A stretch of DNA of 64,000 bases from Paucibacter sp. TC2R-5 (GTDB taxonomy: Bacteria; Pseudomonadota; Gammaproteobacteria; Burkholderiales; Burkholderiaceae_C): positions 124,001 through 188,000 of the forward strand of contig NZ_JAJIRQ010000008.1 in the NCBI RefSeq assembly GCF_025717605.1, in the 5' to 3' direction. The notes under the pieces are model-generated. The model had not been told where the DNA came from, made no database searches, and saw nothing but the letters and a program-made list of their open reading frames with translations. Positions 1 to 64,000 of the stretch are shown here, in pieces. The position numbers were made by a program, and so were the translations under genes. Each line of letters starts with the position of its first letter. Positions within the stretch are counted from its first letter, which is position 1.

Positions 1-19
1 ATGAGCTGACAGAGCCGCA

Positions 20-283
20 ATGAGCGTTGAGATTTACGTCTACTACAAGGTGCTGGACGCAAATCTTGATGCGGCCCTGCGGGCCTTTGAGCAAGCCTTG
101 CTTGGCCTGAGCGGGCCATGCCCAAGGCTGCTGCGTCGTGAAGGCAGCACGACAGGTGAGCAAACCTGGATGGAAATTCATGCTGGCGCCAACGCTCAAG
201 CTGACGAGCAACGGCTGGCTGTCGCCATGAGCCCTTACCTCAGCGGCATCCGCCATAGCGAGCGTTTCAGCCCCTTGCGCTGA
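20..283 (+). CDS. DUF4936 family protein
   Basis: Small 87-residue soluble protein beginning MSVEIYVYYKV and ending in a short arginine-bearing tail. The opening beta strand with its Tyr-Val-Tyr-Tyr pattern, the central MEIHAG segment and the overall length match the DUF4936 family, which is found mainly in Betaproteobacteria and has no assigned function. There is no signal peptide or membrane segment. The start at 20 is preceded by only 19 bases of window, so any partner gene upstream cannot be seen; a gene ending within the first ten bases is possible. Family assignment is from recognition of the pattern; function is unknown. Confidence 0.7.
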   Translation: MSVEIYVYYKVLDANLDAALRAFEQALLGLSGPCPRLLRREGSTTGEQTWMEIHAGANAQADEQRLAVAMSPYLSGIRHSERFSPLR

Positions 284-320
284 GAGTCAAATGCCCGCCA
301 GGAGCGGGCTCGCTCAACCG

Positions 321-1256
321 TCAAGCCTCAAATGCCTGACGCAGCGCAAGGCCGCAGGCCTCTAGCGCGGTCAAGGCTTCGGGGATGGCCCGGCCCATCT
401 TGATGAAGTCATGCGTCACGCCCCGGAACAGCTCCAACTGAACCTGCCCCCCATTGGCTCTCAGGAGATCGGCATAGGCAATGCCTTCATCAACCAAGGG
501 GTCGCATTCGGCCAGCAACACGCAAGCTGGAGCCAAGTCGCTATGGTCTTCGGCTTCAAGCGGCGCAAAACGCCAGTCACGCTTGTGATGGTGGGAAATG
601 TAATGGTTGAAAAACCAATCAATGGACGCCGCGTCGAGCAAGAAGCCATTGGCAAACAGCTTGTGCGAGGCGGTGTCGGCATGCGCCGTGGTGCCGGGCG
701 TGATCAGCAGCTGCAGGGCGAGCTTGAGACCGATATCGCGCGCGTGCAGCGCGCAGACCGCAGCCAGCGTGCCGCCCGCACTGTCGCCGCCAACAGCAAG
801 GCGTGAGCCGTCCAGCCCCAAGCTCGGAGCCGCTTTGGCCAACCAAGTCATGACCGCCCAGCAATCATCGACGGCCGCCGGGAAGCGGTTCTCGGGCGCC
901 AGCCGGTAATTGAGCGACAAGACCGCCGCTCCGCTGCGCAGAGCCAATTGCCGGCATAGGCTGTCATGGGTATCCAGGCTGCCAATCGTGAAGCCGCCGC
1001 CATGCAAATAAAGCAAGACGGGCAAACATGCGTCGCTGGGGGCATAGAGCCGAGCGGCCAGCGGCCCCTCGGCCCCGGGCACTTGAAAGTTCTCGACCCG
1101 AGCCAGCGGCGCACGGGGCAAATCCAGAATCTCGGCACCCATCAGATAGCCAATTCGCGCCTGCTTCGGGCTAAGGCTATGAAAGGCCGGCCGATTCGCG
1201 CGGTAGATGCGGTTCAAAACGCCGGCCATCTTCGGTGTCAACAAGGTGCTACTCAA
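321..1256 (-). CDS. Alpha/beta hydrolase, HSL-type esterase
   Basis: A 311-residue carboxylic ester hydrolase of the hormone-sensitive-lipase group. The oxyanion-hole motif HGGGF is at residues 85-89 and the nucleophile elbow GDSAGG at 157-162 with Ser159. Likely acid and base are Asp252 (ECDPL) and His282 (THDF), so the triad looks complete. The N-terminal cap (MAGVLNRIYRAN..) is usual for the group. No signal peptide is seen, so it is probably cytoplasmic, acting on short acyl esters; the true substrate cannot be read from sequence. It is divergent from the alcohol dehydrogenase at 1320, with about 60 bases between the two starts. Confidence 0.87.
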   Translation of the reverse strand: MSSTLLTPKMAGVLNRIYRANRPAFHSLSPKQARIGYLMGAEILDLPRAPLARVENFQVPGAEGPLAARLYAPSDACLPVLLYLHGGGFTIGSLDTHDSLCRQLALRSGAAVLSLNYRLAPENRFPAAVDDCWAVMTWLAKAAPSLGLDGSRLAVGGDSAGGTLAAVCALHARDIGLKLALQLLITPGTTAHADTASHKLFANGFLLDAASIDWFFNHYISHHHKRDWRFAPLEAEDHSDLAPACVLLAECDPLVDEGIAYADLLRANGGQVQLELFRGVTHDFIKMGRAIPEALTALEACGLALRQAFEA

Positions 1257-1319
1257 ACAGTACTCCAGGGCTTAGGCTAGGGGCCAATCCGCGATTTTCC
1301 CATCAGCCCAGGACTCCAC

Positions 1320-2474
1320 ATGGCCTTGATTCAATATCTGACCCAGATTCACATCGATTTCGGTGCGGTCGCCATGCTGCCGCAGCTCTGCGAACAGGCC
1401 GGCATCCATCGCCCCTTGGTCATCACCGACATGGGCGTACGCTCGGCAGGCGTGCTGGCACAGGCGCTGGCACCTTGGGGCGCCTATCCACCGCCGGTGT
1501 TTGACCAAACCCCCGCCAATCCGACCGAGGCCGCCGTGCGCTGGGCCGTGCAGCTATGCCATCACGGCTTTTGTGACGGCCTGATTGCGATTGGCGGCGG
1601 CTCCAGCATGGACTTGGCCAAAGGCGTGGCGATCGCCGCCACACACCAAGGCGCCTTGAAAAACTACGCCACCATTGAGGGCGGCAGCCTGCAAATCACA
1701 GCCGCAGTCTTGCCAGTGATCGCAGTTCCCACCACCGCCGGCACCGGCAGCGAGGTTGCGCGCGGGGCGATTTTGATTGTGGACGATGGCCGCAAACTTG
1801 GCTTTCACAACTGGGTCTTGATGCCCAAGGTCGCCCTGTGCGACCCTGAGTTGACGCTGAGCCTGCCGCCGCGCCTGACGGCCGCCACTGGCATGGACGC
1901 GATCGCGCATTGCATGGAGACCTTTATGTCGGACGCCATCAACCCGCCGGCCGACGGTATCGCGCTGGATGGCCTGCGGCGCGGCTGGGCCCATATCGAA
2001 CGGGCCACGCTGGACGGGCAAGACCGGGAGGCGCGTTGGCAAATGATGAGTTGCAGCATGCAGGGCGCGCTGGCCTTTCAAAAAGGCCTGGGCTGCGTGC
2101 ATTCGCTCAGCCACGCGCTGGGCGCGGCCGACCCGCGCCTGCATCACGGCACGCTCAATGCGGTGTTTCTGCCGGCGGTGATTCGCTTCAATGCCGCGGC
2201 ACCCGGCATGCAGCGCGAACAGCGGCTGCAACGGATGGCGCAAGCCATGGGCTTGTCGGGCGATGCTGTCGCTGGTGACGGCGTGGCCCTGGCGCAAGCC
2301 GTCAGTACGATGAACGCCAGGCTGGGCTTGCCGGCAGGCTTGGCCGCGTTGGGCGTTGACCCGCAATTGTTCGACGCGGTGATCAAAGCCGCCCTGCTCG
2401 ATCATTGTCACAAAACCAACCCGCGCGAGGCCAGTGCAGCTGACTATCTGGAGATGCTGCACGCATCTCTTTGA
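1320..2474 (+). CDS. Iron-containing alcohol dehydrogenase
   Basis: A 384-residue group III (iron-dependent) alcohol dehydrogenase. The nucleotide-binding GGGSSMD loop is at residues 92-98, the PTTAGTGSE motif at 137-145, and a His-rich metal-binding stretch (HSLSHALG, then LHHGTLNA) follows in the C-terminal half. The family oxidises alcohols or reduces aldehydes with NAD(P); substrate preference varies widely and is not predictable here. AGGA lies about ten bases before the ATG. It converges on the isocitrate lyase gene, with a shared hairpin terminator at about 2521-2550. Confidence 0.9.
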   Translation: MALIQYLTQIHIDFGAVAMLPQLCEQAGIHRPLVITDMGVRSAGVLAQALAPWGAYPPPVFDQTPANPTEAAVRWAVQLCHHGFCDGLIAIGGGSSMDLAKGVAIAATHQGALKNYATIEGGSLQITAAVLPVIAVPTTAGTGSEVARGAILIVDDGRKLGFHNWVLMPKVALCDPELTLSLPPRLTAATGMDAIAHCMETFMSDAINPPADGIALDGLRRGWAHIERATLDGQDREARWQMMSCSMQGALAFQKGLGCVHSLSHALGAADPRLHHGTLNAVFLPAVIRFNAAAPGMQREQRLQRMAQAMGLSGDAVAGDGVALAQAVSTMNARLGLPAGLAALGVDPQLFDAVIKAALLDHCHKTNPREASAADYLEMLHASL

Positions 2475-2520
2475 CGCGCAGCGCCGCAAGGTCGAAGCGA
2501 TTTTTGGGCTTGAAGAATTG

Positions 2521-2550
2521 AAAAAGGCCCGGCGACTGCCGGGCCTTTTG
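2521..2550. terminator. Bidirectional rho-independent terminator
   Basis: A GC-rich stem (AAAAAGGCCCGGC, loop, GCCGGGCCTTTT) flanked by an A run on one side and a T run on the other lies between two convergent genes, the alcohol dehydrogenase (ends 2474) and isocitrate lyase (ends 2594 on the minus strand). The symmetry lets it act in both directions. Confidence 0.85.
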
Positions 2551-2593
2551 CTACTCAAGTGAGTTCGCTTGCGTTGATCAGCTGATCAGTTGA

Positions 2594-3892
<1,299 letters not shown>

Positions 3893-4215
3893 GAGTAACT
3901 CCTGCTTGGCTAAGGGAAGAAAAAACCGTCTTGCTGGATCTAAATTTAGTCCTCTTCGGCCCGCAGTGGAAGACTTATGTCTTATATAAGACCAAATACT
4001 TAAACCTTATAAAACAACAACTTACGAACAACATTTCTGATTATGAAAAGACTTTCCCCATGATGAGAAAAAATGCGGCAGTGCAACATCACAGCAATTC
4101 ACGATGCGCAAGCGGGATTTCACATCGTGGGAAATAGGCCTGCGCCAAGAACCCGCTCAAGCAGTTGGGGTCGGAGCAGCCTCTGGGCACAGAGTCAGGT
4201 CCAACCCACAAATCC
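3893..4215. other. Intergenic region upstream of aceA
   Basis: About 320 bases between aceA (leftward) and the 3' end of the marC-like gene. No convincing gene is present. The part from about 3945 to 4080 is strikingly AT-rich compared with the rest of the window and probably holds the aceA promoter; the perfect palindrome at 3979-3992 lies within it. The rest (4100-4215) is GC-rich and carries no structure I recognise. Confidence 0.6.
3979..3992. promoter_or_regulatory. 14-base palindrome, candidate aceA operator
   Basis: GTCTTATATAAGAC is a perfect inverted repeat located 87-100 bases upstream of the aceA start in an AT-rich patch. Its size and position suit the site of a dimeric repressor or activator, or an overlap with core promoter elements. 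The binding protein is not identified and no regulator gene is adjacent. Confidence 0.5.
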
Positions 4216-4818
4216 CTATAAACCGCCCACGAAATAGCGCTTCAACCCCGCCAGCACCATCTCAACCGCAATCGCGGTCAGCACCAGGCCCATCAGCTTT
4301 TCAATCGCCGAGATGACCGAATCGCCGAGCAGGCGGCGGATACGGTCGGCCATCAGCAGGGTCAGACCCGACACCCACATCGCCGCCAGCAAGGCTCCGA
4401 TCCAGTCCCAGATACGGTCGGGTTGACGGGAAGAAAGCAGCAGCACCGTCGCCATCGCAGACGGCCCAGCCAGCAGCGGCACGGCCAGCGGAAAGATAAA
4501 AGGCTCTTTGCCCGGCTCCAGGCCATAGGCCGATTCGCCGGCGGCGCCAAAAATCATCTTGATCGCAATGATCAACAAAATCACCCCGCCTGCCACTTCC
4601 AGCGATCGCTCGGACAGGTGCATCACCCGCAAGAACACATCGCCAAAGAACATAAAGGCAAGCAGCGCGATGGAGGCAATACCGACCTCACGGCCGGCCA
4701 CCCGCGCGCGCCGCTCCTTGGGCACGGACTTCATGATGGAGACAAAAATGGGTAGGCTGCCGAGCGGGTCCAAAACCAGCAAAAGCAGAATGAAGGCGGA
4801 GAGAAAGCTATGGTCCAT
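4216..4818 (-). CDS. MarC family membrane protein
   Basis: A 200-residue integral inner-membrane protein with about six hydrophobic segments. The N-terminal LLLLVLDPLGSLPIFV segment (Asp-Pro-Leu-Gly) is characteristic of the MarC/YhgN family. The name comes from proximity to a resistance locus in E. coli; the transported substrate, if any, is unknown. It is divergently arranged from the Lrp-type regulator at 4893, with only 74 bases between, so both promoters must lie there. A GACAAT element sits six bases before the ATG and no ribosome site is visible. Confidence 0.88.
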   Translation of the reverse strand: MDHSFLSAFILLLLVLDPLGSLPIFVSIMKSVPKERRARVAGREVGIASIALLAFMFFGDVFLRVMHLSERSLEVAGGVILLIIAIKMIFGAAGESAYGLEPGKEPFIFPLAVPLLAGPSAMATVLLLSSRQPDRIWDWIGALLAAMWVSGLTLLMADRIRRLLGDSVISAIEKLMGLVLTAIAVEMVLAGLKRYFVGGL

Positions 4819-4892
4819 GGCACGATTGTCGCCGCCACCGAGCCGCTCGGGCAGCTATCCTTCGGCCGAAATCCTTCCGTTGAAGAAAAACA

Positions 4893-5378
4893 ATGATGAC
4901 CGCCATGACCACAGAAAAGCTAGACGCCATCGACCGCAAGATTATTGAAGTGCTGCAGCGCGATGGACGGGCCTCCAATGTGGAATTGGCGGCTCAAATT
5001 CATTTGTCGGCGCCGCAATGCTTTCGGCGGGTCAAGTCACTGGAGGAGCGCGGCGTGCTGCGCGGCTACCGCGCCTTGGTCGCCCCGCAGACGCTGGGTC
5101 TGGGCGTCACGGCTTATGTGAGCCTGAACATCGCCGGCGAGGCCTTTGACCGCGTCCGCGAGGTCGAAACCTTGATCCGGGACTTCCCGGAGATCCTCGA
5201 ATGCCATACGGTCTCGGGCGACTGCGACTATCTGCTCAAGGTGGTAGCGCAAGACCTGAAGTCACTGTCGCAGTTCTTGACCGACAGGCTGATGCAAATC
5301 AAGGGCGTCGATGATGTGCGCTCGATGATTTGCCTCGAGGAAATCAAGCCGCCCTCGCCGCTGCCGGTACGGGACTGA
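4893..5378 (+). CDS. Lrp/AsnC family transcriptional regulator
   Basis: A 161-residue regulator with an N-terminal helix-turn-helix (about residues 8-58; DRKIIEVLQRDGRASNVELA pattern) and a C-terminal AsnC/RAM ligand-binding domain (about 75-150; LECHTVSGDCDYLLKV). The family usually binds amino acids and controls amino-acid metabolism or its own gene. Start choice is uncertain: ATG codons occur at 4893, 4896 and 4905, and no clear ribosome site separates them. The divergent marC-like gene could be its target, but this is only positional. Confidence 0.92.
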   Translation: MMTAMTTEKLDAIDRKIIEVLQRDGRASNVELAAQIHLSAPQCFRRVKSLEERGVLRGYRALVAPQTLGLGVTAYVSLNIAGEAFDRVREVETLIRDFPEILECHTVSGDCDYLLKVVAQDLKSLSQFLTDRLMQIKGVDDVRSMICLEEIKPPSPLPVRD

Positions 5379-5386
5379 ATTCGAGT

Positions 5387-6304
5387 TCAACCCCGCGGGT
5401 GATGTTGGGCGTGAATAGCTTTGAGCCGTTCACGCGCCACATGGGTGTAGATCTGTGTGGTTGACAAATCGGCATGACCCAAGAGCAATTGCACCGCGCG
5501 CAAATCGGCACCGTGGTTGAGCAAATGGGTGGCGAATGCATGCCGCAAGGTGTGGGGCGACAGGGGGCTGGTGATGCCGGCCGCTATGGCGTATTTCTTC
5601 ACCAGGGTCCAGAACATCTGCCGGGTCATGCCGGTGCCGCGCACGGTCACGAAGAGTTCATCGCAGCGCAGCCCTTTGAGCAAATTGGACCTGGCTTCTT
5701 GCAAATAGCGCATCAGCCAGCCATGCGCCTCCTCGCCGAAAGGCACCAAGCGCTCTTTCGAGCCCTTGCCTGTGATGCGCAGTGCCGCCTCCTTGAAGCC
5801 GACATGCACGCTCTTGAGCGTCACCAGCTCGGTCACGCGCAGGCCGCTGGCATACATCAGCTCCAGCATCGCGCGATCACGCAAACCCAGCGCGGTCGTG
5901 GTGTCGGGCGCGGCCAGTAGCAACTCGACTTGCTGTTGGCTCAAAAGCTTAGGAACACGCAGCGCTTGGCGCGCGTTTTGCAAGCGCAACGTCGGGTCGG
6001 CCTGAATTCGCTGTTCGCGCAAGGCCCAGCGGAAATAGCGCTTGAACACACTCAGGCGCCGGTTTGAACTGGTGGCCCGGCTGCCCGCGTGACGAGCGCT
6101 GGCATAGGCCAGCAGGTCCGGCTCCCGGCATTGATCCAAGGCTTTTGCGTCCGGCTGCGCCAACAGCCAGTCGGCCAACAGGCTCAGGTCGCGCCGGTAA
6201 GCCTCCAAGGTATTGGCGGCCAAACCGTCCTCAAGCCACAAGGCCTCAACAAAGCCATTGATCGCTTGTTGGCTGGCGGCAGCCTTGGAAGCTGGCGTCG
6301 TCAC
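5387..6304 (-). CDS. xerD: Tyrosine recombinase XerD
   Basis: A 305-residue site-specific recombinase. The N-terminal SAM-like core-binding domain spans about residues 12-100 and the catalytic domain about 120-300. All active-site residues are visible: Arg156 (SGLRVTEL), Lys180 (GKGSKER), His251 and Arg254 (HTLRH), His277 (LLGHAD) and Tyr286 (TQIYTH). With XerC it would resolve chromosome dimers at dif. It appears to start with GTG at 6304, overlapping the stop of the solute-binding protein gene by four bases, so the two are probably co-transcribed. XerC was considered, but the C-terminal pattern and length fit XerD better. Confidence 0.9.
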
Positions 6305-7278
6305 TCCAGCTTGAGCTTTTGCTGGGCCACCACGGACTTGTAGACCTCAAACTCGGCCTTGATCTGAGCGGCAAATTGCTCGGGGGTGTTGGCCAAAATG
6401 ATGGAGCCGGTGTCCTCGATACGCTTTTTCACGTCGGGCAACTCCACGGTCTTCTTGACCGCAGCATGGACCTTGTCGACCACCTCTTTGGACAGGCCCT
6501 TGGGGCCGTAGATCCCGTAATAAGCCATTCGGTTGACCGGCTCCAGGCCCACTTCCTTGAAGGTCGGCACATTGGGCAGCTGGCTCAGGCGCTGCGGCGC
6601 GGCGACGACGATGGGGATCAAGCGGCCGTCTTTGATGAAGGGCAAGGCCGAGGGCAGATTGTCAAAAATCATCGGAACTTGGCCGGCCACCGTGTCGTTG
6701 AGCGCCGGGCCGGCGCCCCGGTAGGGAATATGGATGACATATACACCGGCCAAACTCTTGTAAAGCTCCATCTGCAAATGCCCGATACCGCCGGTGCCGC
6801 TGCTGGAGAAGCTGTACTTACCGGGGTTGGCCTTCAGCTCGGCCAAAAAGCCTTTGTAATCCCGTGCCGGAAACGAGGGATGCACGGCGATCACATTGGG
6901 CGTGGCCGCCACATTGATGATGGGCGTGAAATCGGTGATGGGGTTGTAGGCGATCTTTGGATTGATGGCCGGGTTGGCGGCCGTCGTCGACACCGTGGCC
7001 ATGCCCAAGGAGTAGCCATCTGGCGCCGCCTTGACAGTCTCACCGGCACCGATCGTGCCGCCACCACCGGCCTTGTTTTCCACCATCACGGTCTGGCCCA
7101 AGGCCAGATGAAGTTTCTCTGCCACCACGCGAGCCACGATGTCGGTCGTTCCTCCTGGCGCAAAAGGAACGACCAAGCGCACCGGCTTGTTCGGATAGGT
7201 CTGCGCCAAGGCTGGCTGCAGGCCGGCCAGGCTCAAAACCAAAAGACTTGTACCCGACACCCAATTGCGACGATTCAT
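6301..7278 (-). CDS. Bug/TctC-type solute-binding protein
   Basis: A 325-residue periplasmic binding protein of the Bug (tripartite tricarboxylate transporter receptor) family, expanded in Burkholderiales. The ATG at 7278 is chosen over 7380 because it gives a proper signal peptide ([19 protein letters not shown].., cleavage after ALA) directly followed by the family start [19 protein letters not shown]. Ligands are usually carboxylates or related small acids; this one is unassigned. No TctA/TctB membrane subunits are nearby, as is usual for orphan Bug proteins. Its stop overlaps the GTG of xerD. Confidence 0.92.
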
Positions 7279-7342
7279 GCTTGACTCCGGTTGAGGCTTT
7301 CGCTGCGCTAAGTTTGCGGCACCAAGCATGCCACAAGCTGCG

Positions 7343-8452
7343 TCACCTGTTTGCCGCCAAGGCCCAGTCAATATGTTCACTCACCAGCTCGCCGGCGCCG
7401 GCGCGAGCTTGTAGCAAGGCCGCGCGCATCTCGCCATGCTCCTGGGCACGCAAAGCATTGCCCATCGCCACGGCCAAGTTGCGCTGCCAGCGTTCATACC
7501 CAATGCGGCGGATGGCCGAGCCCTCAGTGCGGCTCAAAAACTCTGCCTCGCTCCAGACCCAGAGCTGCAGCAGCCCGGGTGCTGCCAAGGCCTCGCGCGC
7601 ATCAAAATCGGCCAGCGAAGTTTTTTGGGCGAACTTGTTCCAAGGGCAGATCAATTGACAGTCATCGCAGCCATAGATGCGGTTGCCGATCAAGGGCCTC
7701 AGTTCGAGCGGAATCGGCCCGGCATGCTCGATGGTCAGATATGAAATGCAGCGCCGCGCATCGACCCGGTAAGGTGCCACGATGGCCTGGGTCGGGCACA
7801 CATCGACGCAGGCCGTGCATTGCCCACAGTGGGCCGTAACGGCCTCGCTCAGCGGCAGCGGCAGGTCGACATAAATCTCGCCCAGAAAAAACATAGAGCC
7901 AGCCTCACGGTGCAGGGTCAGCGTGTGTTTGCCGCGCCAACCCAGGCCGGATCGCGAGGCCAGCTCGACCTCCAGCACCGGCGCAGAATCGGTGAACGCG
8001 CGATGGCCAAAAGGGCCGATCAGACCGGCCAGCTGGGTCGCCAACTGTTGCAAGCGGTTGCGCAAGACCTTGTGATAGTCGCGCCCTCGGGCATAGATCG
8101 ACAACTGCGCGCGCTGCGGGTCGGCCAGCCCCGCCCACTCGATGGCCTGCCATTCGGCTGATGTGTCGCGCGGCAAATAGTCCATCCTTGCCGTCAGCAC
8201 CCGCACCGTGCCCGGCACCAGCTCGGCTGGCCTGGCGCGCTTGAGCCCATGCGCCTGCATATAGTGCATCTGGCCGTGAAAGCCGGCCTCCAGCCAAGCC
8301 AGCAAACCGGGCTCGGCCGAGCTCAAATCAATATCGGCCACGCCGATCTGGGAGAATCCCAACTCAAGCGCCCAGCCGCGCAGCTGCTCCAGCAGTTCGG
8401 CCAAGGTCTTTGCATCGATCTCGTCATTCATCTTCTGTGGAGCTTGCGTCAT
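7343..8452 (-). CDS. queG: Epoxyqueuosine reductase
   Basis: A 369-residue cobalamin- and iron-sulfur-dependent reductase catalysing the last step of queuosine synthesis on tRNA. Two 4Fe-4S motifs are intact: Cys209, 212, 215, 219 ([12 protein letters not shown]) and Cys262, 265, 269 with Cys235 ([12 protein letters not shown]). The conserved FTDSAP motif with Asp155 is present. The gene is divergent from tsaE; the ATG at 8452 abuts the proposed tsaE start at 8453, leaving no non-coding space between them. The queG-tsaE-amiC neighbourhood is common in Burkholderiales. Confidence 0.95.
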
Positions 8453-8962
8453 TTGCGCATTCTAGAAACTCAGTCATTGCTTTGGCCCAATGAGGCCGCC
8501 TGCGAGGCTTTTGCGCAGTCTTTTGCAAACGCCCTATGCGCCGGCACCGAGTCGATCAACGCCAGCATCGAGCTGCACGGCCAGCTCGGCGCTGGCAAGA
8601 CCAGCCTGGTGCGGCATCTGCTGCGCGCCTTAGGTGTGGAGGGCCGCATCAAAAGCCCCAGCTACGCGGTGATGGAAAGTTATGACGTGAGCAGCACGGC
8701 GCCACGGGTCGGCGAAGTTAGCCACTTTGATTTCTATCGTTTCAACGACCCGCGCGAATGGGAAGACGCCGGCTTTCGCGACATCTTTGCCGCGCCTGGA
8801 CTGAAGCTCAGTGAATGGCCCGAAAAGGCCAGTGGTGTGTTGCCCCCGGCCGATTTGCAGATCTGGCTCGATGTCGGGGCCAACGACAGCCGCAGCGTGC
8901 GCCTCATCGCCGGCAGCGCTTGGGGGCAGCAGATGCTGCAAGCTTTAAGGACAAGCCCATGA
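8453..8962 (+). CDS. tsaE: tRNA threonylcarbamoyladenosine ATPase TsaE
   Basis: A P-loop ATPase of about 169 residues, partner of TsaB/TsaD in making t6A on ANN-decoding tRNAs. The Walker A motif GQLGAGKTS is at about residues 43-51, followed by SPSYAVMESY and HFDFYR, both typical. The reading frame stays open far upstream inside queG, but the family begins shortly before the FA(Q)SFANAL helix; the TTG at 8453 with GGAG ten bases earlier gives the expected length. Another TTG at 8477 is possible. The end overlaps the amiC start in ATGA, so translation is probably coupled. Confidence 0.88.
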   Translation: MRILETQSLLWPNEAACEAFAQSFANALCAGTESINASIELHGQLGAGKTSLVRHLLRALGVEGRIKSPSYAVMESYDVSSTAPRVGEVSHFDFYRFNDPREWEDAGFRDIFAAPGLKLSEWPEKASGVLPPADLQIWLDVGANDSRSVRLIAGSAWGQQMLQALRTSP

Positions 8963-10347
8963 GCGCGCGGCGCACCGCCCTGCGGGCCATGGGCGCGCTG
9001 GCTTTGGCCCTGCGCTTGCCTGCGACAGCGATGGCAGCTGGCAGCTTCAGCAGCATCATCGCCGTGCGTGTCTGGCCCGCCAGCGACTACAGCCGGGTCA
9101 CGCTGGAGTCCGACAAGCCGCTACAGGCCAAACATTTTCTGGTCGAGAACCCCGACCGCCTGGTGATAGATATCGAAGGCCTGGAGCTGAACGCCGGCCT
9201 GCGCGAGCTGCTGGGCAAGGTGCGCGCCGACGACCCGTTTATCGGCGGCGTCAGAGTCGGCCAGAACACCCCAAGGGTCGTGCGACTGGTGCTTGATTTG
9301 AAACAGCCGGTCGCGCCGCAAATTTTCACCCTGGCGCCGGTCGCCTCCTACCAGCACCGGCTGGTGTTCGACCTCTACCCCCAACAAGCCGCCGACCCCT
9401 TGCTGGCCCTGATCCGCGAAAAGGAGCAGGCCGAGCAAGCTGCCGCGCAGTCGGTGCAAGACGCCTTGGGCGAGTTGATAGGCCGCATCGACAAACCCAA
9501 CTCGACAAAGCTGCCGCCCGTGCCGCCGCCCTTGGTCGTGCAAACGCCGGTGCCGCTGCCGCCCTTCCCTGCGGCCTCGGCGGCGAGCGCCAAAACGGAT
9601 GCGCTGCCCGGCTTTAGCCAGGCCAAACTGGACCGCCTGATCGTGATTGCACTGGACCCTGGCCATGGCGGCGAAGACCCCGGCGCCATCGGCCCCACAG
9701 GCTTACGCGAAAAAGATGTGGTGCTGGCAGTGGGCTTGAAGCTGCGCGACCGCCTCAACAGCAACCCGAATATTCGCGTCATGATGACCCGCGACGCCGA
9801 CTTCTTTGTGCCCCTGCATGAGCGGGTCAACAAAGCGCGCCGTGTGCAGGCCGATCTGTTCGTGTCTCTGCATGCCGATGCGTTTTTCACCCCACAGGCG
9901 CGCGGCGCCTCGGTGTTCGTGCTGAGCGACGGCGCTGCCAGCAGCCAAGCCGCTAAATGGATAGCCAACAAAGAAAACGCAGCCGACTTGGTCGGCGGCG
10001 TGAATGTCGGCGCGGTCAAGGATGCCGGTGTGTTGAAGGCCATGTTGGACATGAGCACCACCGCACAGATCAAGGATAGCCTCAAGCTGGGCCACGAGGT
10101 GCTGGGCCAGATCGGCCGAGTCGGCAATCTGCATAAGCGCAAGGTCGAGCAGGCCGGATTTGCCGTGCTGAAGGCACCGGATGTGCCATCCATCCTGGTT
10201 GAAACGGCCTTTATCTCCAACCCTGAAGAAGAAGCCAAGCTGCGCGACCCGGCCTACCAGGGCGAATTGGTCGAGGCCCTGGCCACCGGTATTGCGCGTT
10301 ACTTTGCCAAGAATCCGCCACTGGCACGGCATAGGGCGCTGACCTGA
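8959..10347 (+). CDS. amiC: N-acetylmuramoyl-L-alanine amidase AmiC
   Basis: A 462-residue periplasmic amidase that cleaves septal peptidoglycan at cell separation. The ATG at 8959, overlapping the tsaE stop, gives a twin-arginine-like leader (SARRTALRAMGALALALRL, cleavage after AMA), consistent with Tat export of AmiC-type enzymes. An AMIN domain spans about residues 32-135, then a Pro-rich linker (about 180-210), then a zinc amidase_3 domain with DPGHGGEDPG, LREKDV, SLHADAFF and the catalytic-Glu motif VETAFISN. Activation would need an EnvC/NlpD-type LytM partner, not seen here. Confidence 0.93.
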   Translation: MSARRTALRAMGALALALRLPATAMAAGSFSSIIAVRVWPASDYSRVTLESDKPLQAKHFLVENPDRLVIDIEGLELNAGLRELLGKVRADDPFIGGVRVGQNTPRVVRLVLDLKQPVAPQIFTLAPVASYQHRLVFDLYPQQAADPLLALIREKEQAEQAAAQSVQDALGELIGRIDKPNSTKLPPVPPPLVVQTPVPLPPFPAASAASAKTDALPGFSQAKLDRLIVIALDPGHGGEDPGAIGPTGLREKDVVLAVGLKLRDRLNSNPNIRVMMTRDADFFVPLHERVNKARRVQADLFVSLHADAFFTPQARGASVFVLSDGAASSQAAKWIANKENAADLVGGVNVGAVKDAGVLKAMLDMSTTAQIKDSLKLGHEVLGQIGRVGNLHKRKVEQAGFAVLKAPDVPSILVETAFISNPEEEAKLRDPAYQGELVEALATGIARYFAKNPPLARHRALT

Positions 10348-10370
10348 GCGGGGCAAAGTCGTTTGCCCGC
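10348..10370 (+). terminator. Hairpin after amiC, possible terminator
   Basis: GCGGGGCAAA, a four-base loop and TTTGCCCGC form a stem with one bulged G directly after the amiC stop. There is no strong T tract, so termination may be weak or the hairpin may only protect the mRNA end. Confidence 0.35.
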
Positions 10371-10393
10371 TTCAAATGTGGCCAAGCTGCCTA

Positions 10394-10429
10394 AGTGGGC
10401 CGAGTGGGCCGAGTGGGCCAACTGGGCCA
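10394..10429. repeat. Four tandem copies of a 9-base repeat
   Basis: AGTGGGCCG, AGTGGGCCG, AGTGGGCCA and ACTGGGCCA follow one another exactly, in the short gap between amiC and the convergent DedA-family gene. It looks like a small variable-number repeat; no function is evident. Confidence 0.8.
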
Positions 10430-10438
10430 TTCAGGCAA

Positions 10439-11092
10439 TCAAGCGGCCTTGACCTTTTCTGCCTTGCGCGCCTTCCAGCCCCCGTAAATCGCGATCAGCC
10501 CCGGGATGATGATCATGGCCCAGATGATCTTGCTCAGATTCGTCTGCACCCAGGCCAGATTGCCGAACCAATAGCCTGCCAGCGTGATGCCGAGCACCCA
10601 GATCAGCGCGCCGATGACGTTATAGAGCGTAAATTTCGCCCGGTCCATCTCGGCCACACCCGCGACAAAAGGCGCGAAGGTGCGCACAAAGGGCATGAAG
10701 CGCGCAATGATGATGGTGACCGCGCCATTGCGCTCGTAAAACTCATGCGCGGCGTCGAATGCCCTGCGGTTGAAAAAGCGCGATTGCTCCCACTTGAACA
10801 CCTTGGGGCCGATAAAGCGCCCGATCGAGTAATTGCATTGATCACCCAGAATCGCTGCCACCAACAATATCGCCAGCACCAGGGGCAAATTAACCAAGCC
10901 AGCACCGCAAAGTGCGCCGACCACGAAGAGCAAGGAGTCGCCCGGCAAAAACGGCATCACCACCAAGCCGGTTTCAACAAAAATAATCAAGAACAACAAA
11001 CCATAGATCCATGCGCCATAGTGAGCTACAAAAGACGCCAGATGGCGATCAACGTGGACAATGAAGTCGATCAGGGTGCTAATAAGTTCCAT
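10439..11092 (-). CDS. DedA family membrane protein
   Basis: A 217-residue polytopic inner-membrane protein of the DedA/VTT group. The family hallmark F-(L)PG-(D) region appears as MPFLPGDSLLFVVGAL, followed by GRFIGPKVFKWE and FMPFVRTFAPFVAGVAEM, matching the conserved re-entrant loops. DedA proteins act in lipid carrier (undecaprenyl phosphate) or phospholipid flipping and affect membrane potential and resistance to cationic compounds. The gene stands alone, convergent with amiC. A CATAAT element eight bases before the ATG suggests a very short leader. Confidence 0.92.
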   Translation of the reverse strand: MELISTLIDFIVHVDRHLASFVAHYGAWIYGLLFLIIFVETGLVVMPFLPGDSLLFVVGALCGAGLVNLPLVLAILLVAAILGDQCNYSIGRFIGPKVFKWEQSRFFNRRAFDAAHEFYERNGAVTIIIARFMPFVRTFAPFVAGVAEMDRAKFTLYNVIGALIWVLGITLAGYWFGNLAWVQTNLSKIIWAMIIIPGLIAIYGGWKARKAEKVKAA

Positions 11093-11100
11093 GGCGCGGG

Positions 11101-11127
11101 ATTATGCGGCAAGCTTGTGACAGCCAA
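11101..11127 (-). promoter_or_regulatory. Candidate promoter of DedA-family gene
   Basis: On the minus strand a TTGGCT element (11122-11127) is followed after 15 bases by CATAAT (11101-11106), which ends eight bases before the ATG. The match is moderate and the spacing short; if real, the transcript would be leaderless or nearly so. Confidence 0.35.
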
Positions 11128-11158
11128 GGAAGCGCCCGGGTCTATCGAAGAGCCGCAC

Positions 11159-14100
11159 TCAGTCCTTCGGGCGGCGCAGTTTCAGCAGCAATTCGACCAG
11201 CCTATTGATATCAAAAGGCTTGCCCATATGCTCGTTCATGCCGGCGGCCAAGCAAGCCGCGCGGTCGCTGTCCAGGGCATTGGCCGTCAAGGCGATGATG
11301 GGCAAGGCCGTCAGGCCCAGATCGGCCCGAATGTGGTGGGTGGCCGTGAAGCCGTCCATCACCGGCATTTGCAGATCCATCAGCACCAGATCGAATGAAT
11401 CGCGGCCTGCGGCCAATTTTTCCAGCGCTTCCTGCCCATCGTTGGCGACCTGCACGCGGGCACCCTCGTCTTCCAACAACTCCAGCGCGATCTGCTGATT
11501 GTTGAGGTTATCTTCCACCAGCAGCAAGCGCATGGCGGCCAAGCGCCGCCGCGGCGCAGCCGTGTCCACAGCCACGCTCGGCGCTATGGGGGCTGGCGCC
11601 GGCGTGGCGGCCGGCAGCGCCGCAACACTGCTCTTAAGCGCCGGCGCCGTCGGCTTCAATCCTTGCAACGCTGCCGACAGCGACTCCAGCGCGGCCGCAC
11701 CTGCGGCGCTTTGGGTGGCGAACTCGGCCAACCAAGCTTCATCAGGCGCCAGGTTTTGTTTGAGCTGGGCCTCGCCGGCCGCAGCCAGCTTGGCCAGGGC
11801 GTCGCCGCCCAGCGTGGCCACCAAGCCCTTGAAGCTGTGCACGGCAATCGTGGCCGCCGCATAGTCTTCGGCCTGCAGCAGCGCGCGCAGCTGCTCGGGC
11901 AATTGCACGGCGCTGGCTGCCAGCGAAGCGGCCATGCGCTGAAACAGCCCGACCTTGCCCATCATTCGGTCCATCGCACTTTGCACATCAAAGCCCTGGG
12001 CGGCGGCCATCGCGCGCAAATCGGCCGGCACCGCCAAGGTCGGAAACACGCGTTCAGCCGGGGCTGCCGTCGGGGCAGATGGAACGGGCTGGCTTGGGGC
12101 TGGTGCCTGACTAGGCGCGAGCGACGCAGCAGCGGCTGCCTTGGCCTGGGCCGGCGGCGCAATCACGTGGCCCGCTTGCTTGGCCAGCCTGCCTGCGTCC
12201 AGTTGCAAGAGCATGGCAACAAGTTTGTCTACCTCAAAGGGCTTGGCAATGTGCTCGTTCATGCCGGCAGCCAGGCAGTCGCGCCGGTCGGAAGCCAGGG
12301 CATTGGCCGTCATCGCCACAATCGGCAAATCGGCGAGGCCCAAATCATTGCGAATGATCAGGCAGGCCGTCACACCGTCCATTACCGGCATCAGCATGTC
12401 CATCAGCACGACCCGGTAGGCCTGCGGGTCGGCGCGCAGCATATCGACCGCCTGCTGACCATCGCCAGCCACATCGACCCGTGCGCCAGCATCTTCAAGC
12501 AACTCCTTGGCCAGTTGCTGGTTGTTCAAATTGTCATCGACCACCAGCAGGCGCATGCCCCCCAAGGCTTGCGGATCGGTCGCAAGCCGCGCTTTGTCCA
12601 GCTGCGGCTCGGCACCTGCTGTGAGGTGCGCCAGCCTATGCTCATGCGCCAGTAAAGCGCGGCGCAAGGTGGCGGCGGTCAGCGGCTTGAGCAGCACCAA
12701 ATCAATGCCGGCCTGCTCTTGCGCGCTGTGCTTGGACATCAATTCCTGATCCAGCGCCGTCACCAGGGCGGCAATCGGCAAGGCTTGCTGTTGATGTGAG
12801 CTGATCTCCCGCAAGCGCTGCAGCGCGCTCCAGCCTGCTTGCTCGCTGGCTGCCGCGCCGCTGCGCCAATCCAGCAAGACAGCGCGGCATTTGCGCCCCC
12901 CCGCTTGCAGTTCGCCCAAGACCGTCAGGCCCTGCTCCAAATTGGCCGCCACGATGTGCGCCCACTGCATTCCTGTCAACATACGGGCCAGCACAGCGCG
13001 AGCGCCGGCGTTCTCTTCGATGATCAAGATGGGCTGGCTTGATGGGGTTTGCGGGTCAAGCAGTGCCACCTCAGCCCCTGCCCCAGTCTTCACCAAATTT
13101 GACGCAGCGCCGGGCAAGGCAGCCGCAGGATTTGGCAGGGCGTCGGGCAAGGCCGCCGCAGGATTTGGCAGGGCGTCGGGCAAGGCCGCCGCCAAGGGCA
13201 GCGTCAAGCTGAATGAAAAGCAGCTGCCCTGCCCCAAGCTGCTTTGCAGCCTCAGCTCCCCGCCCATCAGCGCGACCAGGCGCTGGCTGATGGCCACCCC
13301 CAAGCCGGTGCCACCAAAGCGGCGTGAGGTCGAGGCCTCGGCCTGCGAGAAGCCGCTGAAGATACGCGCATGGTTCTCCGGCGCGATGCCAATGCCGGAG
13401 TCCCTGACCGCAATATCCAGCGTCACCGAATTGGCGTCTCTTGAGAGCAGCGTCGCCGCCAGCACGACCTCTCCGGCCGCCGTGAACTTGATGGCATTGC
13501 CGCACAGATTGATCAGCACCTGCTGCAAGCGCATCGCGTCGCCGAGCAATTGATCCGGCAGCTCGCTGTCGATATCGAACAGCAGCTCAACCGGCTTATC
13601 GCCCAAATTGGCAGACAAAATGACCGCCAAGTCGGCCAAGAGCTGCTCCATGCTGAAAGCCTGCACGTCCAGACTCATCTTTCCGGCCTCGACCTTGGAG
13701 AAGTCCAGGATTTCATTCAGCAGGCCCAGGAGCGAACGCGCAGCCCCCTCGGTCTTGGCCGCGTAGTCGGCCTGGCGGGGCGTCAGGTCGGTGCGCCGCA
13801 ACAAGGTCAGCATGCCCAGAATGGCGTTCATCGGTGTGCGGATTTCGTGGCTCATATTGGCCACGAAATTGCTCTTGTACTGCGAGGCCTCCTGTGCCGC
13901 TTCGGTCGCCGACACCAATTCGGTCACGTCCAGGCGCAGGCCCACGATATGGCCGTCGGCCATGCGGCGCTCCACATTGCGCACGCTGCGCCCGTCGGCC
14001 AGGCGCTGCACCAAGCTGCTGTTGCCGGTCCGATGCAGGGCCACGCGCTCGGCCACCCATTCTTCAACCCGGCCTAGGGCGTCGGGAAACTTGCCGCTCT

Positions 14101-15460
14101 CTGCACCCACCCGCATCATGGTCTCGAAGCTCACACCGGGCACGATCAGGCCGGGTGCGTAGTCGAACAGCTGCACAAAACTCTGATTGCACAGCACCAT
14201 CTTGTCGTCCGGGTCGAACAAGACAAAAGAGCCGTCCAGCGCCTCGATCGAGCCGCGCAGCAGTTCGGTGCTGCGTATCAACTCGGCATCAATCCGGCGC
14301 CGCACGCTGATGTCTTGCAAGGTCCCGACCAGGCGAAAGGGGCCATGGTCATTGAATTCCACCTCGCCCACCGCACGCACCCAGGTGGCGCGCCCCTTGA
14401 AGGTGGTGAAGGGCAGTTCGAGATCGAAGCCTGCGCCGTTCGCAATGCCGGCTTTGAGGGCGGCATCCAACAACAAACGCGAAGCCTGCGAGAACGGCCT
14501 TTGACTGTCGGCATAGCTGGGCCGGTAGCCCGGCTCCACTTCATGAATCAAGCAGGTCTGGTCCGACCACTGCACCTCTTGCGTCAGCAGGTCCAGCGCC
14601 CAGCCACCCATGCCGCTGATTCTGGCCGTACGGTCCAAGAAGGTGCGACTGTCATGCAGCTCGGCTTCAGCCAATTTGCGAGCGGTGATGTCAATCAGGG
14701 TGCCGGCCATCCAGCGCGGCCGGCCGTCCTCGCTGCGGCTGAAGAGCTTGCCCCTGGACTGAGCCCAAATCCAGCTGCCGTTCTTGTGCCGCATGCGACC
14801 TTCAAACTCATAGGCCGGCGTCTGGTCATCAAAATGCTTGCCCAGCAACACGGCCGAGCGAGTGATGTCGTCCGGATGGTTGAAGCTGCTCCAGGTTTCT
14901 ATGGTGGTGGCGCCCAATTCTTCCAGCGAGTAGCCGACGATTTCGGCCCAGCGGTGGTTGAACTTGGTCTCGCCGGTCTCGACATTCCACTCCCAGGTGC
15001 CCGCATGGGTGCCATCGATGATGTTTCGCAGCGCCAGGCGCTCGCGCCCGAGTTCGCGTGCCGCCATCGCGGCCGCCGTCACATCTGTGCGTATGGAGAT
15101 GTAGCGCTGCACCTTGCCTTCAGGCCCCATGACGGGTGATATCAAGGTGTCGACCCAGTACAGCCCGCCGTTTTTGTTGCGGTTGCAGATTTCACCGCGC
15201 CAGGCCGTACCGGCGGCGATCTGGCGCCAGACCTCGGCCCAAAAGCCCGGCGGCTGATGGCCCGAATTGACGATGCGGTGGTCTTGCCCCAGCAGTTCCG
15301 CCTGGCTATAGCCACTGATGCGGCAAAACTGCTCATTGGCCATGATGATGCGACCGGAGGCATCGGCAATGGACACGATCGAGTGCTGATTGAGCGCAGC
15401 GAACAGTTCGTCCCGCCCATCCGGGGCCTCATCGAACCAATGAAGCTCGGGCGTGGTCAT
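11159..15460 (-). CDS. Hybrid sensor histidine kinase, 4 PAS, 3 REC, HPt
   Basis: A 1433-residue soluble hybrid kinase with no membrane segment. Four PAS/PAC domains lie at about residues 15-135, 140-265, 270-395 and 400-515. HisKA follows with the phospho-acceptor His538 in [10 protein letters not shown], then HATPase_c (about 640-755). Next are a degenerate receiver-like domain (about 810-925, EEN in place of the usual acidic pair), a receiver (from 969), an HPt domain with His1208 (VHSFKG) and a final receiver (from 1310). The last two receivers are close copies of each other. An exact 33-base tandem repeat codes for an Ala-Pro linker after the ATPase. Stand-alone gene, divergent from mutL; its partner regulator is not adjacent. 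Confidence 0.93.
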   Translation of the reverse strand: MTTPELHWFDEAPDGRDELFAALNQHSIVSIADASGRIIMANEQFCRISGYSQAELLGQDHRIVNSGHQPPGFWAEVWRQIAAGTAWRGEICNRNKNGGLYWVDTLISPVMGPEGKVQRYISIRTDVTAAAMAARELGRERLALRNIIDGTHAGTWEWNVETGETKFNHRWAEIVGYSLEELGATTIETWSSFNHPDDITRSAVLLGKHFDDQTPAYEFEGRMRHKNGSWIWAQSRGKLFSRSEDGRPRWMAGTLIDITARKLAEAELHDSRTFLDRTARISGMGGWALDLLTQEVQWSDQTCLIHEVEPGYRPSYADSQRPFSQASRLLLDAALKAGIANGAGFDLELPFTTFKGRATWVRAVGEVEFNDHGPFRLVGTLQDISVRRRIDAELIRSTELLRGSIEALDGSFVLFDPDDKMVLCNQSFVQLFDYAPGLIVPGVSFETMMRVGAESGKFPDALGRVEEWVAERVALHRTGNSSLVQRLADGRSVRNVERRMADGHIVGLRLDVTELVSATEAAQEASQYKSNFVANMSHEIRTPMNAILGMLTLLRRTDLTPRQADYAAKTEGAARSLLGLLNEILDFSKVEAGKMSLDVQAFSMEQLLADLAVILSANLGDKPVELLFDIDSELPDQLLGDAMRLQQVLINLCGNAIKFTAAGEVVLAATLLSRDANSVTLDIAVRDSGIGIAPENHARIFSGFSQAEASTSRRFGGTGLGVAISQRLVALMGGELRLQSSLGQGSCFSFSLTLPLAAALPDALPNPAAALPDALPNPAAALPGAASNLVKTGAGAEVALLDPQTPSSQPILIIEENAGARAVLARMLTGMQWAHIVAANLEQGLTVLGELQAGGRKCRAVLLDWRSGAAASEQAGWSALQRLREISSHQQQALPIAALVTALDQELMSKHSAQEQAGIDLVLLKPLTAATLRRALLAHEHRLAHLTAGAEPQLDKARLATDPQALGGMRLLVVDDNLNNQQLAKELLEDAGARVDVAGDGQQAVDMLRADPQAYRVVLMDMLMPVMDGVTACLIIRNDLGLADLPIVAMTANALASDRRDCLAAGMNEHIAKPFEVDKLVAMLLQLDAGRLAKQAGHVIAPPAQAKAAAAASLAPSQAPAPSQPVPSAPTAAPAERVFPTLAVPADLRAMAAAQGFDVQSAMDRMMGKVGLFQRMAASLAASAVQLPEQLRALLQAEDYAAATIAVHSFKGLVATLGGDALAKLAAAGEAQLKQNLAPDEAWLAEFATQSAAGAAALESLSAALQGLKPTAPALKSSVAALPAATPAPAPIAPSVAVDTAAPRRRLAAMRLLLVEDNLNNQQIALELLEDEGARVQVANDGQEALEKLAAGRDSFDLVLMDLQMPVMDGFTATHHIRADLGLTALPIIALTANALDSDRAACLAAGMNEHMGKPFDINRLVELLLKLRRPKD
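13125..13190. repeat. Two exact 33-base tandem copies inside kinase linker
   Basis: Copies at 13125-13157 and 13158-13190 are identical, with a degenerate partial copy just before (about 13108-13124). They encode an 11-residue unit rich in Ala, Pro and Leu in the linker between the HATPase and first receiver-like domain of the large hybrid kinase, in frame on the minus strand. Confidence 0.9.
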
Positions 15461-15759
15461 GCCGCCAAATCCCCGGCGGCACGCGCTGACAAGCCTTTGT
15501 CTCGATCCATCACTGTAAAGCTGAGGCTGCGCATAGATGATCCAAGCGGGCTGATTGATCTGCTTCGAACGTTTTTATCATGGCCTGTTTTGTTTTGCTT
15601 TGCTCTTTCAGGGCAGGCACAGCACATTGACACCCCAGGGTGCAGCAACAGTCATCTTCCTGCTATCGGCGCGGCACGCCGCAGCTTGAGTGCGAACATT
15701 GCTTGGGCGCTTTATCTGGCGCCCAAGCCAGGGCAAGCCTGACCAAGGTAAAATTCGGC
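15461..15759. other. Divergent intergenic region, hybrid kinase / mutL
   Basis: About 300 bases between the start of the minus-strand hybrid kinase and the mutL ATG. It must contain promoters for both. A T-rich patch occurs at about 15570-15610. The plus-strand frame is open from 15640 into mutL but the encoded peptide has no MutL similarity. Apart from the -10-like element just before mutL I see no operator or RNA gene. Confidence 0.5.
15749..15754 (+). promoter_or_regulatory. mutL: Candidate -10 element of mutL
   Basis: TAAAAT lies five bases before the mutL ATG at 15760, and no Shine-Dalgarno sequence is visible. Transcription from this element would start at or next to the ATG, giving a leaderless mRNA. 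There is no good -35 match, so support is limited. Confidence 0.35.
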
Positions 15760-17709
15760 ATGGATTTGTCCCTTCCCGCCTCGCCTGTGCCTGCACCGCA
15801 GCATCTGGCCGCCGCGCCCACGCGGCGCAGCATCCGCGAACTCCCCGATGAACTGATCAGCCAAATCGCCGCCGGCGAGGTGGTGGAGCGGCCTGCATCG
15901 GTCGTGCGCGAGTTGGTCGACAACGCGCTGGACGCCGGCGCAACGCAAATTCAGGTCAAGCTGATGGCCGGCGGCGTGCGCGCCATCGTCATCGAAGACG
16001 ACGGCCTGGGCATCCCGGTGGACGAGTTGCCGCTGGCGCTCAAACGCCATGCCACCAGCAAGATCCGCTCGCTCGATGATCTAGAGTCGGTCGCCACCAT
16101 GGGCTTTCGCGGCGAAGCCTTGGCCGCGATCTCCTCGGTCGCCGAGATGGCGCTCTTGAGCCGCTGCGAAGGTGCCGCCCACGCCCACCGGCTCGACGCT
16201 CGCTCGGGCGAGTTGGCCCCGGCGGCGCGTTCGCGTGGCACCAGCATCGAGGTGCGCGAGCTGTTCTTCAGCACCCCGGCGCGGCGCAAATTCTTGAAGA
16301 CCGACGCGACCGAGTTGGCGCATTGCATGGAGGCGGTGCGCCGCCATGCGCTGGCCCGGCCCGATGTGGGCTTCACCGTCTGGCATGAAGGCAAGCTGGT
16401 CGAGCAGTGGCGTATTGCCTCGTCGGAGCAGCGCTTGAGCGATGTCTTGGGGGCGGAGTTCCTCGCCGTCAGCCGGGCGGTTTTTTCCGAGCGCGGCCCT
16501 TTGCGGGTCTATGGCCGCGCCGGCCTGCCCGAGGCGGCACGCAGCCGCGCCGACATGCAATATGTCTACGTGAACGGCCGCTTTGTGCGCGACAAGCTGA
16601 TCGCGCATGGCATCCGCTCGGCCTATGAAGACGTGCTGCACGGTCACCGCCAGCCCAGCTATGTGCTCTTCATCGAGATCGCGCCCGACCGTGTCGACGT
16701 CAATGTGCACCCGACCAAGATTGAAGTGCGCTTTCGTGACGGCCGCGAGATCCATCAGCAGGTGCGCTACGCGGTGCAGGATGCGCTGGCGCTGTCACGC
16801 TCAGCCGCTGCGGAGAACCTCGAGCCCAGCCCCGCCGAGCAAGCGCAACAGGCGATTGCCGCTGCGGCCAGCGTGCCGGGCTATCGGCCCTCGCCCGGCA
16901 ATCCGCCGGCCTGGTTTGCGCAAACGCCCACCGCACAGGCCAATGAGCCGGCCGCAGGCTACGCCAACCCGCCCTCAACCAATAGCTGGCGCCCGCCGAT
17001 TGGCCAGGGCGCGCAGGCTTCGCTGGGGCTGGCCGAGGTGGCCACACTCTACGGCCAGGCCGAGTTCAATCCGCAGGCAAGACCTGACCCTGCAGTGCCT
17101 TTGCAGCAAGCCTTGCCCCAGCATGACTGGCCGCTGGGTCGCGCCATCGCGCAGATCCAGGGTGTCTATGTGCTGGCCGAGAACGCGCAGGGGCTGATCA
17201 TTGTCGATATGCATGCGGCCCATGAGCGCGTGGTTTATGAGCGCCTCAAGGCCAGCTTGGGCGCTGCGGCGATCGAGTCGCAGCCGCTGCTGATCCCGAT
17301 CACCTTTGCCGCGACGGCGCAAGAGATTGCGGCCGCTGAGGCGCATGCAGCGACGCTGGAGCGGCTCGGCATGGATGTGGCGCCGCTGTCGGCCAAGGTC
17401 TTGGCGGTGCGCGCACGGCCGGCGGCGCTGGCCGGCGGCGATGTGGTGGACTTGGTGCGCAGCGTGCTGGCCGAGTTGGCGCAGTTCGATGCCAGCCACG
17501 CCATTGAGCGCGCTCAGCATGAAATTCTCGCCACCATGGCCTGCCATGGTGCGGTGCGCGCCAACCGCCAGCTGACGCTAGAAGAAATGAATGGCCTCTT
17601 GCGCGATATGGAACGCACCGAACGTGCCGATCAGTGCAATCATGGCCGGCCGACATGGCGGCAATTGACCATGCGCGAACTCGATGCCTTGTTTTTGCGC
17701 GGGCGCTGA
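15760..17709 (+). CDS. mutL: DNA mismatch repair protein MutL
   Basis: A 649-residue mismatch-repair protein. The GHKL ATPase half carries ELVDNALDAGATQ, DDGLGIP and GFRGEALAAIS; the C-terminal dimerisation half ends with NHGRPTWRQL. The start at 15760 is preferred to 15640 because only from MDLSLPAS onward does the protein approach the conserved IRELPDELISQIAAGEV opening. Residues 483-494 read DMHAAHERVVYE, close to the DQHA-x2-E-x4-E endonuclease signature, so this MutL may nick DNA itself, unlike E. coli MutL. The middle (about 355-440) is a Pro/Ala/Gln-rich linker. mutS is not in the window. Confidence 0.95.
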   Translation: MDLSLPASPVPAPQHLAAAPTRRSIRELPDELISQIAAGEVVERPASVVRELVDNALDAGATQIQVKLMAGGVRAIVIEDDGLGIPVDELPLALKRHATSKIRSLDDLESVATMGFRGEALAAISSVAEMALLSRCEGAAHAHRLDARSGELAPAARSRGTSIEVRELFFSTPARRKFLKTDATELAHCMEAVRRHALARPDVGFTVWHEGKLVEQWRIASSEQRLSDVLGAEFLAVSRAVFSERGPLRVYGRAGLPEAARSRADMQYVYVNGRFVRDKLIAHGIRSAYEDVLHGHRQPSYVLFIEIAPDRVDVNVHPTKIEVRFRDGREIHQQVRYAVQDALALSRSAAAENLEPSPAEQAQQAIAAAASVPGYRPSPGNPPAWFAQTPTAQANEPAAGYANPPSTNSWRPPIGQGAQASLGLAEVATLYGQAEFNPQARPDPAVPLQQALPQHDWPLGRAIAQIQGVYVLAENAQGLIIVDMHAAHERVVYERLKASLGAAAIESQPLLIPITFAATAQEIAAAEAHAATLERLGMDVAPLSAKVLAVRARPAALAGGDVVDLVRSVLAELAQFDASHAIERAQHEILATMACHGAVRANRQLTLEEMNGLLRDMERTERADQCNHGRPTWRQLTMRELDALFLRGR

Positions 17710-17765
17710 AGTTCATGCTTGTTGCATGACGAATTCAGCGACTGCTTTTTGTGATGGAGCCCTTT

Positions 17766-19520
17766 ATGGCCACTTTGAAATTGAATAAAAAGAATAAAAC
17801 TGGCCCAAGTGGTTCCAGTCGACCTGACGGCGAACGTCGCCCTCCAGTGCGCGGCAAGGGTGTCTCACGCCCACGCCAAAGCCTGGAGCGCGCGCAAGCC
17901 GAGCGGCAGGAGCGACAAGCGCAATATGAGCAGCGCCAAGGTGGCTTCAATGCGGAGCGGCCCGCCTTCGCCGGATCACGCGACGAACGCGCAAGACCGC
18001 CGGCCGGCCCCCGCCACGGTGGGCCTGATCAGCGTGGTGGCTATCAAGGTCATCAGGGCGGCCCTCGCCGAGACGCGGGCCCACGGCGTGACGAAGGCCC
18101 TCGCTACGAGGAGCGTCGCCCGCAAGCGGGCTACGGGCGCCCACATGAATATGACTCACGCGACTCGCGTGAGTCGCGCGGCCCACGCGATGAAGGCCCG
18201 CGTTATGAAGATAGGCGCCCCGGCGGCTATCAAGGTCAGCGCCCGAACGAGCGGCCGCCAATGCGGGAAGCTCGCGAGCAAGCGCCTCGTTTCGACGACC
18301 GGCGTCCGCAATACGACCGGCCGCGCCAGGATCAACAAGGGTTTAACGAGCAGCGCCCACGTCAGCAATTCCAGGGCGGCGGTGGTGGCGCTGGCTACAA
18401 CGCGCCGCGCGAGCAAGGTGCTTACCGGCAAGGTCCGCGCGATCAGCAGCAATACCAGCAGCAGCGTCCGCGCTATGAGGACCGTGGCCAGGGCGGCTAT
18501 CGTGGGCAAGGCGATCAAGGGGGCCAAGGCGGCTTCAATCAACAGCAGCGCGAAGAGCCGGGTCAAAGCAATTTCACCCGCCAGGATCAGCGTCGCGCCA
18601 GTGGCCCCAGGCCCGCGCCACGAGGGCCAGTTCAGTCCTCTAAGTATTCCCAGGCAGCGGCCCGCCAGCTGCCAGAGCATCTGCGCGCTGCGGCCGCTCA
18701 GCTGAGCCGTCAGCTCGGCGATGACGACGAAGATGAAGATTATGTGGATTCGCGCGATGAAGGCGTGCGCCTGTCCAAGCATATGGGCGTGCTGGGCATG
18801 GCCTCGCGCCGTGAAGCAGATGAGTGGATCGCGGCCGGCTGGGTGCGCGTCGACGGCAAGATGGCCGTGCTGGGTCAGCGCGTGCTGCCGGGCGTGAAGA
18901 TCGAGGTCGATCAACTCGCTAACAAAGAGCAGGCCAAGCGCGTGACCATCCTCTTGCACAAGCCGATTGGCTGGGTCTCGGGTCAGGCCGAAGACGGCTA
19001 TGAGAACGCGTCCACGCTGATCAAGTCCGACACCCATTGGACCGAAGACACCTCCGGCATCAAATACCACCTCGGCCACAGCCGTGGCTTGGCACCTGCC
19101 GGGCGGCTGGACATCGACTCGACCGGCTTGCTGGTGCTGACGCAAGACGGCCGCATCGCCAAGCTCTTGATCGGCGAAGACTCCAAGATCGAGAAGGAGT
19201 ATCTGGTGCGGGTGGAGTACCACGGCCGCGACGGCGTCAAGAGCGCCGACGGCAGCTTCCCCGCCGCCGATATGGCGCTGCTGAACCATGGCCTGGAATT
19301 GGACGGCGTTCAGTTGAAGCCGGCCAAGGTCAGCTGGGCCAATGAAGACCAGCTGCGCTTTGTCTTGCGTGAAGGCCGCAAGCGCCAGATCCGCCGCATG
19401 TGCGAGCAAGTCGGCCTGAAAGTGGTGGGCCTCAAGCGCGTGCGCATCGGGCGCATCAACTTGGGCAATCTGCCGGTCGGCCAGTGGCGGTTCCTGACAC
19501 CGTGGGAGCGCTTCGATTGA
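17766..19520 (+). CDS. RluF-type pseudouridine synthase with long RG-rich tail
   Basis: A 584-residue member of the RsuA/RluB/RluF family that isomerises a uridine in rRNA or tRNA. An S4 RNA-binding domain begins at about residue 335 ([19 protein letters not shown]), followed by the synthase domain with catalytic Asp449 ([10 protein letters not shown]) and the C-terminal motif [11 protein letters not shown], which resembles RluF more than RluB. The first 330 residues are low complexity, rich in Arg, Gly, Gln, Pro and Asp, and very likely disordered. ATG 17766 is chosen because GGAG lies seven bases upstream; GTG 17751 and ATG 17754 are alternatives. The exact target base is not assigned. Confidence 0.88.
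18153..18175. repeat. Perfect 10-base inverted repeat inside coding sequence
   Basis: GACTCACGCG and CGCGTGAGTC flank a three-base ACT loop. It lies in the Arg/Ser/Asp-rich disordered part of the pseudouridine synthase gene, where it encodes alternating Asp-Ser-Arg residues. The stem would be very stable in mRNA; it may simply reflect repetitive coding sequence. Confidence 0.75.
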
Positions 19521-19548
19521 TGGCGCGAGCAAGCCAAATGGGAGCAGG

Positions 19549-19579
19549 ATGGGGTCAAATCAAATGAACCTGACCCCAT
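19549..19579. repeat. REP-like hairpin spanning the miaA start
   Basis: ATGGGGTCA (19549-19557) and TGACCCCAT (19571-19579) are perfect 9-base arms around a 13-base AT-rich loop that contains CAAATGAACC. The sequence closely resembles short dispersed palindromes with GGGGTCA ends that I know from many proteobacterial genomes. Here it overlaps both candidate start codons of miaA. Confidence 0.6.
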
Positions 19580-20511
19580 TTAACGGGCCGGTTTGCTTGG
19601 CTGGCCCCACGGGCACGGGCAAGACCGCGTTTGCGCTGGAGATCGCGCAGGTCTTGCCGGTGGAGATCATCAGCGTCGATTCGGCCCTGGTCTACCGCGG
19701 CATGGACATTGGCACGGCCAAGCCAAGTGCTGCCGAGCAGGATGCCGTGCCGCATCATTTGATCGACCTGATCGACCCACTGGACGCGTTCTCGGCCGGG
19801 CAATTCGTGACGGCGGCCAAGCGCATCGCAGTCGAGGTCTTGGCGCGCGGCCGCTTGCCGCTCTTGGTCGGCGGCACCATGCTGTACTTCAACGCGCTGC
19901 ACCAGGGCTTGAGCGAGATGCCGCTGGCCGACCCGGCGCTGCGCGCCGAGCTGGATGCCCGCGCGGCCGAGCTGGGTTGGCCGGCCCTGCATGCCGAGCT
20001 GGCAAGACTTGACCCCATCACGGCCGCCCGGCTGGCACCAAACGACTCGCAGCGCATTCAGCGTGCGCTCGAGGTCTGCCAGTTGGCCGGCCGGCCTATG
20101 AGCGAGTTGCACGTACAACGCAAGGGCGCGGTCGATTGGCCCATGATTTCGCTGGAACCGAATGACCGCGCCTGGCTGCATAGGCGCTTGGCAGAGCGCT
20201 TTGAGCTGATGCTCAAACAAGGCCTGCTCGACGAAGTGCGCGCCTTGCGCGCGCGCGGCGACCTGCACGCCGATCTGCCCTCGATGCGCTGCGTTGGCTA
20301 CCGCCAAGCCTGGGCCGCGTTGGAGACCAATAACTTCAAGGACTTGGCCGAACAAGGCACGATCGCCACCCGCCAACTGGCCAAGCGCCAGCTGACTTGG
20401 CTGCGCTCCAGCCCGCAGCGCCATGTGATCGCCTGCGATGACCCTCAGGCCAAGCTACATCTATTGGCTTGCCTGCAACGCTTGCTGAGCGCCCCTCATG
20501 CCGGTGCTTGA
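19549..20511 (+). CDS. miaA: tRNA dimethylallyltransferase
   Basis: MiaA transfers an isopentenyl group to A37 of tRNAs that read UNN codons. The P-loop GPTGTGKT is at residues 19-26 (counting from 19549), followed by the [16 protein letters not shown] motif and the C-terminal region with GYRQAW and KRQLTWLR. Two starts are possible: ATG 19549 (320 residues, GGGAG just upstream) and ATG 19564 (315 residues, closer to the usual N-terminus). Both lie inside a REP-like hairpin, which may affect translation. The 3' end overlaps the ABC ATPase gene by 14 bases, suggesting co-transcription. Confidence 0.94.
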
Positions 20512-21175
20512 GGCCCGTGGTCTGGCCAAAAGCTATGGCGCCACACCCGTCTTTACAGGCATTGATTTGCGCCTCCAAGCCGGCGAATTGGTGGCGCTGC
20601 TGGGTGAGTCCGGCTCGGGCAAGTCCACACTCTTGAATTGCCTAGCCGGCCTGGATGAGCCCAGTGCCGGGACGGTGCATCTGGCCGGCGCAGAGTTGGG
20701 CAGCCTGGGCGAAAGTCAGCGCGCCTTGCTGCGCCGCCAACACCTGGGTTTTGTATTCCAGGCCTTTCATGTGCTGCCGCATCTGAGCGTGGCGGCCAAT
20801 GTCGGCCTGCCCTTGCTGCTCATGAAGCGAGCCGACCCGCAGCGCGTGCAAGAGATGCTGGAGGCCGTGGGCCTGGGCGATCTGGGGGCTCGCAGCCCGC
20901 GCCAGCTGTCCGGCGGCCAGTTGCAAAGAGTGGCGATTGCGCGCGCGCTGGTGCACCGCCCGGCGCTGGTCCTGGCGGACGAGCCGACCGGCAACCTCGA
21001 TGCCCGCAATGCGTCCGCCGTGCTGGATCTGCTGCTGGAGCAAGTCCATGCGCAAGGCTCGGCCTGCTTGCTCGTCACACATTCCGAGCGTGCGGCGGCG
21101 CGTGCCGACCGTTGCCTGCGGATCAGCGAGCAAGGCATCACGACGCAGGACCTTCAAACACAGGCGCTCGCTTGA
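20498..21175 (+). CDS. ABC transporter ATPase, LolD/MacB-like
   Basis: A 225-residue ATP-binding subunit of the LolD/MacB/YbbA subfamily (ABC3). Walker A is GESGSGKST (about residues 35-43), the signature is [15 protein letters not shown], and Walker B is LVLADEPT. The gene starts within the last 14 bases of miaA and its stop overlaps the TTG start of the next gene, so ATPase, permease and lipocalin-like protein form one unit. Such systems usually do mechanotransmission or lipoprotein extraction rather than classical import. Confidence 0.92.
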
Positions 21176-23736
21176 GCTGGGCCTGGCTGACCCAGCTGTC
21201 TTGGCCCGCCCTGCGCCATCAGGCGGGCCGGCAACTCTTGGCCCTGCTATCCATCACGCTGGGTGTGGCGCTGGCTTTTGCGGTGCATCTGCTCAATAGC
21301 AGCGCCCTGAGCGAGTTCTCCAAGGCCGCCGCCAGCCTGAATGGCGCACCCGATCTGGTGCTGCGCGGCACACAAGGTCCACTGAGCGAGAGCAGCTATG
21401 CGGCGCTTGCCAAGCTGCCGGGCCTGAGTCTGGTGGCCCCGGTGCTGGAGGGGCAAGCGCAGGCGGTAGGCGCCGACGGCAAACGTTTCAACTTGCGTGT
21501 GATCGGGCTGGACGTCCTGCAGTCCGGCCCGCTCAGCCCCGAGCTGATGCCCAGCGAGCTGAAGTCCATCTCCTCATTGCTCGACCCGGCCACGGTCTTC
21601 CTCAATCCGGCCGCCATCGCGCGCCTGGGCGGCAAGGCCGAGCGCCTGAGCCTGCGGGCCGCACAAGGCACGGGTGCGGCCCACAGCCAAGACTTTGCCA
21701 TCGGCCCGCCGATTGCCGCGACAGGCTCAGCGCTGGCGGTGCTGGACATCGCCGGCGCTCAACTTTTGCTCGGCCGCCTGGGCGAGCTCGACCGCATCGA
21801 CCTGCGCCTGGAGGCCGGGCAGAACGTTTCGACATGGCTGGCCAATAACGCTTTACCCCAGGGGCTGAAGGCCGCCCCGCCGCCCGACGAAGGCGCGCGC
21901 CTAAGCGCCATGACGCGCGCCTACCGCGTCAATCTGGGCGTCTTGTCTTTGATGGCCTTGTTCACCGGCAGCTTTCTGGTTTTTGCGGTGATGTCCTTGT
22001 CGGTAGCGCAACGCCAGCCCCAGCTCGCCTTGTTGGGCGTGCTGGGCATGACGGCCAAGGAGCGTGCCGCCTTGATCATGGCCGAGGGCCTGGCCCTGGG
22101 TCTGCTCGGCAGCGCCGCTGGGCTGCTGCTGGGCTATGCCTTGGCCAGCGTGGGCCAGCAAGTCTTGGGCGCCGAGCTCGGCTTTGCCGTCGGCAAGGCG
22201 GGCGGCAAGAGCTTCGGGCTGGCGCTGAGCGCCACCCAAATCGGCGCTGCGGCCATCTTCGGCGTCATTGGCGTGCTGATCAGCCTGGCGGCCTGCGCCC
22301 TGCCCGCTTGGAGCGTGCGGCGCATGCCGGTCGCCTTGGTCTTGCGCGGCCTGGGCAATGAGTTGGAACCCGCGCTTCCCAGCTGGCTGGGGCCGAGCTT
22401 GTTGTTGGCAGGCCTGGCTTTGGCTTTTGTGCCTCCGCTGCCCGCCTGGCCGGACGTGCCGCTGGCCGCCTACGCGGCGATGTTTCTCTTGCTGCTGGGC
22501 GGCATCGCCTGCGTGCCCGCCTTGCTGCGACTGGCTCTCGGCCTGCTGAGTGTCTTGCCGAAGGCCTTGAGCGGCTCTGCCCTGCTTGCCTTGGTGCGCG
22601 ATCGCGCCCGCGACCAAGCCGGCGAAGCCAGCCGCTCTTTGGCCGGCGTCTTAGTGGCGCTGAGCCTGTCGGTGGCAATGCTGGTGATGGTGGGCAGCTT
22701 TCGTGACTCCTTGACTCAGTGGTTAGATCAAATGCTGCCGGCGGATTTTTATGTGCGCTCCAGCCTGCGCATGCAAGCCGGCCAAGGCGCTGCCTTGCCG
22801 CCCGACTATGCCCCGGCCTTGCGCGCCAGCGGCCTGGCCAAGACCGTGACCGGCCAGCGCAGCAGCAGCGTTTGGCTGGACGAGCAGGCCGAAGCGATCG
22901 ACTTGATGGCGCGCGAGTTCAAAGTGGATCAGCTGCCCCTTGTTGGGCCGCTTGTTGAGCCCCTTGCCGAGACATCGACTGCCCTGCCCGTCTACATCAA
23001 CGAGCATCTGCGTGACCAGCTGCAGCTGCGCCCGGGCCAAAGCATCACACTGCGTTTGACGCCGGGCGGCGCGAGGCAGGCGGCCTATGTGCGCGGCGTC
23101 TGGCGCGACTACGCACGCCAGAGCGGCGCGTTAATGCTGCAGCTGAGCGACTACCAGCGCTGGAGCGGCGATATGCAGCTGACCGAGCTCTACATCTGGC
23201 TCAAACCGGGTCTGGCCTCGGCCGAACCAGGACCTCAGCTCAAGGCCTTGCAGTCCAACAATCTGGACGATCTGGAGTTTGCTGCCGTTGGTGAGTTGAA
23301 GGCCATGTCGCTGAGCATTTTTGAGCGCAGCTTCGCGGTCACCCATTGGCTGCAGGCGGTGGCTTTGGGCATAGGGCTGTTCGGCATCGCCGCCAGCCAG
23401 TCGGCGCAGGTCTTGGCGCGGCGGCGTGAATTTGGTCTGCTGCGCCATCTAGGGCTGACGCGCGCCGATGTGCTGCGGCTCTTGGCCGTCGAGGCGGCGC
23501 TGCTCAGCGGCGTTGGCGCGCTGGCCGGCCTGGGCCTGGGGCTGGCCCTGAGCGGGGTGCTGGTCTGGGTAGTCAACCCGCAGAGTTTCCACTGGAGCAT
23601 GGACATGAGCCTGCCTTGGCCGCGCCTGCTGGCCTTGCTGGGCGCCGTGTTTCTGGCCGGCCTGTCGGCCTCGATGCTGGCTGCCTGGCGCGCCACCGGT
23701 GATGACGTGGTGCAGGCGGTCAAGGAGGACTGGTGA
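21172..23736 (+). CDS. FtsX-like ABC transporter permease
   Basis: An 854-residue permease of the YbbP/FtsX type. A first membrane helix near the N-terminus (ALLSITLGVALAFAVHLLNS) is followed by a periplasmic domain. A first FtsX block lies at about residues 245-390, more helices at about 410-500, a second periplasmic domain at about 530-710, and a C-terminal FtsX block to the end. The TTG at 21172 is chosen because it overlaps the preceding TGA and gives the family-like start [20 protein letters not shown]; the frame is open further upstream. With the adjacent ATPase and the exported lipocalin-like protein it probably handles a hydrophobic envelope substrate. Confidence 0.88.
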   Translation: MSWAWLTQLSWPALRHQAGRQLLALLSITLGVALAFAVHLLNSSALSEFSKAAASLNGAPDLVLRGTQGPLSESSYAALAKLPGLSLVAPVLEGQAQAVGADGKRFNLRVIGLDVLQSGPLSPELMPSELKSISSLLDPATVFLNPAAIARLGGKAERLSLRAAQGTGAAHSQDFAIGPPIAATGSALAVLDIAGAQLLLGRLGELDRIDLRLEAGQNVSTWLANNALPQGLKAAPPPDEGARLSAMTRAYRVNLGVLSLMALFTGSFLVFAVMSLSVAQRQPQLALLGVLGMTAKERAALIMAEGLALGLLGSAAGLLLGYALASVGQQVLGAELGFAVGKAGGKSFGLALSATQIGAAAIFGVIGVLISLAACALPAWSVRRMPVALVLRGLGNELEPALPSWLGPSLLLAGLALAFVPPLPAWPDVPLAAYAAMFLLLLGGIACVPALLRLALGLLSVLPKALSGSALLALVRDRARDQAGEASRSLAGVLVALSLSVAMLVMVGSFRDSLTQWLDQMLPADFYVRSSLRMQAGQGAALPPDYAPALRASGLAKTVTGQRSSSVWLDEQAEAIDLMAREFKVDQLPLVGPLVEPLAETSTALPVYINEHLRDQLQLRPGQSITLRLTPGGARQAAYVRGVWRDYARQSGALMLQLSDYQRWSGDMQLTELYIWLKPGLASAEPGPQLKALQSNNLDDLEFAAVGELKAMSLSIFERSFAVTHWLQAVALGIGLFGIAASQSAQVLARRREFGLLRHLGLTRADVLRLLAVEAALLSGVGALAGLGLGLALSGVLVWVVNPQSFHWSMDMSLPWPRLLALLGAVFLAGLSASMLAAWRATGDDVVQAVKEDW

Positions 23737-24887
23737 TGATGATGAACATGGTCACCGCCCTGCGCCGGCGCCGACTCTTGCAGGCGTTGGGTCTCACCTC
23801 GCTGCCCGGCTTGGCGCGATCTGAAGGAGAGGTCCCAGGCCTGCAGTTCCCGCGCGACTTCGGCGCCCATCCGGCACAGAGCCTTGAATGGTGGTACCTG
23901 ACCGGCGTGTTGGGCGACGTTTTCAGCGAGCGGGAGCTTGGCCCCCCTCGCTTCGGCTATCAGCTGACCTTTTTCCGTGTGCGCGGCCCGGCGCCGCCAG
24001 ACCACCCGAGCCGCTTCGCCGCCCGGCAATTGCTGCTGGCGCATGCCGCCGTGACCGATCTGGCGGGCGGCAAATTGCAGCACGATCAGCGCCTGGCGCG
24101 CGCCGGATTCGGTATCGCCGAGGCCAGCGAAAGCGATTGCGATGTCCATTTACGCGACTGGTTTTTGAGAAGAAACGAGGCTGGCTACCGCGCCGGCTTC
24201 GCCAGCAAGACAGGCGGCTTCGCGCTAGCCCTGCGCTTGCAAACCACGCAGCCGCCCTTGCTGCAAGGCCAGCAAGGGCTGTCGCGCAAGGGCCCCGACC
24301 CCGCTCAGTTCAGCCACTACTACAGCCAGCTGCAGTTGCAGACCGAAGCGAAGCTGCAGCTCGGCGGCAAGACTCGCCAACTCAGTGGGCGCTCCTGGCT
24401 GGACCATGAATGGAGCGACAACCTGCTCGGAGCCCAAGGCGGAGAACAAGCGGTCGGCTGGGACTGGGCCGGCATCAATTTGAGCGACGGCGGCGCGCTG
24501 ACCGTCTTCAGGCTGCGCCGGGCCGACGGCACGCAGCTCTGGGCCGGCGGCAGCTGGCGCAAGCCCGGCGGCACTAGCCAGGACTTTGCGCCTGCACAGA
24601 TCAGCATGGCGCCGCTGAGGCATTGGCGCAGCCCGGCCAGTGGCGCCAACTATCCGGTCGCCTGGCGCATCACCACACCGCTGGGGCAGCTGGAGCTGCG
24701 CACGCTGCTCGACGCGCAAGAAGTCGACGCACGGGCCAGCACGGGCATGCGTTACTGGGAAGGCGCTGCGGAGTTGCTGAGCCTAGACGGCCAGCGCCTC
24801 GGTCTGGGCTACCTGGAGTTAACCGGCTATGCCGACGGCATGACGCTGCTGCGGTCGCAGGGGCCAGACAAAAAACTCAAGCCCTGA
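23736..24887 (+). CDS. CrtC/AttH-like lipocalin-type exported protein
   Basis: A protein of about 383 residues with a basic twin-arginine-like leader (LRRRRLLQALGLTSLPG) and an AttH/carotenoid 1,2-hydratase-type double-calycin fold: SLEWWYLTGVL, FGYQLTFFRVR, SWLDHEWSD and GWDWAGINL. Despite the CrtC resemblance, no carotenoid genes are present. The constant pairing with an ABC3 ATPase and FtsX permease is better explained by a role in moving a lipid or hydrophobic compound. AAGGAGG at 23722-23728 supports ATG 23736; GTG 23733 and ATGs at 23739 and 23742 are alternatives. The 3' end overlaps the convergent diguanylate cyclase gene by 11 bases. Confidence 0.85.
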   Translation: MMMNMVTALRRRRLLQALGLTSLPGLARSEGEVPGLQFPRDFGAHPAQSLEWWYLTGVLGDVFSERELGPPRFGYQLTFFRVRGPAPPDHPSRFAARQLLLAHAAVTDLAGGKLQHDQRLARAGFGIAEASESDCDVHLRDWFLRRNEAGYRAGFASKTGGFALALRLQTTQPPLLQGQQGLSRKGPDPAQFSHYYSQLQLQTEAKLQLGGKTRQLSGRSWLDHEWSDNLLGAQGGEQAVGWDWAGINLSDGGALTVFRLRRADGTQLWAGGSWRKPGGTSQDFAPAQISMAPLRHWRSPASGANYPVAWRITTPLGQLELRTLLDAQEVDARASTGMRYWEGAAELLSLDGQRLGLGYLELTGYADGMTLLRSQGPDKKLKP

Positions 24888-25716
24888 GCTCGGCCGCCCG
24901 GCCCGGCATCAAGCCGTCGCCCACCCGCACACAGTTGCGGCCATCCGCCTTGGCCATGTGCAGGGCGTCTTCGGCCGCGTTGACGAATTGATCCAGGCTG
25001 TGGTGGTCGGCCTGCAGTGCCGCCACACCCAGGCTGACGCTGACCGGGATGACGTGGCCGTTCCAACAGAAATCAAGCCGCTCGACCCGTTCACGAATCC
25101 GCTCCGCCACATCGAGCGCACCGAGCGGGTCTGTGTGGGGTAAAAAAAGCCCGAATTCTTCACCGCCAAAGCGAGCCAGCACATCGCCCTGGCGCAAGGT
25201 CTCGCTGCTGGCCTCGGCAATCTGGCGCAGCAGCATGTCACCGCAGCGGTGGCCAAAGTTCTCGTTGATGCGCTTGAAATGGTCGAGGTCGATCATCACC
25301 ATCGCACAAGTCGTTTCATAGCGCCGGGCCAGGGCCCATTCACGCTCGATCAAGCCGAGAAAGGCACGCCGGTTGACGATGCCGGTCAACATATCGGTGC
25401 TTGAAAAGCGTTTGAGCTGCAGCGTCGACTGTTCGAGCTGCGCCAGCAGGCCCAGCAACACGCGCCCGAGCAGCGCAGCCAGCAAGAGCGCGCTGACCCC
25501 GGCACAGAGGGCGGCGGCAACGCGGTCGCCAAAACCCAGCAATGAAATCAAGAGCTGTGAAACAGCTACCGCAGCCAGCAATGCCGCTGCCAGCAGCAGC
25601 GCCAGGGCCTTAGCCGGCCCGAGGACCTCGGTCCATTGTCTCAACAAGGCCAACCACCTGGGCGGCTCCAAATTTTTCAACATGTGCGAATAGTGAAGCG
25701 AATGTGCGAGCAGCAT
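24877..25716 (-). CDS. Membrane diguanylate cyclase
   Basis: A 279-residue protein with two adjacent membrane helices (about residues 36-82) and a C-terminal GGDEF domain. The active-site motif is GGEEF at 184-188 and an intact inhibitory-site motif RQGD lies five residues before it (175-178), so it should make cyclic di-GMP and be feedback-inhibited. No periplasmic sensor domain is present; input may be sensed by the membrane part. ATG 25716 gives the longest form; ATG 25683 is an alternative starting just before the first helix. No phosphodiesterase is adjacent. Confidence 0.92.
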   Translation of the reverse strand: MLLAHSLHYSHMLKNLEPPRWLALLRQWTEVLGPAKALALLLAAALLAAVAVSQLLISLLGFGDRVAAALCAGVSALLLAALLGRVLLGLLAQLEQSTLQLKRFSSTDMLTGIVNRRAFLGLIEREWALARRYETTCAMVMIDLDHFKRINENFGHRCGDMLLRQIAEASSETLRQGDVLARFGGEEFGLFLPHTDPLGALDVAERIRERVERLDFCWNGHVIPVSVSLGVAALQADHHSLDQFVNAAEDALHMAKADGRNCVRVGDGLMPGRAAELRA

Positions 25717-25890
25717 TTCAACACAGACCTACAGGCTTCAAGAATCATTGAGCCGCCGTGTTGCCGAGCCCGACCGATGCACGCGCGTCACAATCTTGTC
25801 GTAAATCAAAATGGCCAGCCGCAGGCTGCAGCAAACTGAAGCGATGACCAACAAGCTCGCGGCAATGACCGCGAGGCATGGAGACAAGAC

Positions 25891-28032
25891 ATGAACAAGC
25901 ACGCCGCCGCCGCATGGCTGAACAGCATTGAAGCTACCGTGGACCAGATCCTGCAGCGCGTACAGGGCGAGATCGTGATGGCCATACCGCTGGGCCTTGG
26001 CAAACCCAACCCCTTGGTTAACGCGCTATATCGACGCATTGCGGCCAGCCCCGAGCGCCGGCTCAAACTGTTCACCGCCCTGTCCCTGGAAAAACCCCAG
26101 GGCAAGTCCTCGCTGGAGGCGCATTTTCTGGAGCCGCTGGTCGAGCGCGTGTTTGGCGACTACCCCGACATGGACTATGTCAAGGCGCTGCGCGCCGGCA
26201 CGCTGCCGCCCAATATCGAGGTCCATGAGTTCTTCATGAAGACCGGCGATTACCTCGGCAATGATGGCGCGCAGCAGGCCTTTGTCTGCACCAATTACAG
26301 CTTCGCGGTGCGCGACATGATGTCGCATGGCGTCAATGTGCTTGCGCAAGCGGTGGCGAGCCGCACCGGGACCGACGGGCGCACCGAGTTTTCCCTGTCC
26401 TGCAATCCTGATCTGAGTTTTGATTTGATCGAGCGCATGCAAGCGCAGGGGCGGCCACTGCTGGCGGTGGCCATGGTCAACCATGAACTGCCCTTTATGC
26501 CCGGCAACGCGGTGGCCTCGCCCGATTTGTTTGGCCTGGTGCTGGATGGCCCGGGCTGCAGCCACACCATCTTCGCGCCGCCCAATGCGGCCATCAGCTG
26601 GGCCGACTACGCCATCGGTCTGCACGCGGCCAGCCTGGTGCCCGACGGCGGCACGCTGCAGATCGGCATTGGCTCGCTGGGCGACGCAATCGCGCAGGCC
26701 TTGATCGTGCGCGATGGAAATAGCGAGCATTTCAAGACCATCCTGAGCCCGCTCTGCCATGGCGAGCTGCAAGGGCGCGAGCTCGATAAGTTCGAGCAAG
26801 GCCTGTACGGCTGCTCGGAAATGTTCGTCAACGGCTTTATGCGTTTGATCGAGGCCGGCCTGATTCGCCGCCGCGTTTTCAGTGATCTGGATCTGCAAGA
26901 GTTGGCGCTGCAAGGGCGCATGCCGGCCAATCCCAGCCTGCAGGTGCTGCAAGACCTGCTACAGCGCCGGCGCATCAGCTCGCCGCTGCGCGAGGCCGAC
27001 CTCGCCTTTCTGAGCCGGCACGGCATCTTCAAGGCCGGCGTGAGCTGCAGCGCGGATCAGTTGCAGCTGGGCGAGCAGTCGATTCGCAATGATCTTCGGG
27101 ACCCCGCCGCCCTGGCCGCCATCGAGGCTTGTTTGCTGGGGCCAAGCTGGCTGGGAGCGACCATCATGCATGGCGGTTTCTTCCTCGGGCCGCGTGACTT
27201 CTATCAGCGCCTGCGCGAGATGCCCGAGGAGCAGCTGGCCCTGATTGACATGACACGCATCGGCTTCATCAATGAACTCTACGGCGACGCCCTGGGCAGC
27301 GAAGCGCTCAAACGTGCACAGCGCGTCAAAGCTCGCCTGATGAACACGACGATGAAGGTCACGCTGCTGGGGGCGGCGTCCTCGGACGGCATGGAGTCGG
27401 GGCAGATGGTGTCGGGCGTCGGCGGTCAGTACAACTTCGTCGCCATGGGCCATGCGCTGCCCGATGCGCGCGGTATTTTGATGCTGCGGTCCACCCATGA
27501 CAATGCCGACGGTCTGCGCAGCAATATCGTCTGGAGCTATGCCAACTGCACCATTCCTCGCCATCTGCGCGACATCGTGATCACCGAATACGGCGTCGCT
27601 GACCTGCGCGGCTGCACCGATTCGGAATGCGTGAAACGCTTGCTCAATATTGCCGATTCGCGCTTCCAGACCGCGCTCTTGCACGAAGCGATTGCCCATG
27701 GCAAGTTGGAGGCGGACTACGAGATTCCCGCCGCCGCCCAGCGCAACAGCCCCGAGATGCTGCGCGAACATTTGCGCCCCTGGCGCAACAGCGGCGTGCT
27801 GCCGGACTTCCCCTTTGGCACCGACCTGACGGCGGACGAGCTGACCATCGTGCGCGCACTCAAGAAGCTCAAACACGCCAGCCACCATCCGCTTGAATTG
27901 GTCGGCATGATTTTGCAAAGCTTGAGCGGCGAGAAGCCCGTGCCGCCCGCCTATCTGGAGCGCCTGGGCTTGGCCGACGCCAAGAGTTTCAAAGATTTGT
28001 TTGTGCGCAGGCTGTTTGCCAGCAATCTTTAA
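25891..28032 (+). CDS. Acetyl-CoA hydrolase/transferase family protein
   Basis: A 713-residue protein of the acetyl-CoA hydrolase/CoA-transferase group in a long form with an extra N-terminal region. Blocks LQIGIGSLGDAIAQAL, MFVNGFM, GVGGQYNFVAMGHAL, SNIVWSYANCTIPRH and VITEYGVADLRG match the C-terminal half of the family, where the last contains the active region. It would move or release CoA from short acyl-CoA such as acetyl- or propionyl-CoA. GGAG lies about ten bases before the ATG. The gene is alone, divergent from the diguanylate cyclase, with 174 bases between. Confidence 0.88.
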   Translation: MNKHAAAAWLNSIEATVDQILQRVQGEIVMAIPLGLGKPNPLVNALYRRIAASPERRLKLFTALSLEKPQGKSSLEAHFLEPLVERVFGDYPDMDYVKALRAGTLPPNIEVHEFFMKTGDYLGNDGAQQAFVCTNYSFAVRDMMSHGVNVLAQAVASRTGTDGRTEFSLSCNPDLSFDLIERMQAQGRPLLAVAMVNHELPFMPGNAVASPDLFGLVLDGPGCSHTIFAPPNAAISWADYAIGLHAASLVPDGGTLQIGIGSLGDAIAQALIVRDGNSEHFKTILSPLCHGELQGRELDKFEQGLYGCSEMFVNGFMRLIEAGLIRRRVFSDLDLQELALQGRMPANPSLQVLQDLLQRRRISSPLREADLAFLSRHGIFKAGVSCSADQLQLGEQSIRNDLRDPAALAAIEACLLGPSWLGATIMHGGFFLGPRDFYQRLREMPEEQLALIDMTRIGFINELYGDALGSEALKRAQRVKARLMNTTMKVTLLGAASSDGMESGQMVSGVGGQYNFVAMGHALPDARGILMLRSTHDNADGLRSNIVWSYANCTIPRHLRDIVITEYGVADLRGCTDSECVKRLLNIADSRFQTALLHEAIAHGKLEADYEIPAAAQRNSPEMLREHLRPWRNSGVLPDFPFGTDLTADELTIVRALKKLKHASHHPLELVGMILQSLSGEKPVPPAYLERLGLADAKSFKDLFVRRLFASNL

Positions 28033-28064
28033 GCCTCAGCCGGATGGCATTTTAAGCCGCCGCA

Positions 28065-28070
28065 TACACT
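28065..28070 (+). promoter_or_regulatory. Candidate -10 element of ABC exporter gene
   Basis: TACACT ends six bases before the ATG at 28077, with no ribosome site in between, the same geometry as at mutL. No recognisable -35 element is present. Confidence 0.3.
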
Positions 28071-28076
28071 GCGGCC

Positions 28077-29900
28077 ATGCCCAAAAACCCAGACCTCGCC
28101 CCACCAAAAACCGGCAATCCACGCTCGCTCAGTGGTTTGCTGCCATTCCTGCAACCTTACCGTGGCCCCATTTTGGGCGCCTTGCTCTTCTTGGTGCTGG
28201 CCGCCATGGCCACCCTGGCCTTCCCGCTGGCGCTGCGCGGCCTGGTCGATCAAGGCATGGGTGGCAGCTCCACCAACGGCGCCCTCCAAAGCGGCGAGCG
28301 CTTGATGGCGATGCGCGAGCATTTCCTGGCCTTGTTCGCGGTTGGCGCCGCGCTGGGTGTGTTTTCGGCGGCGCGTTTTTACGCCGTCACCTGGCTGGGT
28401 GAGCGCGTCACTGCTGACCTGCGCAATGCGGTCTATGGCCATGTGCTCAAGCAAAGTCCGGAATTCTTTGAGACCACCCAAACCGGCGAGGTCTTGAGCC
28501 GCATCACCACCGATACCACGGTGGTGCAAACCGTCGTCGGCTCCAGCTTCTCGATGGGCTTGCGCAGCCTGGTCATGGGCGTGGGGGCGATGGCCATGCT
28601 GATCGCCACCAATCCGCTGGTGATGACGCAGGTGCTGGGCATCTTGATCTTTGTGCTGCTGCCGGCCATCTACTTTGGCCGGCGGGTGCGCAAACTCAGC
28701 CGCTCGGCGCAAGACCGCGTCGCCGACACCAGCGCAATCGCCGCCGAGGTCTTGAACGCGGTGCCGGTGGTGCAAAGCTATACGCAAGAAACCGCTGAGG
28801 CCAGTCGTTTTGCGCTCGCCAGCGAAAACGCCTTCGAGACCGCCCGCAAGCGCGCCTTGGTGCGTTCGGGGCTGGTGGCCTTCATCATCACCGCCACCTT
28901 CGCCGCGCTGCTATGGGGCTTGTATCAGGGCACGCAGGCGGTCTTGGCGGGCAAGATTTCGGCAGGCCATCTGGGCCAGACCATTGTTTATGTGATTTTG
29001 CTGGTCAGCAGCGTGGCCGTGCTGGCCGAGGTCTACGGCGATGTGCTGCGCGCGGCCGGCGCCACCGAGCGATTGATGGAGTTGCTGGCCAGCCGCTCGC
29101 CGGTGGGTGAGCCTGCCCGGCCACAGGCGCTGCCGCTCATGCCGGGCGGCAGCGCGCTGCGCTTGGAGCAGGTGAGCTTCAACTACCCTTCCCGTCCGAA
29201 CCAAGCCGCCTTGCAGGACTTTGCGCTCAACATCCAGCCCGGCGAAACCATCGCGCTGGTGGGCCCCAGCGGTGCTGGCAAGAGCACCGTGTTTCAGCTG
29301 CTCTTGCGCTTTTACGATGCCCAAAGCGGCCGCATCTTGCTGAACGACGTGCCCACCGATCAGCTCAGCCTAGCGACGCTGCGGGCCGGCATTGGCCTGG
29401 TGCCCCAAGACAGCGTGATCTTCTCGACCAGCGCCATGGAAAACATCCGTTACGGGCGCCCCGGTGCCAGCGACGCCGAAGTCATCAAGGCGGCCGAGGC
29501 TGCGTTTGCCGATGACTTTATCCGCCGCCTGCCCGAGGGCTATGCGACGTTTCTGGGCGAGCGCGGCGTGAGGTTGTCGGGCGGCCAGCGCCAACGTATC
29601 AGCATTGCACGCGCGATGCTGAAAAACCCGCCGCTGCTGCTGCTGGACGAAGCCACCAGCGCGCTGGATGCCGAAAGCGAGAGGATGGTTCAAGCCGCAC
29701 TTGAAGCGGCGATGCAGCACCGCACGACGCTGGTGATTGCGCACCGCCTGGCCACCGTGCAGCGCGCCGATCGCATCGTTGTGATGGAGCATGGCCGCAT
29801 TGTGGATATCGGCAGCCATGCCGAGCTGAGCGCGCGCGGTGGGCTCTACGCCAGGCTGGCCGCGCTGCAATTTGATTTGCAGCCGGCTGCCGAGGCTTAA
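28077..29900 (+). CDS. ABC exporter, fused membrane and ATPase domains
   Basis: A 607-residue half-transporter of the MsbA/LmrA-like class. The membrane domain (about residues 15-340) contains six predicted helices; the nucleotide-binding domain follows with Walker A GPSGAGKST, Q-loop PQDSVIF, signature LSGGQRQRISIARAM and Walker B LLLLDEATSALD. It would work as a homodimer exporting lipids or drugs. It is not next to lpxK or other lipid A genes, so MsbA itself is not claimed. The ATG is at 28077; the gene is convergent with the exported protein gene ending at 29956. Confidence 0.92.
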   Translation: MPKNPDLAPPKTGNPRSLSGLLPFLQPYRGPILGALLFLVLAAMATLAFPLALRGLVDQGMGGSSTNGALQSGERLMAMREHFLALFAVGAALGVFSAARFYAVTWLGERVTADLRNAVYGHVLKQSPEFFETTQTGEVLSRITTDTTVVQTVVGSSFSMGLRSLVMGVGAMAMLIATNPLVMTQVLGILIFVLLPAIYFGRRVRKLSRSAQDRVADTSAIAAEVLNAVPVVQSYTQETAEASRFALASENAFETARKRALVRSGLVAFIITATFAALLWGLYQGTQAVLAGKISAGHLGQTIVYVILLVSSVAVLAEVYGDVLRAAGATERLMELLASRSPVGEPARPQALPLMPGGSALRLEQVSFNYPSRPNQAALQDFALNIQPGETIALVGPSGAGKSTVFQLLLRFYDAQSGRILLNDVPTDQLSLATLRAGIGLVPQDSVIFSTSAMENIRYGRPGASDAEVIKAAEAAFADDFIRRLPEGYATFLGERGVRLSGGQRQRISIARAMLKNPPLLLLDEATSALDAESERMVQAALEAAMQHRTTLVIAHRLATVQRADRIVVMEHGRIVDIGSHAELSARGGLYARLAALQFDLQPAAEA

Positions 29901-29955
29901 GCCGAGTCCTAAAGCCAGCGCTGTCTGTCGATGATTGACAGCCGCCGGCGCCTGC

Positions 29956-30603
29956 TCATTTTTTGATCTTCTTGGCGGCTGAGGCTGGGCTAGCCGGCGC
30001 TGAAGCGGCATGCTCCACGCTGACGGCCGATGCCTCAACCATGGCGACCCGCACCTCATCACCGACCTTCAACTTCTTGATGTCGACGCTTTCGGGCACA
30101 GGCACGGTGAAGGTGCGGTGCACGCCGCGCAAGGTGGCGGTATTGGCCTTGGCATCAAGTGCCTTGATGATGACCAGCATTTCCACGGTGCTGGACTCCG
30201 TACGACCGGGCAGGCCGCCCACATCCGTTGTCGCCGAGGCGCTGGACTCCACCCGCTCGCGAATGCCACTTGAGCCGGCCTTGCTTCTAGGCTCCAGGCT
30301 GACCGCGATTGCGCTGGCATAACGAATCACCAGCTCGTCACCGACCTGCACCTTGTCCAGATTGTTGACGCTGGCCGGTACATCCATCTTGGTCAGCTTG
30401 CCCTTGGGATCACGCACCACGGCGGTCCGCTTGGCCAGGTCCAGCTCCACCACGCGCGCCCTGAATTCCAGCTCGCTGCCCTTCATCCGGGCCAGTTCGG
30501 TCTTGCCGGATACGGTTGATGTGACCAGGCCTTGCGCTTGAGCCGCATGGCCCAGGGCCAAGGCCATTGCGAATGAGAGCGAACCGAGAGTGAATAGCTT
30601 CAT
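29956..30603 (-). CDS. Exported protein of unknown function, two similar halves
   Basis: A 215-residue protein with a clear signal peptide (MKLFTLGSLSFAMALALG.., cleavage after AQA). I do not recognise a named family. Two halves resemble each other: each has a strand resembling ARVVELDLAKRTAV or IIKALDAKANTATL, followed by VQVGDELVIRYASAIAVS or LKVGDEVRVAMVEASAVS. This suggests a tandem beta-barrel-like (OB-type) duplication. The tail is Ala/Ser/Pro-rich and ends in Lys residues. It is probably periplasmic. The next gene upstream (30656) is on the same strand, also exported, and may be co-expressed. Confidence 0.72.
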   Translation of the reverse strand: MKLFTLGSLSFAMALALGHAAQAQGLVTSTVSGKTELARMKGSELEFRARVVELDLAKRTAVVRDPKGKLTKMDVPASVNNLDKVQVGDELVIRYASAIAVSLEPRSKAGSSGIRERVESSASATTDVGGLPGRTESSTVEMLVIIKALDAKANTATLRGVHRTFTVPVPESVDIKKLKVGDEVRVAMVEASAVSVEHAASAPASPASAAKKIKK

Positions 30604-30655
30604 GAAAAATCCGTTCAGGAGGGGCGGTAGATCTTGCTCACTATTGGAGCACCGT

Positions 30656-31522
30656 TTAGTTTGATTCCATCAAGTCCAGCGCAGCAAGGGGGCGCAGCAG
30701 CAAATTTGCGCCCGAGTTAAAGGGCTGACCTTGTCGGTCCAATTGACGCAAACTGAGCTCGGCCGTCTGAGCTGTTTGGGCTTGAATCAGAAAATAGTTG
30801 CTCTGCTGCTCATTCAGCAATTTCAGATGAAAGTAGCTTTGGTTTGAGCCGGCTTGGCTGACACTCCATCGGCCCTGCTGCAGCAGCGGCAGCCCCGGCT
30901 TGCCCAGATAGCTTTGACGCATTCGGTAGACCCCGTCAGGCAGCAGGGTCAGTGTATGGGCGATGCCGGCACAGTCGGCGCAGGGCAAGACGCCGGCAAA
31001 ACTTTGCGGCAAGCTCAGACCGGCCTTGTCAGAGGCCTGGCGGGCGGGTTCCTGCCCCACCGAACTTCGCGCCACTGCCTGCAGCTGCAGCTCCAAAGGC
31101 TGGGCCGGCGCATCATTCAGCACCGGGTAATGCTGGGTGCTGGTAAACCGCAATTGGCCGTCCACATGGATGGTGGCGCGCAGCGCGTAGCGATGCCTTG
31201 GATCGACCTGCGTCTTGGGCACCGTCAGCTTAAAGTCCAGCGCTGCTTGGCTACGCCCCAGCGGCCTGCTCAGCTCGGCCATCAGCTTGGCCGGCGCGTC
31301 GGCCAGCGACACATCTTCGATACGCACGGTGAAGACCGCCTGCGGCGGCAGCGCGATCCGCTCCCGATAGCTGGCTCGGCCCTGCACTTCAAACATCGCG
31401 CCCTCCCCGGCGGACGCGGCGCCGGAAGGTGCAGCGGCAATGGCCAAGCCCGGCCCGCAAGCGAGTGCGGCCAGCACGGCCGCGGCGCGCGTAAAAAATG
31501 CAAGTGCTGATCTATATTTCAT
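30656..31522 (-). CDS. Exported YbaY-NlpE-like two-domain protein
   Basis: A 288-residue exported protein. After the hydrophobic leader (about residues 8-32) comes a YbaY/YscW-type domain (about 45-150: YRERIALPPQAVFTVRIEDV, then RYALRATIHVDGQLRFTS), and then an NlpE-like domain (from about 170: FAGVLPCADCAGIAHTLTL) containing the conserved Cys-x-x-Cys. Such proteins are envelope-stress or copper-related lipoproteins; a CGPG near the leader end could be a lipobox, but it is not canonical. It is divergent from the RND efflux operon, sharing its control region, which hints at a common envelope-stress response. Confidence 0.8.
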   Translation of the reverse strand: MKYRSALAFFTRAAAVLAALACGPGLAIAAAPSGAASAGEGAMFEVQGRASYRERIALPPQAVFTVRIEDVSLADAPAKLMAELSRPLGRSQAALDFKLTVPKTQVDPRHRYALRATIHVDGQLRFTSTQHYPVLNDAPAQPLELQLQAVARSSVGQEPARQASDKAGLSLPQSFAGVLPCADCAGIAHTLTLLPDGVYRMRQSYLGKPGLPLLQQGRWSVSQAGSNQSYFHLKLLNEQQSNYFLIQAQTAQTAELSLRQLDRQGQPFNSGANLLLRPLAALDLMESN

Positions 31523-31560
31523 GCGTCACCCGTCGGGCCGGCACAGCCCGGTATATATCC

Positions 31561-31604
31561 TAACGGCTGAAGCGCTCAGCTCGGTAGCGAGCTGCCGTTA
31601 TAGT
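31561..31604 (+). promoter_or_regulatory. Operator-like palindrome and -10 of RND operon
   Basis: CAGCTC-N6-GAGCTG (31577-31594) is a perfect inverted repeat nested inside TAACGG...CCGTTA arms (31561-31566 and 31595-31600), and it runs into TATAGT (31599-31604), a near-consensus -10. The dyad therefore occupies the promoter spacer, the usual place for a TetR- or MarR-type repressor of an efflux pump. No such regulator is encoded nearby. Confidence 0.5.
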
Positions 31605-31692
31605 GCCAAAGCATACGTGGCCTTGCCTAGCCTTTTCGAGAAAAAGGGCTGGCCCGGCTTCTTGAACTGGCAACAAAGAAAGACGCAACACC

Positions 31693-32901
31693 ATGCGCAA
31701 GAACCTCGGCTTGACCAAGAGCGTCGCCCTCTCCCTGCTGCTGGCCTTGCCGCTGGCGATGTTGATGAGCGCTTGCGAGAAGAAGGCGCCTCCCGCAGCG
31801 TCCAAACCGCCCCCGGCCGAGGTCAGGGTTGTGACTTCCCGCTCAGAGACCGTGCCGGTGGTGAACGAATATGTGGGCCGAGTGGCTGCGTTTCGCTCGG
31901 TCGAGGTGCGCGCCCGGGTCGAGGGGATTCTGGAGCAGCGCCATTTCGTCGAAGGCAGCGAGGTCAAGAAGGGGCAGCTGCTGTACACGATTGACCCCAC
32001 CCCTTACCGCATCGCTTTGAATGATGCGCTAGCCGATCAGGCCCGCTCCAGCGCCAATCTGGCGAGTGCGCGCTCAAAGGAAAAACGCCTGGCGCCGCTG
32101 GTCAAAGAGAACGCGATCAGCCAGCAAGACTATGAAGACGCGGTCACGGCGGTCAAGCAGACCGAGGCGCAGCTGGCGGTTTCCGCCGCTAACGTCGAGC
32201 GCGCGCAGACCAACCTGGGCTACACCAAGGTCTTGGCGACCGAGTCGGGCAAGATAGGCGCCGCCTTGGTGCCCGAGGGCCGCCTGGTCGGGCGCGGTGA
32301 ATCGACCCACCTGACCACGGTCGACCGGCTCGATCAGGTGTATGTCAATTTCAACGTCGCCGACCGTGACGCTTTGATCCTGCGCCGAGAGCTGAGTACG
32401 GGCCGCGTCAAAGAAGGTGCAGGCAGCGCCCAGGCGCGCATCTTCTTGCCCGACGGCAGCGAGTTCGAGCGCACCGGCAAGCTGGACTTTTCCGAGTCGC
32501 AGGTCAACCCCAGCACCGGCACCATCACCTTGCGCGTGGTGATGCCCAACCCCAAACAAAAGCTCCTGCCCGGCATGTATGTACGGGTGGTCTACACCTC
32601 GGGCGAGCGGCCAAACACCATTTTGATCCCGCAAAAAGCCGTCACCAAGACACCAACCGGCCATGTGGCCTGGGTGGTCGGGCCTGAGAACAAGGTCGAG
32701 CGCCGCGATCTGGTGGTGGGCGAATGGTTAAAGAGCGACTGGATCATCGAGAAGGGCCTGGGTGCGGGCGAAACCGTCGTGGTCGAAGGCCTGCAGCGCC
32801 TGCAGCAAGGCGCGGTGGTCAAGCCGACACCTTGGGTGCCCGGTGCTGCGCCCAGTGCGCCGGCCTCAGTCATCTCGGCCGCCTCCGCCGCCTCGCGATA
32901 A
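31693..32901 (+). CDS. RND efflux periplasmic adaptor
   Basis: A 402-residue membrane-fusion protein of the AcrA/MexA family. A lipoprotein leader ends at MSAC (Cys about residue 28). The lipoyl and alpha-hairpin regions follow (about 60-170; RVEGILEQRHFVEGSEVKKG), then the beta-barrel (RIFLPDGSEFERTGKLDF) and the membrane-proximal domain with LLPGMYVRVV. It links the inner-membrane pump to the outer-membrane channel. First gene of a complete three-gene operon; 15 bases separate it from the pump gene. Confidence 0.95.
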   Translation: MRKNLGLTKSVALSLLLALPLAMLMSACEKKAPPAASKPPPAEVRVVTSRSETVPVVNEYVGRVAAFRSVEVRARVEGILEQRHFVEGSEVKKGQLLYTIDPTPYRIALNDALADQARSSANLASARSKEKRLAPLVKENAISQQDYEDAVTAVKQTEAQLAVSAANVERAQTNLGYTKVLATESGKIGAALVPEGRLVGRGESTHLTTVDRLDQVYVNFNVADRDALILRRELSTGRVKEGAGSAQARIFLPDGSEFERTGKLDFSESQVNPSTGTITLRVVMPNPKQKLLPGMYVRVVYTSGERPNTILIPQKAVTKTPTGHVAWVVGPENKVERRDLVVGEWLKSDWIIEKGLGAGETVVVEGLQRLQQGAVVKPTPWVPGAAPSAPASVISAASAASR

Positions 32902-32916
32902 ACCGGAGGCCTGATC

Positions 32917-35900
32917 ATGGGATTTTTTGTCAAGCGCCCGGTCATGGCGACCGTCATCGCCTTGCTGTTCATGCTGATCGGCATTCTGGCCAGCACCCAG
33001 CTCGCTGTGGAGCAATACCCTAACGTCGCACCTCCCCAGGTGCAAATCACCGCCGTCTACCCCGGCGCCAGCCCCGAGACGCTGGAGACGACGGTCGCCG
33101 CGCCGCTGGAGCGCGAGATGAACGGCATCAGCGGCCTGCTCTATATGCAGAGCACCAGCTCGGCCAGCGGCTCGATGCAGCTGCAGATCTTCTTCCAGCC
33201 CGGCACCGATCTGGACCTGGCGGCGGTGGAAGTGAACAACCGCGCCAAGCGGGTCGAGTCGCTGCTGCCGCAAGAAGTCTTGCGCAATGGCCTGCGGGTG
33301 GACAAGACCAATCCGCAGATCCTGCAAGTGATCGTGATGCAGTCGGATGACCCGCGCTTTGATCGCACCTATATCGCCAATCTGGCCAATAGCCAGGTCA
33401 TCAATGAGCTCAAGCGCCTGCCCGGCGCCGGCGATGTGACGCTGTTTGCCGCGCCCTATGCGATGCGCTTGTGGCTGGACCCGGACCGGCTCTCCAAATA
33501 CCGCCTGACCGCCGCCGATGTCGGTAATGCGGTGCGCGAGCAAAACCAGAACTTCGCCGTCGGCGAGATTGGCCAGTCGCCCGCCGACAGCGGCCAAACC
33601 CTGACCTTCCCGGTGCAAACAGCCGGCGGTCTGACCGATGTCGAGCAGTTCAAGAACATCGTCATTCGAGCCCAGGCCGACGGCTCGGTGGTGCGCGTGC
33701 GTGACATTGCCCGGGTCGAACTCGGAGCCGACGACTATCTGTTTGAGTCGCGCCTGAACGGCAAGCCGGCCGTCGCCATCGGCGTGTATCTAAGCCCGGG
33801 CGGCAATGCGCTGGAACTGTCCAAGGCCTTAAGGGTCAAGATGGACCAACTGACGGCCTCCTTCCCACGCGAAATCAAATGGTCGGTCAGCTACGACACC
33901 ACCAAATTTGTCACCGCCTCGGTGGAGCTGGTGGTGCATACCTTTATCGAGGCCTTCATCCTGGTGCTGGTGGTGGTCTATCTGTTCTTGGGCAGCATGC
34001 GCGCCACCATCATCCCGCTGCTGGCGATTCCGGTCTCCATCGTTGGCACCATGGCCGGCCTGCTCTTGGCCGGCTTCTCGATCAATATGCTGACGCTGTT
34101 CGGCCTGGTGCTGGCGATCGGCATCGTCGTTGACGACGCCATCGTCGTCGTCGAAGCGGTCGAGAAGATCATGCATGACGAACATCTGGACGCGACCAGC
34201 GCGGCCATCAAGGCCATGCAAGGCATTGGCGGCGCCATCGTCGGCGTGACGGCGGTGATCTGTGCGGTGTTTGTGCCGATCGCTTTTCTGGGCGGCGTCA
34301 CCGGCACGCTCTACAAGCAGTTCGCCATCACCATCACCTTCGCCACCCTGCTGTCGGCCATCACCGCGCTGACGCTAACGCCGGCCTTGTGCGCACTGAT
34401 CCTCAAGCCCGGCATGACCAAGCTCAAGCCGATTCAGGTCTTCGACCGCTTTTTCGAGCGCGTCACCGGCGGTTATGTCAAGGGTGTCAAGCTGCTGCTG
34501 GCCCGCAAGCTGCTGGCCTGGGGCCTCTATGGCGGCATGATCGCCGGCGTGGTGTTCTTGTTCGGCGCGATTCCCGGTGGCTTTGTGCCCGAAGAAGACA
34601 AGGGTTCGATCTTTGTTGCGGTGGACCTGCCGGCCGGCGCCTCGCCCGAGCGCACCCGCGAGGCCCTGATCAAGGCCGAGAAGATTCTGGCCAGCGAAGA
34701 CTCGGTTCAGGACGCCACCGCGATCCTGGGCTTCTCGATCTTCTACCGCTATGCCAACCAGGCTTTCATCTTCGCCACACTCAAGCCCTGGGCCGAGCGC
34801 AACACGCCGGAGACGCAGGTGGCCGGCTTGCTCAAGCGTCTGAACCGCAAGTTCTCGACCATTACCGAGGCGCGCGTGTTCGCCTTGAATGAGCCGCCGA
34901 TCTCGGGCATGGGCAATGTGGCCGGTTTTGACTTGCGCCTGATCTCGCTCGACGGCGACCGCGCCAAGCTCAATGCGGCCACGCAGGCCTTGGTCGCCGC
35001 CGCCGCCAAAGACGAGCGCCTGGTCGGCACCCGCAGCGTGGCCGCACCCGATGTGCAGACGCTGTTCCTCGATGTGGACCGCAACAAGGCCAAGTCGCTG
35101 GGCGTGTCGGTGCCTGACCTGTACGCGACGGTGGGCACCTTGATGGGCTCCAACTTCATCAACCAGTTCACCGCCTTTGGTACCAATCTGAAGGTCAAGA
35201 TGCAGGCCGAGCAGGCCTTCCGTTCGGACCCGGCCGCGCTGGAGCGCTTCCAACTGCGCAACGCCTCTGGCGAGTTGGTGCCCTTGGCGGCGCTGATGCG
35301 CACCGAGTGGCGCTCGGCGCCTATCGCTTTGACGCGTTACAACGGCTACCCCTCGATTCAAATCAACGGCGGGCCCGCACCCGGCCGCAGCTCGGGCGAG
35401 GCGCTGGACGCGATGGAAGAGCTGGCCGCCCAGCATCTGCCCGAGGGCGTGGCTTTCGAGTGGTCGGGGCAATCCTTGCAGGAGCGCGTCGGCGGCTCGC
35501 AGTCGGCCGGCATTTTTGCGCTCTCGCTGGTCTTTGTGTTCCTGTTCCTGGCCGCACTTTATGAGAGCTGGTCGCTGCCCGTTGCGGTGTTCCTGATCGT
35601 GCCTATCGCTATTCTGGGCGCGCTGCTGGCCCTGCTGCTGCGCGGCTCGCCCAATGATGTGTTCTTCCAGGTCAGTTTGATCACGCTGGTCGGTCTGGCG
35701 GGCAAGAACGGCATTCTGATCGTCGAATTTGCCAAGCAGCAATATGAAGCCGGCATGTCGGTGATGGACGCAGCCGTGGAAGCCGGCCGCCAGCGCCTGC
35801 GCCCGATTGTGATGACCTCGCTGGCCTTTATCCTGGGCGTGCTGCCCCTGGTCAAGGCATCGGGCGCGGGTGCTGCCACGCAGCATTCGGTCGGTACCGG

Positions 35901-36045
35901 CATCTTGGGCGGCATGCTGGCCGCCACGCTGGTGGGAGTATTTTTCACACCGCTGTTCTATGTGGCGATGATGAGTCTTTTCAAGCCCAAGCCTGAAACA
36001 AAGCCCAAGCCTGGGCCCGAGCAAGCTGCGGAGGTGCAGCCATGA
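32917..36045 (+). CDS. RND multidrug efflux pump, HAE1 family
   Basis: A 1042-residue inner-membrane proton-drug antiporter of the AcrB/MexB class. The N-terminus MGFFVKRPVMATVIAL, the proton-relay Asp pair at residues 406-407 (GIVVDDAIVVVEA) and the later Lys motif GLAGKNGILIVEFAK are all present, with 12 membrane helices in the usual arrangement and two large periplasmic loops. It should export hydrophobic or amphiphilic drugs as a trimer. The stop overlaps the ATG of the outer-membrane factor gene in ATGA. Confidence 0.96.
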   Translation: MGFFVKRPVMATVIALLFMLIGILASTQLAVEQYPNVAPPQVQITAVYPGASPETLETTVAAPLEREMNGISGLLYMQSTSSASGSMQLQIFFQPGTDLDLAAVEVNNRAKRVESLLPQEVLRNGLRVDKTNPQILQVIVMQSDDPRFDRTYIANLANSQVINELKRLPGAGDVTLFAAPYAMRLWLDPDRLSKYRLTAADVGNAVREQNQNFAVGEIGQSPADSGQTLTFPVQTAGGLTDVEQFKNIVIRAQADGSVVRVRDIARVELGADDYLFESRLNGKPAVAIGVYLSPGGNALELSKALRVKMDQLTASFPREIKWSVSYDTTKFVTASVELVVHTFIEAFILVLVVVYLFLGSMRATIIPLLAIPVSIVGTMAGLLLAGFSINMLTLFGLVLAIGIVVDDAIVVVEAVEKIMHDEHLDATSAAIKAMQGIGGAIVGVTAVICAVFVPIAFLGGVTGTLYKQFAITITFATLLSAITALTLTPALCALILKPGMTKLKPIQVFDRFFERVTGGYVKGVKLLLARKLLAWGLYGGMIAGVVFLFGAIPGGFVPEEDKGSIFVAVDLPAGASPERTREALIKAEKILASEDSVQDATAILGFSIFYRYANQAFIFATLKPWAERNTPETQVAGLLKRLNRKFSTITEARVFALNEPPISGMGNVAGFDLRLISLDGDRAKLNAATQALVAAAAKDERLVGTRSVAAPDVQTLFLDVDRNKAKSLGVSVPDLYATVGTLMGSNFINQFTAFGTNLKVKMQAEQAFRSDPAALERFQLRNASGELVPLAALMRTEWRSAPIALTRYNGYPSIQINGGPAPGRSSGEALDAMEELAAQHLPEGVAFEWSGQSLQERVGGSQSAGIFALSLVFVFLFLAALYESWSLPVAVFLIVPIAILGALLALLLRGSPNDVFFQVSLITLVGLAGKNGILIVEFAKQQYEAGMSVMDAAVEAGRQRLRPIVMTSLAFILGVLPLVKASGAGAATQHSVGTGILGGMLAATLVGVFFTPLFYVAMMSLFKPKPETKPKPGPEQAAEVQP

Positions 36046-37451
36046 GATCCCATCGTTTGAACGGGCTCGCCCTGGCCGCCGCCCTGCTCTGCAGCGCCTG
36101 CGCCGCGCCCACCGCTGAGCTCGCCGGCTACGCGCCCCAGCCGGTGCAAATGCCCGGCCAATGGAACACCCCGACCAACGCCGCCAGCAGCCTGGCCGAG
36201 CGGCCGTTCGGCAGTCTGTTTAAGGATGCCGAGTTGGAAGCCTTGATCAAAGAGGCGCTGAGCAATAACCGCGATATCCGCATCGCCGCCCAGCGCGTCG
36301 AGCTGGCGCGCGCGCAGTACGGCCTGCAACGGTCGGCCGGTCTGCCCAGCCTGGGCGCAGACGCCAGCGCCACCCGCAGCCAAGCGCCCAGCGGCCTGAG
36401 TGCGACCGAGAACCTGACATCCAGCAGCTACCGCCTGGGCCTGGGGATGCCGGCTTGGGAAATCGATTTGTGGGGCCGTATTGCCTCGCTGTCAGACGCG
36501 GCCTTGAACAATGTGCGCGCCAGTGAGGCGCTGCGGCATTTCGTCGAGGTCGGGCTGGTGTCGCAGGTGGCGGCCGGCTGGCTGAACTTGCTGGAATACG
36601 ACCAGTCGCTGCTGATCGCCGAGCGCACCCGGGTCTCGCGCGTCGAGTCGCTGCGCATCGTCACACTGCGCTTCAATGCCGGCGTGGTCTCCAAGGTCGA
36701 TGTGACCCAAGCAGAAACCTCGCTGGCGCAGGCGCAGGCTGCCTATGCCCAGTTGCAGCAAAAGCGCGGTTTGCAAGAGAACGCCTTGTCGCAGCTCGCC
36801 GGGCGCAACCCCGGCCCCTTGCGAGTCAGCAAGCCGCTGGAGCGGCATGAATTGCCGCAGGCGCTGCCGGCCGGCATTCCGTCCGATTTGCTGACACGCC
36901 GCCCCGATGTGCGCGCCGCCGAACTGAGCCTGGCGGCCACGCAGGCCAATGTGGAGGCTGCGCGCAAGGCCTTCCTGCCCAGCATCTCGCTGACCGGCTT
37001 TTTGGGTTTCATCAGCCCGCAGCTGAGTCAGCTGATTGATGGCGACCGGCAGGCTTACACCATCTCGCCTGCCGTCACCCTGCCGCTATTCACCGGCGGG
37101 CGGCTGAGCAGCAATTTGCAGGCAGCCGAGGCTCAGCAGCGGATTGCGACCGAGGACTACGCACGCACCACCCAAGGCGCTTTGCGCGAAGTTGAAGACG
37201 CTTTGGTGCGCTTTCAACGCCTGCGCGAGCAGCAGGCCGCTATGCAGACCATCGTGAAAGCCAGCCAGGAACGGCTGCGCCTGGTGGACCTGCGCTACGT
37301 CAACGGCATATCGAGTTTCTTCGAGGTGCTGGAGTCACAGCGGCAATTGTTTGACGCCGAGCTGCAGCTGACTCAGCTGACCAGCGGCGCCTATGCGGCG
37401 GTGATCGAGCTGTACCGGGCCTTGGGCGGCGGCTGGACGCCACAGGGCTAA
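36042..37451 (+). CDS. Outer-membrane efflux lipoprotein, NodT/OprM family
   Basis: A 469-residue outer-membrane factor. The leader ends in a lipobox-like CSAC, so the mature protein is probably acylated. Two OEP repeats (about residues 60-250 and 270-460) are visible, with the typical motifs LNLLEYDQSLLIAERT, LTRRPDVRAAE, SLTGFLGF and YVNGISSFFEVLESQRQLF. It completes the tripartite pump with the preceding adaptor and RND gene and is translationally coupled to the latter by a four-base overlap. Confidence 0.95.
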   Translation: MRSHRLNGLALAAALLCSACAAPTAELAGYAPQPVQMPGQWNTPTNAASSLAERPFGSLFKDAELEALIKEALSNNRDIRIAAQRVELARAQYGLQRSAGLPSLGADASATRSQAPSGLSATENLTSSSYRLGLGMPAWEIDLWGRIASLSDAALNNVRASEALRHFVEVGLVSQVAAGWLNLLEYDQSLLIAERTRVSRVESLRIVTLRFNAGVVSKVDVTQAETSLAQAQAAYAQLQQKRGLQENALSQLAGRNPGPLRVSKPLERHELPQALPAGIPSDLLTRRPDVRAAELSLAATQANVEAARKAFLPSISLTGFLGFISPQLSQLIDGDRQAYTISPAVTLPLFTGGRLSSNLQAAEAQQRIATEDYARTTQGALREVEDALVRFQRLREQQAAMQTIVKASQERLRLVDLRYVNGISSFFEVLESQRQLFDAELQLTQLTSGAYAAVIELYRALGGGWTPQG

Positions 37452-37476
37452 GCCGCGCCCAGAAACCAGCGCCGGT

Positions 37477-37896
37477 TCACTCCTGAACCGGCCCGGTCAA
37501 GCCCCATTGCCCGCTGGGCTGCTTGCAAAAGCGGAACACGCCCTCGTCGCGCTGGTTGCCCCAGCTGTTTTGGATGCGCAGATTGCGGCAGTCCATATCG
37601 CGGAACCTGCCGCGCGCCAAGGGCGTGACGACGCCCGAGGCACGGCTCTTGTCGCTCTTCCACTCAAAGCTCTGCCCTTCGGCCTCGGCTACCACCGCCT
37701 TGTCGATCTGCGCCCGCATCAACGCCTGATCGGCCGCGCTGAAGCGGGAAAAGGCCGAGTTATTCATCGCGCGCAGATTGCTATTGGCCTGCGCTGGTGC
37801 AATGAAAACCGCCGTTAGGCTCAGAAGTAGAAGTAAGGCTTTGATGATGACACCTGTGCTGGCTGTAGGACTGCCCGACAGAATACTGCATCCCAT
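37477..37896 (-). CDS. Small exported protein, surface-antigen-like C-terminus
   Basis: About 139 residues with an N-terminal hydrophobic leader ([18 protein letters not shown], cleavage after AQA). The C-terminal half ([20 protein letters not shown], then [10 protein letters not shown] and [13 protein letters not shown]) has the WxS...G.VTP...CR...FC.Q..G.W spacing seen in 17-kDa surface-antigen-type domains; this is a tentative match. ATG 37896 is the only reasonable canonical start before the leader, though it gives an unusually long N-terminal segment. The frame is open further upstream but overlaps thyA. Divergent from thyA, its start codon falls on the candidate thyA -10 box. Confidence 0.6.
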
Positions 37897-37901
37897 AGAA
37901 T
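37896..37901 (+). promoter_or_regulatory. thyA: Candidate -10 element of thyA
   Basis: TAGAAT ends eight bases before the thyA ATG. No ribosome site is present in the intervening TCGCCCCC. This resembles the arrangement at mutL and would give a leaderless or near-leaderless transcript. Confidence 0.35.
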
Positions 37902-37909
37902 TCGCCCCC

Positions 37910-38767
37910 ATGAACAGCCCAAGCTCCAGCCCCATCCTCAGCCATTCAGCGCGCCCGGTGCGCAGCCAGTACGAGGACTTCATGCGCCATGTCTTCAAGC
38001 ATGGTGCAGCCAAGACCGACCGCACCGGCACCGGCACGCGCAGCGTGTTTGGCCAGCAGCTGCGCTTTGACCTGAACGAAGGCTTCCCGCTGGTGACGAC
38101 CAAAAAGGTCCACCTGAAGTCCATCATTCTGGAGCTGCTGTGGTTTTTGCGCGGTGACTCCAACGTCAAATGGCTGCAAGAGCGCGGCTGCACGATCTGG
38201 AACGAATGGGCCCGCGAAGACGGCGACCTTGGGCCCGTCTACGGCGTGCAGTGGCGCAACTGGCCCAAGCCCACTCCTGACGATCCTTGTGGCCACATCG
38301 ACCAGATCGCCGAAGTCGTCAAACAGCTCAAGACCAACCCCGACTCGCGCCGCATCATCGTCAGCGCCTGGAATGTGGCTGACCTGGACCAGATGGCGCT
38401 GATGCCTTGCCACGCCTTCTTCCAGTTCTATGTCGCCGACGGCAAGCTGTCCTGCCAGCTTTACCAGCGCAGCGCCGATATCTTTCTGGGCGTGCCCTTC
38501 AATATCGCCAGTTATGCCCTCTTGACCCAAATGCTGGCGCAGCAATGCGATCTGGCCCTGGGCGACTTCATCTGGACCGGCGGCGACTGCCATATCTACA
38601 GCAACCATTTCGAGCAGGTGCAGACGCAGCTCGCCCGCGAGCCCCGCGCTTATCCGACTATGACGATCAAGCGCCGGCCGGCCTCGATCTTCGACTACGA
38701 ATTCGATGACTTCGAGCTGAGCGGCTACGACCCGCATCCCGCCATCAAGGGCGCGGTGGCGGTATGA
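37910..38767 (+). CDS. thyA: Thymidylate synthase
   Basis: A 285-residue enzyme that methylates dUMP to dTMP using methylenetetrahydrofolate. Catalytic Cys167 sits in [23 protein letters not shown] (about residues 38-48), the [17 protein letters not shown] block and the C-terminal [10 protein letters not shown] are conserved. ATG 37910 is chosen over upstream starts because the conserved YEDFMRHVF region follows at the usual distance. The stop overlaps the folA start in ATGA; pairing with dihydrofolate reductase is functionally natural, since ThyA produces dihydrofolate. Confidence 0.97.
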
Positions 38768-39267
38768 GCCGGCCGAAAATCAGCTTGATCGCAGGCGTGG
38801 CCCAAGACGGCGCGATCGGCCGGGGCAACGACTTGCTTTGGCGTTTACCGGCCGATCTGGCCCGCTTCAAGGCGCTGACGCTGGGCCACGCCGTCATCAT
38901 GGGGCGCAAAACCTGGGACTCGTTGCCGGCCAAGTTCAGGCCGCTGCCTGGCAGGCGCAATTTGGTGCTGACGCGCAAGCCAGACGCAGCGCTTGACGGT
39001 GCCGAAGTCTGCACAAGCTTGGACTCTGCCCTGGCCGCCTGTGCGGGCCAAGAGCGCGTGTTCGTCATCGGCGGCGCCGAGATCTATGCGCTGGCCCTGC
39101 CGCTGGCGGACCGGCTGGAGCTGACCGAGGTAGGACAGGCCTATCCGGATGCGGATAGCTTCTTCCCGCTCTGGGACAAAGCGGCCTTCAGCGAAGCGGC
39201 ACGCGAGCCAGGCCAGAGCCCGGACGGTTTGCGCTACGACTTCGTCAGCTATCAAAAACACATCTGA
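38764..39267 (+). CDS. folA: Dihydrofolate reductase
   Basis: A 167-residue NADPH-dependent reductase regenerating tetrahydrofolate, and the target of trimethoprim. Signature elements are [20 protein letters not shown] (Met20-loop region), [11 protein letters not shown] and [24 protein letters not shown] (quoted here as separate conserved blocks). It is translationally coupled to thyA by a four-base overlap and has a normal length for the chromosomal enzyme. A 23-base gap containing GAGGGAA leads to the next gene. Confidence 0.96.
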
Positions 39268-39290
39268 TTAAAAAAAAGAGGGAACACGCT

Positions 39291-39866
39291 ATGTCAGGAC
39301 ACGGCTTTCACGTTCACGGCCCGCATGACCATGAGGTCGAACATGCGGCCCAGCATGAACCCAAGGGCATGGCGGGCAAACTGGCGGTCGTGACCGCCAT
39401 CTTGGCCACCATCGGTGCCAGTTTCTCCTATATGGGCGGGGCGACCCAGGCCAATGCCGGGCTTTACAAAAACGAAGCCGCTATCAAGAAGACCGAGGCC
39501 GCCAACCAATGGGCCTTCTACCAGGCCAAGAGCAGCAAGCAGAATCTGGCCGAGTTGGCAGTAGAGATCGTCGGCGAGGACAAAAAAGCCCGCTACCGCG
39601 AAGACATCGAACGCTACAAGAAAGAAAAGGCCGAGATCAAGGACAAGGCCGAGAAGTTGGAGGCGGAGTCCAGCGACTGGAACCATCAAAGCGACGAGCA
39701 AATCCATTTGCATCACCGTTGGGCGCAGGCCACGACGGTCTTGCAGGTCTCGATCGCGATGGCCGCGATTGCGCTGCTGACCAAAAACCGCTGGATGACG
39801 GCCGTCACCCTGGTGCTGGGCACGGCGGGCATTGTGCTGGGCGCTCTGGCCTGGCTGCATATTTGA
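39291..39866 (+). CDS. DUF4337 family membrane protein
   Basis: A 191-residue protein with a His-rich N-terminus (HGFHVHGPHDHEVEHA), one hydrophobic segment at about residues 25-45, a charged coiled-coil region (about 95-130; RYREDIERYKKEKAEIKDK), and two C-terminal helices (about 145-190). This layout and the NAGLYKNEAAIKKTEAANQW block match DUF4337, a proteobacterial family without known function. A good ribosome site (GAGGGAA) lies before the ATG. It probably shares the thyA-folA transcript. Confidence 0.85.
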   Translation: MSGHGFHVHGPHDHEVEHAAQHEPKGMAGKLAVVTAILATIGASFSYMGGATQANAGLYKNEAAIKKTEAANQWAFYQAKSSKQNLAELAVEIVGEDKKARYREDIERYKKEKAEIKDKAEKLEAESSDWNHQSDEQIHLHHRWAQATTVLQVSIAMAAIALLTKNRWMTAVTLVLGTAGIVLGALAWLHI

Positions 39867-39880
39867 GCGACGCTGACTCA

Positions 39881-39906
39881 AGGCACAAGCCTAGTTGCTA
39901 GTGCCT
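39881..39906 (+). terminator. Hairpin after DUF4337 gene
   Basis: AGGCACAAGC and GCTAGTGCCT pair at nine of ten positions around a six-base loop, just after the DUF4337 stop and before the signalling cluster. The T-run is only ATTT, so termination efficiency is uncertain, but position and stem strength fit the end of the thyA-folA unit. Confidence 0.5.
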
Positions 39907-40016
39907 GATTTGAGCGGCGCGTCTAAATCGGTCGGTATTTACCCTTGAGTTGAGGCAAGGGGATGGAGAAGTCTTTCCGACAGACTCATACTGTTCGCTG
40001 ACCCCCAGCTCTTTCC

Positions 40017-43000
40017 ATGACTTCCGACCACAAATCCACCCAGACCAAGGCCGAGAACGCAGTCCCAGCAGCGCCTGCGGTGCCGGCTTTGGTCGCTACG
40101 GTGGCTGTGCCCCTGCCAAGCAGCGCGGCGGCCGATGCCAGGCCTGCGCTGGCCATCGTCGGCATTGGCGCCTCGGCCGGCGGCCTGGAGGCCTTCGAGG
40201 CCTTTTTCAAGGCCTGCCCGCAGGACACCGGCCTGGGCTTTGTGCTGGTGCCGCATCTGGACCCCGACCACGAAAGCCTGCTGGTCGAAATCCTGCAGCG
40301 CAGCACCGCCATGCCGGTGCTGCAGGCGCTGGACGAAACCTTTGTTGCGGCCAATCACGTCTACATCATTCCGCCCAACCGCGATATGGCCATCCTGGGC
40401 GGCGAGTTGCAGCTGACGCTGCCGGAGGTGGCGCGCGGCAAGCGCATGCCGATCGACGGTTTCATGCGTTCGCTGGCGGCTGATCAGCGCGGGCGCGCCA
40501 TAGGCATCGTCTTGTCAGGTACCGCCAGTGACGGCACGCAGGGGCTGGCCGCCATCCTCGACGCCGGCGGCACCAGCCTGGTGCAAGAACCCGGCAGCGC
40601 GCGCTATGACGGTATGCCGCAAAGTGCGATCAAGGCCGGGGTAGCGAAGCAGGTCTTGTTGCCCGAGCAAATGCCGGCCCAGTTGATGCGCTTGGTCAAA
40701 CAACTTGCTGGCGCGCCCCGGCTGACGGCGCTGGCGGCGACAGTGCCGGTCAGAACGCTCAACGCGCTCAACAAGATCTTGCTGCAGCTGCGCGCCAGCA
40801 GCGGCCATGATTTTTCGCTCTACAAAAAGAGCACCATAGGCCGGCGCATCCAGCGCCGCATGACCTTGCATCAAATCGACGACGACCTCGTCTATGCGCG
40901 CTACCTGAAGGAAAACCCGGGCGAGGCACAGCTCTTGTTCCGCGAGTTGCTGATCAATGTGACCAGCTTCTTCCGCGACCCCGAAGCCTTTGTGATGCTC
41001 AAGCAGACCCTGCTGCCGCCGCTGCTGGAGGGCAAGCCGGCGCACAGCGTCTTCCGGGTCTGGGTGGCCGGCTGCTCCACCGGCGAAGAAGCCTATTCCA
41101 TCGCCATGATCATGCATGAGCTGCAAAGCGAGCTCTTGTCCAGCAGCGCGCAAGGCCTGACCCTGCAGATCTACGCCACCGATCTGGATGATGAGGCGAT
41201 CGCCGTGGCACGAGCCGGCCGCTACCCCAGCAGCATCGCGCTGGACGTGTCGCCAGAGCGCCTGCGCCGCTTCTTCACCAAGGAGGCGGAGGGCAGCTAC
41301 AAGGTCAAAAAAGAAATTCGCGACTCGGTCGTGTTTGCGGTGCAAAACGTCATCAAAGACCCGCCCTTCACCCGGCTGGATCTGCTGAGCTGCCGCAATC
41401 TGATGATCTACCTGGAACCCGAGTTGCAGCAGCGGCTGATCAACACCTTTCATTACGCGCTGCGGCCCAATGGCTTGTTGTTCTTGTCCACTTCGGAGAG
41501 CATCACCAACCAGCCCGAGCTGTTTTCGCCGCTTGATCGCAAATGGAAGTTCTACCAGGCCCGGCATGATGGGCGCGCGCAGCGCGAGCACGGGCGTGTG
41601 CCCATAGGCCCTATCTCTATGCTTGCCGCGCCCCCGCAAGCCGGCATCACAGGAGGCGATTTGAATCCGAAAGAAACCCTAGCCACAAGCACCGGCAAGT
41701 TGAGCGCCCAGATTGCCGATATCAGCAACCGCTCGCTCTTGCAGGCCTTTGCACCGGCCTCGGTCACCACCGACAGCGACGGCAACATCCTCTACATCCA
41801 CGGCGACACCGGCCGCTATCTGCGCCCGGCCCCCGGCCCGGCCAGCTTCAATGTGCTGCAGATGGCGCGCGAGGGCCTGCAAGGTGGTTTGCGCACGGCC
41901 CTCTTGCAGGCGGCAGCGGGCGCTGCAGGTGCGGCGAGTGGGCTTGCTGGTGGAACAGGCTTGCCGCAGGGCGCGCTGTCCTGGCCCAGCGAGCTGGCCA
42001 TGGTCAAGACCAATGGCGGTTTTTCGCCGGTTCGCTTCAGCGTGCGTGCACTGCCCCGACTGGCCAACCAGCCGGCGATGCTGCTGGTCAGCTTCGAGGA
42101 AGCGCCCGAGGCGCCCGAGCCGAGCACACTCAGCGTGGCGGGCGACGGCAGTGTCGAACAGGCGCGCATCAAGGAGCTGGAGTTAAAGCTCAACTACGCC
42201 AACGAGACGCTGCAAACCACCCATGAGGAGCAGCAGGCTTTCAACGAGGAACTCAAATCCACCAATGAGGAGCTGCAGTCCACCAACGAGGAGCTGCAAT
42301 CCTCCAATGAGGAGCTGGAAACCTCCAAGGAGGAGTTGCAGTCGCTCAACGAGGAAACCATCACCGTCAACGCCGAGCTGAACAGCCGCATCGAGCAGCT
42401 GACCAGCGTGCAAAACGATATGAAGAACCTGCTGGACAGCATAGGCTCCGGCACCCTCTTCCTCGACCACAGCTTGTGCATTCGCCGCTTCACGCCGGCC
42501 ACGCTGAAGATCTACCGCCTGATCCCCAGCGATGTGGGCCGCCCTTTGAGCGACATCACCTGCAATCTCGATGCCGCCCAGCACCAGGCCATGCAGGCCG
42601 ACCTGCAAAGCGTGCTGGACAGCCTGATACCGATCGAGCGCGAAGTCAGCACCGCAGATGGCACCTGGCACCTGAGTCGCATCCAGCCCTACCGCACGCT
42701 GGACAATGTGATCGAGGGTGTCGTGCTGACCTTCACCGATGTGAGCGAATTCAAGCGCGCCCATATGGCCGCCGCGCAGGCTGCCGTCGAGCTGACTGCG
42801 GCCAAGCAAGCGGCCACTCAACTAACGCTGCAGCTGAGCGTGCAATTGGCGCGCGAGCTGGCCGAAGGCATTGTCAACACCGTCAGCGAGCCGCTGCTGG
42901 TGCTGGACGCGGCGCTGCAAGTGGTGTCGGCCAGCCGCAGCTTTTACGCGTATTTCAAGGTCGAGGCCGCCGACACGGTCGGGCGCAAGCTCTTCGAGCT

Positions 43001-43217
43001 TGGCAATGGCCAATGGGCGATCCCTGCGCTGCGCGATTTGCTGGAAAACATCTTGCCCAAGAACCGCACGCTGGACGGCTATGAGGTCAAGCACGACTTC
43101 CCCGGCCTGGGGCCGCGCCGCATGGTTTTGAATGCGCGCCGCATCAGCACCTCGGCCGGAGAAACCGACCTGATCTTGCTGGCGATGGTCGCCATCGAGA
43201 CGGTGGCCGCCGGCTGA
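40017..43217 (+). CDS. CheB-CheR-PAS fusion signalling protein
   Basis: A 1066-residue fusion. Residues about 42-230 are a CheB methylesterase domain with Ser53 (GASAGG), His80 (PHLDP) and Asp172 (SGTASDG), so the triad is complete, but no receiver domain is attached. Residues about 245-500 are a CheR methyltransferase with the SAM motif VAGCSTGEEAYS. A coiled coil of five near-exact heptads (NEELxST, residues 743-777) follows, then two PAS-type domains (about 795-910 and 940-1060). No chemoreceptor or CheA is nearby, so the substrate is probably a signalling protein outside classical chemotaxis. First of four plus-strand signalling genes. Confidence 0.92.
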   Translation: MTSDHKSTQTKAENAVPAAPAVPALVATVAVPLPSSAAADARPALAIVGIGASAGGLEAFEAFFKACPQDTGLGFVLVPHLDPDHESLLVEILQRSTAMPVLQALDETFVAANHVYIIPPNRDMAILGGELQLTLPEVARGKRMPIDGFMRSLAADQRGRAIGIVLSGTASDGTQGLAAILDAGGTSLVQEPGSARYDGMPQSAIKAGVAKQVLLPEQMPAQLMRLVKQLAGAPRLTALAATVPVRTLNALNKILLQLRASSGHDFSLYKKSTIGRRIQRRMTLHQIDDDLVYARYLKENPGEAQLLFRELLINVTSFFRDPEAFVMLKQTLLPPLLEGKPAHSVFRVWVAGCSTGEEAYSIAMIMHELQSELLSSSAQGLTLQIYATDLDDEAIAVARAGRYPSSIALDVSPERLRRFFTKEAEGSYKVKKEIRDSVVFAVQNVIKDPPFTRLDLLSCRNLMIYLEPELQQRLINTFHYALRPNGLLFLSTSESITNQPELFSPLDRKWKFYQARHDGRAQREHGRVPIGPISMLAAPPQAGITGGDLNPKETLATSTGKLSAQIADISNRSLLQAFAPASVTTDSDGNILYIHGDTGRYLRPAPGPASFNVLQMAREGLQGGLRTALLQAAAGAAGAASGLAGGTGLPQGALSWPSELAMVKTNGGFSPVRFSVRALPRLANQPAMLLVSFEEAPEAPEPSTLSVAGDGSVEQARIKELELKLNYANETLQTTHEEQQAFNEELKSTNEELQSTNEELQSSNEELETSKEELQSLNEETITVNAELNSRIEQLTSVQNDMKNLLDSIGSGTLFLDHSLCIRRFTPATLKIYRLIPSDVGRPLSDITCNLDAAQHQAMQADLQSVLDSLIPIEREVSTADGTWHLSRIQPYRTLDNVIEGVVLTFTDVSEFKRAHMAAAQAAVELTAAKQAATQLTLQLSVQLARELAEGIVNTVSEPLLVLDAALQVVSASRSFYAYFKVEAADTVGRKLFELGNGQWAIPALRDLLENILPKNRTLDGYEVKHDFPGLGPRRMVLNARRISTSAGETDLILLAMVAIETVAAG
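42243..42347. repeat. Five tandem 21-base heptad-coding units
   Basis: Units at 42243, 42264, 42285, 42306 and 42327 each encode one heptad of the type Asn-Glu-Glu-Leu-x-Ser-Thr or a close variant. They form the coiled coil joining the CheR part to the PAS part of the fusion protein. This helix is typical of the family, but the near-identity at DNA level shows recent repeat growth or strong constraint. Confidence 0.85.
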
Positions 43218-43235
43218 CTCTATTTACCAACCCTG

Positions 43236-45551
43236 ATGCAGCCCGCCGCCCCAAGCCCAGATCCAGACGGGGACTCCGGCCACAGCGCGCTGCGCGCGGT
43301 GGCCGAGGCGGCTTGGGCTGCGACCGGCCAGCAGAGTGCCTCGCCCGCGCCCCTGGTCGACAGCAGCCAGCTCTTGCATGAGCTGGAGGAGTACAAAATC
43401 GACTTGGAGATGCAGAACGAGGCCTTGCTCGAGGCGCAGTGGGAGCTGCAGAACTCACGCGACCAATTTGCCGAGCTGTATGAATTCGCCCCGTCTGGCT
43501 ACCTCTTGCTGGGGCCGAACGAGCAAATCGAGCAGGCCAATCTGACAGCGGTCAAGCTGCTCGGGCAGGAGCGCGCTCAGCTGCTGGGGCGCAACTTCGT
43601 CGGCTGGGTGGCGGCGACGCAGCAAAAGGCATGGCGCCAGCTGTGCCTGCGCTTGCGCCAGGCAGGCGCTCATCCACGGTCCGAGCCGCTTGAGCAGATC
43701 GAGTTGCTGTTGCGGCGCAGCGACGGCAGCGAGTTTTTGGCCCATCTGGAATGCAGCCCAAGGATGCAGCCGGGCGCCGCTGCCCAAGCCGGGGCTGGGG
43801 CCAGTGGATTTCGCCTGTTGATCAGCGATGTGTCGGCGCTGCGCGCCAGCGAGGCCCGGCTGCGCCTGAGCGATGCTGCGCTGGGCGCCATCAGCGAGGG
43901 AGTACATATCACCAGCCCCGAAGGTCTGCTGACCTCGGTCAACGCTGGCTTCGAGGCCATCACCGGCTATAGCGCCGCTGAAGCCATCGGCCGCAAACCA
44001 AGCTTTATGCAAGGCCCGGGCAGCGACCCCCTCACGATAAAAGCCATCCGTACGGCGCTGCGTGAGCGGCGCCAATTTGCCGGTGAAATACTCAATTACC
44101 GCAAGGACGGCCAAGCTTTCTGGAGCGAGCTGACCATCTCGCCGCTGCTGGATGAACAAGGCATGCTGACCCATTGGGTCGGAATCTCGCGCGACATCAG
44201 CGCCGCTAAACGGGATGCTGCCGAGATCCACAGATTGGCGTTTCACGACAGCCTGACTCAGCTGCCGAATCGGCGCTTGCTGCATATGAGACTGGAGCAG
44301 GCACTGGCGGCCAGTGAGAGCAGCGGCCAGTTTGGTGCGCTGTTCTTCATCGACCTGGATAAATTCAAAGAGCTGAACGACTCGCATGGCCACGATATGG
44401 GTGACCTGCTCTTGACGCAGGTGGCGCACAGGCTGCGCGAGGCCTTGCGCCATCAGGACACGGTGTCACGCCAGGGTGGCGATGAGTTTGTGCTTCTGGT
44501 GCTGGAGCTGGGCGCCACGCAAGAGTTGGCGGCTAAGGCGGCCGCTCAGATCGGCAATTCCTTGCGTGAATTGCTGGCGCCGCCCTTTGATCTCATGGGT
44601 TTTGAATACCCTTGCAAGGCCAGCATAGGAGCGGCGCTGTTTCGCGCGCCCGACAGCGTGGCCGAGCTGCTCAAGCATGCCGATTTGGCGCTTTATGAGG
44701 CCAAGGGCACGGGCCGTGACCGAATGCGGTTTTTCGACCCTGCCATGCAGTTGGCGCAGGATCAGCGCATGCGCTTGCTGAGCGAGTTGCGGCTGGCTAC
44801 CGAGCTGGGGCAATGGCGGCTGTACTACCAGCCGCAGGTTGACGCGACGCGGCGCATGATAGGCGTGGAGGCCTTGCTGCGCTGGCAGCATCCGCGTCTG
44901 GGCCTTTTGCTGCCGGATGATTTCATCGGACTGGCCGAAGACAGTGGCCTGATCCTGCCCATAGGCTTGTGGGTCTTGCAGACCGCCTGTGCCCAGCTCA
45001 AGCAATGGGAAGCCGACCCGCACAGCGCCGGCCTGCCAATCGCGGTCAATGTCAGCGCCAGGCAGTTCAGGCAGCCCGACTTTGTGGCGCAGATCGTCGC
45101 GCTGCTGGCGGCCAGCGAGTGCCGTCCGGAGCTGCTGAAACTGGAGCTGACCGAGAGCCTGGTGCTGGATGACATCAGCAACACCATAGACACCATGCTG
45201 GCCTTGAAGGTCTTGGGCCTGCAATTTTCGATGGATGACTTTGGCACCGGCCACGCATCCCTGAGCTACTTGGCCCAGCTGCCGCTGGATCAACTCAAGA
45301 TCGACAAATCCTTTGTCGCCAAACTGCCCGGCCTGGCCAAGGATGAAACCATTGCACGCGCCATCATCACCATGGGTTTAGGCCTTAATATGAGGGTGAT
45401 TGCCGAGGGCGTGGAAACCGAGGCGCAGCGCAATTTTCTGGGCACCCAGGGTTGCGCCGAATGCCAAGGTTTTTTGTTTAGCCGCCCACTGCCCATCGAT
45501 GCCTTGCAAGACTATCTGGATGAAAAGGCGCAGCCCGCAGCGACAGCATGA
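43236..45551 (+). CDS. PAS-PAS-GGDEF-EAL cyclic di-GMP protein
   Basis: A 771-residue soluble protein. An N-terminal coiled coil (about residues 45-75; LEMQNEALLEAQ) leads to a PAS domain (75-195), then a LOV-like PAS (about 205-325) in which the photoactive Cys position is Pro255 (GRKPSFMQ). The GGDEF domain has an intact active site at 414-418 and an inhibitory RHQD site at 405-408. The EAL domain keeps Glu545-Leu547 (VEALLRW) and DDFGTG. Both synthesis and breakdown of cyclic di-GMP are possible. It starts 18 bases after the CheB-CheR gene and its stop overlaps the next ATG. Confidence 0.94.
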   Translation: MQPAAPSPDPDGDSGHSALRAVAEAAWAATGQQSASPAPLVDSSQLLHELEEYKIDLEMQNEALLEAQWELQNSRDQFAELYEFAPSGYLLLGPNEQIEQANLTAVKLLGQERAQLLGRNFVGWVAATQQKAWRQLCLRLRQAGAHPRSEPLEQIELLLRRSDGSEFLAHLECSPRMQPGAAAQAGAGASGFRLLISDVSALRASEARLRLSDAALGAISEGVHITSPEGLLTSVNAGFEAITGYSAAEAIGRKPSFMQGPGSDPLTIKAIRTALRERRQFAGEILNYRKDGQAFWSELTISPLLDEQGMLTHWVGISRDISAAKRDAAEIHRLAFHDSLTQLPNRRLLHMRLEQALAASESSGQFGALFFIDLDKFKELNDSHGHDMGDLLLTQVAHRLREALRHQDTVSRQGGDEFVLLVLELGATQELAAKAAAQIGNSLRELLAPPFDLMGFEYPCKASIGAALFRAPDSVAELLKHADLALYEAKGTGRDRMRFFDPAMQLAQDQRMRLLSELRLATELGQWRLYYQPQVDATRRMIGVEALLRWQHPRLGLLLPDDFIGLAEDSGLILPIGLWVLQTACAQLKQWEADPHSAGLPIAVNVSARQFRQPDFVAQIVALLAASECRPELLKLELTESLVLDDISNTIDTMLALKVLGLQFSMDDFGTGHASLSYLAQLPLDQLKIDKSFVAKLPGLAKDETIARAIITMGLGLNMRVIAEGVETEAQRNFLGTQGCAECQGFLFSRPLPIDALQDYLDEKAQPAATA

Positions 45552-48286
45552 AGGACCAGCATTCGCAAACCCAAGCGTCGTCGCCGATCATCGCTGAGCC
45601 TGTGCCTGAGCCTGGCTCGGATGCGGGGGTCCTTGAGCACAGTCAGCCGCTGCTAGAGCAGCAACGCCGCCTGCTGCACGAGTTGCACGTACACCAACTC
45701 GAACTGGAGATGCAGAACGAGCAGCTGCGGGCGGCACGCCAAGAGCTGGAAGAATCGCGCGACCGTTATGTCGAGTTGTATGAGTTCGCGCCGATCGGCT
45801 ATTTGACGCTGGACGCAGACGGCTTGATTGAGCAGATCAACCTGTTCGCGATCAAACTGCTAGGCCAGGAGCGCAAACGGCTATTGGGCAGAAGTTTCAC
45901 CCATCTGGTCATTGATCAAGACCGTCCGCGTTGGCGGGAGTTGACTATTCGCCTGCGCAACAGTCCGCAGGCCATCGAGTCGCAGACCAATTTCGAGCTG
46001 GGCTTGCGGCGCGGCGACGGCCGCCCGCTTGCGGTGAGCCTGCATTGCGCCGGGCCGGCACACGGCTTGCCCGGCGACAAGCTGCGGGTCGCCATCACCG
46101 ACATCAGCGAGCGGCGCCAGGCCGAGCTGGCCCTGCAAGAAAGCGAATTCCGTTTTCACCAAGTGCTGCGCAGCATCACCACCGTGGCGGTGCAGGGCTA
46201 CCGCATGGACGGGCGTGTGAGCTACTGGAGCCCCGCCTCGGAGAGGCTCTACGGCTATAGCGCCGAGGAGGCCTTGGGGCGCCATCTGCTCGATCTGATC
46301 ATACCGCCCGAAATGCGCGACACGGTGGCCGAGGCGATACGACAAATGGCCGCCACCGGCCAGCCGATTCCCGGCGGCGAGTTGACTTTACGGCGCAAGG
46401 ATGGCAGCCGAGTGGCGGTAATCTCCAGCCGCGCACTGATGCAGGCAGAAGGTCAGGAAGGCGAGCTATTCTGCGTGGATATCGACATCAGCGAGCGCCT
46501 GGCGGCCGAAGAGGCGCTGCGCCGGAGCGACCAGATTTTGCGCAGCATCTTGCAAGCGACGCTGGACGGCTATTGGCATGTCGACCGGCAATGCCGGCTG
46601 CTCGATGTCAACCAGCGTTATTGTGAGTTGTCGGGTTACACGCGCGAGCAGTTGCTGGGCAGGCCGGCGCAAGATTTTGATATCTTGGCGGACGACGCCG
46701 AATCGGCCGCGCGCATTCAGAGGGTGCTGGACCAAGGCAGCGCCCAGTTCGAGACCATCCACCGGCGGCGCGATGGCTCGGAATGGCCGGTCGAGGTCAG
46801 CGTGACCCTGCAAGACTCGCAGGATGGCGGCTTCGTGGTGTTTTTGCGCGATATTTCGGCGCGCCATGCTGCCGCCGCCTCACTGCGCGAGCGGGAGTTG
46901 TTCGGCCAAGCCATCGGCGAGAACTTCCCCGGCATGCTGATCTACCTGGACCATGAACTGGTGACTCGTTATGCCAACCAGCAGGCCTTGGATTGGTTCG
47001 GTTTCGGGCGCGTGCAGCAGACAAGCGTGCAGGAGGTCCTCGGGCCGGAGCGCTATGCACAGCTCGAACCGGCTTTTCGCGCCGCGCTGGCCGGCGAGCC
47101 GCAGCAGTTCGAGAGTCGGCGCAAAAAGAGCGATGGCGAGGTCGGCTGTTTCTGGACCCAGTTGGTGCCGCACCGCATTGACGGTAAGGTTTGCGGTGTG
47201 TTCGTGATGGCCACCGACATCGGCGCCTTGCGCGCCAGCCAGGTTCGCCAGCGCCTCAATGATGCGGCGCTAACCTCTGTTTCTGACGGCATTCGGATCA
47301 GCGACGCGGATGGGCGCATGGTTGCGGTCAACGCGGCTTTTGTGGCGATCACCGGTTATGGCGAGGCGGAGCTGCTGGGCCGCAGCGGGCGCATGCTGCA
47401 AGGCCCGGGCACCGACCCGCAAACGGCCGCCGACATCCAGGCGGCCTTCCTGAGCCAAAGCGAATATGCCGGCGAGATCCTCAATTACCGCAAGGACGGC
47501 ACACCGTTCTGGAACGCCTTGACGATCTCGCCGGTCAAGGACGAGCAAGGGCAGTTGACCCATTTTGTCGGGGTCAGCCGCGATGTCACGCTGCGCCGGC
47601 AAGCCGACGCGGCGCTGCAGAGCACGCTCAAGGACAAGGAAGCGCTGCTCAAGGAAGTGCATCACCGGGTCAAAAACAATTTACAGGTCATCACCAGCCT
47701 CTTGCGCCTGGAGGCGGGGCGCAGCGCGGTGGCCGACACCAAGACCGTGCTGCAGGCGATGCAGGGCCGCATCAGGGCGATGGCACAGCTGCATGAAACG
47801 CTCTACCGCTCGGGCACTTTTGCTGCGGTCGATCTGGGTGCTTATCTGGGGCAAGTGGCGACCCAGGCCTTTCGCGCACAGGTGCTGGACCTCGCAGGGG
47901 TGCGCTTGGCGCTGGACATGTCAGCCTTGCCAACGAGCATGGACCAGGCCGCTGCATTTGGCTTGCTGGTCAACGAGTTGATCTCCAACAGCCTCAAGCA
48001 TGGGTTTGCCCAGCCTCATCCAATGGGAGCGGGCGAGATCAAGCTCAGTCTGCAGGCTGTTGATGCCGCGAGTTCGCTATGGCGCTTGCGGCTTGCCGAC
48101 AACGGCCCCGGCCTGGCGGACGACTTCGAGGCCAGGCGCCAGAGTTCGCTGGGCCTGCAATTGGTGGGAGACCTGTGCCGCCAGGTCAAGGGGGCTTTGA
48201 GCATCAGCTCGCAGCCGGGCCAAGGCGTGGCGTTCAGCATTGACTTCAAGGCCATGGCGCCGAGTGCGCTGGTGATGCCGCCATGA
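45548..48286 (+). CDS. Multi-PAS HisKA_2 sensor histidine kinase
   Basis: A 912-residue soluble kinase. The N-terminal coiled coil and first PAS (about residues 35-190) are clearly homologous to those of the preceding PAS-GGDEF-EAL protein. Further PAS domains lie at about 195-320, 325-445 and 450-570, and a LOV-like PAS at 575-695 with Gly614 where LOV domains have Cys (GRSGRMLQ). The HisKA_2 helix has EVHHRVKNNLQ with His706 as the likely phosphate acceptor, followed by HATPase_c (about 790-905, DNGPGL). It overlaps the next gene, a lone receiver, by four bases; the two are the obvious cognate pair. Confidence 0.93.
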   Translation: MKDQHSQTQASSPIIAEPVPEPGSDAGVLEHSQPLLEQQRRLLHELHVHQLELEMQNEQLRAARQELEESRDRYVELYEFAPIGYLTLDADGLIEQINLFAIKLLGQERKRLLGRSFTHLVIDQDRPRWRELTIRLRNSPQAIESQTNFELGLRRGDGRPLAVSLHCAGPAHGLPGDKLRVAITDISERRQAELALQESEFRFHQVLRSITTVAVQGYRMDGRVSYWSPASERLYGYSAEEALGRHLLDLIIPPEMRDTVAEAIRQMAATGQPIPGGELTLRRKDGSRVAVISSRALMQAEGQEGELFCVDIDISERLAAEEALRRSDQILRSILQATLDGYWHVDRQCRLLDVNQRYCELSGYTREQLLGRPAQDFDILADDAESAARIQRVLDQGSAQFETIHRRRDGSEWPVEVSVTLQDSQDGGFVVFLRDISARHAAAASLRERELFGQAIGENFPGMLIYLDHELVTRYANQQALDWFGFGRVQQTSVQEVLGPERYAQLEPAFRAALAGEPQQFESRRKKSDGEVGCFWTQLVPHRIDGKVCGVFVMATDIGALRASQVRQRLNDAALTSVSDGIRISDADGRMVAVNAAFVAITGYGEAELLGRSGRMLQGPGTDPQTAADIQAAFLSQSEYAGEILNYRKDGTPFWNALTISPVKDEQGQLTHFVGVSRDVTLRRQADAALQSTLKDKEALLKEVHHRVKNNLQVITSLLRLEAGRSAVADTKTVLQAMQGRIRAMAQLHETLYRSGTFAAVDLGAYLGQVATQAFRAQVLDLAGVRLALDMSALPTSMDQAAAFGLLVNELISNSLKHGFAQPHPMGAGEIKLSLQAVDAASSLWRLRLADNGPGLADDFEARRQSSLGLQLVGDLCRQVKGALSISSQPGQGVAFSIDFKAMAPSALVMPP

Positions 48287-48672
48287 AGCAGCCATGCCGA
48301 ATTCTGGTGGTCGAAGATGAAGCGATCATCGCCCGCGACATCATGCTTCAGCTGCGGGATCTAGGCTATACCGCGCTGGGCCCGGCCGCCAGCGGTGAGC
48401 AGGCGATCGATATGCTGGCCGAACTGTCAGCCGATTCGCGGCCCGAGCTGATCTTGATGGACGTACATCTGGACGGCGCCATGGACGGCATCAGCACGGC
48501 ACAGCTGATTCGCCAGCGCTTCGCCTTGCGCAGCTTGTTTTTGAGCGCCTTCGACGGCCCGGACAGCCTGCAGCGCGCCAAGCTTTGTGAGCCGGCCGGT
48601 TTTCTGGTCAAGCCCTTCGAGGAACACGACTTGCGGCAGGCCTTGACGGACGCCTTTTCGGGGTCAGCCTAA
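48283..48672 (+). CDS. Single-domain response regulator
   Basis: A 129-residue stand-alone receiver with acidic pocket EDE (residues 11-13), phospho-acceptor Asp60 (ILMDVHL) and the conserved Lys in FLVKPF. The usual Thr/Ser switch is Ser in LSAFD. It lacks an output domain, so it probably works as a phosphate shuttle or by protein contact. Translationally coupled to the HisKA_2 kinase before it. Its stop overlaps the stop of the minus-strand REC-GGDEF-EAL gene (CTAA at 48669-48672). Confidence 0.93.
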   Translation: MKQPCRILVVEDEAIIARDIMLQLRDLGYTALGPAASGEQAIDMLAELSADSRPELILMDVHLDGAMDGISTAQLIRQRFALRSLFLSAFDGPDSLQRAKLCEPAGFLVKPFEEHDLRQALTDAFSGSA

Positions 48673-50786
48673 TTCAGGTCTGCGGCTGGCACCGGCCGGC
48701 CGAAGAAATAACCCTGAAACGCATCGCAACCAATCGCCGCCAGGAAGTCGCGCTGCTCGGCCGATTCGACCCCTTCGGCAATCACCCGCAAGTCAAGGTT
48801 ATGGGCCAGCGCCACAATGGTGCGGGCAATCACCGCATCATTCGGGTCGACCAGGATGTCGCGCACAAAGCTCTGGTCGATCTTGAGTTGCTGCAGCGGC
48901 AAGCGCTTGAGGATGGACAGAGAAGAGTAGCCGGTGCCAAAGTCGTCCAGCGAGAAGGCCACGCCATAGCCCTTGATGGCCTTCATCTTGGCGACCACGC
49001 CCTCGATATCGTCGACCAACATGCTCTCGGTCAACTCCAGCTTCAGCTGCGTTGGCTTGGCACCGGTCTTTTGCAGCGCCTGGCCGACATGTTCGACAAA
49101 GGCGATTTGCGCGAACTGCAGCGCGCTGACGTTGACGGCCATGGTCCAGTGCGCACGCTGCGGGTCCTGACTCCAGGCTACCAGCTGCGCGCAGGCCGTC
49201 TCCAGCACCCATTGGCCGAGCGGCAATATCAGGCCATTGGCTTCGGCAATCGGGATGAACTGGACCGGCGGCACCATCTCCGTGCCGCCGCGACGCCAGC
49301 GCAGCAAGGCCTCCACCCCGGTGACCGCGCCGACCGAGTTGACCTGCACCTGGTAATGCAACTCGAACTCCTGGCGCTCCAGACCGTGGCGCAGGTCAAG
49401 CTCGAAGGCGATGAAAGCACTGGCGATGGCTTGCAGCGCGGGATCAAAAAAGCGCATGGTGTTGCGCCCGGCGGACTTGGCCTGGTACATCGCCACATCA
49501 GCCCGCTTGAGTAACTCGTCACTGCTATGGGTCTCCTGCGTCAGCACGACGACACCGATGCTGGGCGTGCCCTGGTAGCTTTTGTCGCGCAGCAAATAGG
49601 GCTCGCGCAAGCTCTCCAGGATCTTGCCCGCGAAACTCTCGGCCTGGGTCGCCGCTTCATGATCCAGGCTGCTCAAGCCCTCCAGCAAAACCACGAACTC
49701 GTCGCCGCCCAGGCGTGCTATCAAACCTTCCGGGTGCACGTCGAGTGCCGGGGCCAGATGAGCGCCCACGTGCGCGGCTGCATGGACCACGTCCTGCAGC
49801 CGCTGGGTCACTTGCAGCAGCAACTCGTCGCCGACGCCGTGGCCCTGCGTGTCATTGAGCTGTTTGAAATGATCCAGGTCCAAGAGCATCAGCGCGCCAT
49901 GGCGCCCGCTGCGGGCGGCCACCTGCATCGCATGCTGCAGGCGCTCGGTCAGCAAACGCCTGTTCGGTAAGCCGGTCAAACTGTCGTAGTAGGCAAGCCG
50001 GTGCAGCTCTTCGATATGCTGGCGGTTCGGCGTGATGTCGCGCAGCAGGCCGATATAGCTGCGCGGCTCAGCACCGACAATTTCAGACACCAGCAGGCTA
50101 ATCGGCAGCAGATGGCCGTCACGGTGGCGCGCCTCGACCTCGCGTGCCTTGCCAATCACGCGTTTTTCGCCGCCCTCGCGGTAATGCTGCAGATAACTGT
50201 CATGTTGGGCGGCATGCGGCTCGGGCATCAACAGCCGGACATTGCGGCCCAACAGTTCTTCGGCGGCATAGCCAAACAGCTTGCACGCGGCGCTGTTGCA
50301 GCTCAGCATCTGGCCAAAGGCGTCGATGGTGACGACTCCGTCCAGCATATTGTCCAGAATGGTCTGGCTATGCAGTGCCGAGGCACGCAGGCGGGCTTCG
50401 GCGCCATGCTTGTACAGCGCCATCTCCAGCACGGTGCGCAACTCACGCTCGGAAAAAGGCTTGAGGATGTAGCCGAAGGGCTCGGTCAGCTTGGCCCGGG
50501 CCAAGGTCTCGTCGGCAGCAAAGGCGGTCAGAAACACCACCGGCAGCGCAAAGCGGTCACGAATGATTTGCGCGGCACAAACGCCGTCCATGCCTTCGCC
50601 CAGCTGGATGTCCATCAGCACGAGATCCGGCTTGGTGCTGCCGGCCAGCTCGACTGCGTCCTCACCGCGGGTGACATGGCCGACCGTCTGATAACCCAGC
50701 AAGTCGAGCTGCTGCAGCAAGTCGCGCGCGACGATGGCCTCGTCTTCGACGACCAGGATGCGGGGTTTGAGTGCGCTGCTCTGCAT
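48669..50786 (-). CDS. REC-PAS-GGDEF-EAL response regulator
   Basis: A 705-residue regulator of cyclic di-GMP. The receiver (residues 8-125) has EDE, Asp59 and the Lys of YILKPF. A PAS domain (about 140-255) follows, then a GGDEF domain with intact motif at 360-364 but no inhibitory site (HPEG where RxxD is expected), and an EAL domain with Glu492 (VEALLRW) and DDFGTG. Phosphorylation would tie kinase input to cyclic di-GMP level. Its receiver is nearly the same as those heading the proteins at 51945 and 53073. Last gene of the minus-strand signalling array. Confidence 0.95.
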   Translation of the reverse strand: MQSSALKPRILVVEDEAIVARDLLQQLDLLGYQTVGHVTRGEDAVELAGSTKPDLVLMDIQLGEGMDGVCAAQIIRDRFALPVVFLTAFAADETLARAKLTEPFGYILKPFSERELRTVLEMALYKHGAEARLRASALHSQTILDNMLDGVVTIDAFGQMLSCNSAACKLFGYAAEELLGRNVRLLMPEPHAAQHDSYLQHYREGGEKRVIGKAREVEARHRDGHLLPISLLVSEIVGAEPRSYIGLLRDITPNRQHIEELHRLAYYDSLTGLPNRRLLTERLQHAMQVAARSGRHGALMLLDLDHFKQLNDTQGHGVGDELLLQVTQRLQDVVHAAAHVGAHLAPALDVHPEGLIARLGGDEFVVLLEGLSSLDHEAATQAESFAGKILESLREPYLLRDKSYQGTPSIGVVVLTQETHSSDELLKRADVAMYQAKSAGRNTMRFFDPALQAIASAFIAFELDLRHGLERQEFELHYQVQVNSVGAVTGVEALLRWRRGGTEMVPPVQFIPIAEANGLILPLGQWVLETACAQLVAWSQDPQRAHWTMAVNVSALQFAQIAFVEHVGQALQKTGAKPTQLKLELTESMLVDDIEGVVAKMKAIKGYGVAFSLDDFGTGYSSLSILKRLPLQQLKIDQSFVRDILVDPNDAVIARTIVALAHNLDLRVIAEGVESAEQRDFLAAIGCDAFQGYFFGRPVPAADLN

Positions 50787-50801
50787 GATGGTTTGCGCGC
50801 C

Positions 50802-51176
50802 TCAGTCCTGTTCGTCTTGCTGCATCTGGGTGATGATGGGCAGCAGACCATCGACAAAATTGGCCTTGCTGACGAAGCTGGACCCCAGCCCATGTGCGGC
50901 TATATGGTAGCCACTGCTGTCATGCATGGACAAGAACACCATGCGGGGCGGATCGGGCTGTTCGCGCAGGCGCGCCGCCATCTCCAGGCCGTTCATTTCG
51001 GGCATGGCAATGTCCAGCAGCACCAAATCGGGCCGGTGTTGCGCTATTTGCGCCAAACCCTGTCGGCCATTCGCTGCATGAGCGACCACCTCAACCTCGG
51101 GCAGGCGCGCCAGGAAAGCGCTGACGGCCGCCACAAAGGTCGGGTTGTCGTCAACCAGCAAGATCTTGATTGCCAT
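50802..51176 (-). CDS. Single-domain response regulator, NarL-type receiver
   Basis: A 124-residue lone receiver beginning MAIKILLVDDN, with Asp55 (VLLDIAMPEMNG) and Lys in FVSKAN. The sequence resembles the receivers of NarL/FixJ regulators, but no helix-turn-helix follows. ATG 51176 is chosen because GAGGAAGAG precedes it; ATG 51209 would add an unlikely leader. It lies between the REC-GGDEF-EAL gene (16 bases downstream) and the LuxR-type regulator (121 bases upstream). Confidence 0.9.
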   Translation of the reverse strand: MAIKILLVDDNPTFVAAVSAFLARLPEVEVVAHAANGRQGLAQIAQHRPDLVLLDIAMPEMNGLEMAARLREQPDPPRMVFLSMHDSSGYHIAAHGLGSSFVSKANFVDGLLPIITQMQQDEQD

Positions 51177-51297
51177 CTCTTCCTCGCCCGCGGCCCAATG
51201 TCTGATCATTGCTTGCCACTGTATGCATGGAGCAGATGCTGGACTATCGGCAAGACACCTGAACTGCAGGCGGGAATTGCCCGAGTGGGTTGAAGCC

Positions 51298-51948
51298 TTA
51301 GCTGTCGACCGAGATCAGGCCGCAGCGCAGCGCGTAGCGCACCAGGCCGGTAACCTCGTGAATATCGAGTTGGCGCATCAGCTGACTGCGATGGGTGTCG
51401 ACCGTCTTGACCGACAGGTCCAGCCGCCGCGCAATCTCCTTGCTGCTATTGCCCTCGGCAATCAGCTGCAGCACCTCGCGCTGGCGCGGCGTCAGCTGCG
51501 AGCCACTGGGCTCATCAAAACGTAGGCGCTTCACATAGTCGCTCATCACGCCCTTGGACACCGCCGCGCTCAGATAGGTTTCACCGCGCATCACCGCGCG
51601 CAAGCCCGCTTCCAACTCGGTCGGCGCCGCATCCTTGAGCAAATAGGCGGCCGCACCTTGGCGCAGCGCCTGGCGCACATAGTCTTCGTTTTGATGCATG
51701 GACAGAATAAGCACCTTGCTGTCGGGCTGGCTCAGCTTCAGTCGGGCGGTCGCATCAAGGCCATTGAGCCCCGGCATCGCCACATCCATCACCACCACAT
51801 CCGGGCGCAGCTGTTCGGCAAAACTCAACACCTCCGTGCCGTCACAGGCCTCGCCCACCACCTCCACGCCAGGCAGTGACTCCAGCAGTTTGCGCAAACC
51901 GGCGCGGACCAGCGTGTGGTCATCGGCCAGCAAGACCCTGCAACTCAT
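51298..51948 (-). CDS. NarL/FixJ-family response regulator
   Basis: A 216-residue transcription factor: receiver (residues 1-120, Asp55 in VVMDVAMPGLNG, Lys in YLLKDA) and a LuxR-type helix-turn-helix (about 150-210; LTPRQREVLQLIAEGNSSKE). It is the only DNA-binding output in the 24-kb island. Its start overlaps the stop of the HisKA_3 kinase gene by four bases; NarX-like kinases and NarL-like regulators are cognate partners, so this pair is well supported. Confidence 0.95.
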   Translation of the reverse strand: MSCRVLLADDHTLVRAGLRKLLESLPGVEVVGEACDGTEVLSFAEQLRPDVVVMDVAMPGLNGLDATARLKLSQPDSKVLILSMHQNEDYVRQALRQGAAAYLLKDAAPTELEAGLRAVMRGETYLSAAVSKGVMSDYVKRLRFDEPSGSQLTPRQREVLQLIAEGNSSKEIARRLDLSVKTVDTHRSQLMRQLDIHEVTGLVRYALRCGLISVDS

Positions 51949-53027
51949 CTGGGCACCTCGGGCGCAGACAGCGGGCAGCTCAGCAGCACCATGCAGCCGC
52001 GGCCTAGGCTGGACTCGATAAGCAAGCTGGCGCCTATCAGCATCGCACGCTCTTGCATGCCCAGCAGGCCCAAACTGGCGCCAGCGACGGCCAAGCCCCG
52101 CGAGGCTTGTGGTTCGAAGCCACGGCCGTTGTCATTGATGCTCATCACCAAATCCTGTTCACTTTGTTGCAACACCACTTCGAGCTGGCTCGCCTGCGCG
52201 TGGCGGGCCACATTGGTCAGCGCCTCTTGGGCGATGCGGAAAAACGTCGTCTCGATCTCGGGCGGCAAGCGCGCTGTCGGCGTCAGCGCCTGAAACTGCA
52301 GCTCATAGCCGCTGCGCGCAGCCGCCTGCTCGGTCAACCAGCGCAAGGCCGGCGCCAGGCCCAAATCATCCAGCATCGACGGGCGCAGCGCCATCGCCAA
52401 GCGCCGCACCTGCTGCAAGGCGTCATCGACGATGCGGATATTCTCCAAGCCCAATGCCTCGGGCGAGATGGTCCGGAACCGTGCCTGCGATTGCAGATTG
52501 ATCTTGATCGCCGTCAGCGATTGGCCCAATTCGTCATGCAACTCCAGCGCCAGACGGCGGCGCTCGGTTTCCTGCACCTCGAGCACCCGCCGTGACAAGG
52601 CGCGCAGTTGCGCCGCACCTTCGGCCAGGCCTTGCTCGGCCTTGTGCTTGTACAGCGCCATCTCCAGCACCGTGCGCAGCTCGCGCTCGGTGAAGGGCTT
52701 GAGGATGTAGCCATAGGGCTCGGTCAGCTTGGCGCGCGCCAACACCTCGTCGGCGGCGAAAGCGGTCAAAAACACCACCGGCAAGGCCAGATGCGCGCGG
52801 ATTTGCCGCGCCGCCTCGATGCCGTCCAGCTCGCTATTGAGTTGGATGTCCATCAGCACCAGGTCGGGGCGCAGCTCGGCCGCCATGGCCAAGCCCTGCT
52901 CGCCGCTGGTGGCGTGTCCGACCGGGCTGTAAGCGAGGTCAAGCAATTGCTGCTGCAGGTCGCGGGCGACGATGTGCTCGTCTTCAACAATCAATATTCT
53001 GGGCGACGGCAGCTCGGTCATGGGCAA
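51945..53027 (-). CDS. REC-HisKA_3 histidine kinase
   Basis: A 360-residue cytoplasmic kinase. The N-terminal receiver (residues 8-125: EDE, Asp60, Lys110) is followed by a HisKA_3 dimerisation domain with His164 (LALELHDELGQS) and a NarX/DegS-type HATPase (NDNGRGFEP). There is no sensor domain, so input is probably phosphorylation of its receiver by another kinase in the cluster; output is the NarL-type regulator encoded next. The receiver is a paralogue of those at 48669-50786 and 53073-56171. Confidence 0.94.
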   Translation of the reverse strand: MPMTELPSPRILIVEDEHIVARDLQQQLLDLAYSPVGHATSGEQGLAMAAELRPDLVLMDIQLNSELDGIEAARQIRAHLALPVVFLTAFAADEVLARAKLTEPYGYILKPFTERELRTVLEMALYKHKAEQGLAEGAAQLRALSRRVLEVQETERRRLALELHDELGQSLTAIKINLQSQARFRTISPEALGLENIRIVDDALQQVRRLAMALRPSMLDDLGLAPALRWLTEQAAARSGYELQFQALTPTARLPPEIETTFFRIAQEALTNVARHAQASQLEVVLQQSEQDLVMSINDNGRGFEPQASRGLAVAGASLGLLGMQERAMLIGASLLIESSLGRGCMVLLSCPLSAPEVPR

Positions 53028-53072
53028 GAGTCACAGGCTGGAGGGGGGGCATCGGCAGGCCAGAAGCGGCGC

Positions 53073-56000
53073 TCAGGAATGGTCATTGTCTATGATCAAT
53101 TCCAGCATGGCTTTTGCCTGCGCGAATTCGAACTGGCTGATCAGGTTTTCAAGTGCGTCGAAGGAGTCGCCCAGCGCGCTGCGCAGCAGCACCGCATGGT
53201 CTTCCAACAAGACGACGGCGGCGATATCGCCGTCCGCCAACAAGGCGTCGAGCTGGCGCAAAACCGCCCCGCGCCCGCTAGCCTGCGCGGCCAGACCTGC
53301 GGCATCGCCCTCCTCCTCCGCCATCGCCTTGGCCAGGCTCTGCAGTTCCGCCTCCAGCCGCGCGATGTCGGGGCCGAACGCGGCCAGCAGATCAGCGCCA
53401 TAGCCTTCTGAAGCAGCGACACCTTGGGCTTCCATATCGCGCAAGCTATCCTCAATCGCGGCGGCAATTTCGGCCAGCCGCAGCGCGCCCAAGGCCGCTG
53501 CAGTGCCCCTCAAGGTATGCACGATTTGCCGGGCCGCGCCCGCATGAGCGCCCGCCAGCTGCGTTGTCAGGGCTGCCGCGCACTGCGCATTGGATTGCAG
53601 CAAACGGCTCAAGAGATTCAGGTACTTCTCGCTATTGCCCCGCAGCGCCGCCAGGCCTTTGCTCAGATTCAAGCCCGGCAACAGGGCCAAACGGTTCAAG
53701 CGAGCAGCATTGGCAGGCGCTACGCTGGGGCTCGCGGCCGGCTGAGGCGCAAGTCCCAGCGCGGCTTCCGGGTTGCCACGCTGCTGGGTGGCCGGCAGCC
53801 ATTTCAGCAAGGCCCGGTACAGCTGCAAGGGTTCGATCGGCTTGGAGATGAAATCGTTCATGCCCGCTTCGTCACAAGCGCGGTGGTCCTCATCGAAGGC
53901 ATTGGCGGTCAAGGCCAGCACCGGCAATGCGCCGCCCACGGTCAAAGCGCGGATGCGCCGGCAGGCTTGCAAGCCGTCCATCACCGGCATCTGCATATCC
54001 ATCAACACCAGATCAAAGGGCTGGCTCTGCGCCATCTGCTCGACCAAGGCCAGCGCTGCGGCGCCGTCGGTGGCGGTGGAAACTTGCAGGCCCAGCCGGT
54101 GCAGCATGTCCAGCGCCACTTCCAAATTGACCTCGTTGTCATCGACCAGCAGCACATGTGCGCCGCCATGCAGGCGCCGCACTTGCATCTCCAGGCCCAG
54201 CACATCGACGGCATCCTCGAAGCCCGGCAGCGAAGCGAAGTCGGGCTTGTGCGCCTGGCCCGCGCGCAACTCGGCGGTGAACCAGAAGCAGCTGCCCTCG
54301 CCCAGGCGGCTGCTGACCCCCGCCTCGCCGCCCATCAGATGCGCCAGGCGCTGCGTGATCGCCAGCCCCAGGCCGGTGCCACCATGCTTGCGGGTGGTGG
54401 ACGCATCGGCCTGCTCGAAAATCTGGAACAGCCGCCCAACCGCCTCTTCGCTCAAGCCCGCGCCGCTGTCCTCGACTTCAAAGCGCAGGCGCAGCGTTGC
54501 CTCGTCCGAGTTGGGCAGGCGCGGCAGGAGGCTCACCCGCAAGGTCACGCCGCCCTGCTCGGTGAACTTGACCGCATTGCCGGCATAGTTGAGCAGCGCT
54601 TGACGCAGGCGCGTCGGGTCGCCGTTCAACCAGCTCGGCACGCCCTCGCTGAGCAGCTTGATCTTGAGACCCTTGCGCAGCGCCGTCTCGGCGATCATCG
54701 CCTCGACCTGATCGAGCAGCGCCCCCAGATGGAAGTCAATGCGCTCGAGCTGCACGCGGCCGGCCTCGATCTTGGAGAGGTCAAGAATGTCATTGATCAG
54801 GCTCAGCAAATGCTGGCCGGCCCCGGCAATGCGGTCCAGGCGCGGCACCTGGGCGGGCGACGGATCATCGCGGCGCAGCAAGTAATTCAGCCCCAGAATG
54901 GCATTCATCGGGGTACGAATTTCATGGCTCATATTCGCCAGAAATGCACTCTTGGCCAAGCTGGCCTCCTCGGCTTGCTCGCGCGCCACCGCCAGCTCCT
55001 GGGTGCGCCGCCCGACCAGCTCCTCCAGATGGAAGCGGTGCTTGTCCAACTCGCGGCCCATGCGGGTGCGCTCGGTGACATCCTCCATGACCGCGACATA
55101 GTGGCTGATCTGCCCATCGGGCTGGCGCAAGGGGCTGATGATGGCGAAGTCGCTGCGGTCTGCTTCTGTATCGGTTTGAATCAGGCCGCGCCAGGTGTCC
55201 CCGCCTTGCAAGGCGGCCCGAATGGCCGGCAATGGCGCCGTGCTGTTGGCAAACAGCGCCGGCGTGCTGCCCAGCAACTGCGCGCGCGTCTGGCCGCATG
55301 AGGCCATATAAGACTCGTTCACATACTCGATGCGCTCGTTCACATCGGTGATGAAAATGGCTTCGCTGCTCTGCTCCACTGCGAGCGACAGCTTGCGCAA
55401 CTGAGCCTGCGCTTGCTTGCGCTCGGTGATGTCACGGATCAGCACATGCACGGCCAACTCATCATCAAAGGGGATCGTGGTGCCCACGACCTCCACATCG
55501 ATTTCGCGGCCGTCAAGCCGGATGAAGCGCTGCTCGGCCAGCGCGGATCTTGTACCCGGCACGCTGACCGCCGCCAAGCTGGCCCGCGCCACATCATGCT
55601 GCTCGGGATGGAGCAGCTCCAGCGCGCGGCGGCCCAAGAGATCCTGGGCCGAACGCGCGCCCAACAGCTCGACCGCCGCCGGGTTGGCAAAGATCAGCCG
55701 GCCACGGCGATGCACGACCAAGGCCTCGGGTGACCATTCGACCAGGGCGCGATAGCGCGCCTCGCTGTCGCGCAACTGGGCCTGGCTCTTGGACTTGTAC
55801 AGCGCCATTTCCAGCACGGTCCGCAATTCCCGCTCCGAAAACGGCTTCAAGATGTAGCCAAAAGGCTCGGTCAATTTGGCCCGCGCCAACACATCATCGG
55901 CCGCAAAGGCGGTCAGAAACACCACCGGCAGCCCGCATTGATCGCGTATCGCCTGCGCCGCGCTGATGCCGTCTAGCGGGCCGGCCAATTGAATGTCCAT

Positions 56001-56171
56001 CAAGACCAGATCGGGCCGCAACTCATGGGCCAAGCGAATGGCTTCTTCGCCGCGGCCTGTTTGAGCCACCGGCAGATAGCCGAGCTGGCGCAATTGCTGC
56101 TCGATATCGCGCGCCACCAGAACCTCGTCTTCGACAACCAATATGCGCTGGCCTGACGTGGAATTGGGCAT
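53073..56171 (-). CDS. REC-PAS-PAS hybrid histidine kinase with REC and HPt
   Basis: A 1032-residue soluble hybrid kinase with receivers at both ends of the kinase core. N-terminal receiver (residues 8-125, Asp59), PAS (about 130-255), PAS (about 265-385), coiled coil, HisKA with His416 ([10 protein letters not shown]), HATPase_c (about 515-635), second receiver (about 665-790, [10 protein letters not shown]) and C-terminal HPt with His885 ([12 protein letters not shown]), ending in an extended helical tail. The whole His-Asp-His chain is in one protein, fed from an outside kinase through the N-terminal receiver. Six bases separate it from the kinase gene upstream. Confidence 0.94.
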
Positions 56172-56177
56172 AGGGCT

Positions 56178-57788
56178 TCAGTTCAAAGGGGCCGGGCGGG
56201 TGGGTATATGTGGGCTGCTGGGAGCATCGTACACAAACAGCAACTCGAAAATAGCCAGAGGTGCCGGGCCAATACTCAATGTGGCGCCAAGTTGACGCGC
56301 CAGATCAAACACCAGTTGCATTCCCAGCGAGCGCGCACAACGCGCCTCGAATTCGGCCGCGTCGCCCAAGCCCACGCCGTTGTCGCTGACCCGCAGGCAC
56401 CACTGCCGCTCGGCCTCATCCAAGGCTTTCAGCTCGATCTTGAGCTCACCCCCGCGCCCGGCCGGGAAGGCATGTTTGAAGCTGTTTGAGATCAGCTCAT
56501 TGACCAGCAGGCCAATCGGTGCGGCCTGATCTAGGCTCATCGTCAGCGGGCGCAGCTGCAAGGTCAGTTTCACCGCGACATCGCCGACCTGCGCTCGCAC
56601 CGCCTGCGTTGCCAGCTGCTGCAAATAACTTGCAAAATCAACGGATGCAAAAATCCCGCTGCGGTAGAGCGACTCATGCAAGAGCGCCATCGAGCGAATG
56701 CGCGCCTGCATCTCGCCCAAGACCGCGCGGGTTTCGAGCTGTTCGCTGCGCGTGGCCTCAAGGCGCAACAAGCTGGTGATGACTTGCAGATTGTTCTTGA
56801 CCCGGTGGTGCACCTCATTGAGCAGGCCGACCTTCTCCTGCAAGGACAGCTCCAGCTCACGCTTGGCCTGGTGACTCTCGCTGATGTCCTGAATCGTGCC
56901 GATCAATTTCAGCGTAATGCCGTTTTCACGCACGGCCGAGCCTTGTGTGCGTACCCATTTGGGCGTTCCCTGTGCGCCTATCCAGGGCAGTTCCATGTCG
57001 TAAGGCGTACCGCTGTCGATGGCAGCCTGCAAGGCCGCCTCGATCAAGGGCCGGGCCTCGGGCGCAAACAGGTGGATGCCGTCGGCCAGCGGCGGCTCCA
57101 GCGCGTCCGACAACTCGGCGATGCGAAAGGTCTCGCGCGTCCAGCTCAGCTTCATCGTGGCCAACTCAAGCTGCCAGCCGCCGACCTTGGCCAGCGCACC
57201 GGTGCGCTCCAGCAACTCGGCGCTGACGGCCAAGCTCGCTTGCACACGGTATGCCTCACTGACATCGCTGAACACCAGCACCATACCTTGCAGGTGGCCG
57301 GCGGAGTCACGAATCGGCGCGGCGCTGTCAGCGATTTGATACTCCGCCCCGCCTCGCGCCAGCAAGCTGGTGTGATTGGCCAGGCCCGTGGCCTGGCCGC
57401 TGGCCAATACCCGCTGCGCGGGGTCCTGGCGTGGCTGGCGGCTGCCGGTATCGATGATGCAAAACACCTCCGGCAGCGTGCGCCCCAAAGCCTCGGCCAA
57501 GGTCCAGCCGGTCAGGCGCTCGGCCACCGGGTTCATGCGGGTGATCAGGCCGGCCGCGTCGGTGGCGATCACCGCGTCGCCGATCGAGTGCAGCGTGATG
57601 CTCAAGCTCTCTTCGCTGCGCTTGAGCAACTGCTGGCCGTGGGCGAGCTCGGCCACGGCTTGCCTGACTTGGCGGCGCAACAAGATCACAAAAGCCGTGG
57701 CGAGTAGCAAGGCCAAGCCAAGCGAAAACAGCAGATATTTGGCCAGATCAGGCCAGGCGATGTCATACATGGTGTTCAGGGGCAACAT
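56178..57788 (-). CDS. Membrane PAS-PAS HisKA_2 kinase
   Basis: A 536-residue kinase anchored by one membrane helix (about residues 16-38). Two PAS domains follow (about 58-175 and 185-305), then HisKA_2 with His328 (EVHHRVKNNLQ) and HATPase_c (about 425-525; SDNGVGL). The periplasmic part is minimal, so sensing is probably by the PAS domains. The catalytic half is strongly similar to those of the kinases at 45548, 57792 and 60880. Only three bases separate it from the upstream kinase gene and six from the downstream hybrid kinase gene. Confidence 0.93.
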   Translation of the reverse strand: MLPLNTMYDIAWPDLAKYLLFSLGLALLLATAFVILLRRQVRQAVAELAHGQQLLKRSEESLSITLHSIGDAVIATDAAGLITRMNPVAERLTGWTLAEALGRTLPEVFCIIDTGSRQPRQDPAQRVLASGQATGLANHTSLLARGGAEYQIADSAAPIRDSAGHLQGMVLVFSDVSEAYRVQASLAVSAELLERTGALAKVGGWQLELATMKLSWTRETFRIAELSDALEPPLADGIHLFAPEARPLIEAALQAAIDSGTPYDMELPWIGAQGTPKWVRTQGSAVRENGITLKLIGTIQDISESHQAKRELELSLQEKVGLLNEVHHRVKNNLQVITSLLRLEATRSEQLETRAVLGEMQARIRSMALLHESLYRSGIFASVDFASYLQQLATQAVRAQVGDVAVKLTLQLRPLTMSLDQAAPIGLLVNELISNSFKHAFPAGRGGELKIELKALDEAERQWCLRVSDNGVGLGDAAEFEARCARSLGMQLVFDLARQLGATLSIGPAPLAIFELLFVYDAPSSPHIPTRPAPLN

Positions 57789-57791
57789 GCG

Positions 57792-59258
57792 TCAGCGCGG
57801 CAAGAAGCTGACGCTGAATTCCGCCGCCGGCCCAGTGCCGACTTCAAGCTGACCGCCGATTTGATGGGCCAGGTCGGACACCAGTTGCAGGCCCAAGGAG
57901 CGCTCGCGCCTGGCCTCAAAGTCCGCCGGCAGGCCGGCACCGGTATCGCTGACCTTCAAGCGCCAGCGGGGGCCACCGGCCAGCGGCTGCAAGCTGACCC
58001 GAACTTCTCCTTCGCTGAGTGCGCCACCCTGTGCGCCACCTTGTTCGCCACCTTGCGCCGCCTCATCTGCGCCGCTCGCGAAGCCATGCTTGAAACAATT
58101 GCTGAGCAGCTCATTGAGCAGCAGCCCGCAAGGCGTGGCCAGGTCCATGCCGACCTTGAGCGGCGCCAGATCCAGCGTCAAGCGCACCCGGCCACTGGCC
58201 GACATGCGAAACACCTGCGTGGCGACCTGCGCCAAATAGACCGACAGATCGGAGCCCGCAAAGACACCCGAGCGATACAGCGTCTCATGCAGCAAGGCCA
58301 TCGAGCGGATGCGGCCCTGCATTGCGTCAAGCACCGACTTGGTTTGCGGCAGGCTGCTGCGGCCCGCCTCCAGGCGCAAGAGGCTGGTGATCACCTGCAA
58401 ATTGTTTTTGACTCGGTGATGCACTTCCCTGAGCAAGGCTTCCTTGTCCTGCAAGCTCTGACGCAAAGCTTCCTCGGTCTGTTTGCGCGCCGTGATGTCG
58501 CGCGACAAGACCACAAAGCGAGACTGATCGGATGCCCCATCCACCTTGCGCACCATGGAGAGCTCGAACCACATCGGGCCTTGCGCCAGATCGAGCTGGA
58601 TCTGCTGACCGATCGAGAAGCCTTCCCGATCGGCTTGCTCCAGGCTGGCCATCACCACCGCCGCAGCAGCGGGCGGCAAGATATCGCTGACCAACTTGCC
58701 CAGAAATACTTCGGCGGGTGCGGCCAGCAGATCGCTGCGGGCGGAGTGGTAATCGTGATATCGGCCCTGCCGGTCGATCTCAAACAGCAGGTCGGGCACG
58801 GCATCCAAGGTTGCCCGCAGACTGGCCTGGCTGGCATGCAACTGCCTGGCCAGATTGGTCTGCTGCAAGGCCGTGGCCACGCGCCATTTAAGCAGCTTGA
58901 GATAACCGCGCTGTGGGTCCTTCAACATATAGTCGTGCACACCCAGCTCGAGCGCGCGCACCGCGATTTGCTCCTCGCCCATGCCCGCCACCAACAGCAC
59001 CAGCTGCGCGCCAAACGCATCGATCAAATCAAAGCAAGTGCCGTCGCCCAGGTTGTAGTCGGACAGGATGATGTCGAAAGCTTGCCCGGCCAGCTCGCTG
59101 CGCGCCTGCGCGACCGAGCGCGCAACGCGAACACGGTAAGGCAGGTCTTGCTCCTTGACCGCCTTCAAAAAGGCCATTTCGTCGACCAGATCGTCTTCGA
59201 TCAACAGCAAACTGACGACGCTGGCAGCATTGAATGCGGGCACATTCGCCGCGTTCAA
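57792..59258 (-). CDS. REC-PAS-HisKA_2 kinase
   Basis: A 488-residue soluble kinase. The N-terminal receiver-like domain (about residues 12-130) has LLIEDD, an Asp in LSDYNL and a Lys in MLKDPQ. A PAS domain (about 145-265) comes next, then HisKA_2 with His281 (EVHHRVKNNLQ) and HATPase_c (about 375-485). The HATPase contains a short Gly/Ala/Gln-rich insertion (GGEQGGAQGGALSEGE). Its start overlaps the stop of the lone receiver gene upstream by four bases, so those two are translationally coupled. Confidence 0.93.
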   Translation of the reverse strand: MNAANVPAFNAASVVSLLLIEDDLVDEMAFLKAVKEQDLPYRVRVARSVAQARSELAGQAFDIILSDYNLGDGTCFDLIDAFGAQLVLLVAGMGEEQIAVRALELGVHDYMLKDPQRGYLKLLKWRVATALQQTNLARQLHASQASLRATLDAVPDLLFEIDRQGRYHDYHSARSDLLAAPAEVFLGKLVSDILPPAAAAVVMASLEQADREGFSIGQQIQLDLAQGPMWFELSMVRKVDGASDQSRFVVLSRDITARKQTEEALRQSLQDKEALLREVHHRVKNNLQVITSLLRLEAGRSSLPQTKSVLDAMQGRIRSMALLHETLYRSGVFAGSDLSVYLAQVATQVFRMSASGRVRLTLDLAPLKVGMDLATPCGLLLNELLSNCFKHGFASGADEAAQGGEQGGAQGGALSEGEVRVSLQPLAGGPRWRLKVSDTGAGLPADFEARRERSLGLQLVSDLAHQIGGQLEVGTGPAAEFSVSFLPR

Positions 59259-59671
59259 TTGGGTGCCCCTTCACTGGTCGACCAATAGTCGCGAATCACC
59301 TGCATGGTGCGCACAAACTGCGGGTAGTCGACCGGCTTGAGCATATAACCCGAGACATTTTGATCAAAGCTGGCCATGCGGTCGGTTTCTTCTTGAGAAG
59401 TGGTCAGCACCACCACCGGAATACGCTTGAGCAGAGGGTCTTGCTTGAGCACGGCCAAGAATTCGATCCCATTCATGCGGGGCATATTGAGGTCAAGCAG
59501 AATCAAACCCGGCCTGGGATTGGCCGGATCGCGCAAAAACGCCAAGCCCGCTTCACCATCGCTGACCTGATCGAGCGGATATTCCACACCCAAATCTCTG
59601 AGTGAGCGGCGCACCGTCATCACATCGACCTCATCGTCTTCGATCAGCAAAATATGTTGCTGTGCTTGCAT
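59255..59671 (-). CDS. Single-domain response regulator, Rcp1-like
   Basis: A 138-residue lone receiver beginning MQAQQHILLIEDDEVD, with Asp in LLDLNMPRMNG, the TTS switch and Lys in MLKPVD. The insert after the third strand and the long last helix resemble Rcp1-type regulators that partner soluble sensor kinases. ATG 59671 is chosen over 59812 since the upstream residues overlap the preceding kinase gene and are not receiver-like. It overlaps the REC-PAS-HisKA_2 kinase gene by four bases and is 100 bases from the kinase gene upstream. Confidence 0.92.
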   Translation of the reverse strand: MQAQQHILLIEDDEVDVMTVRRSLRDLGVEYPLDQVSDGEAGLAFLRDPANPRPGLILLDLNMPRMNGIEFLAVLKQDPLLKRIPVVVLTTSQEETDRMASFDQNVSGYMLKPVDYPQFVRTMQVIRDYWSTSEGAPN

Positions 59672-59771
59672 GATGATCTGGCCCTCGCTGGCTACTGATT
59701 GCACTGCTGCCGATGGTTTTGCGTCTGGCTTTGCAGCGGACTGCTTCTTTGCACAATGCCGAGACGCAACG

Positions 59772-60890
59772 CTACACGATTTCGGCCGGCAGCGTGAAAT
59801 GAAAAGCAGCACCTTCTCCGGGCGTGGATTCGACCCAAACGCGCCCCCCCTCGAGCTCGACGATCTTCTTCACCAAGGCTAGGCCAACGCCGGTGCTCTC
59901 GACCTTGTCACGCGGGCTCAGGGTTTGAAACAGCTGGAAGATCTTGTCGAAAAATCTGGCCTCAATGCCGGGGCCGTTATCGGCCACCGTGAACTGCCAC
60001 ATCGGCCCGATCACCGCGCAGCTCACCGTCACCCGGCCGGCCGCTTTGTCCATGTATTTGATGGCATTGGAGAGCAGGTTTTGAAACAGCTGCTGAGCTT
60101 TGAAGGGGTCGATTTGCACGCTCGGCAAGGTTCCGTTCAGCTCAATCATTAGGTGCGGCGGCGGGGCCAATAACTCGATGCTATTGCGCACCAGCGCATC
60201 CAGATTGACCAAGCGGCGCTCCTCCCGCCCGCGCCCGGCGCGCGAGTAGGCCAAGATGCCGTCAACCAAGGCGCCCAGGCGCTTGACGCGGTTGTCGATC
60301 AGGCCGAGCTGCTGCGCACCTTCGGCGCCAAGTTTGTCGGCGTAGTCGCTCATCAACCAGCTGGCCAAGCTGCTGATGCCGCGCAGCGGGGCCTTCAAGT
60401 CATGCGAGACGATGTAGGCGAAGTCATTCAACTCACGGTTGGCTGCCTGCAACTCCAAGAGCATTTCTTCGTTGTGTTGCTCCAGCAATTTACGCGCCGT
60501 GATCTCGGCGCGGATCGCCACATATTGGGCCGGACGCCCATCCGCGCCCAGAAAAGGCACGATGGTGGTCTCGACCCAATAGATGCTGCCGTCCTTGGCC
60601 AGGTTCTTCAATTCGCCCTTCCAGACCCGGCCGCTGCTTATCGTCTCCCACAGCTCGCGGATAAAGGCCTTGGGGTGGTGACCGGAATTGATGATGCGGT
60701 GATCACTGCCTATCAATTCCTCGCGCGACCATTTTGAAATCGCGCAGAACTTGTCGTTCACATAGCAGATGCTGCCGCGCGCATCGGTGATCGCGACGAT
60801 GGCATGCTCGTCCAAAGCTCGTTTATAGGCCTCGAGCTCACTCAGCTGAGCGGGCGGGCTTGGGGGCGAAGCAGCGGGTTCATGACTCAT
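59772..60890 (-). CDS. PAS-HisKA sensor kinase
   Basis: A 372-residue soluble kinase: one PAS domain (about residues 20-130; GSDHRIINSGHHP motif), HisKA with His163 (AYIVSHDLKAPLRG) and HATPase_c (about 255-370; ADNGPGIE, GVGLALVKKI). The SHDLKAPLR form resembles bacteriophytochrome-type kinases, and the downstream Rcp1-like receiver would be a natural partner. Its PAS is a close relative of the first PAS of the large hybrid kinase at 11159. ATG 60890 (MSHEPAAS) is chosen; the upstream Arg/Lys/Pro-rich extension is the shadow of a repeat in the preceding gene. It overlaps that gene by 11 bases. Confidence 0.92.
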   Translation of the reverse strand: MSHEPAASPPSPPAQLSELEAYKRALDEHAIVAITDARGSICYVNDKFCAISKWSREELIGSDHRIINSGHHPKAFIRELWETISSGRVWKGELKNLAKDGSIYWVETTIVPFLGADGRPAQYVAIRAEITARKLLEQHNEEMLLELQAANRELNDFAYIVSHDLKAPLRGISSLASWLMSDYADKLGAEGAQQLGLIDNRVKRLGALVDGILAYSRAGRGREERRLVNLDALVRNSIELLAPPPHLMIELNGTLPSVQIDPFKAQQLFQNLLSNAIKYMDKAAGRVTVSCAVIGPMWQFTVADNGPGIEARFFDKIFQLFQTLSPRDKVESTGVGLALVKKIVELEGGRVWVESTPGEGAAFHFTLPAEIV

Positions 60891-63105
60891 CTTTTGGGGC
60901 CTCGGTTGGGGGCGAGGTTTGGAGCGAGTTTTGGGGCGCGGTTTGCGCCGTGGTTTGCGCCGTGTTTTGGGGCATGAAGCGCAACTCGAAAGCAGCCAGC
61001 GGCAGCGGGCCAACCGTCAAGACGCCGCCTATCTGACGGGCCAAATCGCCCACCAGTTGGAGGCCCAACGAGGACGTGCCGGCCAGCGTGAAGTCTTGCG
61101 GCAAGCCGATGCCATCATCCTGCACGCGCAAGCACCATTGCCGATCTGTATCGGTTTGCTCACTGCCTGCCAGCGGCTGCAAGCTCAGCCCCAGCACGCC
61201 CTCTCGGCCGCCGACAAAGCCATGCTTATAGGCATTGGTGATCAGCTCATTGACCAGCAAGCCGCAGGGTGTGGCTTGGTCCAGGCTCACTTGCAGACTG
61301 CCCATATCCAAATGCAGCCGAACCGCTGGGCTGCCCTGGCTGCGGCAGGCCTGCACGGCCACATCCTTCAGATAAGCGCCCAGATTCACGCTGGCAAAGA
61401 GGCCGCTGCGATAAAGCGACTCATGCAGCAAGCCCATTGCGCGCAGGCGCCCTTGCATATCTGTCAAGACCTGTCGAGTGCGGGCCTCGGCGCCGCGCCC
61501 CGCCTCCAGCCGCATCAGGCTGCTGACCACCTGCAGATTGTTTTTCACGCGGTGATGAACTTCGTTCAGCAGCACCGTCTTCTCCTGCAAGGCCGCCTGC
61601 AGCGCGAGCCGGCTTTGCTTGCGCTCGGTGATGTCGTGCACCAGCGCCAAATTGGCAGGCGCGCCGTCAAATTCGATCATGGCGCCCTGCACTTCGACGT
61701 CGATGACGCTGCCGTCCAGCTTCAGATAGCGCGATTCCAACGGGATCAAACGCAGCCCACCTTCGGCCACCTGAGCCACCCTGGCAAGTACCTGCGAATG
61801 CTCATCGGGGTGGATGAATTTCAGAACCGGTTGGCCGACCAGGTCCTGGGCCGATTGCCCGCCCAATAACTTGACCAAGGCTGGGTTGGCAAAGAGCAAG
61901 CGGCCCGCCCGGTGCACGGCGATGGGCTCGGGTGACCGCTCGATCATGGAACGGTAGCGGGCCTCGCTGTCGCCCAGTGCGAGTTCGCGCTCGCCGAGTT
62001 CGGCCAAGAGCAGATTGAAGCCCGCGATCAGCAGGCCGATTTCGTCGGGCCGTTTGATTGGCAAAGGCTGCATAGGCAAACCGGTACTTGATGTGGCCGC
62101 CGCGACAGCCAGGTGTTTGGCCGCTTGCACCAGCGGCGCGAGCTGATGTTGCAGCAGCCACCACATCAGACCCGCAGCCAGCAAACTCAAGCCCAAGGCG
62201 GCCCACAACATACGCCGCTGCATGGCGTGCAGCGGCGCAAAAGCTTCTTCGGTCGGCAAGGATGCCGCCACCGCCCAACCCGCCAGCGGCACGGTCGTCA
62301 GCGACACCAGCGCCTCTTGCCCGGCCGGGTTGGTGTAAACCAAGCTGCTGTGTTGCCCTGCGAGGAGCCGGTCCAAGGCCGGGTCTTCACCGAGCGGCGC
62401 CAGAGTTTGCATGACGCGACCGGGGTCGCTGGACGTGATGCTCAGGCGATGCTTGATTGACACCAAAAAGAAATGCCCGGTTTGGCCAAAACCATGGGCC
62501 GTGATGCGGTCCAAAAAACTCGGCTTGGCCATATTGATCAGGCCGACCAGGACGCCCTGCACCTGACCGCCCCCATCACGCACGGCCACGATCAGGCCGA
62601 ACACGGGGGTCTTCAAGATCCGCCCCATCACCGCGCGCCCGACGCGGGAGCGGCCATCATTCAGGCAGTCAGCGACATCGGTGTTGCGCAAATAGTTGCT
62701 GCCCACCCGGCCGGGCAGTGGCGGCGCATCGGCAATCGCCCGCCCATCCTTGGCGATGAACACCACCCCGCCGTTGAAGAGGGACAGCAAGACCGGCCGT
62801 TGATCCAGCAGGCTTTGAGCTTCTACGGGGTCTGCATCCCTCGCACCGCCGGCCTCTCTTGCGACCGCCTCAAGTGCAGCGAAGCGTGTTCCCAACTGAT
62901 CATTGATCTCGGCCGCCAACAGACCCACGCTGCGATATTGTTGCTCGCTCAACAAGGCCTGCACATCGTCATGCACGATGCGACCGACGTAGATCGCCAG
63001 CGTCCAAATGCTCAACACCACCAAGGCCAGGGTAACCAGCGTCAGGCGGGCATTGAGCGTGCGCAAAGGCAGGAAACCGGGCCTTGACAAATGACTCTCC
63101 AACAC
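60880..63105 (-). CDS. Cache-PAS-HisKA_2 membrane kinase
   Basis: A 741-residue transmembrane kinase. Helices at about residues 18-45 and 293-318 flank a periplasmic Cache-type sensor (about 46-290; VFIAKDGRAIAD, VFGLIVAVRDGGG). A HAMP-like linker (about 320-372), a PAS domain (about 378-500), HisKA_2 with His518 (EVHHRVKNNLQ) and HATPase_c (about 615-720) follow. The C-terminal tail is a degenerate Gln-Thr-Ala-Pro repeat. Its PAS resembles the first PAS of the hybrid kinase at 53073. It lies 30 bases after a Cache-only gene, so extracellular ligand sensing may be shared. Confidence 0.93.
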   Translation of the reverse strand: MLESHLSRPGFLPLRTLNARLTLVTLALVVLSIWTLAIYVGRIVHDDVQALLSEQQYRSVGLLAAEINDQLGTRFAALEAVAREAGGARDADPVEAQSLLDQRPVLLSLFNGGVVFIAKDGRAIADAPPLPGRVGSNYLRNTDVADCLNDGRSRVGRAVMGRILKTPVFGLIVAVRDGGGQVQGVLVGLINMAKPSFLDRITAHGFGQTGHFFLVSIKHRLSITSSDPGRVMQTLAPLGEDPALDRLLAGQHSSLVYTNPAGQEALVSLTTVPLAGWAVAASLPTEEAFAPLHAMQRRMLWAALGLSLLAAGLMWWLLQHQLAPLVQAAKHLAVAAATSSTGLPMQPLPIKRPDEIGLLIAGFNLLLAELGERELALGDSEARYRSMIERSPEPIAVHRAGRLLFANPALVKLLGGQSAQDLVGQPVLKFIHPDEHSQVLARVAQVAEGGLRLIPLESRYLKLDGSVIDVEVQGAMIEFDGAPANLALVHDITERKQSRLALQAALQEKTVLLNEVHHRVKNNLQVVSSLMRLEAGRGAEARTRQVLTDMQGRLRAMGLLHESLYRSGLFASVNLGAYLKDVAVQACRSQGSPAVRLHLDMGSLQVSLDQATPCGLLVNELITNAYKHGFVGGREGVLGLSLQPLAGSEQTDTDRQWCLRVQDDGIGLPQDFTLAGTSSLGLQLVGDLARQIGGVLTVGPLPLAAFELRFMPQNTAQTTAQTAPQNSLQTSPPTEAPKDES
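60925..60978. repeat. Short degenerate GCGCCGTGGTTT-like repeats
   Basis: Near-copies of a 12-base unit (GCGCCGTGGTTT, GCGCCGTGTTTT, with looser flanking copies) encode the Gln/Thr/Ala-rich tail of the Cache-PAS-HisKA_2 kinase on the minus strand, close to the start of the next kinase gene. Confidence 0.5.
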
Positions 63106-63135
63106 GATGAAGCCAAAAGGAAAGACACCCGCCCG

Positions 63136-64000
63136 TCAAGGCAAGGCGTTCGACTTTGAGCGGCCAATATTCAGCACGATCAAGCTCAGGCCTATGCGCC
63201 AGCTCAACCAGGTGATCAGCATGACAAAGGCCAAGCCAAGGGCCAAACTATGACGCAGCATGGCCTCGGCGTCTGCAAAAAGTTCGGCCTGCGGCAGCCC
63301 GGCGAGCAAGCGCCAATCCGTCCCCGCAATGTTCACAACATGGTTCAGGCGCGGCCCCTCATCCGGCGCCAAGGGGGCGCTGAACTCGCCTTCCCGAAAT
63401 CCTTGCTGCCCCAGCAAGTCACGCAAGGCATCGGCCGAGACATTGACCCGACCAATGAAGGCGGCAGCATCGCTTGAACGGGCCACAATGGTCTGCTGCC
63501 GACTCAGCACCTCCACGACCGCATGGCTGGGCAGGCCCTCACGCAGGCGCTCACTCATCTGCAAGAGGTCCAGTTGCAGGTTCAAGGAACCCAAGCGCTG
63601 ACCCGAGCTGTCGAACAGCGGCTGCGTCAGCCAGGTCAGCCAACGACCTGCGCTGTGCAAGGACAGGCTTGCACTCTGCAAGCTCGCCGGGCTTGGCGGC
63701 AGCCGCCCATGCGGGCTCACCAGCTCGCAGATCAGCTCGCCATGCAGATCTCTAACGCTTAAATTGACCAGCACCTGGTCCAGCCGGACAAGGGCGCTGG
63801 AAAAGCGCGCGCAACGAGCCGCATCGGCGTCTTGCCTGGCCGCTTCCCGGGCCAGGTTTTTCAGCAAGACTAGATCGCGGCCGAGTTGCTGCTGCAGGCT
63901 TGTTGCCGCAGCCGTCGCCACGGCTTTGACGCGGGCATGTGCTTGCTCCCGGGCAAGCTGCATATGCTGCAGGCTGGACCCGATCAGCTCAAAAGCGATC
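63136..64000 (-). CDS. Cache-type membrane sensor without output domain (partial)
   Basis: The frame stays open to the right edge of the window (last visible residues before the Met at 63963 read IAFELIGSSLQH), so the N-terminus is missing. The visible 288 or so residues form a long helix, a double-Cache-like periplasmic domain (LGSLNLQLDLLQMSERL, then GTDWRLLAGLPQAELF) and one C-terminal membrane helix (LGLAFVMLITWLSW), and the protein then ends after about 20 residues with no HAMP, PAS or kinase part. It may pass its signal to the adjacent Cache-PAS-HisKA_2 kinase by contact. A truncated former kinase is the alternative. Confidence 0.8.
   Translation of the reverse strand, partial: IAFELIGSSLQHMQLAREQAHARVKAVATAAATSLQQQLGRDLVLLKNLAREAARQDADAARCARFSSALVRLDQVLVNLSVRDLHGELICELVSPHGRLPPSPASLQSASLSLHSAGRWLTWLTQPLFDSSGQRLGSLNLQLDLLQMSERLREGLPSHAVVEVLSRQQTIVARSSDAAAFIGRVNVSADALRDLLGQQGFREGEFSAPLAPDEGPRLNHVVNIAGTDWRLLAGLPQAELFADAEAMLRHSLALGLAFVMLITWLSWRIGLSLIVLNIGRSKSNALP

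Follow-up and report, generated by a model that had tools for sequence, protein, structure and literature searches.

A 24-kb island of signalling genes in Paucibacter sp. TC2R-5 as a candidate CheA-less relative of a chemotaxis-linked module

A window of 64,000 nucleotides from Paucibacter sp. TC2R-5 (contig NZ_JAJIRQ010000008.1, positions 124,001 to 188,000; all coordinates below are those of the window) contains an island of signalling genes, which we read, with a probability of roughly 0.55, as a chemotaxis-linked signalling module that lacks CheA and has expanded locally, and whose HisKA_2 sensors feed one receiver type. As judged from sequence, a core of seven genes is common to four species, and the receiver has been copied on g5, g8 and g9.

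Composition and extent of the island

The island consists of 15 open frames between positions 40017 and 64140, in the place and order given by a preliminary description of this DNA, and 14 of them match families of signalling proteins (Pfam/NCBIfam).

g1, 40017..43217, + strand: CheB-CheR-PAS-PAS fusion (Pfam), CheB without a receiver, CheB and CheR motifs present
g2, 43236..45551, + strand: PAS-PAS-GGDEF-EAL protein (Pfam), both catalytic motifs present
g3, 45548..48286, + strand: multi-PAS HisKA_2 kinase (Pfam)
g4, 48283..48672, + strand: stand-alone receiver of the g5/g8/g9 group, 4-base overlap with g3
g5, 48669..50786, - strand: REC-PAS-GGDEF-EAL protein (Pfam), both catalytic motifs present
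g6, 50802..51209, - strand: stand-alone receiver, NarL type
g7, 51298..51948, - strand: REC-LuxR transcription regulator, NarL family
g8, 51945..53027, - strand: REC-HisKA_3 kinase, 4-base overlap with g7
g9, 53073..56171, - strand: REC-PAS-PAS-HisKA-HATPase-REC-Hpt hybrid kinase
g10, 56178..57788, - strand: PAS-PAS HisKA_2 kinase (Pfam)
g11, 57792..59258, - strand: REC-PAS-HisKA_2 kinase (Pfam)
g12, 59255..59812, - strand: Rcp1-like stand-alone receiver, likelier ATG start 59671
g13, 59772..61013, - strand: PAS-HisKA kinase, PAS resembling that of 3ewk, likelier ATG start 60890
g14, 60880..63105, - strand: PAS HisKA_2 kinase, front probably dCache/HAMP
g15, 63136..64000, frame continuing to 64140, - strand: two hydrophobic segments, no family match

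The run of consecutive frames is thus real, as are its two arms (four genes on the plus strand, 40017-48672, and 11 on the minus strand, 48669-64140), which converge with a 4-base overlap of the ends of g4 and g5. Pfam confirmed the domains originally assigned, namely the CheB-CheR-PAS fusion, two GGDEF-EAL proteins, four HisKA_2 kinases, a HisKA kinase, a HisKA_3 kinase, the hybrid kinase and the small receivers or regulators g4, g6, g7 and g12; the receiver-carrying proteins, at first counted as four, number eight, with nine REC domains. The HisKA_2 kinases above the Pfam cut-off are g3, g10, g11 and g14, out of seven in the whole genome. A HisKA_3/NarL-type pair, that is, a HisKA_3 kinase adjoining a REC-LuxR regulator, is formed by g8 and g7; g7 also touches sigma-70 region 4 models via its LuxR helix-turn-helix. 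The front of g14 matches dCache_1 (1.5e-9) and HAMP, both under the curated cut-offs. The supposed Cache-only sensor, g15, gave no Pfam or NCBIfam match at the thresholds used, and its predicted structure (pLDDT 47.7) was too poor for use. Adaptation enzymes of the CheB/CheR type are present, fused in g1 with the motifs of both. The family search found no CheA kinase, CheW or receptor (MCP) among the 15 genes, and all eight CheW-family matches of the genome fall outside the island.

The tight spacing first noticed as start/stop overlaps was borne out: 10 of the 13 same-strand junctions overlap or are at most 18 bp apart, or nine with the internal ATGs of g12 and g13, whose frames as called are probably too long. 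The gaps between g6 and g7 and between g8 and g9 are 88 and 45 bp. Scanning 48000-64000 for promoters and terminators gave no more than chance would. The right edge, previously left undefined, is the start of g15 at 64140, beyond which lie ordinary genes (SfLAP-like, SDR, cupredoxin, cytochrome c and sulfite-oxidase-like).

The island is the densest receiver/kinase stretch of the genome, with 16 REC/HATPase matches per 24 kb against 1.1 expected from 130 REC and 110 HATPase matches genome-wide, numbers that include ATPases other than kinases (MutL, for example) and a few matches weaker than the Pfam cut-off. Maxima over 500 uniform draws were 4 to 9 matches per 24 kb; signalling genes naturally pair, which this null ignores, and the next-densest real 24-kb stretch of the genome, with 10 such domains, is therefore the fairer yardstick.

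Conservation and linkage to chemotaxis genes

Conservation of gene order, by which the preliminary description proposed to judge the locus, was found in part: 3 of 17 congeners (G002, G009 and G007) have a colinear island that differs by gains and losses of genes, and in 11 others with readable flanks it is absent at the same site. All four island species carry the core of g1, g3, g5, g6, g7, g8 and g9, with g1 in two pieces in G007. Missing genes are g2, g4, g10, g14 and g15 in G007 and g10-g13 in G009; g10, absent from both, is broken in G002. The kinase part of g3 is orthologous in all three congeners (69-72% identity), and we therefore dropped a swapping of g3 kinase modules between congeners that BLAST fragments had led us to suspect. 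A scattering of the genes in neighbouring genomes, which the preliminary description had counted against its own reading, was followed for g8 only: whole-genome searches found a full-length close relative of g8 in 5 of 18 genus genomes, the four island bearers and G016 (66%), and in none of the other 13. Searches at E 1e-80 recovered g8 from 5 of 299 genomes sampled in the family, and searches at E 1e-70 from 1 of 399 sampled in the order, namely this one; the close form of g8 is thus not general across the order, although such searches would miss more distant forms. The hybrid kinase retrieved at least 80 named loci, eight of them with at least three of 26 query proteins (flanking genes included), and the island gene order was absent from these eight among the matches listed.

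Such gains and losses of cassettes (g10-g13 in G009; g2, g4, g10, g14 and g15 in G007) would also be expected if the island were a signalling hotspot, where unrelated two-component systems, each insulated and independently regulated, amassed at a variable site via duplication and insertion. The interval between the DUF4337 and sulfite-oxidase-like genes indeed varies across the genus, being 44-55 bases in three congeners and a gap of about 0.7 to 17 kb in five others; coding segments are duplicated within the island, and g12/g13 belong to a different partner class from the rest. We nevertheless consider this explanation the less probable of the two, because the core of seven genes has remained together in four species, their homologs stay together in another genus, and one receiver type is common to three outputs.

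The link to chemotaxis comes from relatives. In another genus (G298), homologs of g1, g3 and g5-g9 lie directly after a che operon on one strand. The g1 homolog there is at 49%, that of g9 has 801 residues and ends before the Hpt, and that of g3 is a best match rather than a shown ortholog, since the HisKA_2 tree groups no G298 kinase with g3. Other che-linked arrays occur in G232 and in the congener MAG G016, and in G701 a g6 homolog is followed by MCP, CheY and CheA. In all 27 loci counted, a g7 homolog comes next after that of g8; these loci are G298, G137, G232 and 24 others fetched anew, G775 being excluded because its g8 is a fragment at a contig end. Sixteen loci of the G298 genus extend at least 9.6 kb downstream of g8, and in 12 of these g8-g7 is followed by a receiver-GGDEF-EAL gene, a HisKA_2 kinase, g6 and then CheA, which lies on the same strand as g8-g7; two show only the start of CheA at the fetched edge, one meets the contig end first, and in one CheA was not found. 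Identity is low, about 37-60%, for the HisKA_2 and g6 matches of these other-genus loci, and in G710 the HisKA_2 kinase is on the opposite strand. G137 and G761 contain g8-g7 and no CheA match in the stretch read, so the linkage is common, not obligatory. Nor is it one frozen arrangement, as the linked CheA genes differ: they are 58-62% identical within G298/G232/G016 and 43-46% identical to the CheA of G701, which alone represents the other type in the direct comparison. In the present genome, a kinase-regulator pair that is only 29-33% identical to g8/g7 also adjoins a che cluster, and such pairs may thus associate with che genes more broadly. Since homologs of core genes lie beside che genes and those of g8-g7 run into CheA in the G298 genus, the island is best viewed as a CheA-less relative of that module. 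The original description of the island as lying outside a chemotaxis locus is correct to the letter for this genome, yet it misleads, since core genes adjoin che genes in many relatives.

The same linkage would suit an accessory chemotaxis arm, in which the targets of the CheB-CheR-PAS fusion and of the stand-alone receivers would be receptors and a CheA from other loci of the genome. The CheB and CheR motifs of g1 are compatible with this, and at least three frames elsewhere in the genome have, like CheA, both a CheW and an HATPase match (contig C1 near 381 kb, contig C34 near 257 kb, and a 2110-residue frame on C1 near 191 kb). We regard such an arm as improbable, however: the first two frames, which are the two compared, are 42-48% identical to the linked CheA genes, which is not specially close, the CheB part of g1 is without a receiver, and the island has no MCP or CheW.

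Receiver copies and kinase partner classes

Three different outputs, those of g5, g8 and g9, carry copies of one N-terminal receiver that share 71-73% identity, and the copies are recognizable as repeats in the DNA (family D1).

50403..50702, - strand: receiver-coding repeat in g5, 70% DNA identity to the g8 copy
52641..52940, - strand: receiver-coding repeat in g8, reference copy
55788..56087, - strand: receiver-coding repeat in g9, 71% DNA identity to the g8 copy

Together with the receiver of g4 they form one tree group (support 0.931), which also includes a receiver adjoining another HisKA_2 kinase of the same genome. Among solved structures, the g9 N-terminal receiver, and again g4, come nearest to 3cg0, for which we know of no partner, and 1s8n, which we take to be PdtaR; PhyR chains come further down for g9, and the g5 and g8 receivers match the PhyR model below its cut-off. 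Receivers of PdtaR and PhyR are known partners of HisKA_2 kinases. Unlike the g9 N-terminal receiver, its C-terminal receiver and that of g12 match hybrid-kinase receivers and Rcp1, and the kinase part of g13 matches bacteriophytochromes. By sequence, kinases and receivers fall into at least three partner classes, HisKA_2 with PdtaR/PhyR-like receivers, g13 with an Rcp1-like one and HisKA_3 with NarL, and g12/g13 look like a separate Rcp1-type pair. With at least three such classes, the proposal of one large phosphorelay goes too far, while shared wiring is plausible for the one receiver type on g5, g8 and g9, although receiver identity does not prove common kinases.

We do not claim concerted evolution of these three receivers: they are 83-86% identical within G298 and, gene by gene, 73-76% between G298 and this genome, and a slower rate in G298 could explain much. 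The phosphotransfer regions of g3, g10, g11 and g14 are 64-80% identical and the ATPase regions 47-56%, values that lack an unrelated control set (the motif pattern for controls gave no match among at least 80 named loci) and concern helices that are generally conserved.

Proposed wiring and known systems

The most likely wiring, as far as domain content suggests, leads from four HisKA_2 kinases through one receiver type to c-di-GMP, the HisKA_3-NarL pair and the hybrid relay. The kinases g3, g10, g11 and g14, which differ in their fronts (PAS, Cache-like or receiver) and are alike in the phosphotransfer helix, would phosphorylate the g5/g8/g9-type receiver. On g5 this would alter c-di-GMP turnover, on g8 it would switch the HisKA_3 kinase that controls the regulator g7, and on g9 it would gate the hybrid kinase, from whose Hpt a phosphate might go on to g6 or to some other receiver. 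The second, Rcp1-type pair g12/g13 would likely have a flavin redox input. Speculatively, the physiological theme may be whether the cell swims or attaches, a choice tied to energy or redox state and made in concert with che genes that are no longer neighbours of the island. More tentative is a fuller scenario of a chemosensory module rebuilt on HisKA_2 kinases, in which CheA was lost in the clade, several sensors phosphorylate one duplicated receiver, a single specificity governs transcription, a hybrid relay and the turnover of c-di-GMP together, and inputs and outputs were gained by pasting kinase or receiver domains onto new partners.

If the wiring is true, the island, where, in 24 kb, three outputs have one receiver specificity and four sensors use one kinase module, would be a natural test case for the growth of two-component networks without insulation. 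The che-linked relatives permit comparison of the same module with and without CheA, and the partner classes predict, in concrete and falsifiable form, which kinases should transfer phosphate to which receivers.

Experiments have established that HWE/HisKA2 kinases can form hub networks (PMC5964349). In the MrrA/PhyK/LovK hub of Caulobacter described there, several such kinases act through a common receiver on several branches linked to attachment, much as proposed for the island; the Caulobacter hub, however, has one stand-alone receiver, whereas the island has clustered receiver copies fused to three outputs, with c-di-GMP and NarL-type outputs and a putative wiring. The island also resembles the che-like Flm cluster of Comamonas testosteroni, where extra receivers control biofilm with CheA cross talk; the Flm components are two CheY-like regulators together with a receptor, a CheA-like kinase and a CheW-like adaptor (PMC6391922), and the last three of these are absent from the island. 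An alphaproteobacterial-type general stress response hub transferred to the lineage is very improbable: HisKA_2 kinases occur with PhyR-like receivers, and the g10 kinase part and the g5/g8 receivers resemble the PhyK and PhyR models (all below curated cut-offs), but no PhyR-type protein (sigma-like domain plus receiver), NepR or EcfG is found among the 15 genes.

We found no description of the island gene set among the titles and abstract starts listed from the open-licence literature, a scope outside which most subscription papers fall. PdtaS and PdtaR are kinase-receiver partners, and the island resembles them in its HisKA_2 kinases and in the closeness of 1s8n to the g4 and g9 N-terminal receivers, for both of which it ranks with the nearest solved structures; the output of PdtaR is an RNA-binding ANTAR domain, and no such domain was found in the island proteins. 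Cph1 and Rcp1 are phytochrome kinase-receiver partners, to which g12, among the nearest to Rcp1/RcpA, and g13, with its bacteriophytochrome-like kinase part, are comparable. Unlike Cph1, g13 has no phytochrome domain match and carries a 3ewk-like PAS.

A fifteen-gene signalling island

The fifteen-gene signalling island of the preliminary description proved sound, with 14 of its 15 genes matching signalling families in Pfam; the last, g15, gave no Pfam family match and overruns the window edge by 140 bases.

40017-64140, both strands: signalling island of 15 genes (g1-g4 on +, g5-g15 on -, convergent)
11159-15460, - strand: hybrid kinase of 1433 residues beside mutL, outside the island, carrying HisKA and Hpt domains, PAS domains and two or more receivers

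The + arm comprises g1 (CheB-CheR-PAS), g2 (PAS-GGDEF-EAL), g3 (HisKA_2 kinase) and g4 (receiver). The - arm holds g5 (REC-PAS-GGDEF-EAL), receivers g6 and g12, g7 (REC-LuxR, NarL type), g8 (REC-HisKA_3), g9 (hybrid HisKA kinase with Hpt), HisKA_2 kinases g10, g11 and g14, g13 (PAS-HisKA) and g15. Motif patterns located CheB, CheR, GGDEF, EAL, kinase and Hpt motifs in the island proteins; in g4, g11 and g12, where the pattern missed them, phospho-acceptor aspartates are visible in the sequence. To the left lie an RND efflux pair and genes for thymidylate synthase, dihydrofolate reductase and DUF4337, and to the right genes for SfLAP-like, SDR, cupredoxin, cytochrome c and sulfite-oxidase-like proteins. 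ARAGORN found no tRNA in the 64-kb window, and windowed base composition gave no clear shift at the island.

The whole genome (5.13 Mb in 45 contigs, the window being C44:124001-188000) yielded, at E 0.001, 130 matches to receiver and 110 to HATPase domains, including a few under the Pfam cut-off and some ATPases that are not kinases. A 24-kb window on the island holds 16 of these, against a mean of 1.1 and a maximum per draw of 4 to 9 in 500 uniform draws. Because signalling genes naturally cluster, the next-densest real stretches are a fairer yardstick; they hold 10 (contig C43), 9 (C1) and 7 (C23) matches in 24 kb. The island also contains 4 of the genome's 7 HisKA_2 matches. Frames of the second- and third-densest stretches (L182, G000:C43:150638-168762, and L183, G000:C1:91068-107935, G000 being this genome) are only distant matches to island proteins.

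Conservation and genomic site

Among 18 genomes of the genus, source included, gene-by-gene tblastn found the same island gene order and orientation in G002, G009 and G007. G002 has all fifteen genes, with g10 broken (the middle, HisKA_2, part is gone; G002:C45, loci L121 and L122, joined positions 22216-22931); G009 lacks g10-g13; and G007, a draft assembly of about 360 contigs, lacks g2, g4, g10, g14 and g15, its g1 and g5 each being in two pieces. Therefore g1, g3, g5, g6, g7, g8 and g9 are common to all four species. The g9 relatives are 77-83% identical, that of G007 spanning residues 1-820 only. Full-length close relatives of g8 occur only in the four bearers (84-100%) and in a metagenome-assembled genome, G016 (66%); G012, G015 and G017 gave partial matches of 39-40% and receiver matches of 56-59%. 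These three island-less genomes (L241, L242 and L240, respectively) have, beside a protein like g5 residues 8-450 (53-54%), a stretch of HisKA_2 kinase at 51% to g11, a pairing like the island's on a smaller scale.

The left anchor, DUF4337, was found in 18/18 genomes (in G007 as a 27-residue piece). No island lies beside it in the 14 other congeners; the G011, G015 and G016 contigs stop after about 2 kb or less, and setting these uninformative contigs aside leaves 11, with only single distant matches nearby (GGDEF-EAL, 41%, in G008 and G013; a PAS stretch, 37%, in G005). DUF4337 is 44-55 bases from the gene before the cytochrome in G004, G006 and G014, and about 0.7 to 17 kb from the right anchor in G012, G017, G001, G005 and G010; in G003, G008 and G013 that anchor was not found within the 19.9 kb read. 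The G002 and G009 copies of DUF4337 are 93-94% identical to that of the source genome; other complete matches reach no more than 79%. A simple reading of these comparisons is that the island would have been gained once, in the lineage of the four bearers, at a variable site.

Chemotaxis-linked relatives

The island had been set apart from chemotaxis loci, a contrast that its relatives turn round, as homologs in many of them adjoin che genes. At E 1e-80, g8 was found in 5 of 299 sampled family genomes (its own, G009, G137, G232 and G298), and at E 1e-70 in 1 of 399 sampled order genomes, the source genome only. G298, from a different genus, has homologs of g8 (66%), g7 (76%), g6 (54%), g1 (49%), g5 (63%) and g9 (59%, without Hpt) and a g3 counterpart (45%, best match only), so that all seven core genes are represented. 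Its array, which also includes four further HisKA_2 kinases, occupies a single strand immediately past a run of receptors, CheA, CheW, a CheW-receiver protein, CheR and CheB. In G232, g8, g7, g6 and a GGDEF-EAL gene are co-stranded with a receptor, CheA, a receptor, CheW, CheD, CheB and a HisKA_2 kinase; CheW and CheD flank a CheR-like frame that is 29% to the CheR part of g1.

Within the genus of G298, g8 is present in 27 of 89 genomes at E 1e-60. We examined 24 g8 loci there in addition to G298 and G137, excluding a fragment (G775); g7 adjoins g8 in 27/27 loci (the 24, G298, G137 and G232). At least 9.6 kb of downstream sequence was available in 16 of the 24, the other 8 being too short. CheA lies 7.3-8.1 kb off on the same strand in 12 of the 16, with g5-, HisKA_2- and g6-like genes between; G749 and G710 have just the first part of CheA at the edge of the sequence read (G710 with its HisKA_2 kinase on the opposite strand), G724 reaches a contig end before any CheA, and G761 gave no CheA match in at least 9.6 kb downstream of g8. 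Two short loci, G719 and G734, stop at a CheY-like receiver. By Pfam, the G701 run reads REC-HisKA_3, NarL, REC-PAS-GGDEF-EAL, dCache-PAS-HisKA_2, REC, MCP, CheY, CheA. In G016, g8-g7 lies about 2 kb from a CheA truncated by the contig end. Among G298, G232 and G016 the CheA proteins share 58-62% identity; compared with G701 CheA the figure is 43-46%. G137 has the g8-g7 pair and a HisKA_2 kinase, with no CheA match in 39 kb.

Elsewhere in the source genome (L186, G000:C1:368000-387999, 12769-17924), a probable che cluster is divergent from a neighbouring kinase/NarL-type pair that shares just 29-33% identity with g8/g7; che clusters may often adjoin such pairs.

Shared receivers and candidate partners

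Repeated DNA within the island consists of coding modules. A 300-base receiver segment recurs in g5, g8 and g9 (about 70%), one PAS segment is shared by g9 and g14 and further ones by g2 and g3, and g10, g11 and g14 have a kinase segment in common. The g5, g8 and g9 receivers are 71-73% identical in the source genome and 83-86% in G298. A tree of 61 receiver domains placed those of g4, g5, g8 and the g9 N-terminus in one group (support 0.931), together with G298, G137 and G232 homologs and the receiver beside another HisKA_2 kinase of the source genome. In the HisKA_2 tree, g3 (0.971) and g11 (0.968) group with congeners, g14 with G009 (0.971) and G002 (0.671), and the five G298 kinases with one another (weakly, 0.688), which hints at a possible separate local expansion.

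The solved structures nearest to the g9 N-terminal receiver are 3cg0 and 1s8n, with PhyR chains within the first ten; 1s8n, a putative antiterminator in the structure listing, is presumably PdtaR. The g4 receiver also matches 3cg0 and 1s8n, and those of g5 and g8, compared with NCBIfam only, matched the PhyR model far under its cut-off. Not every receiver shows this resemblance: the one at the g9 C-terminus matches hybrid-kinase receivers, and g12 matches Rcp1/RcpA. The g10 kinase part resembles blue-light-activated kinases; the g13 PAS matches 3ewk (E 5e-49), which we take to be MmoS, and an aerotaxis-receptor PAS, and the g13 kinase part matches bacteriophytochromes. PdtaS and PdtaR are partners, as are phytochrome and Rcp1. 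HWE/HisKA2 kinases are reported to converge on MrrA or PhyR (PMC5964349).

The sequence itself shows which modules are present, their order, their duplication and their che linkage. The island is a variation on known multikinase networks and on che-linked ones. We propose, at slightly better than even odds (about 0.55), that differently sensing HisKA_2 kinases would phosphorylate one shared receiver type, leading to c-di-GMP turnover through g5, a HisKA_3-NarL pair in g8-g7 and a hybrid relay in g9, with g12-g13 probably apart. The main alternative, a hotspot of independent systems, is less likely. The one large phosphorelay first described is too broad an interpretation. Genes g12 and g13 probably make up a redox pair of their own, which the g11 receiver possibly links to the rest. 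In G298, the counterpart of the g13 PAS (68%) sits instead on a HisKA_2 kinase, as a fusion.

Outside the island, a stand-alone receiver adjoining another HisKA_2 kinase of the genome (L178, G000:C1:244000-250000, 2711-4665) comes closer to the g4 receiver, at 56%, than any other sequence compared except the ortholog in G009.
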